A stretch of 64,000 bases of DNA, from the NCBI GenBank assembly GCA_947172415.1, contig OX359199.1, positions 212,001 to 276,000 on the forward strand. Reading direction: 5' to 3'. This stretch comes from Chondrosia reniformis (Eukaryota > Porifera > Demospongiae > Chondrillida > Chondrillidae). This document shows, one piece after another, positions 1 to 64,000 of the stretch (positions are counted from its first letter, which is position 1; the number at the start of each line of letters is the position of its first letter). A model generated the notes under the pieces. That model did no database searches and was not told the origin of the DNA. It saw only the letters and a list, made by a program, of their open reading frames with translations. A program made the translations under genes and the position numbers.

Positions 1-3000
1 CCGTTAGTAATACATTGAAAGATTAATTTTAGTAATTATGTATTTTTTTCTTATAATTCCTGCAACAGCTGTAAAGGATAATTCTGTGTCAACTTACTCT
101 TTGCAACCTAGACAGAGTAAAACTGAACGTGAGCCTCATGTAATATATATGTGTAGATATAATAGCTATATATATAGCGCAAGCCATAAAAGAACTTAAC
201 AATAGTATAATAATTTACATATCCATATATGTAATTAAGGAATATGTAAATTATTATACTTTATTGTGTCGATGTGATACTGTGCAGTGAATATTTAGCT
301 TGATTTTAGCTATGTCAAGAGTCAGAGCACATTGTAATTTGCACTATATATGACTCAAGATGCAGCAGTACTACGTATGATGATCTATACTCTATGTGAC
401 TTGTAAACCAAACCTAGTTGGGGCATCTTTTTTTTTCTGATCTCAGTTTTTTGTACGGCATGTCACAATAACAAATGATTATTATTATTATTATTATAGT
501 ACTAGATTGTAGTTGTAATTTACTTTTTTAAATTTTAAATTTTGTCAAAAAGTTCATTAAACTTTTATCTATCTCTACTGTTTTATAAAATAATTATATT
601 AAATGCATATATATCCATACATATATAAATGAGCCTTAATTCTAAATAATCTGCTTGTCCTATATAGCTTCAAGTGGTCATAGCTTATCTGCCAAAGCTG
701 TAAACTCTACATTTTGTAAGTTTCATAATTAGACTACATATCAAAGCTGTACATGTATTAACATTATAGTAGTGAGATTTTATGTAACAATACATAGTAA
801 TTTATAATCTCATATCAATCAAAGATATTACACGTGTTAAGTTGGATGACATAGCACGTGAAGTTGAAGTGCAGGGGGTTTGGAAAAGTTTAGCAAGGAA
901 GTTGGATGTGTCTGACGAGTTCATTAACAAAACTGACAAAAGACGGAACTTGGATAAAAAGGAAAAAACATATGAAATACTCAGCAAATGGCAAATGCAG
1001 TGTGGATCTGGTGCAACTGTGGAGAGATTGTTTGAAGTTCTGTCATCCCTTGACTTAAGATTAATTGCAGAACGGCACCTAGACAATAATGGAGGTTAAT
1101 AACACTATAGCAGACCTGCCAAGGCTAGGCTTAGAGCATGCGTGAGACTTTCTCAAGAAATGAGTGAGACTGCCCCAAAAATGCGTGAGATTTCAAAAAA
1201 AAATTTCGCTCGCTACGCTCGCGTACATTTCTCTCAATACCTTACTGTTAACATTAGATGGCTAATACCATACATTACATCATCAATTAGAAAATGGGGG
1301 AGAAAGCGCCGCTGCGCTTACGGATTACTGCTAGATCATGAGTCTATAAGTCGTAATAAATGGGATACGGATAGATCATCGACAAGAATTTAGAGATATA
1401 TACTCCACAGCCAAGGAATAGCCCCATCAGCCTGTATGGCTGATCTGCCTGCTGGGGAGACTAGAGTGAGTGTGACAGTGAGTGAGAATCAGGAAAAGGC
1501 GTGAGATCTGGCACAGATATGCGTGTGAGCGTGACATGACAGTCAAATGCGTGTGTCTCACGCCAGATGCGTGAGACTTGGCAGGTCTGCTATAGCTGTG
1601 TAACTATTTGTAATTTAAGGTGACATCTTACATATGATATATGTATATATTATATTAACACGATCATGTTTTTTCTTTATATTTATGGTCCTCATTGTTC
1701 CAAAAAGAAACAACAGTTTGTAAGTATTTATATATGCTACTTAAACAATTTCTATACAGCTTCATTTAAACCTGTGTTCAATAGGTACTTCGGTGCCAGT
1801 CAGCAGTAGTGATGGTGATACCTCTGGTACATATAAGCACATATTTCTCTGCATACATGCATACACTATACTTTGTGTAAACATGTCTGGTCATGTGTAT
1901 ATGTGCAATGTATGCATATACTGCTAAACTAGTCATCTACGTATATAATACAGTAGATTATGTGTGACTGCAGGCTCTATCTCTGAATATGGCCAGTGAC
2001 CAATTAGTGGCTACTTTGTCCCACAAAAGGAAAAGACTATATAGCTGATCTCTGATTATCAGTTTGATAAATAACCTTCTACTCTAATTAGAGAAACCAA
2101 TTACTAAGTTGTTGTTATATGTATATTAAGAGGGAAGCATGAATGGAGCATTTGCAATGGTATAAAACTCAGTGGCAGAGCACTGATGGTCATAACTGGA
2201 TATATCTGATGTTTGACTGTGGTTTGATTATCATTTCAACTTTATGTCTTTAAACAAATCAATTACTGCATGTGATATATGAATACCTTTTTGATACTTA
2301 TGATGATTTTCTATGATAAGTAAAATTAATAATTCTCAATTGTATATATATTAGGACAACTACATAAGGAATCTAAAGCAATTGATAATTCCAGAAAAAT
2401 GACTCCAATACAAGGTTATACATAAATTACTGTACATTATTTCATATATGTATATTATTACATATTGCAATAAATTTTTTAGATCCTTTGGGTGATCCAG
2501 AAACAATTAAAAAGTTTCTAACTAGCATTCTATCGGACTTAACATGTAATTGCAGCATTAAAGACATTAATGCAGAATTACTCAGTGAAAATGTAATTAC
2601 ATTTGAAGAGTATGAAGATATAAGAAAATCTGATAATCCTGGACAATGTCTGTATGGATACCTCCACAAATATCGTAGTCACAAAAAGCTTGAATCTCTA
2701 TCCATTATACTGAAGCGGGATCAACATAATCATAGGAATCAGCAGCTTGGAAGAAACATTGAGGAATACCTGAAAAATCCTGAAGGTCCATAATATATAT
2801 ATAAAATCATTATCTCCTATATATATATAAGTTTTCAGTTGCAGTATAATAGTTATAAAATTAGGTTATCATTATCTTTAGAGTATATTACTAAGTTAGA
2901 CAAAGACCATAATCCACAAGAGCCTGAGTATGGTATGTTTTTACATTTTTTTGATTTTCATCACAATATAATATTATTTATATTTCCATCAAATAAGATA

Positions 3001-4511
3001 CCGAGCAGCTTTGTATACCAGATTCAACGGGCAGAGACGATTTCCACAGCCAAGATAATGAAGACCTGAATCCTTCATTAGAACAAAGTATATATCAATT
3101 CATTATAGTTACGTATATATATATGACATGTATCTCTGCATGTATATATTACACATTTTATACCATTGCAGTAGATTTAGGGAAAGAAAGGGCATCTGAG
3201 TTAGTTGGCCAAGGGTCCAAGCCATTGATAACTTTAGCTGCAAGAGATTCTATGAATGACAGTCCCCAGAGTCTGTGTGTGACAGAAATGACAAAACTTA
3301 CAGGAGCTGTTGGTAAAATTTCTATTGCAAAAAGGTAAATGTTTGTTTGGATAGACATGTGCATGCAATAAGATGGTATGATATATAAATCTATACATTC
3401 ATATATTTTATTTTGTATTTACATACCTAGTAAGTAATAGTACTGTAAAGATGGACAACAATTTTACAGCAGTTTCATAAAATTACTAGTCCTGGGCAGT
3501 TATAAAAATCTAATTTTTCACTGCAGCAATGGTGCTTGCTTCTTCATTAAGGTTGATGATCAAACATTTTTGATATCCTGTTCTCAAAACCTATTCTCTA
3601 AAGATGAATGGACTTCCCTCATGGAAAAGGAAGATAAAGTTATCAAAAATAATATACTTACTGTTTGTAGAAACAGGACTAACAGTGTTTCTCTATCAAA
3701 GAATGCTTCCTTTGGTCAAAATAGCCTCAATGTTCCTTTACCACAGCTTTTAGATCTCACTGATGGAAAAGTTGTTTTGATAAAAACGGTATAGTTAGTA
3801 TGTAATACATTATATGCATTATCATAAATTTTGCTATATCAAATCATACGTATATATGTAGCTGCTTTATTATTTAAGGCCTATATACGTATATATATAC
3901 TTAGATATGACTCATGCCCCTAATAAATTTTGTATTTTTGCTTTATACCTTAGGCATATTAATAATTAATAATTAATAATGATATCCTTCATGAGCATAT
4001 ATCTGCATTGATTCATGCATGCTGGTGTATTATAGTATATTATATATATATGTCATCAACATATATCCAATCTTTGCCATACCAAAGGGTGGTTGCTGTG
4101 AATACCTGGTCAAGAGATGAAATTGGGCCCCTTTCTTTCTGTGAAGATGTAATAATTAGTCAAGGCAGCAAGTTAGCTGTACTTCATTCACCCACAGAAG
4201 GAGTTCATAAGGATCACTTAGAGCTAAAATTTGGAAGACTTCGGCGCTTTGAAAATGGTTAGCTTTTGTACATGATTTGACTGCAATACAGAAATTAAGC
4301 CATATGTATACCTTATATATTTCCCGTAGGTGAATTGTACTATACAATGAAGGCTGCTCCTGGTTCACCAATCTTCCTCCTCAAGTCCAGAGATGATTGT
4401 TGTGATCTGGGAGGAAGGTACTGGCTGATTGGGGTACATTGCTCCAATCCAACAGGAAACTGTACATTGAGCAGAGGAATTAAACTAAATAAGGACCTCT
4501 TTAAATATTAA
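1..4511 (+). CDS. Gene A: Death-CARD-pseudoprotease (5' part outside window, probably decaying)
   Basis: Likely exons: 69-139 (linker), 825-1094 (Death domain), 1785-1826, 2355-2414, 2483-2785 (CARD), 2882-2932, 2998-3087, 3172-3334, 3527-3788 (protease N-lobe), about 4088-4257 and 4330-4511 (protease C-lobe, stop TAA). Bases 1-3 match the end of an exon of genes B and C (13265, 17886), so the ZU5 half probably lies upstream. All three catalytic positions are lost: ISCSQNLF replaces the His motif, VVAV replaces the Asp motif, and APGSP has Pro in place of Ser. Two signs of decay are visible. Exon 69-139 is one base shorter than its paralogues, which shifts frame unless it is skipped. The join 3788/4088 is out of phase with any AG acceptor I can see. 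Role, by analogy: scaffold or decoy death-fold protein. Confidence 0.6.
825..1094 (+). CDS. Death-domain exon of gene A
   Basis: The exon encodes about 90 residues with a six-helix Death-domain pattern: LARKLDVSDEFI in helices 2-3, a central TYEILSKWQMQ and a final RLIAERHL. The acceptor is AAAG at 824 and the donor GAG|GTTAAT. The same exon in gene B is cut short after VSDEFINE, and in gene C only its last third (18354-18425) survives, so gene A holds the complete version of this domain. Confidence 0.75.
1105..1595. mobile_element. MITE-like element with 19-bp terminal inverted repeats
   Basis: The left end CTATAGCAGACCTGCCAAG (1105-1123) is the exact reverse complement of the right end at 1577-1595. 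The inside contains repeated GCGTGAGAC/GCGTGAGAT words in both orientations and a CTCGCTACGCTCGCG palindrome, and has no coding potential. It sits in the intron directly after the Death exon of gene A. The superfamily is not assignable by eye; the TATA at both ends may include the target duplication. Confidence 0.7.
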
Positions 4512-5082
4512 TGAAACATGTATTTATGTACAATCTATATATAAAGGATAAGACTCTTAGAGGTAGATCTTTTAGAAGGATCATTTTTTGACTTTTTGAG
4601 TGTCTAACGCCTCGCATGCATGTCCATTTCTCGATTAAAGGTAAATAGTGTGTCACAAAAGCGATTGCAACAATTTGCAAGTTGAAAATTTGAAATCAAT
4701 TGTAATGTACCTATAAGTTTATGCATGTGTTTGAAGTAACCTACGTATATACTGTAGATTTATATTATACATTTTTACATGCATATAGTGCCCACATATA
4801 TATAAGATTAAACACATAACCATGCAAGGATATATTGGACTTTGACTCCTTTTAAGCTAACTGATGCTTCACTATATACTGAAACATGTGGAAGGGGAGA
4901 TCGAGAGTACTATAGAAAAGTGCAGGTCATTGGTGTACATTCTACTTCAGTTTTTAGTACACCTCAGGTAATACTTGTAATTTTTAAATTTTTCTCTCAG
5001 AGAATCAATCAAAATGTTTCACTTTTAACAGTTTACCATAAGCATTTGATGTCAGCAGCACATTCAGACAAATGTGAAGCTT

Positions 5083-5202
5083 AAATGCCATTCTACCTTA
5101 TCCCTCCTCTTAGATGAAAGCGTAACTCAACCCTCTGTCAGCTATGAAGAGCAAGATTTACACTTTCTATATCTTTAGCGATCCTCCCGAGATTGACGGC
5201 TG
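5083..5202. pseudogene. Fragment copy of gene I (end of exon 1, donor and intron)
   Basis: This stretch matches 45812-45938 almost base for base, including the antisense of the last codons of gene I exon 1 and its splice donor (ACTTAC on the plus strand in the source). It is a stray piece of the Death-domain gene I about 40 kb from its source. It joins directly to the AAGACCATTGAATATTC repeat that follows. Confidence 0.75.
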
Positions 5203-5207
5203 GGAAA

Positions 5208-5455
5208 AGACCATTGAATATTCAAAGCGGAAGCACCCAGTTCGTCCGAATATATATCATACCGAATCAAATTGTAAAACGGATTCTTCAGATGTACAAA
5301 CGATATCAAACTCAGTATCAACCAATCGACTAATAATACTGAATCGCATGTGTGAGTAGACTGAGTTACCAGTCTCTATTAAGATGATGCATGCAGGAAG
5401 TGATGAAGTGATGTTCTGAAACAATATTATGTATCAACTCCATTTGTTGACTTGT
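5208..5455. repeat. Dispersed repeat, part inverted relative to its partner near 33.6 kb
   Basis: The segment from 5208 starts with GACCATTGAATATTCAAAG and recurs at about 5783 and 34144. The following part, about 5333-5452, matches 33575-33696 in inverted orientation (GTGATGAAGTGATGTTCTG here, its reverse complement there), while the flanks beyond are in direct orientation. A small inversion has occurred in one copy. Confidence 0.7.
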
Positions 5456-5832
5456 TAAATCAATCATTACTAAATATATATGCATATTTAAATATCTTGG
5501 TGACTGAACTAACAGTATAGATAAGTATTATTGAGCTAAAGTTACACTTGTCTTGCAACCTAGCTCTACTGCACTTTTTCCAGTAATGTTATGTTTAACA
5601 GTTACCATCCTCTCCTATAAGCTAACATTTGGCATTTACAGACACCTATAAAGCATGCAACACGTTTCCATATACAGACTGCAAAGAGAGAAAACTAACA
5701 ATTAAGTATAATAATTCCTTGGCTTATTGAGTCGAAGAGTTAAGGATTAAATATCCGCTTATATTGGGTTTCCCCTAGAAAGACCATAGAATATTCAAAG
5801 CGGAAGCACCCAATTCGTCCGAAGTCTGAATA

Positions 5833-6244
5833 CAGTGGAACACGGATATAACGAACTTCAAATTGCAGTAAATTTATTTCGTTATAACCGAATTTCGTTA
5901 TAAAAAGATACGTTTTCAGGCACGCATCTTAAAAATCAACTTCAGCAGAACGAAAAATACCGTATACTTAAGGTGTTAAGGCATATACGCCAAAAAAAAA
6001 CATCGAATTCATTATATTGTTCGTACCCGCTATGCGTATACACTTCATACACAAAAACCTAACACGTCCAGGATCAAAACACCAGACCAGGCAAGCTTCG
6101 TTATAAACGAATTTTTCCAAGATTCGCCCCTAAAATTTCGCTATAAACCGAAGGTTTTATGTTGTTTAAAACCGTTTTTTTTAAAACGTTTCGTTACAAC
6201 CGAAATTCCGTTAAATCCGTGTTCGTTATAAACGTGTTCCACTG
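5833..6244. mobile_element. Tc1/mariner-pogo-like MITE with TA target duplication
   Basis: The ends read CAGTGGAACACGGATATAAC on the left and, as reverse complement of the right, CAGTGGAACACGTTTATAAC. Both are flanked by TA. The interior is built from CGTTATAA/TTATAACG words and has no open frame. The paralogous sequence at 34183-34205 (GAAGTCTGAATAATATATA) is an unoccupied site, which fixes the borders. TIR start and TA duplication fit pogo/Tc1-mariner non-autonomous elements. Confidence 0.85.
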
Positions 6245-6975
6245 TATATATAAATCAGCCCTTTAGTTGGTGTATCACATACCGAATCAAATGTAAAACG
6301 GATTCTTCAGATGTACAAAAGATATATCAAACTCAGGATCAACTAATCAACTAATAAGGTCCAATGAATCAGCCTATAGGTATGAGCTAATGAGGTTATC
6401 GAAAATGTATTGTGCCTTCTTGTAGATCGGTAAAGCACCCCTCCTTAATTTTTACTCTTTAGAACGTGATCTAAGTAGTGAGAAGAACAAGACGCCCACA
6501 AAGACTCAAAGGGTAAAGTTGTGTCCACGTATAACATAGCTTATAATTGGTTACAGGCGTCTCCAACTTAAATGAGCTAGATTAAAACGACTAACAATTG
6601 GTAGCAAACAAAACTCTTCCAAACTGCCCCAAACGTCCACTAGAAATGTCTGTATACTAAACGAGTGTTCACGTGTGTGACTGTGATCTTTAACCTTAAT
6701 AGAATAAGGATTTCTTCTATTAGCGTCAAACTTATCTTTCGAAAAATGAATCTTTCAAAATATCTTTAACCTTGACTTATACATCAGATGATCTAGTTTC
6801 TCAGAAAACTAAACTACATCATCTGATATACAGTAATCGCTTCTAATGTTATGTAAACTGTCCAAACCTTTCAGCAAATGTCTCGTATAGTTACTCAGTT
6901 GTGGTTGATATTTCATTAAGACTAGAGGAAGTTTAATATGATCACTTATAGACCAATAATGGATGATCACGCAAT

Positions 6976-7490
6976 AGATAGATAGATAGAATTTTATTTT
7001 ACAACAGGAATGCTGTATCTACAGTACACAGTAGATTTTCATACAGGTCCTGGAAAAAAACAGAAACAAAAAGTTTTGTACTGAACAGTTAACAACAACA
7101 ATATCAAAAGTAATGAAAATAGTGATCCATTCGATGAATAGTACAGTAGCTAATTCTACAAGTCAGAATCTCTTCTATGTCTAAGCACGGCATCCCTGAA
7201 TAGCTTCCTCTCCTGTAACTCTCGGATAGTCGTGGGTAGATTATTAAACATCTTGGCACCTTGAAACTCAAAACTTGCGTGATAAAATTTAGTCCTAGGA
7301 TGTGGTAGATGTAGTTTGGTTGAACCTTGAGTCTTTGCATAGTGTAGACTTGAGTTAGATGTGAACTTAGAGGAGAAGTAAGATGGTGCTTGATTTGTAA
7401 CACAACGATGGACCTGGCAGACCAATGCATTTCGTCTTCTCACTTCCAGAGTAGTCCACCCCAGTGTCCGTCAATGTTATCAGTAACTTA
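6976..7490 (-). mobile_element. 5'-truncated non-LTR retrotransposon (LINE) tail
   Basis: Read on the minus strand, 7443-7156 encodes the conserved C-terminal end of a LINE reverse transcriptase ORF: APSYFSSKF, then LHLPHPRTKFYHASFEFQGA and MFNNLPTTIRE, a well-known arrangement after the RT domain. A short 3' UTR follows and ends in a (TATC)n tail (plus-strand AGATAGATAGATAGA, 6976-6991). GCAAT at 6971-6975 and 7491-7495 is a 5-bp target duplication. The paralogous locus at about 35080-35090 is empty. The copy is dead on arrival because the RT domain is missing. Confidence 0.88.
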
Positions 7491-7620
7491 GCAATTATAT
7501 ATAGACATGTGGTCCTATACCCTGGATTGTATATATAGTATTTATGAGTACGCATATGTATCCTCTGATATAGATCTATCAGCCTACTTCTAACTATACT
7601 GTCTCAAGTCATGCAGAAGT

Positions 7621-8418
7621 CATTAAAGGTGGCCACACCCACATTTCTGCACGTAAGTAAACATGTGAGTACATATAACATTATAACATTATTACGCCTA
7701 CTAAATAGTAGACATATAAATAATGTTATGTTAATAGTACATAGCGTTTTGTGATATGGTCTTACTGCTATTCTAGAAACATATAGCAGAAATGAAAAAT
7801 ATGGAGATTATATGAGATTTGGTCCACATATATACTGTATACGTATATATACAGTACAAGCTAAAATATACAAAGGTAATCTAATACAGTAAAAGAACCA
7901 TATTGTTTGAACATTTATTATTTATTATTATGAATTATAAAAGTTATGAAAATATGTGTAAACTAGGAAAGGGGGGGGCTGTTATAATGAAATTATGAAA
8001 TTGTAATATAAATAAATAAATAAATAATATAATATAGTTAAATAATTCATATGGCTCCAAGAAAGGACCTAGAAACAGAATGGTTATATTATCATCAAGT
8101 TTAGGGTATAAAACTCATTTTAAATTAAGGGATTTTTATTTAGGCCTCTGTTTGTTAGAAAACAGAGGACAAAATCTGCATATAAAAGGCCATTAGACTA
8201 TAGAAAACCTATTGGAAATTTATATTAAAACCATGTGTTATATTGATAAAAAAATTCAATTTGTCAGATAACTGTGAAACGAACATATTTCATGGTACAT
8301 GTGTATGACAAACGTCTGGCGAAATTTTGCTTAATTAAATGAGCAAAATAATCAAGATATCATGAAGAATTCAAGGTTACGATTGCGCAATCTGGTGATG
8401 TATTATGATGTTTCCCTA
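7621..8418. other. Non-coding AT-rich stretch with family repeats
   Basis: No gene is seen. It contains a block around 7740-7800 (GTTTTGTGATATGGTCTTAC) that recurs at 12646 and 14169, and a block with AACTAGGAAAGGGGGGGG at about 7960 that recurs at 9157 and 14341. A short AAAT run lies at about 8010. These are pieces of the ancestral flank of the ZU5-family genes. Confidence 0.6.
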
Positions 8419-8439
8419 GTGCGTCACTAACACCCTCGT

Positions 8440-8637
8440 ATGTCTCTCCGTACACATTTTGTGAATCAGGTGATGTTGCGAAAACGTCACCTCATTGCTA
8501 AAGAAGATCATCCCTTTTGTAAACTGCTAGACAAGTCGACGCTCTCCTATGAGAAGGAGCTACCGAATAAGCAAGTTGTAGCGAAGGTTTTTGTATACGT
8601 TCCTGTCAAGTTTGAGGCAGATTTGTTCCTATATTGA
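8440..8637 (+). CDS. Unassigned small open frame
   Basis: A 65-codon frame starts at an ATG after CACCCTCGT and has a less AT-rich, codon-like composition than its surroundings (LRKRHLIAKEDHPFCKLLDK near its middle). I recognise no family and see no second copy in the window. It could be an exon remnant or a chance frame; the next convincing gene start is gene B at 9541. Confidence 0.25.
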   Translation: MSLRTHFVNQVMLRKRHLIAKEDHPFCKLLDKSTLSYEKELPNKQVVAKVFVYVPVKFEADLFLY

Positions 8638-9059
8638 TGCGAAAGACTGAATTCGTTTGGTCAACCGTATTACTTTGGTAATTTAAGCTCTGTCTTCTCT
8701 TCTTACGTTTTCTGTTAATATTTTTTAGCCAGCCGATTACGTTGTACGTCTTCATGTTACAGAAAGATATATATGAGAGAATAATAAACATTTTCTACAA
8801 AAATAGTGAAGATGTAGGGATGGCACAAAAAGCACAGAAACAAGAAAGGGATGTTACACAGTGAAGCATTAGCTATGCATGAATCCTACAAGCAAGGGTG
8901 TTGTATGATTCATGCATATATAGCTAATGCTATATATGCTAACTTGATTGTAATTTTCCATTGTAATTTTAATATTACATAGTCACTTGGATCGCATAAA
9001 TTTGTAACTTGTATACTGTGTAGTACTTGATTGTAATTTTAATATTTTATATATTTGCC

Positions 9060-12000
9060 AGTAACTATGTATGTAAAGATATATCACAGGACCAAATCTC
9101 AGGTTTCAGAGGGCATGAAACCTATTTGAATCAAAAGTTATGAAAATATGTGTAAACTAGGAAAGGGGGGGGGCTGTTATAATTTGAAACCTGTGAAATT
9201 AATAATCCAAACTATTCGGCACATTTGGTTTTGATGGGTAACTGAAGTGTCACATATACTAGACTAAGTCAGCCTAGTGTGATTGGTGTGCAGTGAACAA
9301 GAAATGAATCTGGGTCAGAAATCCCTAAAAGCTGAAAATAAGATCACATCAATAGATAGATCTCTACTGTGCGTTTTCTACCTTTATGTTCACCTGTATG
9401 ACTGGACACTTTAATATCTGACGTTGATTAATAATATTTTGGAAATATCGATTTTATTGATATCTGTTAGAAGTGTTTTCTAAACCAGTTGTATAAGGAT
9501 GAATTTAAAAATGGAAAAAAACAAAATTTAAATAATAATTATGGCCATCATGGAAGAAGGTAATTAATATAACGTAGAAAGGACATCCTAATTTATGACC
9601 TACATGTTTTGATTTAATAGTAAGTGCTACCAGTATATATACGTACCATCTCAATGCACTTATATAAGATCTAAACTATATATATAGTATATCTTTAATA
9701 TGTCTAAACTGTAATATATACATTTGTAACTCTCATGATCAGACGCTACTTTATTTTCTGCATATATACAACTTCACATTTATGTACCCTCACACTTGTT
9801 TAAACTATTAATTAGTTTACAATAAAAATGATTAAATAAAGTTTCAATTCCTAAAAAATCTACTCCAATAACTTTTTAGCACATGATCATGAACTTCAGT
9901 TGAAGGATCTTTGTTGGCTCCCCCTTGGAATCAACAACATTCAGGTTAATACTATTACGGGTGGTACCTATAACTTGGAATCGAACAAAAGTGGAGGGGC
10001 TATCCAGGAGCTTGATCACTGTTGGATCAGAATACACCCTCATGATCAGCTTGGTAGCTCAGACAGTGCCCAGATAAACGTTCAATATGGTTTTGTAGTC
10101 ACTGGACCATTTATTTTGCCTGACGGTTACAAGTTAGTCAGTCCAGTGGTGTACCTTGACTTGAATATGGATGTGGTATCTAAGCCACTGGACCTGCACA
10201 TTCCAACTTGGAGCAGTGACCCTACAAGTGTTAGGTACATCAAAGCTCCTCATGTATCTAATGCTAAGGGGCAGTACATCTTTCAACTGCTGAGTTCAGA
10301 TAAAAACTCAGAAACTGTCAAGGTATTCCACTTATGCTTAATTGCTAAAGTGGTGCAGATGAAGATTCCTGAAAAGTGCTATATATCTTGGTGGGAAAAG
10401 CAGGAACTTGATGGTGCCACTTACATGTATCGTGTTGCTGTCACACATGCAATTGGACTGTGGCTTAAGGTATGTATAATGGCATACAGGAGCATATCAG
10501 AATTACCATGTAGAATTTATATTTACAAGTCTGTATGTACATGTGATGTGTAGATCCTCAAAGAAACGTGGGAGCAAGAGGGTTGGAAAAGAGATTCTAA
10601 TATTCAACCTGAGGAGGTTCATTTTGAATCCGCCATAACAGTACAGCTACCAGACTGCGCTGCATCAATATTAGGCCAGGTACTGTAATATGTACACTCT
10701 TGTACAGACCTCAGTGGTTATAGATATTCTTATCCCTTGAGCGTGACACCACATTTAAATTATATAGCCATGCATTTAAAGCTATCTTTACCAGTGGTAT
10801 ACAGCAGGGGAACCTTCAAGGACCATATTATCACAAGAGGCAATATATAGCAATCTTCTACTCCAGCATCACACTGCGTATACATATAATATAATAACTC
10901 CACTGTCTGCATAGAAGCAGGCCCATTGACTATAATATACCCACAATTGGCATGAAAGATACATCCTAGAGCCTTGGCATTTAAGATCTACACCTCATAC
11001 TCTCAACAGAGAGTGAACCTTTAACTTTCCCAAGCCAATAATTGTCCGCCTATTCTGTTCAATCCATTTACCAGATTTAATCCCCCCCCCCCCAAAAAAA
11101 ATCCATGTAACATTTATTAAAATTTATTACTAAACTACAATTTTAATATTTTACAAGCACATATGCATCCCATCCATGTTAATTATTTATTATATTTATA
11201 CCAGACCCCCACGTACCCTCCCTGATTTATTTCACTTGTTAATAATCACACACATTGTGCAACACACACTTTTTTTTTTCCAATTTGCACTAATTTCCTG
11301 CCAGTTTTCGCATTTACTTCCCTCATCTCTCTCCTGCTGTATTAATCCACTGATGAAGACAGCTGAATAGTTATTGAAATGGTTCATAGTTTTAAAACAT
11401 GGTTGGTATCATACTTATATGTACAGAATATAATATGTACGTACAATCTGTTTTCATATTCATATCAATTTTTATTAATATACTTTATATATAAATGTAG
11501 AGAAGATTCATAACTAAGACATCAGTTGACTATGAAGTTGATGACGCAGACCTTGAGTACAAAGTCGAAGAACATGTCTACCCCCATTTCATAGTCATTC
11601 GCAGTCCGATAGCTAATAGGAGAATAGAGTCAACATGTAAAGTTGTTGAAGTTGATAAAAATGATCATCCCTTGGCAGAATACAACTTTATAACATCAGA
11701 AAGTTAGTTCACAGTATGCGTAACATCTATATATGTATGTATACATACTCAACTCATCTACATGCAGATATTGACCAGCAGAGCCATGATTGTACTGACA
11801 TTAAAAGAAAGCACTCTATACCAACACAAGTAGAAAGTCAATCTCCCACTCCATCAACTGGCCAAGGGAGAAAGACACCTCGAATCTTAGGTTATAATTA
11901 TACACAGTGTAACTGACATATAAATTATGTAAGGCTCATCTATAACTCTAATTCTATAATACTGTTATATCTATAGATTTGCATACACATGAGTTTGTAT

Positions 12001-12500
12001 GTATTATACGTTAGGTAAGAACTATATGTCTTTAAATTACACTTATATGTACGTACATAAATGTATCCATAGCTCAAGACTATGGTGAAAAGGAGCTGAC
12101 TCAAAGTGTTGAAGAAGAGCCGACTCAAAGTATTGAAGAAGAGCCGACTCAAAGTGTTGAAGAAGAGAACGGTATGAATTCTTCTTCCCAAGAAAGTCTG
12201 TTTCATAAAAGTGTTCTTATTTATTACATTGTGGTACTACATTCGTTTCTCTAAGCAGATCATTCAAGTAGAGATAACGGTTCTGTCCACGACCAAGTGA
12301 TTTCAGTAGAAACTGGAAGTGATTCTACATCAGATCCACTGGTGGTCAAACCTCAAGTTGGAAATAGTGGTAAGCCAAATCGGACAGATCCTATTTCTGA
12401 CACTTTCACAAAGGAGCACATTCTAAAGATCACAGATTGAGTGCTCCAAAGCTGCCACATGTACATGCACCAGTAAGCCATGAATATTATGTAAGAGATG
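9060..12500. repeat. ZU5-gene duplication unit, copy 1 (partners at about 14270 and 29640)
   Basis: About 3 kb, covering the upstream flank, the first four coding exons and introns, is repeated three times: 9200-11710, 14380-16900 and 29640-32210. Intronic poly-C tracts, the CTCAACAGAGAGT word and the ATGTAGAGAAGATTC acceptor appear in the same order in all three. Copies 1 and 2 stay similar through the next linker exons; copy 3 diverges at about 32210. The strong intron similarity points to recent duplication or ongoing gene conversion. Confidence 0.9.
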
Positions 12501-13956
12501 AGGATCCTAGCTAATTCCCTCAGTTTTCTGTTGCTGGGATCAGCAGTGAGGCATCCATATAAGAGATATCCCAGACAAAGCTATAGGTGGTAGAGACCGT
12601 TTAGATATGTCTTATCTCTAATAGTACATTTCCAGTCATACATTTTGTGATATGGTCTTACTGCTATTCTAGAAACATATAGCAAAAATGAGATTTGGTC
12701 CACATATACTGTATACGTATATACATATGTAAAGATATCACAGGTACGGTACAAACTAATTGAGAGTGGATTAAATTCCTTCTTATTCTTTAGAACGTGA
12801 TCTAAGTAGTGAGAAGAACGAGATGCCCACAAAAATCCAAACGGTAAAGCTGTATCCATGTCATAACACAGACTTTATAATTGGTTATGTACCAACTACT
12901 CTATTTGATGACTAACACGCTAAAATTCGCAGCAAACAATTTTTTCCAAATGCATCCACTAGACGTCTGTATACTATGCAAGTGCTGATGCTGACATTTA
13001 AGTGACTGACATGGCATGCATATCACTGCTGTGTTTAGGTGCATCCCTACTTTAGCTAGCTAGCATTAGCTAAAATGTGTCTTTGATTTATATATTGTTT
13101 TCCTTAGTTAGTTAGTTGAGGGTCTCAAAAGTATACATGCTAGTCTGTCTATTCAAACCAATAGCTATGCATATATTAACATTTTTTATTTGTTGCAGAC
13201 TGCCAGATATGCTCCAGACCCAAGCCCTTTTCCTGTACAATGCCCACAGAAACTTGGCTCTGCCCGTTAGTAATACATTGAAAGATTAATTTTAGTAATG
13301 TATTTTTTTCTTATAATTCCTGCAACAGCTGTAGAGGATATTTCTGTGTCAACTTACTCTTTGCAACCTAGACAGAGTAAAACTCAATGTGAGCCTCCAT
13401 GTAATATATATGTATAGATATAATAATGGTGCTAATTCCTTTTATGGCTTGCTATATATACTGCAAGCCATAAAAGAATGTAGCAATCATGCATATATGG
13501 ATATATATATATGTAATTAAGACTACAACTACAATCAAGTCCAACAGTATATATATCTGCTTGTCCTATATATATAGCTTCAAGTGGTCATAGCTTATCT
13601 GAAAGTGTAAACTGTAAGTTTCATAATTAGACTACATACATATCCCCAGTATAATGAATTTATATGTATAAGAATGTAGGTAATGGTACCATCATGCAAG
13701 CATTATATATAGAAATCAAAGCTGTATATATGTACACGTAATAAAATATCAATATTAGTAGTGAGATTCTATATAACAATATTATTTAAACATAGCATTT
13801 CATAATCTCATACCATTTAAAGATATTACACGTGTTAAGTTGGATAACATAGCACGTAAAGTTGAAGTGCAGAGGGTTTGGATAAGTTTAGCAAGACATT
13901 TGGGCGTGTCTGATGAGTTTATTAACGAAACTAACATTCTAAAGATCACAGATTGA
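9541..13956 (+). CDS. Gene B: ZU5 protein with half a Death domain, no protease
   Basis: A phase-consistent model has exons 9541-9559 (ATG, MAIMEE), 9880-10469 (ZU5), 10554-10679, 11501-11702 (UPA-like region), 11768-11890, 12073-12171, 12259-12369, 12794-12843, 13199-13265, 13329-13400 and 13823-13956, giving about 530 residues. The ZU5 exon shows GGAIQELDHCWIRIHP and LVSPVVYLDLN..SKPLDLHIP, the usual ZU5 core. ZU5 domains, as in UNC5, ankyrin and PIDD1, pair with UPA and Death domains. The Death exon stops at about 13938, where the sequence jumps to a copy of the gene's own exon at 12418, and ends at TGA. The protein therefore lacks the second half of the Death domain and the protease. If exon 7 is read through its donor, a TGA at 12438 ends it earlier. 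Confidence 0.7.
12097..12168 (+). repeat. Triplicated 24-bp coding repeat in gene B linker
   Basis: The unit GAGCCGACTCAAAGTGTTGA plus AGAA (peptide EPTQSVEE) occurs three times in frame, slightly varied. Gene C has one and a half copies at the same place (17282-17337) and gene FG a degenerate version (37045-37105). Copy number of this acidic linker differs between paralogues. Confidence 0.85.
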
Positions 13957-14170
13957 GTGCTCCAAAGCTGCCACATGTACAGGCACCAGTAAGCCATGAA
14001 TATTATTTAAGAGATGAGGATCCTAGCTTTCCCTCAGTTTTCTGTTGCTGGGATCAGCAGTGAGGCATCCATATAAGAGATATCCCAGACAAAGCTATAG
14101 GTGGTAGAGACCGTATAGATATGTATCTTCTTAATCTTAGCTCCAATAGTACATTTTCAGTCATACGTTT
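13930..14170. other. Recombination joint between Death exon and linker-exon copy
   Basis: Up to about 13937 the sequence follows the gene A Death exon (…GAGTTTATTAACGAAACTAAC). From there it follows 12418 onward (ATTCTAAAGATCACAGATTG) almost exactly for more than 200 bp. This is the scar of an unequal exchange that produced the tandem copy C. Confidence 0.8.
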
Positions 14171-14713
14171 TGTGATATGGTCTTACTGCTATTCTAGAAA
14201 CATATAGCAGAAATGAAAAATGGAGATTATATGAGATTTGGTCCACATATACTGTATGCGTATATATGTATGTAAAGATATATCACAGGATCAAATCTCA
14301 GGTTACCTATTTGAACAGCCAGGTATGAAAATATGTGTAAACTAGGAAAGGGGGACTGTTATAACTTGACACCTGTGAAATTACTAATCCAAACTATTCG
14401 GCACATTTGGCTGTGATGGGCAACTGAAGTGTCACATATACTAGACTAAGTCAGCCTAGTGTGATTGGTGTGCAGTGAACAAAAAATGAGTCTTGCTCAG
14501 AAATCCCTAAAAGCTGAAAGTAAGATCACATCAATAGATAGTTCTCTACTGTGCGTTTTCTACTTTATGTTCACCTGTATGGCTGGACACTTTAATAACT
14601 GACGATCAATTAATGATATTTTGGATTAAATATCGATTTTATTGATATCTGTTAGAAGTATTTTCTAAACCAGTTGAATTTAAAAATGGAAAAACAAAAT
14701 TTAAATAATAATT

Positions 14714-17700
14714 ATGGCCATCATGGAAGAAGGTAATTAATATAATGTAGAAAGGACATCCTAATTTATGACCTACATGTTTTGATTTAATAGTAAGTGC
14801 TACCGGTATATACCATCTTAATGCAATTATATAAGATCTAAATTATATATATAGTATATCTTTAATATGTCCAAACTGTATGCATTTGTAACTCTCATGA
14901 TCAGACGCTACTTTATTTTCTGCATATATACAACTTCACATTTATGTACCCTCACACTTGTTTAAACTATTAATTAGTTTACAATAAAAATGATTAAATA
15001 AAGTTTCAATTCCTAAAAAAATCTACTCCAATAACTTTTTAGCACATGATCATGAACTTCAGTTGAAGGATCTTTGTTGGCTCCCCCTTGGAATCAACAA
15101 CATTCAGGTTAATACTATTACGGGTGGTACCTATAACTTGGAATCGAACAAAAGTGGAGGGGCTATCCAGGAGCTTGATCACTGTTGGATCAGAATACAC
15201 CCTCATGATCAGCTTGGTAGCTCAGACAGTGCCCAGATAAACGTTCAATATGGTTTTGTAATCACTGGACCATTTGTTTTGCCTGACGGTTACAAGTTAG
15301 TCAGTCCAGTGGTGTACCTTGACTTGAATATGGATGTGGTATCTAAGCCACTTGATCTGCACATTCCAACTTGGAGCCGTGACCCTACAAGTGTTAGGTA
15401 CATCAAAGCTCCTCATGTATCTAATGCTAAGGGGCAGTACATCTTTCAACTGCTGAGTTCAGATAAAAACTCAGAAACTGTCAAGGTATTCCACTTATGC
15501 TTAATTGCTAAAGTGGTGAAGATGAAGATTCCTGAAAAGTGCTATATATCTTGGTGGGAAAAGCAGGAACTTGATGGTGCCACTTACATGTATCGTGTTG
15601 CTGTCACACATGCAATTGGACTGTGGCTTAAGGTATGTATAATGGCATACAGGAGCATATCAGATTAACCATGCATATAGAATTTATATTTACAAGTCTA
15701 TACATGTGATGTGTAGATCCTCAAAGAAACGTGGAAGCAAGAGGGTTGGAAAAGAGATTCTAATATTCAACCTGAGGAGGTTCATTTTGAATCCGCCATA
15801 ACAGTACAGCTACCAGAGTGCACTGCATCAATATTTGGCCAGGTACTGTAATATGTACACTCTTGTATAGACCTCAGTGGTTATAGATATTCTTATCCCT
15901 TGAACGTGACACCACATTTAAATTATATAACCATGCATTTAAATATTTGACAGTTATTTAGCTATCTTTACCAGTGGTATACAGCAGGGGAACCTTCAAG
16001 GACCATATTATTACAAGAGGCAATAGCCACAGTGGATATTGCCTCTTCTGCTATATAGCCTCACACTGCTGTACGTAATGTAATGGTGGTTACTCCACTG
16101 TAACGATGACTAATGACTCCCCAATGACTACAATATAACCACAATTGACATGAAAGATACATCCTAGAGCCTTGCCATTAAAGATCTACACCTCATACTC
16201 TCAACAGAGAGTAAAGCTTTTAACTTTCACAAACCTATAATTGTCCGCCTATTCTGTTCAATCCATTCACCAGATTTAATCCCCCCCCCCAAAAGTCCAT
16301 TTAACATATATTAAATTTTATTGCTAAATTACAATTTTAATATTTTGCAAGCACATATGCATCCCATCCATATTGATTATTTATTATATTTATACCAGAC
16401 CCCCACACACCCTCCCTAATTATTTCACCTGTTAAACATCACACATATTGTGCAACACACACTTTTTTCTAATTTGCACTAATTTCCTGCCAATTTTTGC
16501 ATTACTTCCCTCATCTCTCTCTCCTGCTGTATTAATCCACTGATGAAGACAGCTGAATATAGCTATTGAAATGTTTGATAGTTTTAAAACATGGTTGGTA
16601 TCATACTTATATGTACAGAATATAATATGTACGTACAATCTGTTTTCATATTCATATCAATTTTTATTAATATACTTTATATATAAATGTAGAGAAGATT
16701 CATAACTAAGACATCAGTTGACTATGAAGTTGATGACGCAGACCTTGAGTACAAAGTCGAAGAACATGTCTACCCCCATTTCATAGTCATTTGCAGTCCG
16801 ATAGCTAATAGGAGAATAGAGTCAACATGTAAAGTTGTTGAAGTTGATAAAAATGATCATCCCTTGGCAGAATACAACTTTATAACATCAGAAAGTTAGT
16901 TCACAGTATGCGTAACATCTATATATGTATGTATACATACTCAACTCATCTACATGCAGATATTGACCAGCAGAGCCATGATTGTACTGACATTAAAAGA
17001 AAGCACTCTATACCAACACAAGTAGAAAGTCAATCTCCCACTCCATCAACTGGCCAAGGGAGAAAGACACCTCGAATCTTAGGTTATAATTATACACAGT
17101 GTAACTGACATATAAATTATGTAAGGCTCATCTATAACTCTAATTCTATAATACTCTTATTTCTATAGATTTGCATACACATGAGTTTGTATGTATTATA
17201 CGTTAGGTAAGAACTATATGCCTTTAAATTACACTTATATGTACGTACATAAATGTATCCATAGCTCAAGACTATGGTGAAGAGGAGCTGACTCAAAGTG
17301 TTGAAGAAGAGTCAACTTACAGTCCAGAAGAAGAGAACAGTACGAATTCTTCTTCTTCCCAAAAAAGTCAGTTTCATGAAAGTGTTCTTATTTATTACAT
17401 TGTGGTACTACATTCTCTTCTCTAAGCAATCCCCTTCCTTCTTATTCTTTAGAATGTGATCTAAGTAACGAGACGCCCACAAAGATCCAAATGGTAAAGC
17501 TGTATCTATGTCATAACACAGACTTTATAATTGGTTATGTACCAACTACTCTATTTGGTGACTAACATGCTAAAAATTCGAAGCAAACAAAATTTTTCCA
17601 AACGCAATTTTTCCAAATGCATCCACTAGACGTATACTATGCATATCACTGCTGTGTTTAGGTGCATCCCTACTTCAGCTAGCTAGCATTAGCTAAAAAA

Positions 17701-20013
17701 TGTGTCTTTGCCTTATTTATTGTTTTCCATAGTTAGTTAGTTGAGGATCTCAAAAGTATACATGCTAGTCTATTCAAACCAATAGCTATGCATATATTAA
17801 CATTTTTTATTTGTTGCAGACTGCCAGATATGCTCCAGACCCAAGTGCTATTCCTATACAATGCCCACAGAAACTCTGCTCTGCCCGTTAGTATATAATA
17901 CATTGAAAGATTAATTTTAGTAATGTAATTTTTCTTATAATATCTACAGCAGCTGTAAAGGATAATTCTGTGTCAACTTACTCTTTGCAACCTAGACAGA
18001 GTAAAACTGAACGTGAGCCTCCATTTAATATATATGTATAAACATAATAATGGTGCTAAGTCCTTTTCGTGACTTGCTATATATAATGTATATACCACAA
18101 GCCATAAAAGAACTTAGCAATCATGCATATATTGATATGTAATTAAGACTACAACTACAATCAAGTCTGACAGTATATGTATCTGCTTGTCCTATATATA
18201 TAGCTTCAAATGGTCATAGCTTATCTGAAAGTGTAAACTGTAAGTTTCAAAGCTGTATATACGTACATGTAATTAAATATCAATATTACTAGTGAGATTC
18301 TATATAACAATATTATTTAAACATAACATTTCATAATCTCATACCATTTAAAGATGAAACTATGGAGAGATTGCTTGAAGTTCTGTCATCCTCAGGCTTA
18401 AGATTAATTGCAGAACGGCACCTACGTAAGCAGTTAGATTCATTCTGTTGTCAGTGACACATTAAATACAGTCACATGTTATTTTGTGCATATATAGAAA
18501 TTGGTGAACAGCAACAGGAAGTAGAGGCAGCTCTGAAGGAGTCATCAGGTCAACGAAGTGTCTCATTTTCCAAGTTCCTAAAAGTTACAAAAGCAATCTG
18601 TAGAATTGAAGTAGATAAGTAAGTCACAGTAGTAATATCCTGTTTTCTTATTATCAGTATGCATGTTCATGGATATATAGACGAACAGGTACCTGTTTCT
18701 TTATCAAACTGGATGGAAAGACATATTGTATTACCTGCTGCCACTGTGTTGTATCAAATGATCGAGAGGGACAGAATGATGTACAGTACAGTGAAACGGA
18801 TATTCTGGAAGCTTTAAAAAAGGCAAATTGGTATATGCTAGATGACAGTTTTGATCTAGATTCTGGTGGTACCTATTCATTGAAAGAATACTTGAAAGGT
18901 TATCCAGAGCTCCAGGAAAGTATCATTACGATAGTCAAGGTATAATAACCATCATCATTTGACTTGTTACAATATATAGTGGTCAGCTACACTTCGGCTG
19001 TCCCAATATATATATATATATCTGCCGATAAGGAAACCACAAACTATTTAGCTTTGTGAGTACTTATAAGCAGAGTAACCACAAATACTTCCATTGTATG
19101 TCATACTAGTGAGTCCTAATAAGGACAAAACAGCTGTACATCTTTAAAATGGCAAAGGAGAGGTTCCCATTTAGTAAACTTCAGTCTCATTGTGCTCCTC
19201 AAGAGGCATGAGTACATACATGGGTGGGATAAATCAACTTAAGAGTTAAATGTCAAAGACATATTATTATTATAGTACATAAAATGACTCAACCATTAAT
19301 TCTGTAGCCAGAGCTGTTAGCTATTGAGTGTTCTGGGGTACCAAATAGGATTACTCAATTCACAGTGGAGAAAGAGGTTTACAATGGGATTAATATTACA
19401 GCAGCTTATTCAATCTTAAGCATCATTCATATTCCTGATGAACCCACTAATAACCACACTGCAAAGCTAGAGTTTAGCTGTGGCAAAGTAAAAGTCTGCC
19501 GCAAAAAAGAGAGTAAGTATGTATATAGTGCTGCATACATACTAAGGGTAACATAAAATTCACTTTTACCAGCAAGTCTGACATTGGGATATTGAGATCA
19601 TCACATATAAAACAGGACCATTCACCAATTGGTCAATAATTGGTTTGGTTATAAATGCATTTATAATGATTTTGAAATATTTGTGACAACTACTATTCAG
19701 TAAATATGGACTTTGAGTTATTACAAGTATACAATATTATACACACCTCTTGTACCTATTTGAACAGGTTTCTATTGTATGTTTGATAGATGAGTTGGAC
19801 TACTATATTGACACCTACAGGGGATCCTCAGGGTCCCCAGTGATACTGGTTGATGCAGGACCTAACCCCACTACTGTGACAGATAAAGATGGGAAAGAGA
19901 GAAGAATAGCTGAACAAGGATATTGCATCATCGTTGGAGTACATAGGATGCCTGGCTACAAAGAAGAATATAATACTGGAATGATATTTAAAGCTCTTAT
20001 TGATAAACTATAG
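14714..20013 (+). CDS. Gene C: ZU5-linker-trypsin-like protease
   Basis: Exons: 14714-14732, 15043-15632 (ZU5), 15717-15842, 16693-16894 (UPA-like), 16960-17082, 17265-17339, 17453-17493, 17820-17886, (17953-18024), 18354-18425, 18498-18618, 18681-18939, 19308-19512, 19790-20013. Without the bracketed exon the model gives about 707 residues in frame. That exon has lost its donor (CCATTTAAT where genes A and B have GTAAT) and is a multiple of three, so skipping it keeps the frame. The Death domain is reduced to its last 24 residues. The protease has His500 (ITCCHCVV), Glu567 in place of the Asp (ELLAIE) and Ser647 (GSSGSP), then IIVGVHR. A Trypsin_2-type fold is known for similar motifs; activity with Glu is uncertain. 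It is the best preserved ZU5-plus-protease gene here. Confidence 0.75.
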
Positions 20014-20161
20014 AAACTGTATATTTAGTGACTAATATATATATGCAGGACATATGTAGGACATGCATAGTGTATAATTGGATCCGATGCAAGTATATAT
20101 GTACAATATAAGGCAGAGGCCAATCCTCCATCAGATTCCTTCTCCACTGTAAACTGTACAC

Positions 20162-20942
20162 ATGGTTCAATGCTGTTCCGGTGGTTATGAAAGGGCTCAA
20201 TCAGGTCTGAGTGGAGAGCAGCAAAAGTGTCATCAACATAGCGCTTCTAGAAATGGGGAGGAGAGTGAAGGTGGACAAGCTATCTCTCTTCGATGTACAT
20301 GTCCTATGATATATTTACTTTCTTCTCATTTCTATCCAATTTCAATAGATACATATGCATATGCATGACCTATATGCATGTATAAAATATTAAGCACATG
20401 CAAGTTACTATAATTGTATTTAATTTATATTATATTTTATTAAATCATAAAGAAAATTAATGTTTGATAATTATCTCTAATTTACTCAGGAGATGAGGCA
20501 GTAATTGTAGATTCCTATGGTCAAAGATGTGTCCGACTTATAGATTTAATGAAGATTGTCCCTGCAATAGTCAGGATACAAGGAAATAAGTGAATTATAT
20601 GCAAACCTGCAATACCAGCTAGACCTATATTGGGTCTTTCAATTCGCTGCATGCATTTTATTTCTTATACGTAGATCAATCAGCATGGGTTTCTTCATCA
20701 AAATGGGACCAGAAGACAGAGATTTGTGTTATTTTGTGACATGTTGCCTTTTTGAAAAGGATGTTTGGAAAGCTCTTCAAGAGTCATCTCTAGATCTTGA
20801 TCTCATCAAGAAAGAAATATTTCATACAATGATACAGCTGTACACATTTCGTGAAAACCCTTTTCCTGACTTCCAAATACTCATAGATAGACCAGTGGAC
20901 TCTCTAAAAGATATATTTCGCAAAATAGAAATGCATGTGTGA
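20162..20942 (+). CDS. Mini-gene: isolated protease N-lobe
   Basis: Exons 20490-20589 and 20675-20942 encode the linker helix (RLIDLMKIVPAIVRIQ) and protease N-lobe (MGFFIKMG, FVTCCLFEKD) of the family, ending at TGA. A first exon 20162-20270 (MVQCCSGGYERAQ) would fit in phase with a weak donor (GAAG|GTGGAC), giving about 158 residues. The His position is lost (CCLFE) and no C-lobe follows; the next 500 bases are a MITE. It is either a truncated pseudogene or a small protein that mimics the protease N-lobe. Confidence 0.5.
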
Positions 20943-20995
20943 CTGATATACGAGTATAAAGGATCACAAATTACCTTACATGCACGTGACCTTTA

Positions 20996-21463
20996 GGCCC
21001 CATAAACTTAATTATTAGATTCTCATCCTCCTGTCTTCAAATTCTTGGTGAGGCGGGAGGCTATTTATAATTTATATTTTTCAAGCATCTCATGGTCTCA
21101 TATAATATATATATAATAATAATACGTCGGCGGAGACTCTAATGAGCTCGGGCTTGCTCGATCCAAGCGCGCAGTTGACCATCGCGGTCGCATAGTCGCT
21201 GGAGATGGCTTCGGAGTTGTCCAACTGCCCAGAGGAGTATTTGTGGTACAAGTCGATAAGGGTTCCCTGATCAGCAACAACGCATCCATACCAGGGCTTC
21301 AGAACGCGACAGCGCGCACAAATTTGCACCACAACAAAGACCACACCGGCTGCTGCTAACTGAAAGCTACAGGCTGCTAGCTACGTGATCAATAAATTTA
21401 GGCCAAGCGGCCATAAAAAATTGGTGCGGGCGGGGATGAGAATCTAATAAAGTTTATAGGGCC
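20996..21463. mobile_element. Harbinger-like MITE carrying a GC-rich insert
   Basis: The ends GGCCCCATAAACTT and, as reverse complement of the right end, GGCCCTATAAACTT continue into a shared TTAGATTCTCATCC. TTA at 20993-20995 and 21464-21466 is a 3-bp target duplication typical of PIF/Harbinger. The centre (21121-21350) is markedly GC-richer than the region. On the minus strand it has an open frame (CVVADQGTLIDLYHKYSSGQ), perhaps a captured host exon; I cannot name it. The element lies less than 100 bp before the start codon of gene D; paralogue E lacks it. Confidence 0.75.
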
Positions 21464-21561
21464 TTATGTCGCTGAATTACTACTTCGTCCGTTCTGCAAT
21501 AGATCATGTGATGCGTTCCAATACATATATGCATTTGTCCTTATTTGTATCAGGGAACAAG

Positions 21562-24500
21562 ATGAGCGATCGGCAAGCGACTTTAAAGTTGAGTGTCGAA
21601 CAGTTGAGGGAACAATTGAAAAACCCTAGTTTGAGAGATTATCTGAAGAAGAATCTATGTGTAAAAGAAATCTACGATAACCTGTGGTCAGCCAAAGTGA
21701 TCAATAATAGCATAAAGAGTTGGATAAAATCCAAAGAGCCTGCAAAGGAGGAGTGCAATATTAAACTCCTGGATCATATTTGTGAGTGCGGAGACGTGCG
21801 CACGTTTGAAAACCTTTTAGAAGTTTTAAGAAAATCTTCGGATGATTTTCCTATTCATTGTGAAGTAGTTCAGAAGTTGGAGAGAGAATTTGAGGTTGAT
21901 GTAAGCCCTTTAATAACTACATATGTACAATTAAAATGTTTATTTCTGGCTCTCTTGAAATATTATGTAGAAAAGCAAATCCTGTGAAGAATTAGCTCGC
22001 AAAGGTATATTATACCATGCTGATAGTAGAGACTTACATCTATCTATTTTTGAAAGTTTTGAATACTTTAAATTAGATGCTTCTGATTTGGATGGTCATG
22101 GAAATGATAAAACAAAGGGAGAATTAGTTGATGGAGGTTGGAAGTGTATACTACAATTTTTATTGATATAAAAAAGTGATCATATGCATATGCCAATTTG
22201 TATAGAGCCAAGTGTATGGTCTGTAACTTCAGATGATCCATGGCCAGAAGACAGAACCTCAGGAGTGAAAGTGAAGGTAAAAGTTAATTAAAGCAGCCAT
22301 ATATATACTGAGCTATACAGTGATAGCACACTTTTGGAGAATTGAACAATTTCATATACAGATTCTGAAACACTTATAGGCAATTACAACACCGAAATCC
22401 TACTTTATTTTTTATACCACCGAAATAATACTTTAGGCATTCCCAAGGGTGTCCGTCTTCTATCAATGAATTGAAAAGCTTACAAGAGGAAATGAAGCCC
22501 AACGAGTGTCCTAAATAATTTATAAGTAAAATTGACTATTGTTTTTAATATAAACTTGAAACCTGCTACAGTACTAAGATAGATGCCACAGAAATATATT
22601 GCATAGGCTGCTAAATCATTGCTTTTGCGCCCTCAAGTTTTCATGCAAATGGTCACATATAAATACCAAACATTTATATATGTGTCCAGAATGATGTTAC
22701 CTGTTCAGAAAATATATCTGACAATGAGGAAGTTGTGATTGAATCAAAAGAGCTTGAAAGTGAAGGTATGTCATACTGTGTTGTTTTAATATATATCTTG
22801 ATATGTGAATAAAAGAAATGACAATCAAGCCACAAGTAATTGCTAGAACACTAAACTTCATCATACAGAGACTCTTTGGACATTGCACAATAGCTAGATT
22901 GGTATGCCTTAGGTACACTATACATACAGCTAGGGAATCCCCTAGTCTGACCAGGGAATATTATAATGTTACTATATATTCTGTTGGGGCGGAACCACCT
23001 CAATCTAACCATATAATCTAACAAGATAAATCCTTTTTTAAGGAATGAGTGAAAGTACGTCTAATTTCCGCATATACAGCACTGTATACATATGTACTGT
23101 ATATATTTGATATATTTTGCAGTACCAATTCAAAACACTTCAGCAAGTCCGGATCCTACTCTTATTTCACAGGGTATACAGCGTATAGATCAGCCAGAAG
23201 TATGCTACCTTTAATTCCATCTTTCCTATATCTGTAGAGAGTAATCCTCCTAAGGCACATGAGATTGGATTGAACTTGCATCGAAACTTAACTCAGGGTA
23301 TGAGGTTCTATCTTAATCAGGATATTGATTTGTATGCACGTATACATATAGCTCTGTTTGTGTATATAGACCAGGCTGAGGATGGTATGCACCCTGAACA
23401 AGGTGAGTCTATTTGTTTTATGTACTTACTGCACAATGAAGTTTTACACAGTATAATAGACACAATTTCTGTATTGTATTTATGTATGTATACAGCTAAA
23501 CTATCTGGTAGCAGTGTAGTTATGTTTGGAAATAGGGAACAAAGACTGTCTTTTATCCCAGGTATGCTTGATACATATGTACATATATACATTAGATGTT
23601 TGGTTACCAAAGTATATATGTATACTTACAACTATGAAAATGACATGTGACTTGCTGGGAATCGAACTCTGCTTGTTATGACCACCAATGCTCTGACAAT
23701 GAATAATTGCCATATATAGCTGTAATGCTCTATTCTAATACAATATCAATATGTATTACAATTATAACATATATGTCTGTAGGTCAGCAAGAAATCAAAA
23801 AAGCCTTCAGTGAACCAGGATTTTCTAATGGTACTGCATGCATGGTGTAGTATTGAAAACAATATAAGTCATCAGTTGAAATGTCAATATAATATAAATA
23901 CTTATCAAAATGCAATAAATTGTATAATATATATTATTGTAGTATAGTAACTTTAGAGAACATGCCTATATATATACAGTGTGTCTTTATTGTAGCGCCT
24001 CCTGGTAAACTACATTATGGGTAATACAATCAGTACACTAAAAATCTGTCTACGATAAGTATAAATGAAGTTGAAACAAAATGGTGTCTTTCCTGTACTT
24101 AAAGATAGGGGGGATGTGAGACTTACTGCTCTTTTTGGCATTGGCGAATTTTCGGAAACGGAATACTTATGGATACTACCCAAATGATTCTTGAAAATTA
24201 AGAGACATTTCATCTAGAAACGACGGAGAAACGCACAAACTAACACACAAACTCTATTGATGTTATATTACCTTAGTATATTGTAACTTACACTGTATAT
24301 ATATACATTATATGATAATTGCTGTATCATTAATAACATCTTAGCACTAGATGTTGAGCAGCTGAGAACTATTGTAAAAGAAGTGCACAAGAACCAGCCG
24401 GTGGACTATAATTGGAAAATGTTAGCTGCAGAATTGCAACTACCTGTACCAACAATAAGAATTATTCAATTTAACATTTCAACTGATGAAGAAAGACACT

Positions 24501-26964
24501 TTGAGACACTTAAGAAATGGAAACAGCTAAAGCAGTCAAAGGCTACCCTGAATCAATTGGCCTTGGTTTTGAAGATGTTTGCCTTTGATGTCTCAGAGAT
24601 GCTTAAGATTAACATTGGTAATGAAGGTATGTGCATTGAAGTATATACTATTAGTATATACTACTCTAAAAGAGTGATAAATAATAAATATACAGAGAGA
24701 TTGAGTACTGTATTGTCACGGGCATATGTGCACCAAAGGTATATACTAAAAAGCATGCAAAAATAACAGCAAACACTCGAATGCAACCGAAAATCCTGTC
24801 GTTGTTGATTTATGAGGTGTTAATTGATAATACATTGGATAGGGCGGCCATGTTTTTTTGACCTTCCCTACTTAGAGAGTACGACATGTATATGTACATA
24901 TATCCTATAACATGTAACTAATATAAACATGCAATTTACAACAATTTAAGAATGTAAAATATCAGTGAGATTCCTTATTCCTTGTTTGTAGTAACTAAAG
25001 GTCTTACAACTGTATCTTACATGAAAGACCAAAAGATAACATTATCTGATATCTACAAGGTTGCTCATGAACTATATAAATCTGATTGGGGAAAATTTTT
25101 TAAGGAATTGCACTTGGAGAATACCTTTGAAACAACAACAAGTGCGGATTCTATGAGTGAGCAGGGATTCGAGATAGATTTTACGAAGAGATTTTGGGCC
25201 TTGGTAGATTGGATGGAATCAAGGGATCCCAGACAAAAAGATCTCCATAATTTCCTTACTAAAATTGATAAAGGAGGTATCTTCAACAATCTCTTCAAAA
25301 CTGGTAAATATTCCTATTAGAGCTAATTACGTTATGACACACTTTGGTGTATATATATTGTAAATGTACATATGGGTATAGCAATCAATATGCAGGCATG
25401 CACGTTTTATTTACTCTGTAGAATATACTAGGAAAAATCATGATCAGCAGATAGATGATAATGATGGACCAGATGGTATGCATTCAATACCAAAACCTCA
25501 ACCTGTAGAATGTACTATGGCAAAATAAATATTGTTATGTCATAGATTCTGAAGCAATTAATGGGCAAGATATGGTTTCCCTACAAAAGCTACAGGATGT
25601 TTCTAAAGCAGTTTTTCAATTAAAGTATCAACAGTAAGCATATACCATTTGAAAACATTTAATAGATTCATATACACATAATCATATTCACACATATATA
25701 CTATATACGTAGATACTTTAGATGTATATATACTTGTTAATTTATATATACAGTCATGGAACCTCCATCCAAAGGACTCCTTGGGGATTTTAAAAGTGTC
25801 CTTTAGATGAAGGTATTCGGAGGCTTGCACGAAAAATGCTATATGCATGCAACTGTGGTGATATACATATATATAACCACATCTATTGATATAATCATTG
25901 GAGAAAGATTTAAAAAGGACTATAATATTACAATAAATATAATAAATTGTAACTGTCAATACAATTAAATAACTCTATTAATAACATCACGCTATGCAAT
26001 AAATATTATTACACTGTGTGATTCTCGAGTAACAGGAAATAACGGACAATAACAGTAATCAATGTATATGGCCAGTACATATATCACTCATCAATGTTGA
26101 ATGCATATTCATAGCTTTTAAGATCAGCTATAGATCTTGAATTGCAGTTTATATGCTTACTTTGCTAATGTAGACAAACTGGAACATGCTTCTTTGGCGT
26201 ACTAGAAGGCAAAGTGTATTTGGTAACATGCTGTAGCTATCTTTTCAAGAATGAAATGCCTTCAGAAGAAAATAATGAAAACGAGCCTGAGCATCTAAAG
26301 TCTGCTGTTTCAAATGCTGAAGTTATAATACCAAATAAAGATTCCCATAATATTGCTTTAATTTGTGATTTAAACAATGGTTTTTTACACCACGTGAGTT
26401 GATTGTATAGACTCTGTTTTCATGTACAATACTTATAGGACAATGTTTTCTCCATTTCAGTGTGGCATAATATACATTCAATGTAGAAATGACAAGCAGA
26501 AGGATCCATTCTATAGACCAATTAAGATACACGAAGGACGTGCTGTTAGCCTGGGCAGCATTTTGAGTGTTCTTCAGTTTCATGAACAAAAAATGTTTCT
26601 TAGTTACGGCCCAGTGGAACAATTGCAAGTGAAAAAAACTGAACCCAGAAGTAAGCAAAATATATGCATGTATTTACACAATAAATATATACATATACAC
26701 AATTACACAATAAATGGTCCATCTATATATGGTGTCAGCTGTATAAAGTATCATGCTGTATTTTGAATAGGTTATGGTATTAAACTTGCAATGCATTCTA
26801 TTGACACAAAGAAAAGCTCCTCGGGTGCTCCTGTACTTCTAGCTATTGAAAATGACTACTATGTAGTTGGAGTCCACAAAGGAAGAGAAGAAACAAAAAA
26901 AACTGCATTGCTCTTTAATCTTGATCATGTCAGACTACATTACCAACGTAGTGTATTACACTGA
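21562..26964 (+). CDS. Gene D: CARD-Death-Death-protease
   Basis: A complete, phase-checked 17-exon model gives 725 residues: 21562-21900 (CARD), 21971-22004, 22077-22136, 22206-22276, 22690-22765, 23123-23173, 23238-23297, 23370-23402, 23496-23561, 23783-23830, 24345-24626 (Death 1, residues 280-373), 24992-25303 (Death 2), 25422-25475, 25546-25633, 26174-26393, 26461-26650 and 26771-26964 (protease, about residues 525-725). The CARD starts MSDRQATLKLSVEQL with a typical NIKLLDHICECGDVRTFENL core. In the protease His is replaced (VTCCSYLF) and the Asp motif reads GIIYIQ, but Ser is kept (SSSGAPVLL) followed by VVGVHKG, so it should be inactive. Its middle exons lie in a block copied from the 5' end of a gene H relative. 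Probable death-fold scaffold. Confidence 0.8.
22868..23600. repeat. Copy of gene H 5' region inside gene D
   Basis: 22868-23050 matches 39632-39800 (promoter and first exon of gene H, including GGGAATCCCC and AGGAATGAGTGAAAGTACG). 23070-23600 matches 40870-41430 (linker exons), with the H sequence between them deleted. The first ATG of the H type is thus embedded in an intron of gene D and could work as an internal promoter. Confidence 0.85.
22933..22942. promoter_or_regulatory. NF-kappaB-like site (GGGAATCCCC), copy inside gene D
   Basis: The palindromic context CTAGGGAATCCCCTAG contains a perfect match to GGGRNNYYCC and lies about 100 bp before the embedded H-type start. Function is inferred from the motif and from its conservation in the H promoter. 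Confidence 0.4.
23640..23715 (-). mobile_element. tRNA-derived SINE relic
   Basis: On the minus strand the sequence contains a pol III A-box-like stretch (TCAGAGCATTGGTGG) and, about 30 bases on, a good B box within GAGTTCGATTCCCAGCA. The arms do not form a sound cloverleaf, so a SINE head or tRNA pseudogene is more likely than a functional tRNA. It lies in an intron of gene D. Confidence 0.55.
24790..24885. repeat. Diverged intronic repeat shared with gene FG
   Basis: GTTGATTTATGAGGTG…AGGGCGGCCATGTTTTT…CTTAGAGAGTAC matches 38792-38870 at moderate similarity. Both copies lie in introns of family members (D and FG). No coding sense. Confidence 0.6.
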
Positions 26965-27517
26965 ATGGATGCATGTTAGAATATTCTAATTAGTCTTATA
27001 GTGATTTAACAGTTACATGTAGTCTGTTTAAAATTACATCTTCCTGGTTGATATACTATTGAAATTAATGTACAGTGATCATGAAATATAAAGAAAGTAA
27101 GTCTTGCCTATATCCTTCGAATGGGTGCAATTAGTGGCTTCTTCATACCGCTTATGATGATCTCTACCTGGAATTTGCTGCAAAAAAGTACATGCATGGG
27201 GCCAGTGCCACATCCTTGTGATGTCACAAGGTTTACAAACCTTCAACACTCCTTATATACATGCAGACATGACATCAAGCTTTGCCTATATATTCTGTAA
27301 TAAATTTAAAAGCCTCCTGTTAGGGAACTTTAAATATATGCAATATATGTCAATTATCAACATTATTATTAAACTGAAACCACTGAAACTGCAAACTGTC
27401 GATGTCGTGATTGTCATATATACAGTAAAAGTGTACCTCCGAATTGTGGTCACAGGCCCCGCAAAAATCGATGCATTAAGGCGTTAATTGAGTTACTTCG
27501 TCAATTACACGAATATA
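26965..27517. other. Spacer between genes D and E
   Basis: No gene is evident. The sequence is AT-rich with one slightly GC-richer patch at 27120-27240 (GCTTATGATGATCTCTACC) that I could not assign. The last 70 bases before gene E match the proximal promoter of gene D. Confidence 0.5.
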
Positions 27518-27590
27518 TATATATTAGATCATGTGATCGATGCGTTCCCATACATATATGCATTTGTCCTTATTTGGTTCAGGGAACAAG

Positions 27591-28592
27591 ATGAGCGATC
27601 GGCAAGCGACTTTAAAGTTGAGTGTCGAACAGTTGAGGGAAAAATTGAAAAAGCATGATTTGAGAGACTATCTGAAAAAGAATCTATATGTAAAAGGAAT
27701 CTGTGACAGCCTGTGGTCGGCCCAAGTGATCAATGATAGGACAAAGAGTTTGATATCCCAAGAGCCTGCAAAGGAGGATTGCAATATTAAACTCCTGGAT
27801 TATGTTAATGACTGCGGAGACGTGCGCACGTTTGAAAACTTTTTAGAAGTTTTAAGAAGATCTTCTAAGGATATTCCTATTCATGGTAAAGTAGTTCAGA
27901 AGTTGGAGAGAGAATTTGAGGTTGATGTAAGCCCTTTAATAACTACATATGTACAATTAAAATGTTTATTTCTGACTCTCTTGAAACACTATGTAGAAAA
28001 GCAAATCCTGTGAAGAATTAGCTCGCAAAGGTATATTATACCATGCTGATAGTAGAGACTATATACTTACATCTATCTAATATGAATCAGTTGATGGAGG
28101 TTGGAAGTGTATATACTACAATTTTTATTGATATAAAAAAGTGATCATATACATATGCCAACTTGTATTGAGCCAAGTGTACAATATATATGGGCTATAC
28201 TTTGCGTACTGTACTAGTACATGTTTAGTAGTGCAAGCCGAATATTATCAATAAGGAATATTCGTATCCGCATAGCCTGCTCTAGCGTCACAGATTGACG
28301 TTAATAAATCCCCGTAAACGACCAAAAAAGATGACTGTCTTTCCCGTAACGGATCATGTGTTTGATAGATGAGTTGGACTACTATATTGACACCTACAGA
28401 GGATCCTCAGGGTCCCCAGTGATACTGGTTGATGCAGGACCTAACCCCACTACTGTGACAGATAAAGATGGGAAAGAGAGAAGAATAGCTGAACAAGGAT
28501 ATTGCATCATCGTTGGAGTACATAGGATGCCTGGCTACAAAGAAGAATATAATACTGGAATGATATTTAAAGCTCTTATTGATAAACTATAG
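27591..28592 (+). CDS. Gene E: chimeric CARD fused to protease C-lobe
   Basis: Exons 27591-27926 (CARD, a close copy of gene D exon 1), 27997-28030 and 28369-28592 (a near-identical copy of the last exon of gene C) join in phase to give about 197 residues. The C-lobe keeps GSSGSP with the catalytic-type Ser but has no N-lobe, so His and Asp are absent and activity is impossible in cis. The promoter of D is copied too (GGGAACAAG before the ATG), so it may be expressed. It could be a pseudogene or a CARD-only regulator; the open frames are intact. Confidence 0.6.
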
Positions 28593-28680
28593 AAACTGTA
28601 TATTTAGTGACTAATATATATATGCAGGACATATGTAGGACATGCATAGTGTATAATTGGATCCGATGCAAGTATATATG

Positions 28681-28895
28681 TACAATATAAGTTACAATAT
28701 ACTAAGGTAATCTAATATAAATAAATAAATAAATAATATATATATATGTACAATATAAGTTACAATATACTAAGGTAATCTAATATAAATAAATAAATAA
28801 ATAATATATATATATGTACAATATAAGTTACAATATACTAAGGTAATCTAATATAAATAAATAAATAAATAATATATATATATGTACAATATAAG
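28681..28895. repeat. 68-bp minisatellite, three copies plus partial fourth
   Basis: Units start TACAATATAAGTTACAATAT at 28681, 28749, 28817 and 28885, an exact 68-bp period with almost no divergence. Each contains an (AAAT)n core. It sits just after gene E and is absent after gene C, whose downstream sequence is otherwise the same up to that point. Confidence 0.95.
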
Positions 28896-29640
28896 GGGCA
28901 GAGGGATTACGGGGTATATGTATGTCACATTTCATCAAGAATCAATATATACTGTTTGCATGACAGATATAGTATTGATGACATTGGTTTAATAAAGGGA
29001 TTTCCCCTTCAAAACACCATGTGACATATTTCCTTAATAGCTTCAAATTGATTATTAATAGCTAGAAAAAAGATTTGTGTTGTGTGTTTCTCATTCTCCA
29101 ACTTTGAAATCTATCTATCTATATAATATGTATAATAATGCATGCATGGAGCGTATATGCATGACTGTGAATATATACGGGGGTACAATTTAAGTATATG
29201 TTCACATGTATTATACATACACCTACATGGTGGATTGTTTTTCTGCAAACCCACCAGAATTATTAAAAAAGGTTCCTGACAGCTTATGATCCCTTCAATA
29301 ACTGTCAGGAAATTTCTTTCACATTTTACACTTATGGAGAGGAGCGAAAAATCAAAAGTAAGTGTCCCTGCTTATGTAAATGTAGACACGTATACGCTGA
29401 TCGATCATTCTTAACACATGCAGGTTCCGCGAGAAGAGCGCCCAGTATCTACTCATTTTAAACTTCAACTTTCGCCGACCCTGGCAGGTTCGTGCTATTT
29501 ATATAATTGGGTGAATAAGTACATACGCCTCGCATGCGTGTCCATTTCTATCGATTATAGAAATAGTGCGTCATAAAAGCGATACAAAAAGTATGTAGAA
29601 ATATCTTTGCATTTTCACGCATAAACACATCTGTCGTATA
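28896..29640. other. Spacer before gene FG
   Basis: No gene is evident. A segment at 29525-29595 (ACGCCTCGCATGCGTGTCC…AAATAGTGCGTCA) resembles 4606-4670 downstream of gene A. At 29640 the conserved upstream flank of the ZU5 copies begins. Confidence 0.5.
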
Positions 29641-29993
29641 CTAATCCAAACTATTCGGCACATTTAGTTGCGATGGGTAACTGAAGTGTCACATATACTA
29701 GACTAAGTCAACCTAGTGTGATTGGTGTGCAGTGAACAAGAAATGAGTCTTGCTCAGAAATCCCTAAAAGCTGAAAGTAAGATCAAATCAATAGATAGAT
29801 CTCTACTGTGCGTTTTTTACCTTAATGTTCACCTGTATGGCGGGACACTTTAATATCTGACGGTCGATTAATAATATTTTGGAAATATCGATTTTATTGA
29901 TATCTGTTAGAAGTATTTTCTAAACCAGTTGTTTAAGGATGAATTTAAAAATGGAAAAAAAAAACAAAATTTAAATAATAATTATGGCCATCA

Positions 29994-32900
29994 TGGAAGA
30001 AGGTAATTAATATAATGTAGAAAGGACATCCTAATTTATGACCTACATGTTTTGATTTAATAGTAAGTGCTACCGGTATATATACGTACCATCTCAATGC
30101 ACTTATATAAGATCTAAACTATATATAGTATATCCTTAATATGTCCAAACTGTAATATTTGTTTTTTGTAACATTTGTAACTCTCATGATCAGACACTAC
30201 TTTATTTTCTGCATATATATACAACTTCACATTTATGTACCCTCACACTTGTTTAAACTATTAATTAGTTTACAATAAAAATGATTAAATAAAGTTTCAA
30301 TTCCTAAAAAAATCTACTCCAATAACTTTTTAGCACATGATCATGAACTTCAGCTGAAGGATCTTTGTTGGCTCCCCCTTGGAATCAACAACATTCAGGT
30401 TAATACTATTATGGGTGGTACCTATAACCTGGAACAGATAGAAAGTGGTGGGGCTATCCAGGAGCTTGATCACTGTTGGATCAGAGTACACCCTCATGAT
30501 CAGCTTGGTAGCTCAGACAGTGCCCAGATAAACGTTCGATATGGTTTTGTAGTCACTGGACCATTTATTTTGCCCGACGGTTACAAGTTAGTCAGTCCAG
30601 TGGTGTACCTTGACTTGAATATGGATGTGGTGTCGAAGCCACTGGACCTGCACATTCCAACTTGGAGCAGTGATCCTACGAGTGTTAGGTACATCAAAGC
30701 TCCTCATGTACCTAATACTGAGGGAAAGTACATCTTTCAACTGCTGAGTTCAGATGAAAACTCAGAAACTGTCAAGGTATTCCACTTATGCTTAATTGCT
30801 AAAGTGGTGAAGATGAAGATTCCTGAAAATTACTATCTATCTTGGTGGGAAAAGCAGGAACTTGATGGTGCCACTTACATGTATCGTGTTGTTGTCACAC
30901 ATGCAGTTGGACTGTGGCTTAAGGTATGTATAATGGCATATCAGATTAACCATATAGAATTCATATTTACAAGTCTATACATGTGATGTGTAGATCCTCA
31001 AAGAAACGTGGAAGCAAGAGGGTTGGAAAAGAGATTCTAATATTAAACCTGAGGAGGTTCATTTTGAATCCGCCATAACAGTACAGCTACCAGAGTGCAC
31101 TGCATCAATATTTGGCCAGGTACTGTAATATGTACACTCTTGTACAGACCTCAGTGGTTATAGATATTCTTATCCCTTGAGCGTGACAAATTATATAGCC
31201 ATGCATTTAAATATTTGACAGTTATTTAGCTATCTTTACCATGCAGTGGTATACAGCAGGGAACCTTCAAGGACCATATCAAGTTACACAAGAGGCAATA
31301 GCCACATTGGATATTGCCTCTTCTGCTATAGCCTCACACTGCTGTATGTAATGTAATGGTGGTTACTCCACTGTAACGATGACTAATGACTCCCCAATGA
31401 CTACAATAAAACCACAATTGGCACGAAAGATATATCCTAGAGCCTTGCCATTTAAGATCTACACCTCATACTCTCAACAGAGAGTAAAGCTTTTAACTTT
31501 CCCAAGCCTATAATTGTCCACCTATTCTGTTCAATCCATTCACCAGATTTAATCACCCCCCCCCCCAAAAAATCCATGTAACATTTATTAAATTTTATTG
31601 CTAAATTACAATTTTAATATTTTGCAAGCACATATGCATCCCATCCATGTTAATTATTAATTATATTTATAACAGACCCCCACGTACCCTCCCTGATTTA
31701 TTTCACCTGTTAATAATCACACACATTGTGCAACACACACTTTTTTTCCAATTTGCACTAATTTCCTGCCAATTTTCGCATTACTTTCCTCATCTCTCTC
31801 CTGCTGTATTAATCCACTGATGAAGACAGCTGAATAGTTATTGCACCATAGTTTTAAAACATGGTTGGTATCATACTTATATGTATACAGAATATAATAT
31901 GTACGTACAATCTGTTTTCATATTCATATCAATTTTTATTAATATACTTTATATATAAATGTAGAGAAGATTCATAACTAAGACATCAGTTGACTATGAA
32001 GTTGATGACGCAGACCTTGAGTACAAAGTCGAAGAACATGTCTACCCCCCTTTCATAGTCATTCGCAGTCCGATACTTAATAGGAGAATTGAGTCAACAT
32101 GTAAAGTTGTTGAAGTTGATAAAAATGATCATCCCTTGGCAAAATACAACTTTATAACATCAGAAAGTTAGTTCACAGTATGCGTAACATCTATATACGT
32201 ATGTATACATACTCATCTTAGAGATGATATGATGTGCCACGTATACGTAGTTATTAGTGACAATAAAATGTATTAGATATATAGAAAGACATTTTCATAG
32301 CTTTACCAGTCAAAATTACATTTTAGATGATAAGGATTTCTTCTAATTGTACCAAACTCTTATCTTTGAAATGGTTCATCTTTAGTCTTTTGAGCATCTA
32401 TATAGAGATGCAGTTGGCCCCTAGGGTCAAAACCTCTGAATCTCTATACAATGAAAATTGCGCTGGGGCGAGAAAATAGGGTAAAATAGCCAAAAATGTA
32501 AATGCAACTCCACACAATGACAGTGAAATAAGTGTAAAGGCAGCAAATAAGTATATAAAGGAAAGTAGGACATAGACAAATGCTTCCTACAGCTGTTTTT
32601 CCATACATTTAATTTTTTCCCCTGATATATATGTTTATATGTATGGTGTTGTACCTTTAATATGGCCTCTTAACGCCTCTTTCTTCTCATATACAGTACA
32701 TAACTGTGTAATTCTGAATTGATTACTATTAAAAATTGGGAGTCTGTATGGCTTTCTCCAAGCGGTTGGCAAATGCTCCCCAGAAAGCCCCACATGTAGC
32801 TAAAGTAGATAAATTATTTATTTATATAGGTTGAAGTTGAATTCAAAAGGTTTTATATAGATATCATCATTTCAATTTAACAGGGGTCGATACAGTATGT

Positions 32901-35900
32901 GTAATACAATGGAATAATAAACTTAAATTGAATGTATTGCAATTGTGCCTTACACTGAGCAAATCAGTTTTTGTTAAACCTGTAGCTCCTGAACTTGATG
33001 AGTTAAGATTAATTGAAGAGATGAAGCAACGCTTGCCCGAGGTTCTTACACATTCACCAGGTTTGCAGCTACACAAAACTTTTGTATGTAATTTTTGTGT
33101 GTGCAAAGATATATAAAAGATTGGACATAACTTAAATATATATATATTACATCAGCCTCTCTAATTTGCTGCCTGCCTTGCTAATCTATTAGTATACCTT
33201 TCCATGGCTACTAACTTGATTTTCCAAACCATCATTGTCTATATTTTGCACTATATACAGGGAATAGTGACCAAGGATCAGGGGATGACGACTGTCAGGA
33301 GTTTGACTTTTACAGTTAAAGTACTGGAAATCTGCAACATGTGGTTCTTAATTGAAACCCCTTTAAAGATGAGATTAATTATGTAGCCTACATATATGTT
33401 TATTACCTACAAAATGTAATAGGTGTGAAAATGTAATGGGGAGACCATGTGGTCACGACTTTCATCTGTAAGCTATTGTGTTATGCACAATGTGATGATC
33501 TCCTGGACCAGTCTTTAATGGTAGTAGGAATGACAACTGTCTACGTATATATAATCCTATATATGTGTGCAGGATCAGTCAACAAAATGGAGTTGATACA
33601 TAATATTGTTTCAGAACATCACTTCATCACTTCCTGCATGCATCATCTTAATAGAGACTGGTAACTCAGTCTACTCACACATACGATTGAGTATTAAGCC
33701 TTCACCCTCACAAATTGCAAAACTTATTGCTGTTCATACACACATAAATGCTTGTTAAATCAATCATTATATACATATATAAATATCTTGGTTGCATTTT
33801 ATACATCTGTTGTATGCATGGGCACTATAATAATAATAATAATAATAATAATAGATAAGTATTATTGAGCTAAAGTTACACATGTCTTGCAACCTAGCTC
33901 TACTGCACCTTTTCCAGTAATGTTATGTTTCACTTTTAACAGTTACCATCCTCTCCCTAAGCTAACATTTTGCATTTACAGACATCTATAAAGCATGCAA
34001 CACGTTTCCATATACAGACTGCAAAGAGAGAAAACTAACAAATATAATAATTTCTTGATTCGAAGAGTTAAGGGTTGGGAAAAAATTAAATTCTGGTAAT
34101 GGTGTAAAAACAATATCCGCTTATATTGGGTTTCCCCTAGAAAGACCATTGAATATTCAAAGCGGAAGCACCCAATTCGTCCGAAGTCTGAATAATATAT
34201 ATACCTAAATCAGACCTTTAGTTGGTATATCACATACCGAATCAAATGTAAAACGGATTCTTCAGATGTACAAACGGTATATCAAACTCAGGATCAACTA
34301 ATCAACTAATATGGTCCAATGAATCCAGAATGAGCCTAGGTATGAACAAATGAGAGTGGATTAAATTACATCTTGCCTTCGTGTAGATCGGTAATGCACC
34401 CTCCTTCTTTAGAACGTGATCTAAGTAGTGAGAAGAACAAGACGCCCACAAAGACTCAAACGGTAAAGTTGTGTCACGTAGTATATAACATAGCTTATAA
34501 TTGGCTACAGGCGCCTCCAACTTAAATGAGCTAGATTAAAGCGACTAACAATTGGTAGCAAACAAAATTCTTCCAAACTGCCCCAAACGTCCACTAGAAA
34601 TGTCTGTATATTAAACAAGTGCTCACGGGTGTGGATGTGATCTTTAACCCCTTAATAGAATAAGGATTTCTTCTATTTGCGTCAAACTTATCTTTCGAAA
34701 AATGAACCTTTCAAAATATCTTTAACCGACATATACATCGGATGATCTAGTTTCTCAGAACTAATTAAACTACATCATCTGATGAAAGGACGCCGTATAG
34801 ACAATCGCATCACAGGACTGCCGGTCCAGACTAGGTTCTCCAAGTGTTTTCAGAGTACGGATTTACTCATGTTAGTAGTTCATAATCACGGTAGCAACTG
34901 TATCTAGATACATAGCTTCTCATATATGTAGGACAAACTGTCCAAAACTTTCAGCAAATGTCTCGTGTAGTTACTCAGTTGTGGTTGATATCTCATTTTT
35001 AAGACAACTACTGTAGTAAATAGTCTTTAGAGGAAGTTTAATATAATCACATAAAGACCAATAATGGATGATCACGCAATGTCATGTATAGACATGTGGT
35101 CCTATACCCTGGATTGTATATATAGTATTTATGAGTACGCAAATGTATCCTCTGATATAGATCTATCAGCCTACTTCTAACTATGTTGTCTCAAGTGATG
35201 CAGAAGTCATTAAGGGTGGCCATAACCACATTTCTGCACGTAAGTAAACATGTGAGTACATATAACATTATAACATTATTATGTCTACTAATTAGTAGAC
35301 CATTGGTTTTCATACATGTAAAGGATTTGTACACTTGATGTAGATAGCGTTTTGAATCATATGATATATTCTCTGCCATTTTATCATCTTGTATTAGCTA
35401 TGGCCATAGGAATGCAGAGAACACCTGATGATAGTAGTAAGGCTGATACACCAAAAAAAGGCAGAACTGACCGTAAGTGACACTAAGAAAGCTTTTAATT
35501 ATTTATTCTAAAGTAACCTTTTTCGTCCTATAGCTGGTGGTACCTCATCAGAAGGATTTCAGTTTCGGACAATGGCCAGAAAGATTCATAGTACTTCGTC
35601 TGGTGAAATTGACTCTAGAGATACACAAAGTAATTAACAATATTAACATTCAAAGACCCAGATGGAGTGCATTTTATGATGCCCACCAATACAGTGTAGT
35701 TAATAGAATTTGCAATGTTTAATAAGTTGTTTTAGTGGTACATATGCATTAATGTATTGTGTTACTGTATTTACAGACACTTCAATGATGATAGAAGATA
35801 AATTCCTGCATGCGATTGCAGATGAAGTAGAAGTGAAAGCAATATGTGTCAAGTTGGCAAGAACATTAGGTGTACCTGACACTGATATCGACGACATTGT

Positions 35901-38900
35901 GAAGAAACATATGAATGAACCTTATGAACAGAGTTATCAGCTTTTAAAAAAGTGGAAAACACAACTTGGCCACAAGGCTACTCTACTGGGACTCTACTTT
36001 GCTCTTCTAAAGCATAAACTGATGAGTGTTGTTGATGAACACTTCCAAGGTACAGTGGGACAGCTCTGCATATACATAAAAGAGTTGTAATTACATTACA
36101 TGTGTGTCTGTATGCATCACATATATAGCATATCTCAGACCAGAGGAGGCAATGTGTAAAAAAGATTTTGATTCAGAGATTAAGGCTTATTTAGCTAAAA
36201 ATTCAGAAGATGGTAATTCTTTGATGCTATTAACAATAAACTTTGTTTAAACTTACTGTTCCTCCGTTTCTGTGCAATACACAGCTATACGTTTGCCAAT
36301 CAGCCCAGCCAGCCCAGGCAAGTTGATTCAGAACATGCATATCTATAATGATTGGTTCTGTATTATTTTTGTAAGAAATAAAATATGCAAATACGTACCT
36401 TAACCTACATGCAGATATTGACCAGCAGAGCCATGATAACACTGACATTAAAAGAAAGCACTTTATACCAACACAAGTAGAAAGTCAATCTGCCACTCCA
36501 TCAACTGGCCAAGGGAGAAAGACACCTCGAATCTTAGGTTATAATTATACACAGTGTAGCTGACATATAAATTATGTGTAAGGATCATCTATAACTCTAA
36601 TTCTATAATACTGTTATTTCTATAGATTTAAGCAAGCCCAAAGGAGCTACCTCAGAGAAATTTAAAGATTTTCTACAAAGCACTTTCAGACATTGGAAAA
36701 AGAAGTCTGATTTAAAAGAAACTGTAGCTGTTTTGTGTCACTTGAAACAAACTCTTGGTACACAACTGATCAGGGAGGAAGCTGACCTTACCACTGCTCA
36801 TTCTAAGTTGTATAGGTTATTGGAAGACAATCTAAGCAAGCAAACTCTTCAGGATTTTGCTGATGCACTATCAAAGGACAACCATTACTCCCACAACCAA
36901 GAAACAGCTGACAAAATTAGGGCATTCATTCGAAGCCAAAGTAGGTGTTAGCCAATGATAAAATATGATTTTCTGTGTAATATGTGTTAGGTACGGTAGA
37001 CTTAAAACTACTTATATGTACGTACATGCATAGCTCAAAACTATGATACAGAAGAGCCAGCTCAAAATGCAGAAGAAGGCCCGACTCAAAGTGTTGAAGA
37101 AGAGAATGGTATGAACCAGATCTTACACGAAACTGAACCGAGTATAAACCAGAACATTGAAGACGAAGATGATGTGAATTCTTCTTCTTCTCAAGAAAGT
37201 CTGTTTCATGAAAGTGTTCTTACTTATTGCATTATGGTACTATTTTCTCTAAGCAGCTCATACAAGTAGAGATGACAGTTCTGTCCACGGCCAAGTGATT
37301 TCAGTAGCAACTGGAAGTGATTCTACATCTAAGTCAGATCCACTGGTGGTCACCTCAGTCAAACATCAAGTTGACAGTCAGTGCACACTGGTAGTTGGTC
37401 GCAGCAGCTCAGACCAAAACAAACCTGCTTCTCAGAATCTAAAGATGCCAACTGGAAATAGTGACAAGTCAAATCAGACAGATCCTGCTTCTGATGCTTT
37501 CAAAGGAGCACATTCTAAAGATCACAGATCGAGTGCTCTAAAGCTATCACAGATGCCAGTAAACCATGAATATGATTTAACAGATTTGTTAGTTCTGATG
37601 AAAGGAGTTGGAAGGCTGTCAATGAGGTATATGCGTACATACATAGAATGACTCATATGTACATGTATAAGGATATAGTGAATGTTAAATTAGCTAAGTA
37701 CATTCGTAATACAATACAGTATATAGTTTATATACATTTATGAGTATTTGCATGCCTGCATGTGTCTACAGATCTAAGACAAGCTACACTTAGAGTGAAA
37801 TAATTGTCTCTGTAGAGCTTTCTAATCGCCTATAGCTAGCTTGTCCTTATGTGAAGGAGTTCTTTGTATACATGTTCTGACATTTTCCTTATGTACATAC
37901 ATATAGGTACAATTGCATTGATACACATAATTTATGCACAATCCTGTGTACTTATATACCGACTCTATAGACTGTCTGTGTGTACCTTACTTATTACATT
38001 GCTTATTTAAACTGCAACTAACAATATCTACAACTTCTTGATCTTTTTATAACATTCTACAGCAAAGGAGCCTGCTTCTTTATTAATCTTGACAAAGAAT
38101 TTGAGCAAGATGAGGACCAGTATTTCATGTTTACCTCGTGTGAGTGTCTCTTCCACTCTCGTGAGGAATGGGAGGACTGCAGAGGCTTAGGAGTGGACCA
38201 AATTAAGAAGATTTGCCAAATATGTAGAGATAGATTAAATGTAGTACATCTGTCTACAAATATCACTTTCAAGGAGAATGGAGTGCCACTGAAGAAGATC
38301 TTGTCTCTCAAATTGAAGAATGTTGTCACGCACAGTGTGAGACTATATTACACTCTTCAACTGTACCGATTATTCACTAAAGCAGTCATACCTTACAGCT
38401 AGTATATATATGCCTGCATATACATGTACGTGTATACCTGCACTGGTACATGTGTGGTGTATATTGCAAAGGTATTTTATTTATATGTACATAATATTGT
38501 GTGTATGTACACATAAATATTGGACATGTACTCTGTTGTCATGTCTAGGGTATATTGGGCGTACCAGTGGATTGGTTGCCTGACGAAGTCAATCCCCTCA
38601 GTGTCCATGAGGGAGACATAGCTCCAGGAAGCATTCTAGCTGTGCTACAAAACCCTACTGACGAGAGACAGAAAAATCACTTTGTTATTTCAATTGGGCT
38701 CTGTGACCATAAAGATGGTCCTAGTAAGTTAGTACAATAGACAGCCCCAGTATTTACGTATATATGTACATAACCAAAAAATGCTTCATTGTTGATTTAA
38801 GAGGTGATAGTTGGTAGTCATTGAATAGGGTGGCCACGTTTTTCCAACCATCCTTACTTAGAGAGTACACTGATATAGGGTATTTAAAACTGTAAAGACA

Positions 38901-39173
38901 TTTTACAACACAATCAAGCAACAATAAATCCTTCAGAGTATAATGTAATACGTGATGTGTTTCTTTGTTTCATTAGATGAGTTGTACTATACAATGAAGG
39001 CTACTCCTGGTTCACCAATCTTCCTCCTCAAGTCCAGAGATGACCGCTGTGATCTGGGAGAAAGGTACTGGCTGATTGGAGTACATTGCTCCAATCCAAC
39101 CGGAGACTGTACATTGAGCAGAGGAATTAAACTAAATAAACAGTTTTTACAGAAATTTGGAATAGAACCATAA
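29994..39173 (+). CDS. Gene FG: ZU5-Death-CARD-pseudoprotease
   Basis: All exons are phase compatible: 29994-30012, 30334-30923 (ZU5), 30994-31119, 31965-32166 (UPA-like), 32884-33060, 33261-33314, 35398-35472, 35534-35629, 35777-36049 (Death), 36129-36212, 36285-36317 (GC donor), 36415-36537, 36626-36940 (CARD-like), 37034-37108, 37257-37626, 38063-38336, 38549-38723, 38977-39173. This gives about 1085 residues. It may instead be two genes, the second starting at ATG 35400 (695 residues), because a 2-kb intron with duplicated debris separates the halves. The Death core is LARTLGVPDTDIDDIV; the CARD-like exon has RLLEDNLSKQTLQDFADAL. The protease is dead: FTSCECLF lacks His, the Asp is lost, and TPGSP has Pro for Ser. 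Confidence 0.65.
33575..35380. repeat. Partner of the 5.2-7.6 kb duplicated block, in an intron of FG
   Basis: From about 33740 it runs in the same direction as 5452-7690 but without the MITE and the LINE tail; 33575-33696 is inverted relative to 5333-5455. A (TAA)n tract lies at 33829-33855. An exon-like piece at about 34412-34460 matches the ERDLSSEKNKTPTKTQ exon of the ZU5 genes, but including it in FG is not required by phase. Confidence 0.75.
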
Positions 39174-39277
39174 TTATATTTTTATAGTAATGCTTAAGAC
39201 TTTTTGTTGCTGATCATACGCGTCACTTAGGGAGGATTTTTATGATTCAAAGTCTACTTTTTGTCTTATTTAACTAA

Positions 39278-39480
39278 CGTATACCCTATATTGTATAACA
39301 TATACCCATAACATATACCCTATATTGTATACCATATACCATATACCCTATATTGTATACCATATACCATATACCCTACATATACCCATAACATATACCC
39401 TATATTGTATAACATAAACCCTATAACATATACCCTATATTGTATAACATATACCCTACATATATCCTATATCATGTATT
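39278..39480. repeat. Minisatellite of CATATACCCTATATTGTATA units
   Basis: About ten imperfect units built from ATACCCTATATTGTATA and ACCATATACC alternate over 200 bp right after the stop of gene FG. No coding capacity. Confidence 0.9.
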
Positions 39481-39681
39481 AGCCTACAACAAGTGGCCTG
39501 TGATCATGTAAATCGTTATCATGTGGTCATGCAGGATATATGCAAACAGTGCAAGTATATATTAGGCAATTGTAAGTTACTCCTGTATGGTCTATGTACA
39601 TATAACAGGTCATGCCTTTGCTAATTCACAATCGCACAATAGCTAGATTGGTATGTCTTAGGTACACTATATATACAGCTA

Positions 39682-39691
39682 GGGAATCCCC
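39682..39691. promoter_or_regulatory. NF-kappaB-like site upstream of gene H
   Basis: GGGAATCCCC in a palindromic CTAG…CTAG frame lies 86 bp before the proposed ATG of gene H. A GC-box-like near-palindrome GGGGCGGAACCGCCTC follows at 39718-39733, a rare GC island in this AT-rich DNA. The site is identical in the copy at 22933. Metazoan NF-kappaB proteins bind GGGRNNYYCC; use here is inferred. Confidence 0.45.
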
Positions 39692-39777
39692 TAGTCTATG
39701 TTACTATATATTCTGTTGGGGCGGAACCGCCTCAATCTAACCATATAATCTAACAAGATAAATTCTTTTTCTAAGGA

Positions 39778-42700
39778 ATGAGTGAAAGTACGTCTAATTC
39801 CCACTATTAAATAATTCATATTTTCTCGTGGTTTATTGTTCTTCCCTACCACAGATAAAGGTGTAAAGGACAGTATCTCTCTAAAGACAAATGTGAGTTA
39901 CGATGGCGACAGTCTTTGTTTTCGTATATATACATCCCTACTTGGAGAGTACTACCGTACTCTCTGATAATATGATCATTGGACCACATCTTATGAGGTA
40001 TATGCAATCACACAAACAAACTATCTTCACCCAGAGGTACGCTAAAGTAGGACAAGTCCCTGTGGATCACGATCAACCGAGGAATCCTTTCTCTGAAGGT
40101 GAGCCTTTTACAGATACGATATCATTATTGCGTGTTCTTATATACGAGTTCACCGACGTCCGTTGAATTCTCGAGAACACCACACATTCTCTTATGTAGC
40201 CAATATCAACTATGCTCCGATGCCATGCTTAAGGCCTGCTAATACCGAACGTGAGTATTAACACTAAAACTACACTGTACTTTGAGACATGTTGTATATA
40301 TGTGTATGCAGCGGTTTATGGCGATGCAGTGGTCGATAATAGAGTATCAACTGCTAAAAATGTGCCATTTGCGAATTTGTTGAAAGTGGATGGTACGTTT
40401 TACCTAACATGAAACACTTCACATTCACTCAGTCTATAATAAACTGCATACTATAGACGATCAGGAAATACCAGATGACGTGCTGGATACCTTAGCAGAA
40501 GAATATGAAGTACAAAAAAGAAGAAAAAGGATAGCTCGACAACTCCAAATGAATGATGGAGAAATTGAAAAAATTGAGGATCTTTATAAAGAAGATCATG
40601 AGCGTACCTACAAAATGTTACGTACATGGAAAGTTCAGTTGGGAAAATTTGCTAATCCAGCCACACTCCATACGGTACTGTGTAAATTGAAAATACAAAG
40701 TGTGGCTAATAAGTACTTCATGGAAAGTGGAGGTAGGTAATATTACTTATTGTATATGTGACTATATTTAATCACATGCATTGACCTATATATTTTATGA
40801 AGGAATTGTAAAGCTTCAATATGCGAAGCAATACAAAGTTGAGGAAGTGACAACAGAAGCGTGTATGTCTGCATATATACAGCACTGTATAGAACCCGAA
40901 TACAATGTACTGTATATATTTGATGTATTTTTGCAGTACCAATTCAAAACACTTCAGCAAGTCCTACTCTTGTTTCACAGGGTATACAGCATATAGATCA
41001 GCCAGAAGTGTGGTACCTTTAATTCCTTCTTTCCTATTTCTGTAGAGAGTAATCCTCCTAAAGCACATGAGATTGGATTGAACTTGCATCGAAACTTAAC
41101 TCAGAGTATGAGGTTCTATCTTAATCAGGATATTGATTTGTATGCACGTATACATATAGCTCTGTCTGTGTATATAGACCAGGCTGAGGATGGTATGCAC
41201 CCTGAACAAGGTGAGTCTACTTGCTTTATGTACTTACTGCACAATGAAGTTTTATACAGTATAATAGACACAATTTCTGTATTGTATTTATGTATGTATA
41301 CAGCTAAACTATCTGGTTGCAGTGTAGTCATGTTTGGAAATAGGGAACAAAGACTGTCTTTTATCCCAGGTTTGCTTGATACATATGTACATATATACAT
41401 TAGATGTTTGGTTACCAAAGTATATATGTATACTTACAGCTACAGATACTCCTGCACCTAAAGATATTAAGGATCACTTCCTCAAGAAAGAAGACATTTT
41501 TGAACACTGGACTGAATATTGTGATGTTAAGCGAATTTCTGCTAATTTGCTCCAGTTGAATGTCATCAGCCAAGATGAACACACTCAGATCAGCCGGTCC
41601 AACAGCAAAGAAGCCAATACTGTACTTTATGGATTATTTGAAAATGATCCAAATAGAAAGAAACTGGAACTATTTGCTGACGCACTATGCAAAGATCCAT
41701 CTCACCAAAACAACATGAAATTAGCTGATCATATAAAGCATTTTCTTGATTATTATGGTATATGTCTAATGTATTGCATATTGTATGTACCATTCATATA
41801 CCCTATTTATCCTAGATGTGCAAAAAGTAAAATATTCTGAGGAAGAGGTTACAATGACCTTTGAAAGTGAACTTGATGAGAAACCTTTTAAAGTCACTAC
41901 AAATGAACCATTGAACAGCTGTGCAGAGGAAGATGAGGAAAACATAGAAAATAAAGGTTTTTTCACAGAAGGTACATGTTATATATTTATGATGAGAACT
42001 TGCAATTAAGGAAAAGATGTACCATTCTTGATTGCAATTGGTTCAGTTCAACCTACATAGCGAGACAGATGAGCAATGTAATTGTTAGCTGTGCTTGATA
42101 CACTAATTATATAAGTATATAGAATTGCCGACTGTGATCAATGTGCAGTGATTTTCCTCTTTTGTATACTGTTACATGTACTGTGGCTATTAGTTTGTAC
42201 TTTAGATAATATATACACAGTACACACTAGTAGCTACAGTATATACGTACACACTAGTAGCTACAGTATATACGTACACACTAGTAGCTACAGTATATAC
42301 GTACACACTAGTAAAGTGTTTCACAGGTGAAGGAGAAGATTCCTTTGAGCAAGGGAAGATAGCCATTGATGTGCCCTCCAAACAGAAGCAATTAGTGCCA
42401 GAAATTGTACCTGCATCTTGTAAGAGTCAAGTAAAAATCAACTACCAATGCTTTCCAATTTCCTTTTGCTTGAATAAGATAAATTCTATTACAAGAGCAA
42501 TTGGGAGACTGTCAGTGAGGTAATGTGGTAATGCACTATTATTTCTATGTAATTATGGGAAAATCTTAATCTATATATGCATTCTTTTCATCCATGACAA
42601 AATTTTATATTTATTTATGACAATACACACAATGACCGTTTATTGGACAAAATGGGTTTCTTAAATCCATTTCAACTACAAGCATTAATATACCCCACCC

Positions 42701-43815
42701 AACCAATTAAGACCTTACAGTATATAAGTGTTATTATATATGACTTTGTATATCCAACTGTAGTATATGTATGCACTTATATATATATTTATGTATACCT
42801 GTTATCCTGTATAGCAAGGGTGCCTGCTTTTTTATTGGGCTGCGGTGTGATGACAGTGTTCATGTATCTAATTACATGATAACTTGCTGTAGCAGCACCT
42901 TTCACAGTCAAAAGGCTTGGCAGGCAGCCAAGGCAGAGGGTGAAATGAAAAAGAAGGTGTTGGACACATGTCAACAAAGCAAAGTGTTCTTTGTTTCTTC
43001 AGAAAGCAATCAACAAAATGAATTCCCTTTATCATCACTTATCTGCTCATCTGAAGACTCCATTTTCTTACACCATCAGGTATATATATACAGACATTAA
43101 TTTATTCTTAATAATAGTAAGTGGTTCCTCTAATGAATTATTTTCATTTTCTCAAAAATTAGGAGTTATTAATTGTATCAAGATTTGGATGGTATATATC
43201 CAGACATTCTAATACATGCAGTGTATTATGAGATTCTACATACCAATGTTGTTCCTATGTATGTACAGACTGGTCTTGTTGCTGTTGAGTTGGATCGGTT
43301 ACCAGAAGAGATCATTCCACTCTTTCCAGTGGTGCAAGTTAGAGAAGAGGCCATCACTTGTGGTGCTACTCTTGGAATATTCTTCCATTCGCAACATTAT
43401 GGAGATCATAAGGATCACTTTGAGTTTGTACTTGGAAATCTCAAAGATACAGATAAATGTAAAAGTCTTTGAAATTACATCATATCCACAGCATCAACCC
43501 ATGCAGCTATATGATGCAGGCATAAATCTAATAGCTGTGTACAATTATATAAATTCACATATATACTGTACGCACATTATTAATCTAACTATATGTATGT
43601 ATACAGATGAGTTGTTCTATACGATGAAGGGAACACCTGGATCTCCAATCTTACTTTTACAAGGAATCAGTACACATGAAGAAATAGACAACAAGTATAA
43701 ACTCATTGGGATGCATTGCTCTAACTCCCCAGGAGAGGAAGGATGGAGTAGGGGAATTATACTAAATAAACAGTTATTTACAGAGCTGAAAATTATTGAA
43801 AATAGTTCATTTTAA
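39778..43815 (+). CDS. Gene H: Death-CARD-pseudoprotease
   Basis: A phase-consistent 17-exon model of 702 residues: 39778-39787 (ATG AGT GAA A, donor GTACGT), 39855-39892, 40035-40098, 40200-40250, 40312-40392, 40457-40732 (Death, residues 82-173), 40803-40862, 40937-40981, 41046-41105, 41178-41210, 41304-41369, 41446-41757 (CARD, 262-365), 41816-41971, 42327-42519, 42815-43079, 43269-43458, 43607-43815. The Death core reads RIARQLQMNDGEIEKIEDLY; the CARD has ISANLLQLNVISQDE. The protease N-lobe SKGACFFIGL lacks His (ITCCSSTF), the Asp motif is GLVAVEL, and the Ser motif is TPGSP with Pro. The tiny first exon is the least certain part. Pseudo-enzyme or scaffold role inferred. Confidence 0.75.
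42222..42312. repeat. 27-bp tandem repeat in gene H intron
   Basis: CACACTAGTAGCTACAGTAT plus ATACGTA is repeated three times with a partial fourth. The period is a multiple of three, which makes a spurious open frame (HTSSYSIYV units). It lies in the intron before exon 42327. Confidence 0.9.
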
Positions 43816-44583
43816 TTTTGATACAAATAATTTAATAATATGTATATATGTATGAAATGCATAATATGTGCATGCAAATGTGTAATTCCTTCATAAGGTG
43901 ATCAATTAAAGATACTATTCAAAGGTCAATACATACAAAACAGTTGATTTTTAAAGTTGTATGATCTGATCAAAGGCATGCAAATAGGTTTGCATGTTAT
44001 TTTCTTATTCCTAATGTCATATGCATGCAAGTATAAGTATTTATATCACAATATTTATACAACATGCAGTTTAACATATAGCCATTTAGATGTGTGCACC
44101 TGAATAGAATAACTGCGCATGCAATCATTAAGTTTACATTATCAAATAAGGAAGAGCTATATATAGTATATTGTAACTTCCACTGTATATACGTAAACCA
44201 AAATGCACTTGCATGTATGCAAGTTAAATACATACATATATATATATATGGTGGCTGCGGTTGCTGCAATCTTATTATTAATTTAATTAAACTGGATGTA
44301 GGTTAATTGATGTGCACATTAAACTTTCTATACAATAAATTATTCTAAGTCTGTCTCCAGTCTGTCTCCAGCATATTACTAATTTAATGATATATTGCTG
44401 GCTCTCTAATATTTGCTGATTAACTTTTCACATATACATACATTATGAAAATAACTTCAGAACCTACATGTATATACCACAAATATGCACAATTTATATT
44501 TCATATTAAATTGTATTTCTATATAAAATTTACCAAATTTATACAATAGAAGAAAAAAGGGATGGTAGATCTAAAGTTAACTC
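43816..44583. other. Convergent spacer between gene H and gene I
   Basis: No gene is seen. AT-rich sequence with a duplicated CTGTCTCCAG at about 44355-44375 and an (AT)n run near 44240. It holds the two 3' ends of the converging genes. Confidence 0.5.
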
Positions 44584-46217
44584 TTATCTAACACCTTGAC
44601 CACTACCAAAGGTTCCAGTTATGATCAGCTCTTCAGCTAAATCTCTTCGTCCGGCATCCGCCAAAGCCTCAACCAAGGTCTGTCTAGTTCCAGTTGCTGA
44701 TTCCTTAGCCCAACCAAACAACATCTCTGTGGCACTCTCCACTGGAAGCTGCTGCTTGACCTCAATGAAGGAGATAGTGGCTTGAGGAATGGTCAACCAC
44801 AAACCAAGGTGCTTCCAGCTGTGCAGTCTGCTAGCTAACCGCAGCAGACACCTCCGATCCTCCCTGTTGTCTACGTCCATTCGAAGGGAGAGAAGCTGCT
44901 TCATCTCTTCAGAAGGTTCTGGAAGGGGCTGTGGGGTAGTCAACTTTCTGTCAGGTTCAGCATCCATTGAGGGGGCGGAGGATGATGATTTTGGTCTGCA
45001 GTGAGGAGAATCAGTCTGGTGGGACTCGGTTGAACTGATAGATTTCTGTGCTATAGGACCACATGGTGTAGTATCCATGGGTGTGGCAGTGTTTGTGGGC
45101 GTGGCAGTGTTTGTGGGTGTGGCAGAACTTAGGGGCGTGGCAATAGCGACAGGGGTAGATGGAGTTGGATCTGCCATTGTCAATGGTACTTCTTCGGAAG
45201 GAATGGTCAGCACTTGTGCAATACTCTCAGTGCATTTCTTTGGCTGGTCATCCTTAAGAGATGTTCTTGCAAGCTGGTCGGGTGTAGCTGTAACAAGCCG
45301 GTCAGGGGTAGGAATATCTTGTTTGTAGTTATTTGTATGACCATCGGAACTCTCATTTGGTTGGTTAGAATCTACTTGGTTATTGAATGGTTTAGTTGAC
45401 TGTCCTATTACGAGTTCCTGTTTTCTGTTTATGTTACGGGTAGATTGCTCAAACTCTGAAATAACAGACTACAAAAGAAAAAAAAACAATTTATCCAAGT
45501 GTATTCAGAACTCATTATATTATACTCTACAATTTTCCTAAAACTGCATAGTTTTAAGTATATATAACACACTCAATACATAAGATTTATAAAAGTTATA
45601 TATATATGAGATGGCATACTAATCAATGAATTTAAACCCAGTTCCACCTCAAACTTCCAGTTTATTATAAACGCATGGAACAATATCAGGTAATTGCCTA
45701 TAGTGAAGACATTACTACTGTACATTACTTCTCTGTACATTTATAATGTATACCTGTATATCTCTGATAGGTACCCGCTGCGGTAATACTTGAAGGAGGA
45801 GGTATTCAAGGGAAGCTTAAATGCCATTCTACCTTATCCCTCCTCTTAGATGAAGTGTAACTCAACCCTCTGTCAGCTATGAAGGGCAAGACTTACACTT
45901 TCTATATCTTTAGCGATCCTCCCGAGATTGACGGCTGGGGACCTGAGAATTTCCACCAACACCTTCCACTGGTCCGGCTCATCGCGTGGGGCATTTGACT
46001 TTAGCCAACGCTCTAGAATCTCGTTCATTTTTCTCTCCGCGCTTTTTTCTGAACCTCTGAGTTGAGCAACAAAGTTACTCTGATGCAGTTTGATGCCAAT
46101 AAAGTCCCACCTGTGCGCTATGGACGGGATATAGTTGATTACTACCTCCAAGAAAGAACTCATCTCCTTAGTCGTGTAATATAGAGAAGGGTATTCCCCT
46201 AGCAATTGCAGGGTCAT
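44584..46217 (-). CDS. Gene I: double Death-domain adaptor
   Basis: Two exons on the minus strand, 46217-45897 and 45468-44584, join in phase (donor AGT|GTAAGT, acceptor TTTTGTAG) to encode about 401 residues. Exon 1 is one Death domain: FLEVVINYIPSIAHRWDFIG, LRGSEKS, ILERWLKS. Exon 2 is a long Ser/Thr/Pro-rich linker with an 18-bp repeat (TNTATP units, plus strand 45080-45125) and a second Death domain near the C-terminus (LASRLHSWKHLGLWLTI, LFGWAKES, LVEALADAGRRDLAEELI). No enzyme domain is present, so an adaptor role is the simplest reading. It is head-to-head with PDIA5 and lies inside the protease-family cluster. A fragment is copied at 5083-5202. Confidence 0.8.
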
Positions 46218-46260
46218 TTTAATTGCTGGAATCTACCCTCATACAAGATGGCGTCATTTA
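46206..46260. promoter_or_regulatory. Shared divergent promoter of gene I and PDIA5
   Basis: The start codons of gene I (46217-46215, minus) and PDIA5 (46248, plus) are separated by 30 bp. The two transcripts must overlap at their 5' ends or start from the same short region. No TATA box is obvious. Confidence 0.6.
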
Positions 46261-47786
46261 CGATGGCCAAGTTATTTTCACTTTTAATTTTATCCAGCTA
46301 CCTTTTGACGGTGCTAGGCGGAAAGCGACAGACAGAATTTGTAGAAAAAGTGGATGACGTTAAAGTGTTCAAAAAGATTTTAAAGACGCGCTTGAATGTG
46401 CTTACTCTCTTCACAAGCAGTGATCAAGCAGCAAAGAAGTTCCTTCCGACGTTTGAGCGCGTGGCGGAGATCATATCGGGGAAAGGAACTCTAGTTTACG
46501 TCAACTGCAAAGATGCAAAGAAAATGTGCAAAAACTTAAAGGTCGATGCAGGAGACAAGTTTATCCTCAAACATTACATGGAGGGGAAGTACCACAAGGA
46601 TTACGACAGACAGCTCGTGGAGAGGTCACTCCTCAACTTTATGGAGAACCCAACTCAAGATGCTCCCTGGTCCGAGGACCCGACAGCAGGTGATGTGCAA
46701 CACTTGGAGACCATCGAAGACTTTCAGAGCATCCTGACCAAATCTCGCAGACCAGTGCTCATAATGTACTATGCACCGTGGTGCGGGCATTGCAAGGCAC
46801 TCAAGCCACACTTTGCTGAGGCAGCCACTGAATTGAAAAAGGAGGCGGTCCTAGCCGGGATGAATGTTGACAAACCCGACCTGTACCCCCTGAGGCAAGC
46901 TCTCAACATTACGGGATTCCCCACCCTGCAGTACTATGTGGATGGGGCCAAGAAGTACGACTACAGCGGAGGGCGTACAAGGGAGGGCATTGTGGAGTGG
47001 ATGAGGGACCCGACAGAGGAGACACCTGCTGCAGCCGAAGCTGAAGGAGCGTGGAGTGAGGAGGAGAGTCATGTAGTCCATCTGACGGTGGACACATTTG
47101 ACAGCTATCTATCAGAGAACCCATCAGTGTTGGTCATGTTCTATGCTCCGTGGTGCGGGCACTGCAAGGCAATGAAGCCGCACTACACTGAGGCAGCCCA
47201 ACTCCTCAGTGATGAAGGTGTGTCTGGTACACTGGCAGCAGTAGATGCCACAAAGGAGCAAGCAGTGGCTAGCAAGTTTGAGGTGAAAGGTTTTCCAACT
47301 GTCAAGTACTTTAAGGACGGAGAGCTGGCGTATGACTATGGGTTTGAACGGACTACTGAGGCATTGGTGGAGTTTATGAAGGACCCAAAGGAGCCTCCTC
47401 CCCCGCCCCCTCCCGAGCCAGAATGGAAGGACACGCCCAGTGCTGTCCACCATCTTGATGATGAAAACTTTGAGAGCTTCTTAAAGAAGAAGAAACATGC
47501 CTTGGTGATGTTCTATGCTCCGTGGTGTGGGCACTGTAAGAAGGCAAAACCAGAGTTCACAGAGGCTGCGGACACACTCTCCTACGAGAAGAAAAAGGCA
47601 TTTGTAGCTCTGGACTGCACCCAGTACCAGGAGATATGCACACAGCAAGGGGTCCAGGGATTCCCCACATTCAAGTACTACAGCTACGGGAAGAAGGGCT
47701 ACCAGTACAGCCAGGGGAGAATGAAAGACGACTTTGTGAACTTTATGGTTGATCCTGATAGTGTAGTAGCTCGTGATGAACTATAA
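46248..47786 (+). CDS. PDIA5: Protein disulfide isomerase A5-like, intronless
   Basis: 512 residues from the ATG in AAGATGGCG; an in-frame upstream codon at 46206 is possible but the signal peptide fits 46248 (hydrophobic LFSLLILSSYLLTVLGG). The order is an N-terminal non-catalytic thioredoxin-like domain (about 25-140) and three catalytic thioredoxin domains with APWCGHC at Cys179, Cys303 and Cys427. Acidic and proline-rich linkers separate them, and the C-terminus is RDEL, an ER-retention signal. PDIA5 (PDIR) has the same b-a-a-a layout and about 519 residues in humans. It forms and rearranges disulfides in the ER lumen. The whole frame has no intron, unlike every neighbour, and is GC-richer. 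Its 3' end is copied at 51984-52167, 52587-52915 and 58268-58880. Confidence 0.95.
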   Translation: MASFTMAKLFSLLILSSYLLTVLGGKRQTEFVEKVDDVKVFKKILKTRLNVLTLFTSSDQAAKKFLPTFERVAEIISGKGTLVYVNCKDAKKMCKNLKVDAGDKFILKHYMEGKYHKDYDRQLVERSLLNFMENPTQDAPWSEDPTAGDVQHLETIEDFQSILTKSRRPVLIMYYAPWCGHCKALKPHFAEAATELKKEAVLAGMNVDKPDLYPLRQALNITGFPTLQYYVDGAKKYDYSGGRTREGIVEWMRDPTEETPAAAEAEGAWSEEESHVVHLTVDTFDSYLSENPSVLVMFYAPWCGHCKAMKPHYTEAAQLLSDEGVSGTLAAVDATKEQAVASKFEVKGFPTVKYFKDGELAYDYGFERTTEALVEFMKDPKEPPPPPPPEPEWKDTPSAVHHLDDENFESFLKKKKHALVMFYAPWCGHCKKAKPEFTEAADTLSYEKKKAFVALDCTQYQEICTQQGVQGFPTFKYYSYGKKGYQYSQGRMKDDFVNFMVDPDSVVARDEL

Positions 47787-48100
47787 AATCCACAGTTGAA
47801 TTGATAGAGTCTATTAAACCATGCATTCTAATGTATTAGGGTGAAATATAATAATGTGTCTAAATTATATAGTAATAGCTGTATGTTTAGTTTTGCAGCT
47901 AACTTTTTTAGCAGTTATCAAATACAAATTAGCTGATCTGGTTGTGACTGTTGTATATGCTCATCATTATTTACCTAAGAATTAAATTATATTCAGGAAT
48001 ACATGCATCTACGTATATATATATATATGTATATTGTTACTTGTTGCTTTACAAATTAAGGAATGCGTTCTCATGCAGTAATTAGAGAGGATTTATATAT
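47787..48100. other. 3' UTR and spacer after PDIA5
   Basis: TAAAATCCACAGTTG and TCTATTAAACCATGCATTC after the stop are preserved in both downstream copies (52864, 58786), which shows that the copies arose from genomic DNA including flank and not from an isolated exon. No further gene. Confidence 0.6.
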
Positions 48101-48245
48101 ATGCTACGCCTCTCCACAGCACGTGATATAGCGTCCTTTCAGTAAAGCGTAAAGGGAGCCCTAGAGGTATAATCTCGATCGGCATTCGTCAATAATTGTT
48201 AGTGAGTTATCATTTATTTTTGTCACTTATTTGACAGAATTTTAA
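48100..48245 (+). promoter_or_regulatory. Conserved promoter block of gene J (copies before K and L)
   Basis: CTACGCCTCTCCAC, CACGTGATAT, ATCTCGATCGGCATTCGTCA and TTTTTGTCACTTATTTGACAG occur in the same order at 53063-53204 before gene K. A shorter version (ATCGGCATTAGTCA, ATCTTTGTCACTT) lies at 59072-59150 before gene L. Conservation amid diverged flanks suggests functional elements; CACGTG is an E-box core. Confidence 0.55.
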
Positions 48246-48318
48246 AGTTTTATCAATTCCTATAGCAAATAACAGCATATCAGAGAAAACAATACGTAAA
48301 CAATAGTACGCAAACAAC

Positions 48319-51300
48319 ATGAGTCTTGATCAGCAATCTTTACCTCTCCCACAGCAGAGTACCGATCTCAATGGTAAGTTGTTGTACGTCTAGACTGTTG
48401 GTAGAAATAAAATTTTACTGACGTTGGTTTCGTACAGTAGAGAAAAGTAAACCAGCTGGGCAATTTGTGTACCACTCTCGTGTAAGTTATTTAGATGTGA
48501 ATTCCTCTTTATACTACTTTTATATGTTCATAAATCTATATACCGTAGGGACTTAATCATGGCGATGATTCAACACGTAAAAATGGAGATGGCGAGACTC
48601 TACAAACAGCATACACTTCTAGGAGTGCTGAATCTAGATTTGAGATCACAAGTGTAATCAAGCAAGGTGAAGCAAATTGTGAGAATGAGCCTGAAGCAAC
48701 TCAACAACCTAGAACCAGAAGCAAGAGCCTTCCAAATATTGAAAAAGATATAGGTATGCATGGAGATATATAATATACTGCATGAGCGCTTAATTCTTCA
48801 TGACAGTGTGTGCAATCAAGTTATGTAGTTCCTGCAGATTGAATATGTTTTTTTTGCAATAAGTGTTTGCAAAATGTCATTCAATCAATCTTCCAACAAA
48901 TGAACATTATTCCTAGTATATATAGACAGAATTGGAAGACATATATTACGTCTATTATAATAAGGAAAACATAATTTTAAAATTGCAAGAAAGATTTATT
49001 ATTTAGTTAACTAAAGATATTTTATTATCAAGTTATAAAAGTTTAATTCATAAAAATATAAGTTTATATTTGTAATGTTAGGTGGAAAAGTGGATGAAAG
49101 AGTTTTAAAAGAAATTGCTTGTAAACTGAAACGCAGAGGATATGATTGGAAGATGCTGGCATGTAAGTTGGAATTAAAAGTAGAAATAATTCATGACATT
49201 GAGGAAGAAAATGAAGAAGAAAGTAATCCTAACTTTGAAGTATTGAAAAGTTGGCAAGATGCGGTATACAACAGTGTCACACAGGATGCGGCTGTTGGAT
49301 GCCATAGTCAATTGTATCAAGCTCTGAGTGATTTGGATTTTCAAAGGATTGCACACCTTATACCAAATAGTACGTAGGTGTAACATACATACATATAAAT
49401 GCATGCTACCAGTGTGACTAATATCAAATGTAATTGTTTTATTTCCAGGCCAAACTAGCAGTAAGCCTTTCCGGGCTAAAACAAGTCCAGCACCTAATAA
49501 CCAAGAGGATATAACTTTGTGGATGTTAAGCCAAGCTGCTGAGGAGTTGCGTTCCAAGTCTTGGGATACTTTTAGAGAGTGTTTCGATGACACTAAACTT
49601 GATGAAATTGTAAAAAAGTATGAGTTGATTGGCAAGCAGGAAAATAGTTACACAAGATGCTTCTGGGCGTTGGTAGAATGGAAGCGATTGAAAAAAAGGA
49701 TCTACCATGACTTTGATCTTCTTTTGAGAAATCTTGGATTTGGGGATTTGGCTGAAAGGATAGTTGGAAAGCCTGGTAATGCTTTGATATGATATGATGT
49801 GGAATATTAAGTATATTACGTATGTGTAGTTATACTATAAAATAATAACCTTTATCTGTATATATAATTTACAGAATATAAAATGAATTGTAAACATGGA
49901 GCAGACCATGATGATGAAGGATTATTGCAATATTCCAAAGGCCAGAAAATGGTTGACCTGGAAAAGCTAAATGAGCTAGCCAAAGCTGTATTTCCATTCA
50001 CATCAGGGTAAGCTGAATGATAGCGATTATTAAAGATACATTTCATTGTATTAACTGTCTTACATATCACTTTCTGTAGTAAAAGAGGAACCTGTTTTTT
50101 CATTTATTATGAGAATGGCACATACCTAATTACAGCCTGCCATTCCTTGTTAAAGAAGAGCTATATGAAATCAATCCAAGAGAACGGTTTGGATTCACTC
50201 CGTGAGGAAGTACGTAAAAGAGTAGGCTGTGCAGCTATATTTACAAGACAAGACTCTCAAACTAAGGTTTCAAAACTTATAGGGCATCAGGATGAAAAAG
50301 TATATTTTTGTGTAAGTGAATGTGACAACTATTGCAGTATACACAGTGCAAGTTACAATATATCATATAGCAATCTAAAGTAATTAAATAATTCACAGCC
50401 TCCTAAGAAGGTCATGTGACCCAAATTAAATATGTAAAAAGAACTGGACAAGTTATATGTTGTTTTCAGTACACATTTATATTGTAAATAAGTGTAGCAA
50501 AAGAAGAAACAAAACAACATAATCACTACTCCTACTACTTCTGTTATACTGAACAATCTACAACTCATCCTATATTTATCTACATATACTACAGTCAAAC
50601 ATCTTCAGCAACTGTTTCTGTATAGCATTGGGCCATAGGTAACATGCTTCAACTTGTCCCTGCATAGTTATAGAAATGAGGTTGACTCTTGCTTGGGAAA
50701 AGTTTGAATAATCTGAGTTACTTAAATTCTATTCATTAGCCTCTTTCCTGTGTACTGTTTAGACAAGCTGTCTTGAGTGGGTGGTCTATTTTTGCTAAGG
50801 GCTAGTTATTGTTAGTATAACAGTCTGGCCCTTCCCTTAAGCTTATGGACCAGGTATCCTTACATGTCACCATTAAACCATATAAGTAGGTAAATAAAAA
50901 GTATTGTCCATATAATGGAAGCATGTTTTGTGGCCTTGCCACTGTCAAAATATTATTGCACAGTATATGGAATAAACTATAAAAAAAATTAAAAAATGAG
51001 TTAGTTCATTGCGGGTTGCTTTCTCCAGTTCCCTTTGCACCAAATCCTATACAATTCTTGAATGCACTTTTTAATAATCACCATCTCCAGCTCTTCTTGT
51101 TTGTATCTGTTGGTTTTCACAAGTTTGTATAGGGAATTAAATGACTCACAGTGTAGAAAGCCTCTACAGCCTTGTATACCATTACACTTTTAGAGCTTCC
51201 TTAATCAAAACATATATATATCAGTTTTTTGTTGCCTTAGTTCTTTGCAAACTGTCTATATTGACACTTGTAATACTCTTTTTATATGTACTGTATCACC

Positions 51301-51739
51301 TATATTTAGAATGATCTGATAGCTATTAAGGTCAGTGGCACAGAACTGCCAGCCTCCTGTCGACCAATCAAAATCAAAAGCAGTGTAAAAGAAGACATTG
51401 TTAATGAGAATTGTTTCTTAAGTATTCTACACTTTCCATATAGTAATTTTATGAAATTTAACTATGGGATGGTAGTGAGTAAACAGTCACTGCCCATTGA
51501 AGGTGAATGAAAATTGATCTGTTTTGCACAATTACATGTCTACAAGTGATGAAGAGTTGTGTTTCTTATATTTAGATGTGACCATCTTGAACTATTACAT
51601 GGACACTGCTGATGGGTCTTCTGGGGCTCCAGTATTGATGGCTCACTGTGATGATGGTGTACCTGAGGCAGAGTACCATGTGGTGGGAGTCCACAAGGGA
51701 AAAACTAAAACATGGACTATAATACAGGACTGTCACTAA
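48319..51739 (+). CDS. Gene J: Death-Death-trypsin-like protease, intact triad
   Basis: A complete 9-exon model with consistent phases gives 546 residues: 48319-48373, 48438-48481, 48549-48753, 49082-49369 (Death 1), 49449-49775 (Death 2), 49875-50007, 50080-50311, 51310-51502, 51576-51739. Death 1 has YDWKMLACKLELKVEIIHDI. Death 2 begins LWMLSQAAEELRSKSW. The helix MVDLEKLNELAKAVF leads into the protease: RGTCFFIYY, ITACHSL with His372, NDLIAIK with Asp430, DGSSGAPVL with Ser508, then HVVGVHKG. The full His/Asp/Ser set and GxSG motif match the Trypsin_2/HtrA-type fold, so it is probably catalytic. No signal peptide is seen; cytosolic like other death-fold proteins. An intron of about 1 kb (50312-51309) separates His from Asp. 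Confidence 0.85.
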
Positions 51740-51983
51740 GTGGACTGCTGCGTCAATTGAAATAACAATATTTTAGTTTTTTGGAAACTTTTTGTATGGA
51801 ACAGAAACATACAATCTTCAAAATCTACATGTAATGCTCTTTATCTGATATATAGACTTCTGTATATATATGTTCTGTATATGTTCAGAAGTTCTGTATA
51901 TGTAATATATATGATTTGAGAGTAGTAATTATCTTGTAAATTAAAGACATTTATACATTGACAAATATAGAAAGTTGATTTGT

Positions 51984-52167
51984 ATGACGACTACAGTGGA
52001 GGGCGTACAAGGGAGGGTATTGTGGAGTGGATGAGGGACCCAACAGAGGAGACACCCGCTGCAGCCGAAGCTGAAGGAGCGTGGAGTGAGGAGGAGAGTC
52101 ATGTAGTCCATCTGACGGTGGATACATTTGATAGCTATCTAGCAGAGAACCTGTCAGTGTTGTTCTA
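51984..52167 (+). pseudogene. PDIA5 internal fragment
   Basis: Matches PDIA5 from about 46956 to 47135 (GGGCGTACAAGGGAGGG…CAGCTATCT) with few changes. It starts and stops inside the coding sequence (…CTGTCAGTGTTG|TTCTAA) with no thioredoxin active site. It lies just after gene J. Confidence 0.9.
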
Positions 52168-52244
52168 ATAATTAGATCATTCCAATGGAAGGGAATAAGG
52201 TTAGAATACAATTATTATAACTGTATTCATTTAAAAATATGAAT

Positions 52245-52580
52245 ATATTTCAGTGAATTCTTCCTTATGTACACAACAGACAGGTGTCTGTAAATACATC
52301 CCTTGGGAATGTATTATTACTTGCTTTAGCAAAAGACAACGTTAACCCAGATTGAAAAATCTAAAATCTGAAGAACTTCAAATTCAGATTATGGATTGGA
52401 ATGTATAGTAAAATATTACTATAATATATATAATGCATGCCTATCACAAAACTGGAACAGACAGATGACAAAGGTGGCAGGTCATTTTCTGACCTTTGGA
52501 GCATGTTCCAAAGGTCAGAAAATGATCTATCAAAACTACTGAAAATGAGCTAGCTATTTTATTCAATTGATGACCTAACA
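52245..52580. repeat. Flank copy shared with 57950-58275
   Basis: GAATTCTTCCTTATGTACAC to GATGACCTAACATTGTATATG is repeated in both places directly before the PDIA5 3' fragments, and belongs to the tandem duplication unit. It contains a perfect hairpin at 52482-52525. Confidence 0.85.
52482..52525. repeat. Perfect 19-bp inverted repeat (hairpin)
   Basis: TCATTTTCTGACCTTTGGA, a 6-base loop GCATGT, then the exact reverse complement. The copy at 58163-58206 has three changes in the right arm, two of which would keep G-U pairs in RNA. Confidence 0.8.
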
Positions 52581-52586
52581 TTGTAT

Positions 52587-52915
52587 ATGTTCTATGCTCC
52601 GTGGTGTTATCACTGCAAGAAGGCAAAACCAGAGTTCACAGAGGCCGCGGACACACTCTCCTACGAGAAGAAGAAGGCATTTGCAGCTCTGGACTGCACC
52701 CAGTACCAGGAGATATGCACACAGCAAGGGGTCCAGGGGTTCCCCACCTTCAAGTACTACAGCTACGGGAAGAGGGGCTACCAGTACAGCCAGGGGAGAA
52801 TGAAAGACGACTTTGTGAACTTTATGGTTGATCCTGATAGTGTAGTAGCTCGTGATGAACTATAAAATCCACAATTGTATAGTCTATTAAACCATGCATT
52901 CTAATATATTTAGGG
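52587..52915 (+). pseudogene. PDIA5 3' fragment (third thioredoxin domain)
   Basis: Matches PDIA5 from about 47508 to the stop and 3' UTR. The active-site CGHC has become CYHC (TGTTATCACTGC), which breaks the usual motif. The frame from TGTATATGTTCTATGCTCC to RDEL stays open for about 94 codons but has no signal peptide and no N-terminal domains. Confidence 0.9.
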
Positions 52916-53062
52916 TATGAATTATGTGTCTAAATTATAATTTCCTATATTTTACGATTAGCTTTTAGCATCAATGAATTAAATATTACGATCATAATCA
53001 TATGATCCCACAAAGGAATGCATTCTTAGTACGTATATACATTAGAGAGGATAAGTATACGC

Positions 53063-53204
53063 TACGCCTCTCCACGCCACGTGATATATAGCGTCTTTTC
53101 AGTATAAAGCGTAAAGAAAGCTTATAAGTTACAATCTCGATCGGCATTCGTCAACAATTGTTAGTGAGTTATCGTTTATTTTTGTCACTTATTTGACAGA
53201 ATTT
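53063..53204 (+). promoter_or_regulatory. Conserved promoter block of gene K
   Basis: Same ordered elements as before gene J (CTACGCCTCTCCAC, CACGTGATAT, ATCTCGATCGGCATTCGTCA, TTTTTGTCACTTATTTGACAG), with indels between them. Confidence 0.55.
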
Positions 53205-53285
53205 ACTTTCATTTCAAATTCCTATAGAGTTATAATCAAATAAACAGCTATATACGCACATAGCTATCAGAGAAAACGTAACAAC

Positions 53286-56200
53286 ATGAATCTTGATTCG
53301 TCTTCAGAAGTTTTACCTATCTCTGAGCAGAGTACCGGTCGCGATTGTGGTAAGTTGCGTATAGACGAAATAAAGTTTACTGACAAATATTCTTGATTGT
53401 ATCCATACAGTGGCCATGGAGGAAAGCGAACCAAATGACGAGAAGTCAGGAACTAGTAAACTTGCAATTGTGCCTGAGGTATGTTGAATAGATGTGAATT
53501 CCATATGTTTGATGATGTATAATTGCTGTATACTACAGGGACGGCCTCCACTTACGGATATCTCAAAACGTGGAGATGGCAAGACAGCAAGCACAGTGCA
53601 ACCATCAGATGAATATGGTTCTGAGACCACCTCTGTATGTCCATTTAAGGAACGTGGAGAGATAAATTGCGTGAAGTCACAGCCAATGGAGCCTAATTAT
53701 GTAAATGATTTTGAATCTGAAAATGCTAAACCACCTAGACCTAGACGTATGAGCCTTCCCAACATTGAAATAAATACAGGTATATACATAGGTATACGTA
53801 CATACAATCAGCATACAAATGTTAGTACATTTGTATATGTGTGTCAGTGAGAGCTAGAGATTCTTATTTGTTTGCAAAATGTCAATTATCGAGAAATGAA
53901 CTCCTTGTATATATGGCTGTGCACCTGGGTGGACAGCATAGTAGCCTTGCAAGTAGCTATGGCAGCTCTCTGCCCCTTAACCCAGTAACTGGCCATGGTT
54001 GGCTTTTCTTTTTCCTCTCTAATAATCTCCCGCCACTCTAATAATAACAATACTAATAATATAATAATATAGAGGAAGATAATTGGAAATTGATTTAGAA
54101 GTTTAATTTATGCGATTACAAGAGTAATTGTATATGATATATGTATAAGTAACCTCTCCCTATCATTTTATAGATATATAGTTTAACACATTTTACAAGA
54201 AATTTATGGAAAATTATATATATGTATGTTTTTTCTCAATGTGGATCAAGATTTTTTGAAAGAAATTGCTGAAGAACTAACAGGCTGGGATTATGATTGG
54301 AAGATGTTGGCATGTGAATTGGAATTAGGAGCAGAGAGAATTTGTACAATTGAGAAAAATTGTAAAAAAGAAAGTGATCGCAACTTCAAAGTATTGACCA
54401 GTTGGCGGGAAATTGTTCTGCGAAGTTGTGGCACTGGATATAGTAATCAATTGTGTCAAGTTCTGAAAGATTTGAATTTTCAAAATATTGCAAAACTGGT
54501 TCCAAAATGTAGGTGTAACATAATAGATGTATTACATGTGCATAAGCTACCATGAGTAGTGAAGGAGACTGTCATTGGGTATGTTTTTTTACTTCCAGGC
54601 CAACACATCCATGTGCCTCAACATGCTGAAACAGGCCCAGCATCTAGTAGGTCTGAAAAGAAATTAACTTTATCCATGTTGAGCAAAGCTGCCAAGAGTT
54701 TATGCACCAAGCCTTGGGATGTATTTAAGCATAAACTATTTATTGATCGGGAAGGTATTAAAGAAATTGAAGCAAAGTACTCTTTGGAAAATGAGGTTCC
54801 TTTTACTAGATTTTTCTGGGCTTTGGTAAAATGGAATGAATGCAATAGTAGAAAGTGTCATGACTTTGGTCTTCTCCTGGATAGATTGGGACATGGAGCT
54901 TTAGCAACAGAAATTCTTGGAACACCAGGTAAATGAATGAAGGTAGATCAGTTGAAAAGCTGCACTGCATGGGGCCGGGTCTCTGATAGCTAGTCTGATG
55001 AATAGGAATCGCCACCAATTAGTTTGAATGCATGGAATCTGCTTAGTTGGTATGTAGTATAAATATGGATGATTGGAGCATTGCTGTGGCTGAATACTGG
55101 ATGATGGTCGTAACTAGCTATCCCGGGTTCGATTCCCAGCAGTTGCTTCTTTCAAGTTCTCATTCTCTTCATAAAGTTTGTGATTAATTTGATGATTAAT
55201 TTGATCTTTGATATGTACGTATCAATATACAACAAGTAAATAAAAAACATTTACAAAAATTATGTTAGAAGTAGGAATGGCAGTGTTCACTAATACATCT
55301 GCAAAATGTATCAAAACAAGATAGTGATTATATGATAAGGCTAATCTTATAGAAGTTTACATACGTATATACTGAAATTTAAGTAACTTAAATTTCAGTT
55401 TCAGTAGGAATGGCAGTGTTCACTAATACATCTGCAAAATGTATCAAAACAAGATAGTGATTATATGATAAGGCTAATCTTATAGAAGTTTACATACGTA
55501 TATACTGAAATTTAAGTAACTTAAATTTCAGTACTCCCGAACTCTCTGATATTCAATATATTATTATGTACTTCTGTGTGCATATAGTATACCCAACGAA
55601 AACTCATGAGACTCAGACAGACTATGTTGGTGAAGGACAATTGAGTGATAACTTTAGTAAACTAAAGTGTATGTGTCTTTTTATATATAGATATATATGA
55701 CATCAACTGCATTTGCCATGGTCCTATAATATGTAATTAATCTAAAACACCAGTTCCTGTATGGGTATATACACCTATGACTTGCATTATATAATGCCTC
55801 TGTTTTTGTATATTCTTTCTTTTGCTCCATTAACACTTATTATTAATGACCTATATAGTAACTTTTGGTCCTCTGAATATGACTTGTTTATGTATATATT
55901 ATTTATGAACAGTCCAGTTTGGACTGTAGCTAACAAACATGAACAATCATATGCATATATATGTGAATTTAATTTTTGAGTTTATTGTATTAATCAGATG
56001 TCTGTTTCTGTTGCATTATATCAACAGTAAATGCAGACCATGCAGCTGATGAACCTGAAGGTAAAGAAATGTATGAATCATCCATTTACAAGTTTATGCA
56101 TATATGAACTCCCTTGCTTAGTGTATGACTTTTGTCTATTCAAATGTATTCCTAATATTTATTAGTCCTTGTATGTGTGTGTATCTTCATGTATATATAT

Positions 56201-57782
56201 ACGTACAGTATACATAGTATGTACATTCAGTTTAATGTTTATGTATAACAGTTAACGTACTTCCCAGACGTATCGAGGGAGACATTCGGGAGTTGATTCA
56301 GGAGCGAGGTCTGAGAAGTGCAGAAGAAGCAAAGAAATTTGCCAAAAAATTATATAGTTAGTTGTGCAATGGATTTATAAACAATTATCCATGTAGTATA
56401 TAGAATAGTCACAATTGGCTTTAATATTATAACAATGTTATGAGTTTGAGATTTGGGACACTTTGGTATGACATTGTGTATTTGCTCGTATTATAAATTC
56501 ATTGCTTGTACCATGATTTTAGGACAAATTTTAGAAGTAGCCACCCAGGAAGCAAATAAGGGCAATAGAGATGAAGTAAAACAACACTTTTCTAAAGGAC
56601 AGGCTTGTGTGCCCTTTAAGGAGTTAGCTGACATAAGGAGAGCTGTAGCTGGAACATTATTTGAGTGTGTTTTATTTGTTAAAAGCCATATACTTGTGGT
56701 TTGATTATCATACTGATTATTCATATACATACGTACAATGGATATGTCATAATACTATGCATTTCTGGTGGAAGGTATGACATTGCAACTTTATATATGT
56801 ACGTACATTAACCTAAGTACATGTTAACTTGTACATATATGTTATATAATATGTACTGAAGATTTTAGATTAGTAGAATCCATCTTTTATACTTTATGTG
56901 CTTATATATTCGTGTGATTTAAAGTTTTTATACCATTTCCCTAACAGTGGTCAACAAGGAACTTGTTTCTTTGCAAGTTGGAATGATAAGACCTATATCT
57001 TCACTTGTGTGCACAATGTGGTTAAAAGGTTTAATGGAATGGACAGATTTAGGAATATGACAGAAGAGGAACAGAGAAAATTGCTTCAAACTGCACTTGA
57101 GAAGCTTTACATTATTTTCCCTGACAAAAGTGGCAAGCTTCCATCGAGGCCAAAAGATGATGAGAAATTTGGAATTCCGTTTGACAAATTTGTTTTTGAT
57201 GTTTCTGATGTGAGTGTTACATTTATATATACATACTATAAGTACTTAACCAACTCTTTCACAAATTGAAGGAGAAGGATATTTTAGCACTTCAGTTTGA
57301 TGAAAGCAAGTCTAATGCCATTCTTAAAAAACATGGTGTGAACGTTGTGCCCCTTCAAGAGGTAAAAAAGGGAGTGTTAATTGTTGGGCAGTACATGTCC
57401 ATCATTCACTGTCCTGGAGCTGTGAGGAATGAGACATCAGTGGAATATTCCATTGGAGAGATAGAACCACCTCATGATCATAGTTAGTGGTATATATTAG
57501 TGATAAATGTATGTGTGCTTTTTGTGTAGTGAAGACAGATGTGCTGTTTCTTATTCAGGAGATCATGAAGACTTAGATTATTATATGGAACCTATTCCAG
57601 AAGGAACCTCAATTATATATTACAATGCGGAAACCCTATCCGGTTCATCTGGAGGTCCAGTCATATTTAATTATGGAGGCAAACAACAAAATGAAAAATG
57701 TTTGATTATTGGAGTGCATCGTGGGTGTGGTTGGGCAGACAAGAGAGCCTCCTTTTTACCAACTTTTTTGAAACAGCTGTAG
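53286..57782 (+). CDS. Gene K: Death-Death-trypsin-like protease, intact triad
   Basis: A complete 12-exon, phase-checked model of 668 residues: 53286-53349, 53411-53478, 53539-53779, 54251-54508 (Death 1), 54599-54928 (Death 2), 55588-55656, 56028-56060, 56252-56356, 56523-56664, 56948-57209, 57272-57482, 57559-57782. Death 1 contains YDWKMLACELELGAERICTI as in gene J. Death 2 has FFWALVKWNECNS. The protease has GQQGTCFFASW, FTCVHNVV with His459, KDILALQF with Asp527 and SGSSGGPVIF with Ser625, then IIGVHRG, the most canonical active site in the window. It has three more linker exons than gene J, including an Arg/Glu-rich helix (RRIEGDIRELIQERGL). Probably an active cytosolic protease under death-fold control. 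Confidence 0.85.
55081..55150 (+). mobile_element. tRNA-derived SINE relic
   Basis: TGGCTGAATACTGG resembles a pol III A box, and CCCGGGTTCGATTCCCAGCA holds a perfect B box about 40 bases later. The end GATTCCCAGCA is the same as in the minus-strand relic at 23652, so both are likely one family. It lies in an intron of gene K. Confidence 0.6.
55271..55536. repeat. 133-bp tandem duplication with palindromic end
   Basis: GTAGGAATGGCAGTGTTCAC to the end is repeated once (starts 55271 and 55404), almost identical. Each unit ends in CTGAAATTTAAGT-A-ACTTAAATTTCAG, a perfect 13-bp-arm palindrome. A recent intronic duplication in gene K. Confidence 0.95.
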
Positions 57783-58267
57783 AAGCTGAATTTAGATTGA
57801 CAGAAGAGCCAAACATATTTTAAAGAAGCTTGAATTTATGTTATAACATTAAGCCTATAACATGTGTGGTCACTTAACTGTCAGTATTGTATATACTTCC
57901 ATTTGGTTAGTTAGCTGGTCTTCTTTTGCAGATGTACTAACAGTTATTTGAGTGAATTCTTCCTTATGTACACAACAGACAGGTGTCTGTAAATAAGATC
58001 CCTTGGGAATGTATTATTATTTGCTTTAGCAAAAGATAACCCAGATTGAAAAATCTAAAATATGAAGAACTTCGAATTTAGATATAGGTGTAAAAAATTA
58101 CTATAATATATATAATGCATGCCTATTGCAAAACTGGAATAGACAGATGCCAAAGGTGGCAGGTCATTTTCTGACCTTTGGAACATGCTCCAGAGGTCCG
58201 AGAATGACCTATCAAAACTACTGAAAATGAGCTAGCTATTCTATTCAATTGATGACCTAACATTGTA

Positions 58268-58880
58268 TATGTAGTAGTCGCTAGCAAGTTTGAGGTGAAA
58301 GGTTTTCCAACTGTCAAGTACTTTAAGGACGGAGAGCTGGCGTATGACTATGGGTTTGAACGGACTACAGAGGCATTGGTGGAGTTTATGAAGGACCCAA
58401 AGGAGCCCCCTCCCGAGCCAGAATGGAAGGACACGCCCAGTGCTGTCCACCATCTTGATGATGAAAACTTTGAGAGCTTCTTAAAGAAGAAGAAACATGC
58501 CTTGGTGATGTTCTATGCTCCGTGGTGTGGGCACTGCAAGAAGGCAAAACCAGAGTTCACAGAGGCCGCGGACACACTCTCCTACGAGAAGAAGAAGGCA
58601 TTTGCAGCTCTGGACTGCACCCAGTACCAGGAGATATGCACACAGCAAGGGGTCCAGGGGTTCCCCACCTTCAAGTACTACAGCTACGGGAAGAGGGGCT
58701 ACCAGTACAGCCAGGGGAGAATGAAAGACGACTTTGTGAACTTTATGGTTGATCCTGATAGTGTAGTAGCTCGTGATGAACTATAAAATCCACAGTTGAA
58801 TTGATAGAGTCTATTAAACCATGCATTCTAATGTATTAGGGTGAAATATAATAATGTGTCTAAATTATATAGTAATTTTT
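58268..58880 (+). pseudogene. PDIA5 3' fragment (end of second and third thioredoxin domains)
   Basis: Matches PDIA5 from about 47265 to the stop and about 90 bases of 3' UTR. From 58295 an open frame of 163 codons runs to RDEL with one intact APWCGHC; the proline-rich linker is shortened from PPPPPPPEPEW to PPPEPEW. No signal peptide, so a normal ER protein cannot be made from this piece. It is closer to the parent gene than the 52.6-kb copy is at the active site. Confidence 0.9.
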
Positions 58881-59342
58881 GCAGCTAACAGTTGCAGCAG
58901 TTATCAAATTGGTCCAGTAATATTTTTCACTGGGAATATCCCAAAAAATCTGTTTGGAATGTCAGATATGGGCATGATTTATAAGGACATGTGACTTGAT
59001 ATGTACACAGTACGTGATATCTATATATAGTCTCAAAACTTACGTTAGTTTGGATCTGATTTCATCAGACTAATCGGCATTAGTCAGCAATTTAGGAGTC
59101 GTATATCTACGGTGAGACATCGTAATATTGATTTATCTTTGTCACTTTAGCCTGGCAGAATAAGTACGTATTAATTGATGAATGAGCCGTCTTCGAATCT
59201 TTATTTCTCCTTCTAGAGAGCACTATATGTATATAGCTATATTCCCTATGCAACAAACTAATAGGGACCGGATCGAGCCTAACCCTGACTACGTATCTGA
59301 TGTTTTCCATAGATAAAAGAACTAATTTGTACGTCGGCCTAA

Positions 59343-59952
59343 ATGGATCAAAATCAAAGTACTTTTGGACAAGACGAGCTGCCATCATCACCATCGAGAG
59401 GTGCTACTGGTGGTGATACAAGAGACGGAGGTATGTAGGTTTTCAACAGAAATTAATTCTGAGTCATTAAATCTCACATTCTTACCTGTAACCTATATTA
59501 GGGGTGACAACGAAAAAATCGTGTATCACCGATCTCTTTCTAATTTGGCACGAAGCTTCTACTTCATGAGGCGCATCTAACGGTATCATTCGTTTTTAAA
59601 CGAGACGTTCCCATGCCAAGTTATTGTCAAAATACCGTTTTTTTCGTGTACTTTCCGTATTAATCATTCTGCCACAGCTCGAAGGAAAGAGGTGCATTAC
59701 TCAAGCTTTGCTCACAAATAGAGCACATCTATACACATTTAAACATAACAATAATAATCCAATAAAACACTATCTGTCGTTACAGGAGTGAAAAAACCGA
59801 AACATAGTCTCAGATACGAGCCATATGTTACAGTCCTGCACTTAGCTAAAAGCACCCATCGAGATCGTCCTAATACTGTCGGATGCAGTATTACTTTATA
59901 TATCTGTAACCCAGAAATGATGAGCTTTCACTCTCCCAAACCATCTGGGTAG
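59343..59952 (+). CDS. Gene L: 5' stub of a third J/K-type gene
   Basis: Exon 59343-59430 (MDQNQSTFGQDELPSS) follows a J/K-like promoter block and has the same short first-exon layout and phase. A second exon 59786-59948 follows in phase, with a possible donor GG|GTAGGG; if read through, a TAG ends it at 59952 after about 84 residues. No Death or protease exon follows before the convergent transposon-like gene, so the copy is truncated. Confidence 0.45.
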
Positions 59953-60489
59953 GGGGCATTTAGGTACCAAAACGTGAGAAACACGAGAGCCTGTCCCTTT
60001 AACTGCATCATCACCATCTAAAAATGTAATTACTCTAAGAAATCTGCTAAATTAAAATGTTTCTGATCGTTGATTTCATTTTCTGGCTACTTGTCTCTGC
60101 ACATCGTTAGCTACAAATTGATAGTAATGACATGTATGTAAACGTGATATATCGCGATTAAATCGTTTACGATTTGTAACGTGACGACTTTCCACTGTAG
60201 ACAGCTGGTGAGCATTTGATGCATGTCAAACAGAGTTACTTTCCTTTGACACTATGCTTCATGTATGTAATATCCATGTCAACTTTCATGTTTATCCTTT
60301 CTTATCACTTCCAAGTTAGTTTTAGACTACACTGTGATGAGATTGCCTGTGCAAAGGTCATTTAGTATGCCTTGAAGAGGATAGTCATGAGTTTGAGGTA
60401 TATAACTCAAATCACATGTGCACCCACTATACACATTAAATTGTAAATTGAAATCATAATTGTCTAGTACCCCTTCAAAGCTTAAAATA
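59953..60489. other. Spacer before the convergent transposon-like gene
   Basis: No gene is seen on either strand. The sequence changes character here: fewer TATATA runs than the family region. Confidence 0.45.
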
Positions 60490-63400
60490 TCATTTGATGA
60501 TTTTTAAATCCCCTACAGAATAGTCAACTAGTAGATTAAAAAAGCAGTGCTCCTCTTCATCTTCATAAGCAATCTCAAATTTATCACTTTCCTCATCATA
60601 GGCCAAAACAAATCCTCTGAACCAGCTATAGTCTTTGCTATCACAATCAAAGAAACGATGCCATATATCTTTGCCAACTAAATCTTTAGGACCTGTATAA
60701 TCAGCTTTATCAGATATTGGATTTTTTTCTATTAAGCATTTGTACTGATCAACCAACTCTGCCAAAGGGATCTTTTTCCCTGCCTTTGTAAAGTTGAGCT
60801 TTATTGTTTCCTGATTATATACGACTTTCCTTAGCTTGACTTGTACTTTAAGCAGCTCCATCTTCTTCTTAGTCTTTTTCAATACATTTAAATGTTCATC
60901 CCTTTCAATGCCTAATAAAACCTTGTCCAGCAGCTTCACATTGTTGATCACCAACATGCCTGATAAGTCAGCCTTTAATTCCCTTAGTTTCTCTGCTTGT
61001 TCACTTTGCCTTTGCATCATTTTCATCATTGCTTTTTGCCTTTCTTCTTCAATTACTTTTTTATGTTGCTTATAATTTTCCTTCACTGCTACCTTTTCTT
61101 TTACAGCCAGGGAGATTGTCCTGTATTGCTCATCTCTGGATTGAGTATCAAGCCAAGATAAAGTGTCATTTTTCTTGGCTTCAATTAAGTTTCTCTTAGT
61201 AAGTTGGCTTATACTAGGCATAGAGTTTTCTAGCCAGTCATTTAGACCTAAAATAGATTCACAGATGTCATTGCTAGGCTTAATTTCTTTTAAAACTGTT
61301 TTTACTTCTTCTGGTGGATCCCAATATTTTCCTCCTGGTAAATAGTCTTTTGCATAGGATTTCAATTTCAATCTCATTGTAGCTGCCCCCTTGGATAGCT
61401 TGTCTTCCACTAGTTGGTCCCATTCTTTGTCTTGGGTAAAAAGATATGAATAAATCAATTTGTTTTTTGGTTTCATTCGATGATTTTGTTGAACACATTC
61501 ATTATAAAGCCTACTTTCAGAAGGAAATACCTGTATGTTAGGATTAAATGCAATGCTGGGATTTTCCTCTAGGTGTTCCAAAAATCCGTTTAACTCCAAG
61601 TAATGGATGTTCATATCTAACGCACTCTTTTTAAACTCCTGTGATTTGGCCAGTGTAACCAAGTCTGCATAGATATGTAGAAACATTAAACCATCTGCTT
61701 TAAGGCCAGCCATGGCATTGGAATCTTGAAGTTTTTGGTAAACATCTTTCTCCAGTGTATTCTTTCTAAATTCATTTAGGTATTCAAATGCTGCCTTCCT
61801 TAGGAATACCACTTTTACTGCATTAGAAGCAGTCACAAAATATCTACTTCCTACTTGCCGTTCCAATGTCATGGATTGACAGAGTTGGTAATAATTGCTT
61901 TCTTCTATCAGTTTTGCTGATTTTATGGCAATTGCTAAAAAATTTGGGAATGATACTGCACCTACACCATACTCAGGAACTCCTCTTATACCAAATAACT
62001 TACAGAATTCATGTACAGTAGTATCTGTTTGGGAATACTGTCTGGAGGTTTCACTAACTATTTCTGACTCACTACCTTGTAAGAAGGCTTTACGAAGATT
62101 CACCCCCAAATGCATAGCACAAAAGTTACTTACTAATTCTTGACTAGTAGCTAAAGAAGCTTGTCCAAATCTTTCAGCATCTTCTTCCCTTAATTTTTTT
62201 ACTATTTCATTGAACTTCTTTTGGGTTGATGCGCTATCAGATGTAGCAGATGCCACAAGTGACCAATTTATAGATTTAGCATTAGGTAGCTCAAGAATCT
62301 CTGCTGTTCTTCGTAGGTGCTCTAATTCCTTGGAAATATCATTTGCTATTTGTTCTGCTGAGCTGTTAGATAATTCATTTACTGACAACACAAGTCCATT
62401 AATTGTAGCTGCTCCAATCTTATGTTGCTTTAAAGTTGTTCCATCAGAATTCAGATGCATGTGTGTTACGTTTTCTGTCAGTTTTGTTGCTTTGTGGATA
62501 TCATTTACCGTTTTCAGCTCTTCTCTTCTCATGTATTGAGCACAGCTAGCCTTAGGGAGGGATATCTTGCTTCCATTAATGTTTGGCAAAAAGTGATTTA
62601 AAATTGTTTTTATAGTTGGTGCTATTTTACTAGGAGCCATTCCACTGACTAACAACCTATAGTACAACTTACGAAGAGCTACAGAATAAATTTTTCCTGT
62701 TTTTGTGTGGTAGTGAATATCCAAATCTGCTGTATGTTCAATCCCTTTAACCTCATTATCTCTAGAAAGTATATTTATTTCATCACTTAACTCAGTGATA
62801 TTCTCTGAGGCATGCTGATCTAGAAAGTTCTGCAGCTCATACTCTAAAGTAAGACATTCTTTACTGAGGGTATTATTTTCTTTATACGCATTTTGTAGTT
62901 TCTTTTCATAGGACACCTTCAATGTTTGCATCTTGTTTTCAATATCACTTAGGGCTTGCCTCATTTGAATTGTTTCTTTCTGGGATTTCAAGAGTTTTTC
63001 TCCCATGTCTTCTATTTGTTGCTTACATATTTCAACATCATCAGCTGATTCTGAACTTCTTTTGCTGTCATACTGTAGATGTCTTTGGTCTGATAGTGTT
63101 TGCTGTGAAATAAACCTGTAAGCATTGTGTGGAAGAAACTTTCTTTGTTGAAGGTAGGGATCAATCGCCAAGTAGAATTTCCCAATTGCAGTCTTTCCAG
63201 CATCACGTGTAAATGACCAATTTCTTAAAAACCAGTGTAACTTTTTATAAAATTCTAGAGATGGCTTTTTAGTAAAAGCTAAAGTAGGTTGGTCTTGCTG
63301 GGCTGCAGTAAATGCCTTTTTTATTTCTTCAATTGTATATCCTTCTGCCTTTACCTCATGTGGAACATCCATGACTTCATCTACCATAAACAACCATAAA

Positions 63401-64000
63401 AGAAAAATCAATTTTAAATTAAATTAGGTGCAGTGGTTCTTTGCATGGTTTTAATCCATCAATCAGATATGGATAATGGAATCCCATATAAATCAGGATA
63501 TCAAGGAATCATGTTGCATGCCACATAGTGCAACAGAATTACCTTGTTTATTGCGAACTCTTGGTATCCATTTTTTTTCCAAGTAGTTACTAAGGGAACT
63601 AGCATCAATTCTTTGGTTACTCAGTGGGGCTGCAATACGTTCAGCTGCTTTTAACAGACGAGAAGGTCTAGTTGATACCTGTGCTTCAGGAAATTTTTTC
63701 TTAAATAATTCTAGAAGTATGTCTCCTAGGTAACTCCCTGAATGAACTTGTTCCTTCTTTGCTTCATTTAACATTTCAATTAATTGACCATATGTTGGAG
63801 GACCTTATATAAGAACATGTACAATTATACTTTGTCACTACAACTGCAACTGCATGTATGTATACAGTAGGTGTTTCATAGCATATTACATTAATGTTCC
63901 TCACCACTGTTAACTGCAGCTGCTTGCTGACTGCGAAGTACAGGTCCAGGGTTTCTCTCAATACCTCCTATGACCAGTAGAATATGCAAACAAAGAAGCA
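60490..64000 (-). CDS. Transposon-like protein with 2A-like N-terminal motif (5' end outside window)
   Basis: Three visible exons on the minus strand join in phase: 64000-63905, 63803-63543 and 63380-60490, at least 1080 residues. The first encodes LLCLHILLVIGGIERNPGP, a hydrophobic run ending in a 2A-like NPGP motif. The long exon has a coiled coil (about 100 residues from EICKQQIEDMGEKLL), then MHLNSDGTTLKQHKIGAATI, ATSDSASTQKKFNEIV and FCAMHLGVNLRKAF. The spaced Asp residues and C..H pattern resemble RNase H-fold transposases. Near the C-terminus are a second basic coiled coil and a Tudor-like module (GKDIWHRFFDCDSKDYSWFRGFVLAYDEE). Similar layouts occur in multicopy animal transposon-like genes, but I cannot assign a superfamily. 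No inverted repeats are visible because the left-hand end is not obvious and the 5' end is cut off. Confidence 0.6.

What the first reader, a model, noticed from the sequence alone, without database searches (positions are those of the whole stretch)
18681..57782. Death-fold adaptors fused in cis to a trypsin-like protease, as a clustered family
At least six genes (A, C, D, FG, H, J, K) end in the same three-exon protease module (GTCFF…H / D-[IL]-[LI]-A-[LI] / GSSG[GAS]P…VGVH) behind Death and/or CARD domains, and in two cases ZU5. In animals the protease joined to death folds is usually a caspase; a serine-protease counterpart with Death, CARD and ZU5 in one polypeptide is unusual. Bacterial conflict systems are known to pair death-like adaptor domains with trypsin-like peptidases, which makes an ancient or convergent parallel attractive. 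Function in immunity or cell death is inference.
Basis: partly seen in the sequence, partly recalled or inferred. Interest (0 to 1): 0.92.

Follow-up and report, generated by a model that had tools for sequence, protein, structure and literature searches.

The report
Sponge death-fold proteases with inactive copies
A sponge chromosome carries a cluster of genes that appear to join cell-death adaptor domains to a bacterial-V8-like serine protease, and one branch of the family has lost the catalytic residues while the protease part is still conserved, which resembles the way animals pair active caspases with inactive decoys.

Summary
Window = Chondrosia reniformis chr11:212001-276000 (inferred from lengths). 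The family is real: seven three-exon protease modules (P1-P2-P3) in the window, seven more elsewhere. In 12 of 14 a death-fold exon lies within about 2.1 kb upstream on the same strand, with conserved intron phases. The protease is Trypsin_2-like, nearest in the PDB to V8/glutamyl endopeptidases. C has Glu for Asp; D lacks His and Asp; A, H and I have lost His and Ser (Ser to Pro). The dead copies plus one on chr5 form one clade (100/100), all Death + CARD-like + protease, and their last exon evolves under constraint (dN/dS 0.22-0.32). ZU5 is supported only through a relative; only C plausibly joins it to a protease. No transcript was seen. Best reading, inferred: protease activated by death-fold assembly, with c-FLIP-like inactive partners. 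Prior art: one Nematostella trypsin-Death protein; bacterial CARD- or death-like-domain trypsins. New variant of a known kind.

The parts
825..4511 (+). Gene A: Death (842-1078), CARD-like (2497-2778), linker, inactive protease P1 3531-3788, P2 about 4104-4241, P3 4332-4502; start uncertain
   Evidence: His to Gln, Ser to Pro; P1/P2 join out of frame with the GT-AG sites seen
9550..12915 (+). Gene B: ZU5/UPA-like exons (9882-10679) and linker exons; half a Death exon further on (13840-13935); no protease of its own; end uncertain
14723..20013 (+). Gene C: ZU5/UPA-like (15045-15842), linker, pre-protease exon 18498-18618, protease P1 18688-18939, P2 19308-19511, P3 19795-20013; triad H-E-S
   Evidence: the ZU5-protease join is a model only
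20691..22291 (+). Orphan P1-like fragment (20691-20831) and CARD-like exon (21562-21900)
   Evidence: P1 fragment E 2.3e-3
22649..26964 (+). Gene D: Death 24371-24604, second domain 25036-25284, protease P1 26181-26348, P2 26461-26643, P3 26788-26964; His to Ser, Asp to Gly, Ser kept
27591..28592 (+). Fragment E: CARD-like exon and an orphan last protease exon 99% identical to C's
29334..33319 (+). Gene F: third ZU5/UPA-like copy; end, and whether it continues into H, unresolved
35412..39173 (+). Gene H: Death 35803-36045, CARD-like 36652-36936, inactive protease P1 38067-38336, P2 38549-38722, P3 38979-39149
39778..43815 (+). Gene I: Death 40480-40719, CARD-like 41457-41753, inactive protease P1 42819-43079, P2 43269-43454, P3 43609-43779
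48319..51739 (+). Gene J: Death 49102-49362, second six-helix domain 49511-49768, protease P1 50087-50278, P2 51310-51501, P3 51587-51709; full H-D-S triad
53286..57782 (+). Gene K: Death 54253-54501, second domain 54664-54921, protease P1 56958-57209, P2 57275-57478, P3 57615-57782; full H-D-S triad

Best explanation
A tandemly duplicated family of probably intracellular proteins in which one or two death-fold domains (Death, CARD-like, or Death plus an unrecognised six-helix domain) are joined in cis to a C-terminal V8-like PA-clan serine protease. Inferred mechanism: the death-fold domains co-assemble on an upstream platform, and crowding switches on the protease (J, K and the H-E-S copies), which cleaves unknown substrates in a defence or cell-death pathway. 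Residue 194 is Ser in all ten copies that keep Ser195, so trypsinogen-type activation through Asp194 is not available. The Death + CARD-like branch (A, H, I, chr5) keeps the module but not catalysis and would enter the same assemblies as an inhibitor or regulator, as c-FLIP does for caspase-8. Shown: family, order, exon phases, active-site state, dead clade, constraint on the dead P3 exon. Inferred: one transcript per gene, activity, activation, partners, pathway.
For: Fourteen P1-P2-P3 sets; in 12 a same-strand death-fold exon lies 0.3-2.1 kb upstream; on chr5 the order Death, CARD-like, dead P1-P3 recurs. Of 21 death-fold exons examined, 21 are entered in phase 1 and 20 left in phase 1; P1 is entered in phase 2 in 12 of 13, P2 in phase 0 in 12 of 12, P3 in phase 1 in 13 of 14 (best-scoring sites). 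So these death-fold exons run to a splice donor, and P1 starts in mid-codon. Trypsin_2 in 7 of 8 modules; PDB V8/glutamyl endopeptidase E 1.8e-4, SplB 2.1e-3. Dead modules are homologous to active ones (hhalign 98.9%). Dead clade 100/100, H-E-S clade 94/97. Dead P3 dN/dS 0.22 (A-H), 0.32 (H-chr5), 0.30 (A-chr5); bootstrap share with dN>=dS 0.030, 0.004, 0.008. Residue states: rows typed.
Against: No transcripts. Left unforced in sub-regions, my gene finder joined death fold to protease in H and, at the laxer of two settings, in K; in I and A only in part; in J, D and C not. In one search it joined them in C, D, H, I, J and K (A without its P1) but also ran neighbouring genes together. Final models were forced through chosen motifs. 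Splice scores use a generic matrix and no control exons were scored. The 401k set has no death-fold exon within 9 kb, and C has ZU5 only. The tree does not group J with K although they share architecture (J with D 74/87, K with 378k/401k 92/97). Death domains of dead and active copies are only 20-29% identical to J's, K's 52%, so co-assembly is untested. No protease structure could be predicted. CARD calls are weak; the second domain of D, J, K is unidentified (hhalign to Death 9.5%). Gene A may be broken. dS is near or beyond saturation in several comparisons.
Confidence: 0.6

Rival explanations
1. Separate genes: death-fold adaptor genes alternate with protease genes in a duplicated block, and the fusion is an artefact of reading exons together.
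For: No transcripts; unforced prediction splits J, D and C; the 401k module has no death-fold exon within 9 kb.
Against: All 21 death-fold exons examined have an in-frame donor candidate before any stop, and 12 of 13 P1 exons have their best acceptor in mid-codon, with conserved phases. The order recurs on chr5 and at chr11:2.45 Mb.
Confidence: 0.15
2. Decaying multigene family: the dead modules are pseudogenes or relics of duplication, and only J, K and the H-E-S copies matter.
For: A's frame break, orphan exons at 20691 and 28374, near-identical recent copies of exons.
Against: Dead P3 dN/dS 0.22-0.32 across A, H and chr5, which share Ser to Pro; H and I have open three-exon modules with fair splice sites; dead clade 100/100.
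Confidence: 0.12
3. The dead proteases are not dampeners but scaffolds or sensors: the V8-like pocket binds a ligand or bait peptide and the Death/CARD-like part passes the signal on.
For: Pocket residues Thr190 and His213 are kept in all four dead copies while His57 and Ser195 are lost; constraint on P3.
Against: No direct evidence; Thr190 and His213 may be structural.
Confidence: 0.3
4. Specific descent from a bacterial CARD/death-like-trypsin defence gene by horizontal transfer.
For: Nearest PDB relatives are bacterial V8 and Spl proteases; the domain pairing exists in bacterial defence.
Against: No close prokaryotic relative found with K's module (close relatives only); the PADLOC match is not specific by control; the modules carry introns at conserved phases.
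Confidence: 0.08

Closest known systems
Trypsin-Death protein of Nematostella vectensis (PMC6767649, passages seen)
   Same: Death domain and trypsin-fold domain in one animal protein
   Different: One protein, said to group with trypsin-PDZ proteins; no family, CARD or inactive branch of it mentioned in the passages I saw. Not compared by sequence here.
Bacterial CARD-trypsin proteases (Caulobacter LypA, Lysobacter gasdermin system; PMC13236601 passages)
   Same: CARD-like domain followed by a trypsin-like serine protease needed for lysis
   Different: Bacterial, LypA with an ATPase domain and an NLR-like partner; no sequence link found; no gasdermin match in the sponge six-frame search (weak for split exons)
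bDLD/EAD-trypsin proteins (PMC8195603, passages and section 10)
   Different: Prokaryotic. For Amphimedon, section 10 names caspase, PNPase and HD effectors behind Death-like/TRADD-N units, not trypsin
Caspase-8/-10 with c-FLIP (PMC7586951, start of abstract in a listing; details recalled)
   Same: Death-fold proteases with an inactive paralogue of the same family
   Different: Different protease fold (C14); DED rather than Death/CARD (recalled)
V8/glutamyl endopeptidases and Spl proteases (S1B)
   Same: PA-clan kinship, T-x-x-G-x-S-G motif and the G-[VI]-H strand
   Different: Bacterial enzymes without death folds (recalled)

Membership tests
PA-clan serine protease (Trypsin_2 / V8-like) | Profile match over most of the domain | tested here: met
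   7 of 8 modules match Trypsin_2, best 8.8e-7 (bits printed only for K, 22.1 against 27.6); PDB GEP E 1.8e-4. Dead A, H, I do not match Trypsin_2 but align with the active profile
PA-clan serine protease (Trypsin_2 / V8-like) | His-Asp-Ser triad | tested here: inconclusive
   H-D-S in J, K, 378k, 401k; H-E-S in C, 209k, 382k, 386k, 2449k; lost in D, A, H, I, chr5
PA-clan serine protease (Trypsin_2 / V8-like) | Two-barrel fold | not testable with these tools
Death domain | Pfam Death over cut-off | tested here: met
   D, H, I, J, K and A's exon
CARD | Pfam CARD over cut-off | tested here: not met
   5 of 12 members match, best E 5.5e-4; the three scores printed are 13.0, 14.5 and 20.9 bits against 23.9; hence called CARD-like
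Death-fold (second domain of D, J, K) | Profile match or solved fold match | tested here: inconclusive
   no credible Pfam match; six helices, pLDDT 76, pTM 0.69; fold search switched off
ZU5 | Pfam ZU5 over cut-off | tested here: inconclusive
   window exon has no match; its 29% relative does, 4.2e-6
Caspase / c-FLIP | C14 caspase fold | tested here: not met
   no C14 match in models A, C, D, H, I, J, K at E<=1 or in 124 window frames at E<=0.01; a works-like claim only
Caspase / c-FLIP | Inactive paralogue inhibits the active one through death-fold contact | not testable with these tools
   needs co-expression
Bacterial CARD-trypsin defence protease | Specific sequence kinship | tested here: inconclusive
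   one search found no close relative; the control shows the PADLOC match is generic; LypA itself was not compared
HtrA/Omi | PDZ domain after the protease | tested here: not met
   no PDZ in the models or window frames

The most novel reading that the evidence does not exclude
Sponges run a serine-protease counterpart of the caspase-8/c-FLIP switch: death-fold platforms activate V8-like proteases by crowding, and a dedicated branch of catalytically dead Death + CARD-like copies sets the threshold. Thr190 and His213, kept in 14 of 14 modules and shared with glutamyl endopeptidases in the alignment, suggest cleavage after Glu/Asp or Gln (pocket roles recalled), which would make it convergent with caspases in specificity too.
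Probability: 0.3. Interest if true: 0.87.

Novelty: new variant of a known kind. Interest (0 to 1): 0.62.

Why it matters
If the genes are expressed as modelled, animals have a second way of wiring a protease directly to death-fold assemblies, outside caspases and paracaspases, with its own inactive regulators. That would test whether the active/decoy logic of caspase-8 and c-FLIP is a general solution, and would give bacterial CARD-trypsin defence a eukaryotic comparator.

Tried and rejected
Specific kinship with the Lamassu effector LmuA: rejected after the control. Trypsin-like Arg/Lys specificity from Asp189: rejected, because a glutamyl endopeptidase shares the IDT-x-x-G motif. Gasdermin partner: no match, a weak test because of introns. 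First gene prediction was over-spliced and discarded; one search merged neighbours; one search split some genes. Rfam and tRNA scans empty. NCBIfam uninformative. PDB profile search of the dead modules gave only a 22-residue chance match, of the second domain nothing convincing. Second domain against the Death profile: not convincing.

Rows dropped: A was left out of the P2 phase count because of its frame break; chr5 out of the P1 and P2 counts because its P1 start was not resolved. The 21 death-fold exons are 6 Death, 3 second domains and 12 CARD-like; the CARD-like exons at 21562, 27591, chr11:384k and chr5 were not scored. A5 holds 8 of the 10 modules with Ser195, without near-copies 382k and 401k, and its exon edges are approximate. 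dN/dS was computed for 11 chosen comparisons; H-I over all exons gave no dS.
Full report
Where it is. The window is G000:C11:212001-276000 of a 117,379,552-base, 15-contig genome. C11 is 7,633,987 bases. The published Chondrosia reniformis assembly odChoReni1.1 has 117.37 Mb, 14 chromosomes plus mitochondrion, and chromosome 11 of 7.63 Mb (PMC12181767, outline and section 7 seen). The species is inferred from these lengths.

What is there. Own profiles of six-frame exons find seven ordered sets P1-P2-P3 on the + strand, in genes I call A, C, D, H, I, J and K. A, D, H, I, J and K have Death over the Pfam cut-off, followed by a CARD-like exon (A, H, I) or an unnamed second domain (D, J, K), then linker exons, then the protease. 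Three ZU5/UPA-like exons head B, C and F. Orphan pieces lie at 20691 and 28374. A Pfam scan of 124 open frames of 75 codons or more found no NACHT, LRR, kinase or caspase at E<=0.01; shorter exons were not scanned.

The protease. Single models C, D, J and K match Trypsin_2 over nearly its whole length but below its cut-off; A, H and I do not match. Among eight modules from window and genome, seven match, best 8.8e-7. A profile of the eight finds glutamyl endopeptidases (4jcn, E 1.8e-4) and SplB (2.1e-3) in the PDB, with the Asp, Ser and Gly-Val-His blocks aligned; a first profile of four gave only E 0.03. The nearest solved relatives are thus V8-like enzymes.

Active and dead copies. Reading the aligned columns (tabulated from typed rows): H-D-S in J, K, 378k and 401k; H-E-S in C, 209k, 382k, 386k and 2449k; S-G-S in D. 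In A, H, I and chr5 the His is Q, E, S, E and the Ser is Pro in all four; the Asp column is Gly in H and I, and not safely readable in A and chr5. Numbering is chymotrypsin's, recalled. Dead modules remain homologous to active ones (98.9%). In a tree of 14 modules the dead ones form one clade (100/100) and the H-E-S ones another (94/97); J and K do not group, and D sits on a long branch. The dead P3 exon has dN/dS 0.22, 0.32 and 0.30 in the three comparisons among A, H and chr5, and 0.20 for H-I where dS is 1.9; over three exons A-H gives 0.29 and H-chr5 0.35 with dS above 1. The three near-identical H-E-S copies give 0.53, 0.58 and 0.78. That argues for retained function of an inactive module. 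The method is simple (NG86, short exons, paralogues), and gene conversion is not excluded.

Are they fused? No transcript was available. For fusion: outside the window the same order recurs on the same strand at chr11 208.5-210.4k, 377-380k, 381-384k, 385-389k and 2445-2454k and on chr5, where Death (1834228), a CARD-like exon (1830984) and the dead module (about 1828.6-1829.7k) line up on the minus strand. In all, 12 of 14 sets have a death-fold exon 0.3-2.1 kb upstream; C and 401k do not. With at least 142 Death and 150 CARD-like places in 117 Mb, such proximity should be uncommon by chance, though the copies are related, the lists are lower bounds and I ran no formal test. Phases are conserved: death-fold exons 1-in (21 of 21) and 1-out (20 of 21), P1 2-in (12 of 13), P2 0-in (12 of 12), P3 1-in (13 of 14), by best-scoring site; some sites score low and no control exons were scored. 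Death-fold exons thus look like symmetrical 1-1 modules, apt for shuffling, that run to a donor; P1 begins in mid-codon. Against: an unforced predictor joined the parts in H and, at the laxer setting, K, partly in I and A, and not in J, D or C; one search joined them in six of seven (A without P1) but over-merged; the models were steered by motifs.

ZU5. Pfam sees no ZU5 in the window exon. A chr11 relative found by the ZU5 profile is 29% identical over its length (E 6e-32) and is ZU5 over the cut-off. C and F are 98% and 91% identical to B in this exon. C alone has a protease before the next gene; B has none, and F may or may not run into H. The claim 'Death, CARD and ZU5 in one polypeptide' is therefore not established. 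A structure job for this exon failed.

The second domain of D, J and K. It has no credible Pfam match. A genome search with J's copy finds only J and K at E<=1; D joins by profile. AlphaFold2 gives six helices in 97 residues, pLDDT 76, pTM 0.69 from three sequences, which fits a death fold by helix count only; fold comparison was unavailable.

How it most likely works. Predicted N-termini of J and K show no hydrophobic leader by eye, so an intracellular site is likely. Residue 194 is Ser in all ten copies with Ser195, so the classical zymogen switch is absent (recalled enzymology). With a death fold in front, activation by assembly is the natural guess. Dead copies with a Death domain could poison or tune that assembly, although the Death domains of A, H and I are only 20-29% identical to J's. 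All of this is inference.

Bacterial link. PADLOC gave LmuA at 4.1e-5 for K. Of four other trypsin-fold proteins of this genome, two score better, one about the same and one has no LmuA match, so it is not specific. No close relative of K's module was found in the prokaryotic collection. The resemblance to CARD-trypsin systems (PMC13236601, passages) and bDLD-trypsin systems (PMC8195603, passages) is one of architecture. No gasdermin was detected in the genome; caspases were, at 19 places.

Literature. Ten searches were run in an open-access library only. The one direct hit for the architecture in animals is the Nematostella trypsin-Death protein (PMC6767649, passages); that paper also says sponges have only three trypsins (its list includes Amphimedon). 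Passages of PMC11797021, PMC3196919 and PMC12909245 did not mention the fusion. I found no report of such a family in sponges or of inactive members; that holds for these searches only.

Noticed in passing
46203-47786, 52554-52865, 58256-58786 (+): A three-thioredoxin-domain, PDI-like gene in one open frame (46203-47786) and two partial copies, one after J and one after K, so J and K may have arisen by duplication of a block that carried the 3' part of this gene.
   Followed up: partly
44587-46198 (-): A Death-domain gene on the opposite strand (E 2.9e-8) between I and the PDI-like gene, with no protease match in the frames scanned.
   Followed up: no
60490-63423 (-): A 977-codon open frame with no Pfam match at E<=0.01, origin unknown.
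   Followed up: no
23189-23650 and 40997-41461 (+): Blocks of about 460 bases, near-identical by eye in translation, placed before the Death exon of D and between the Death and CARD-like exons of I: recent exon shuffling or conversion.
   Followed up: no
36415-36537 against 11768-11890 and 16960-17082 (+): By eye, H's linker exon between Death and CARD-like is near-identical to the linker after ZU5 in B and C, so linker exons move between architectures.
   Followed up: no
whole genome G000: CARD-like exons related to these are very numerous (150 scored of 282 candidates), with many on C7; Death at least 142 places; caspases 19 places.
   Followed up: no
L072 (C9:6632200-6632700): A further P1-like exon with His kept on another chromosome; its neighbours could not be fetched.
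   Followed up: partly
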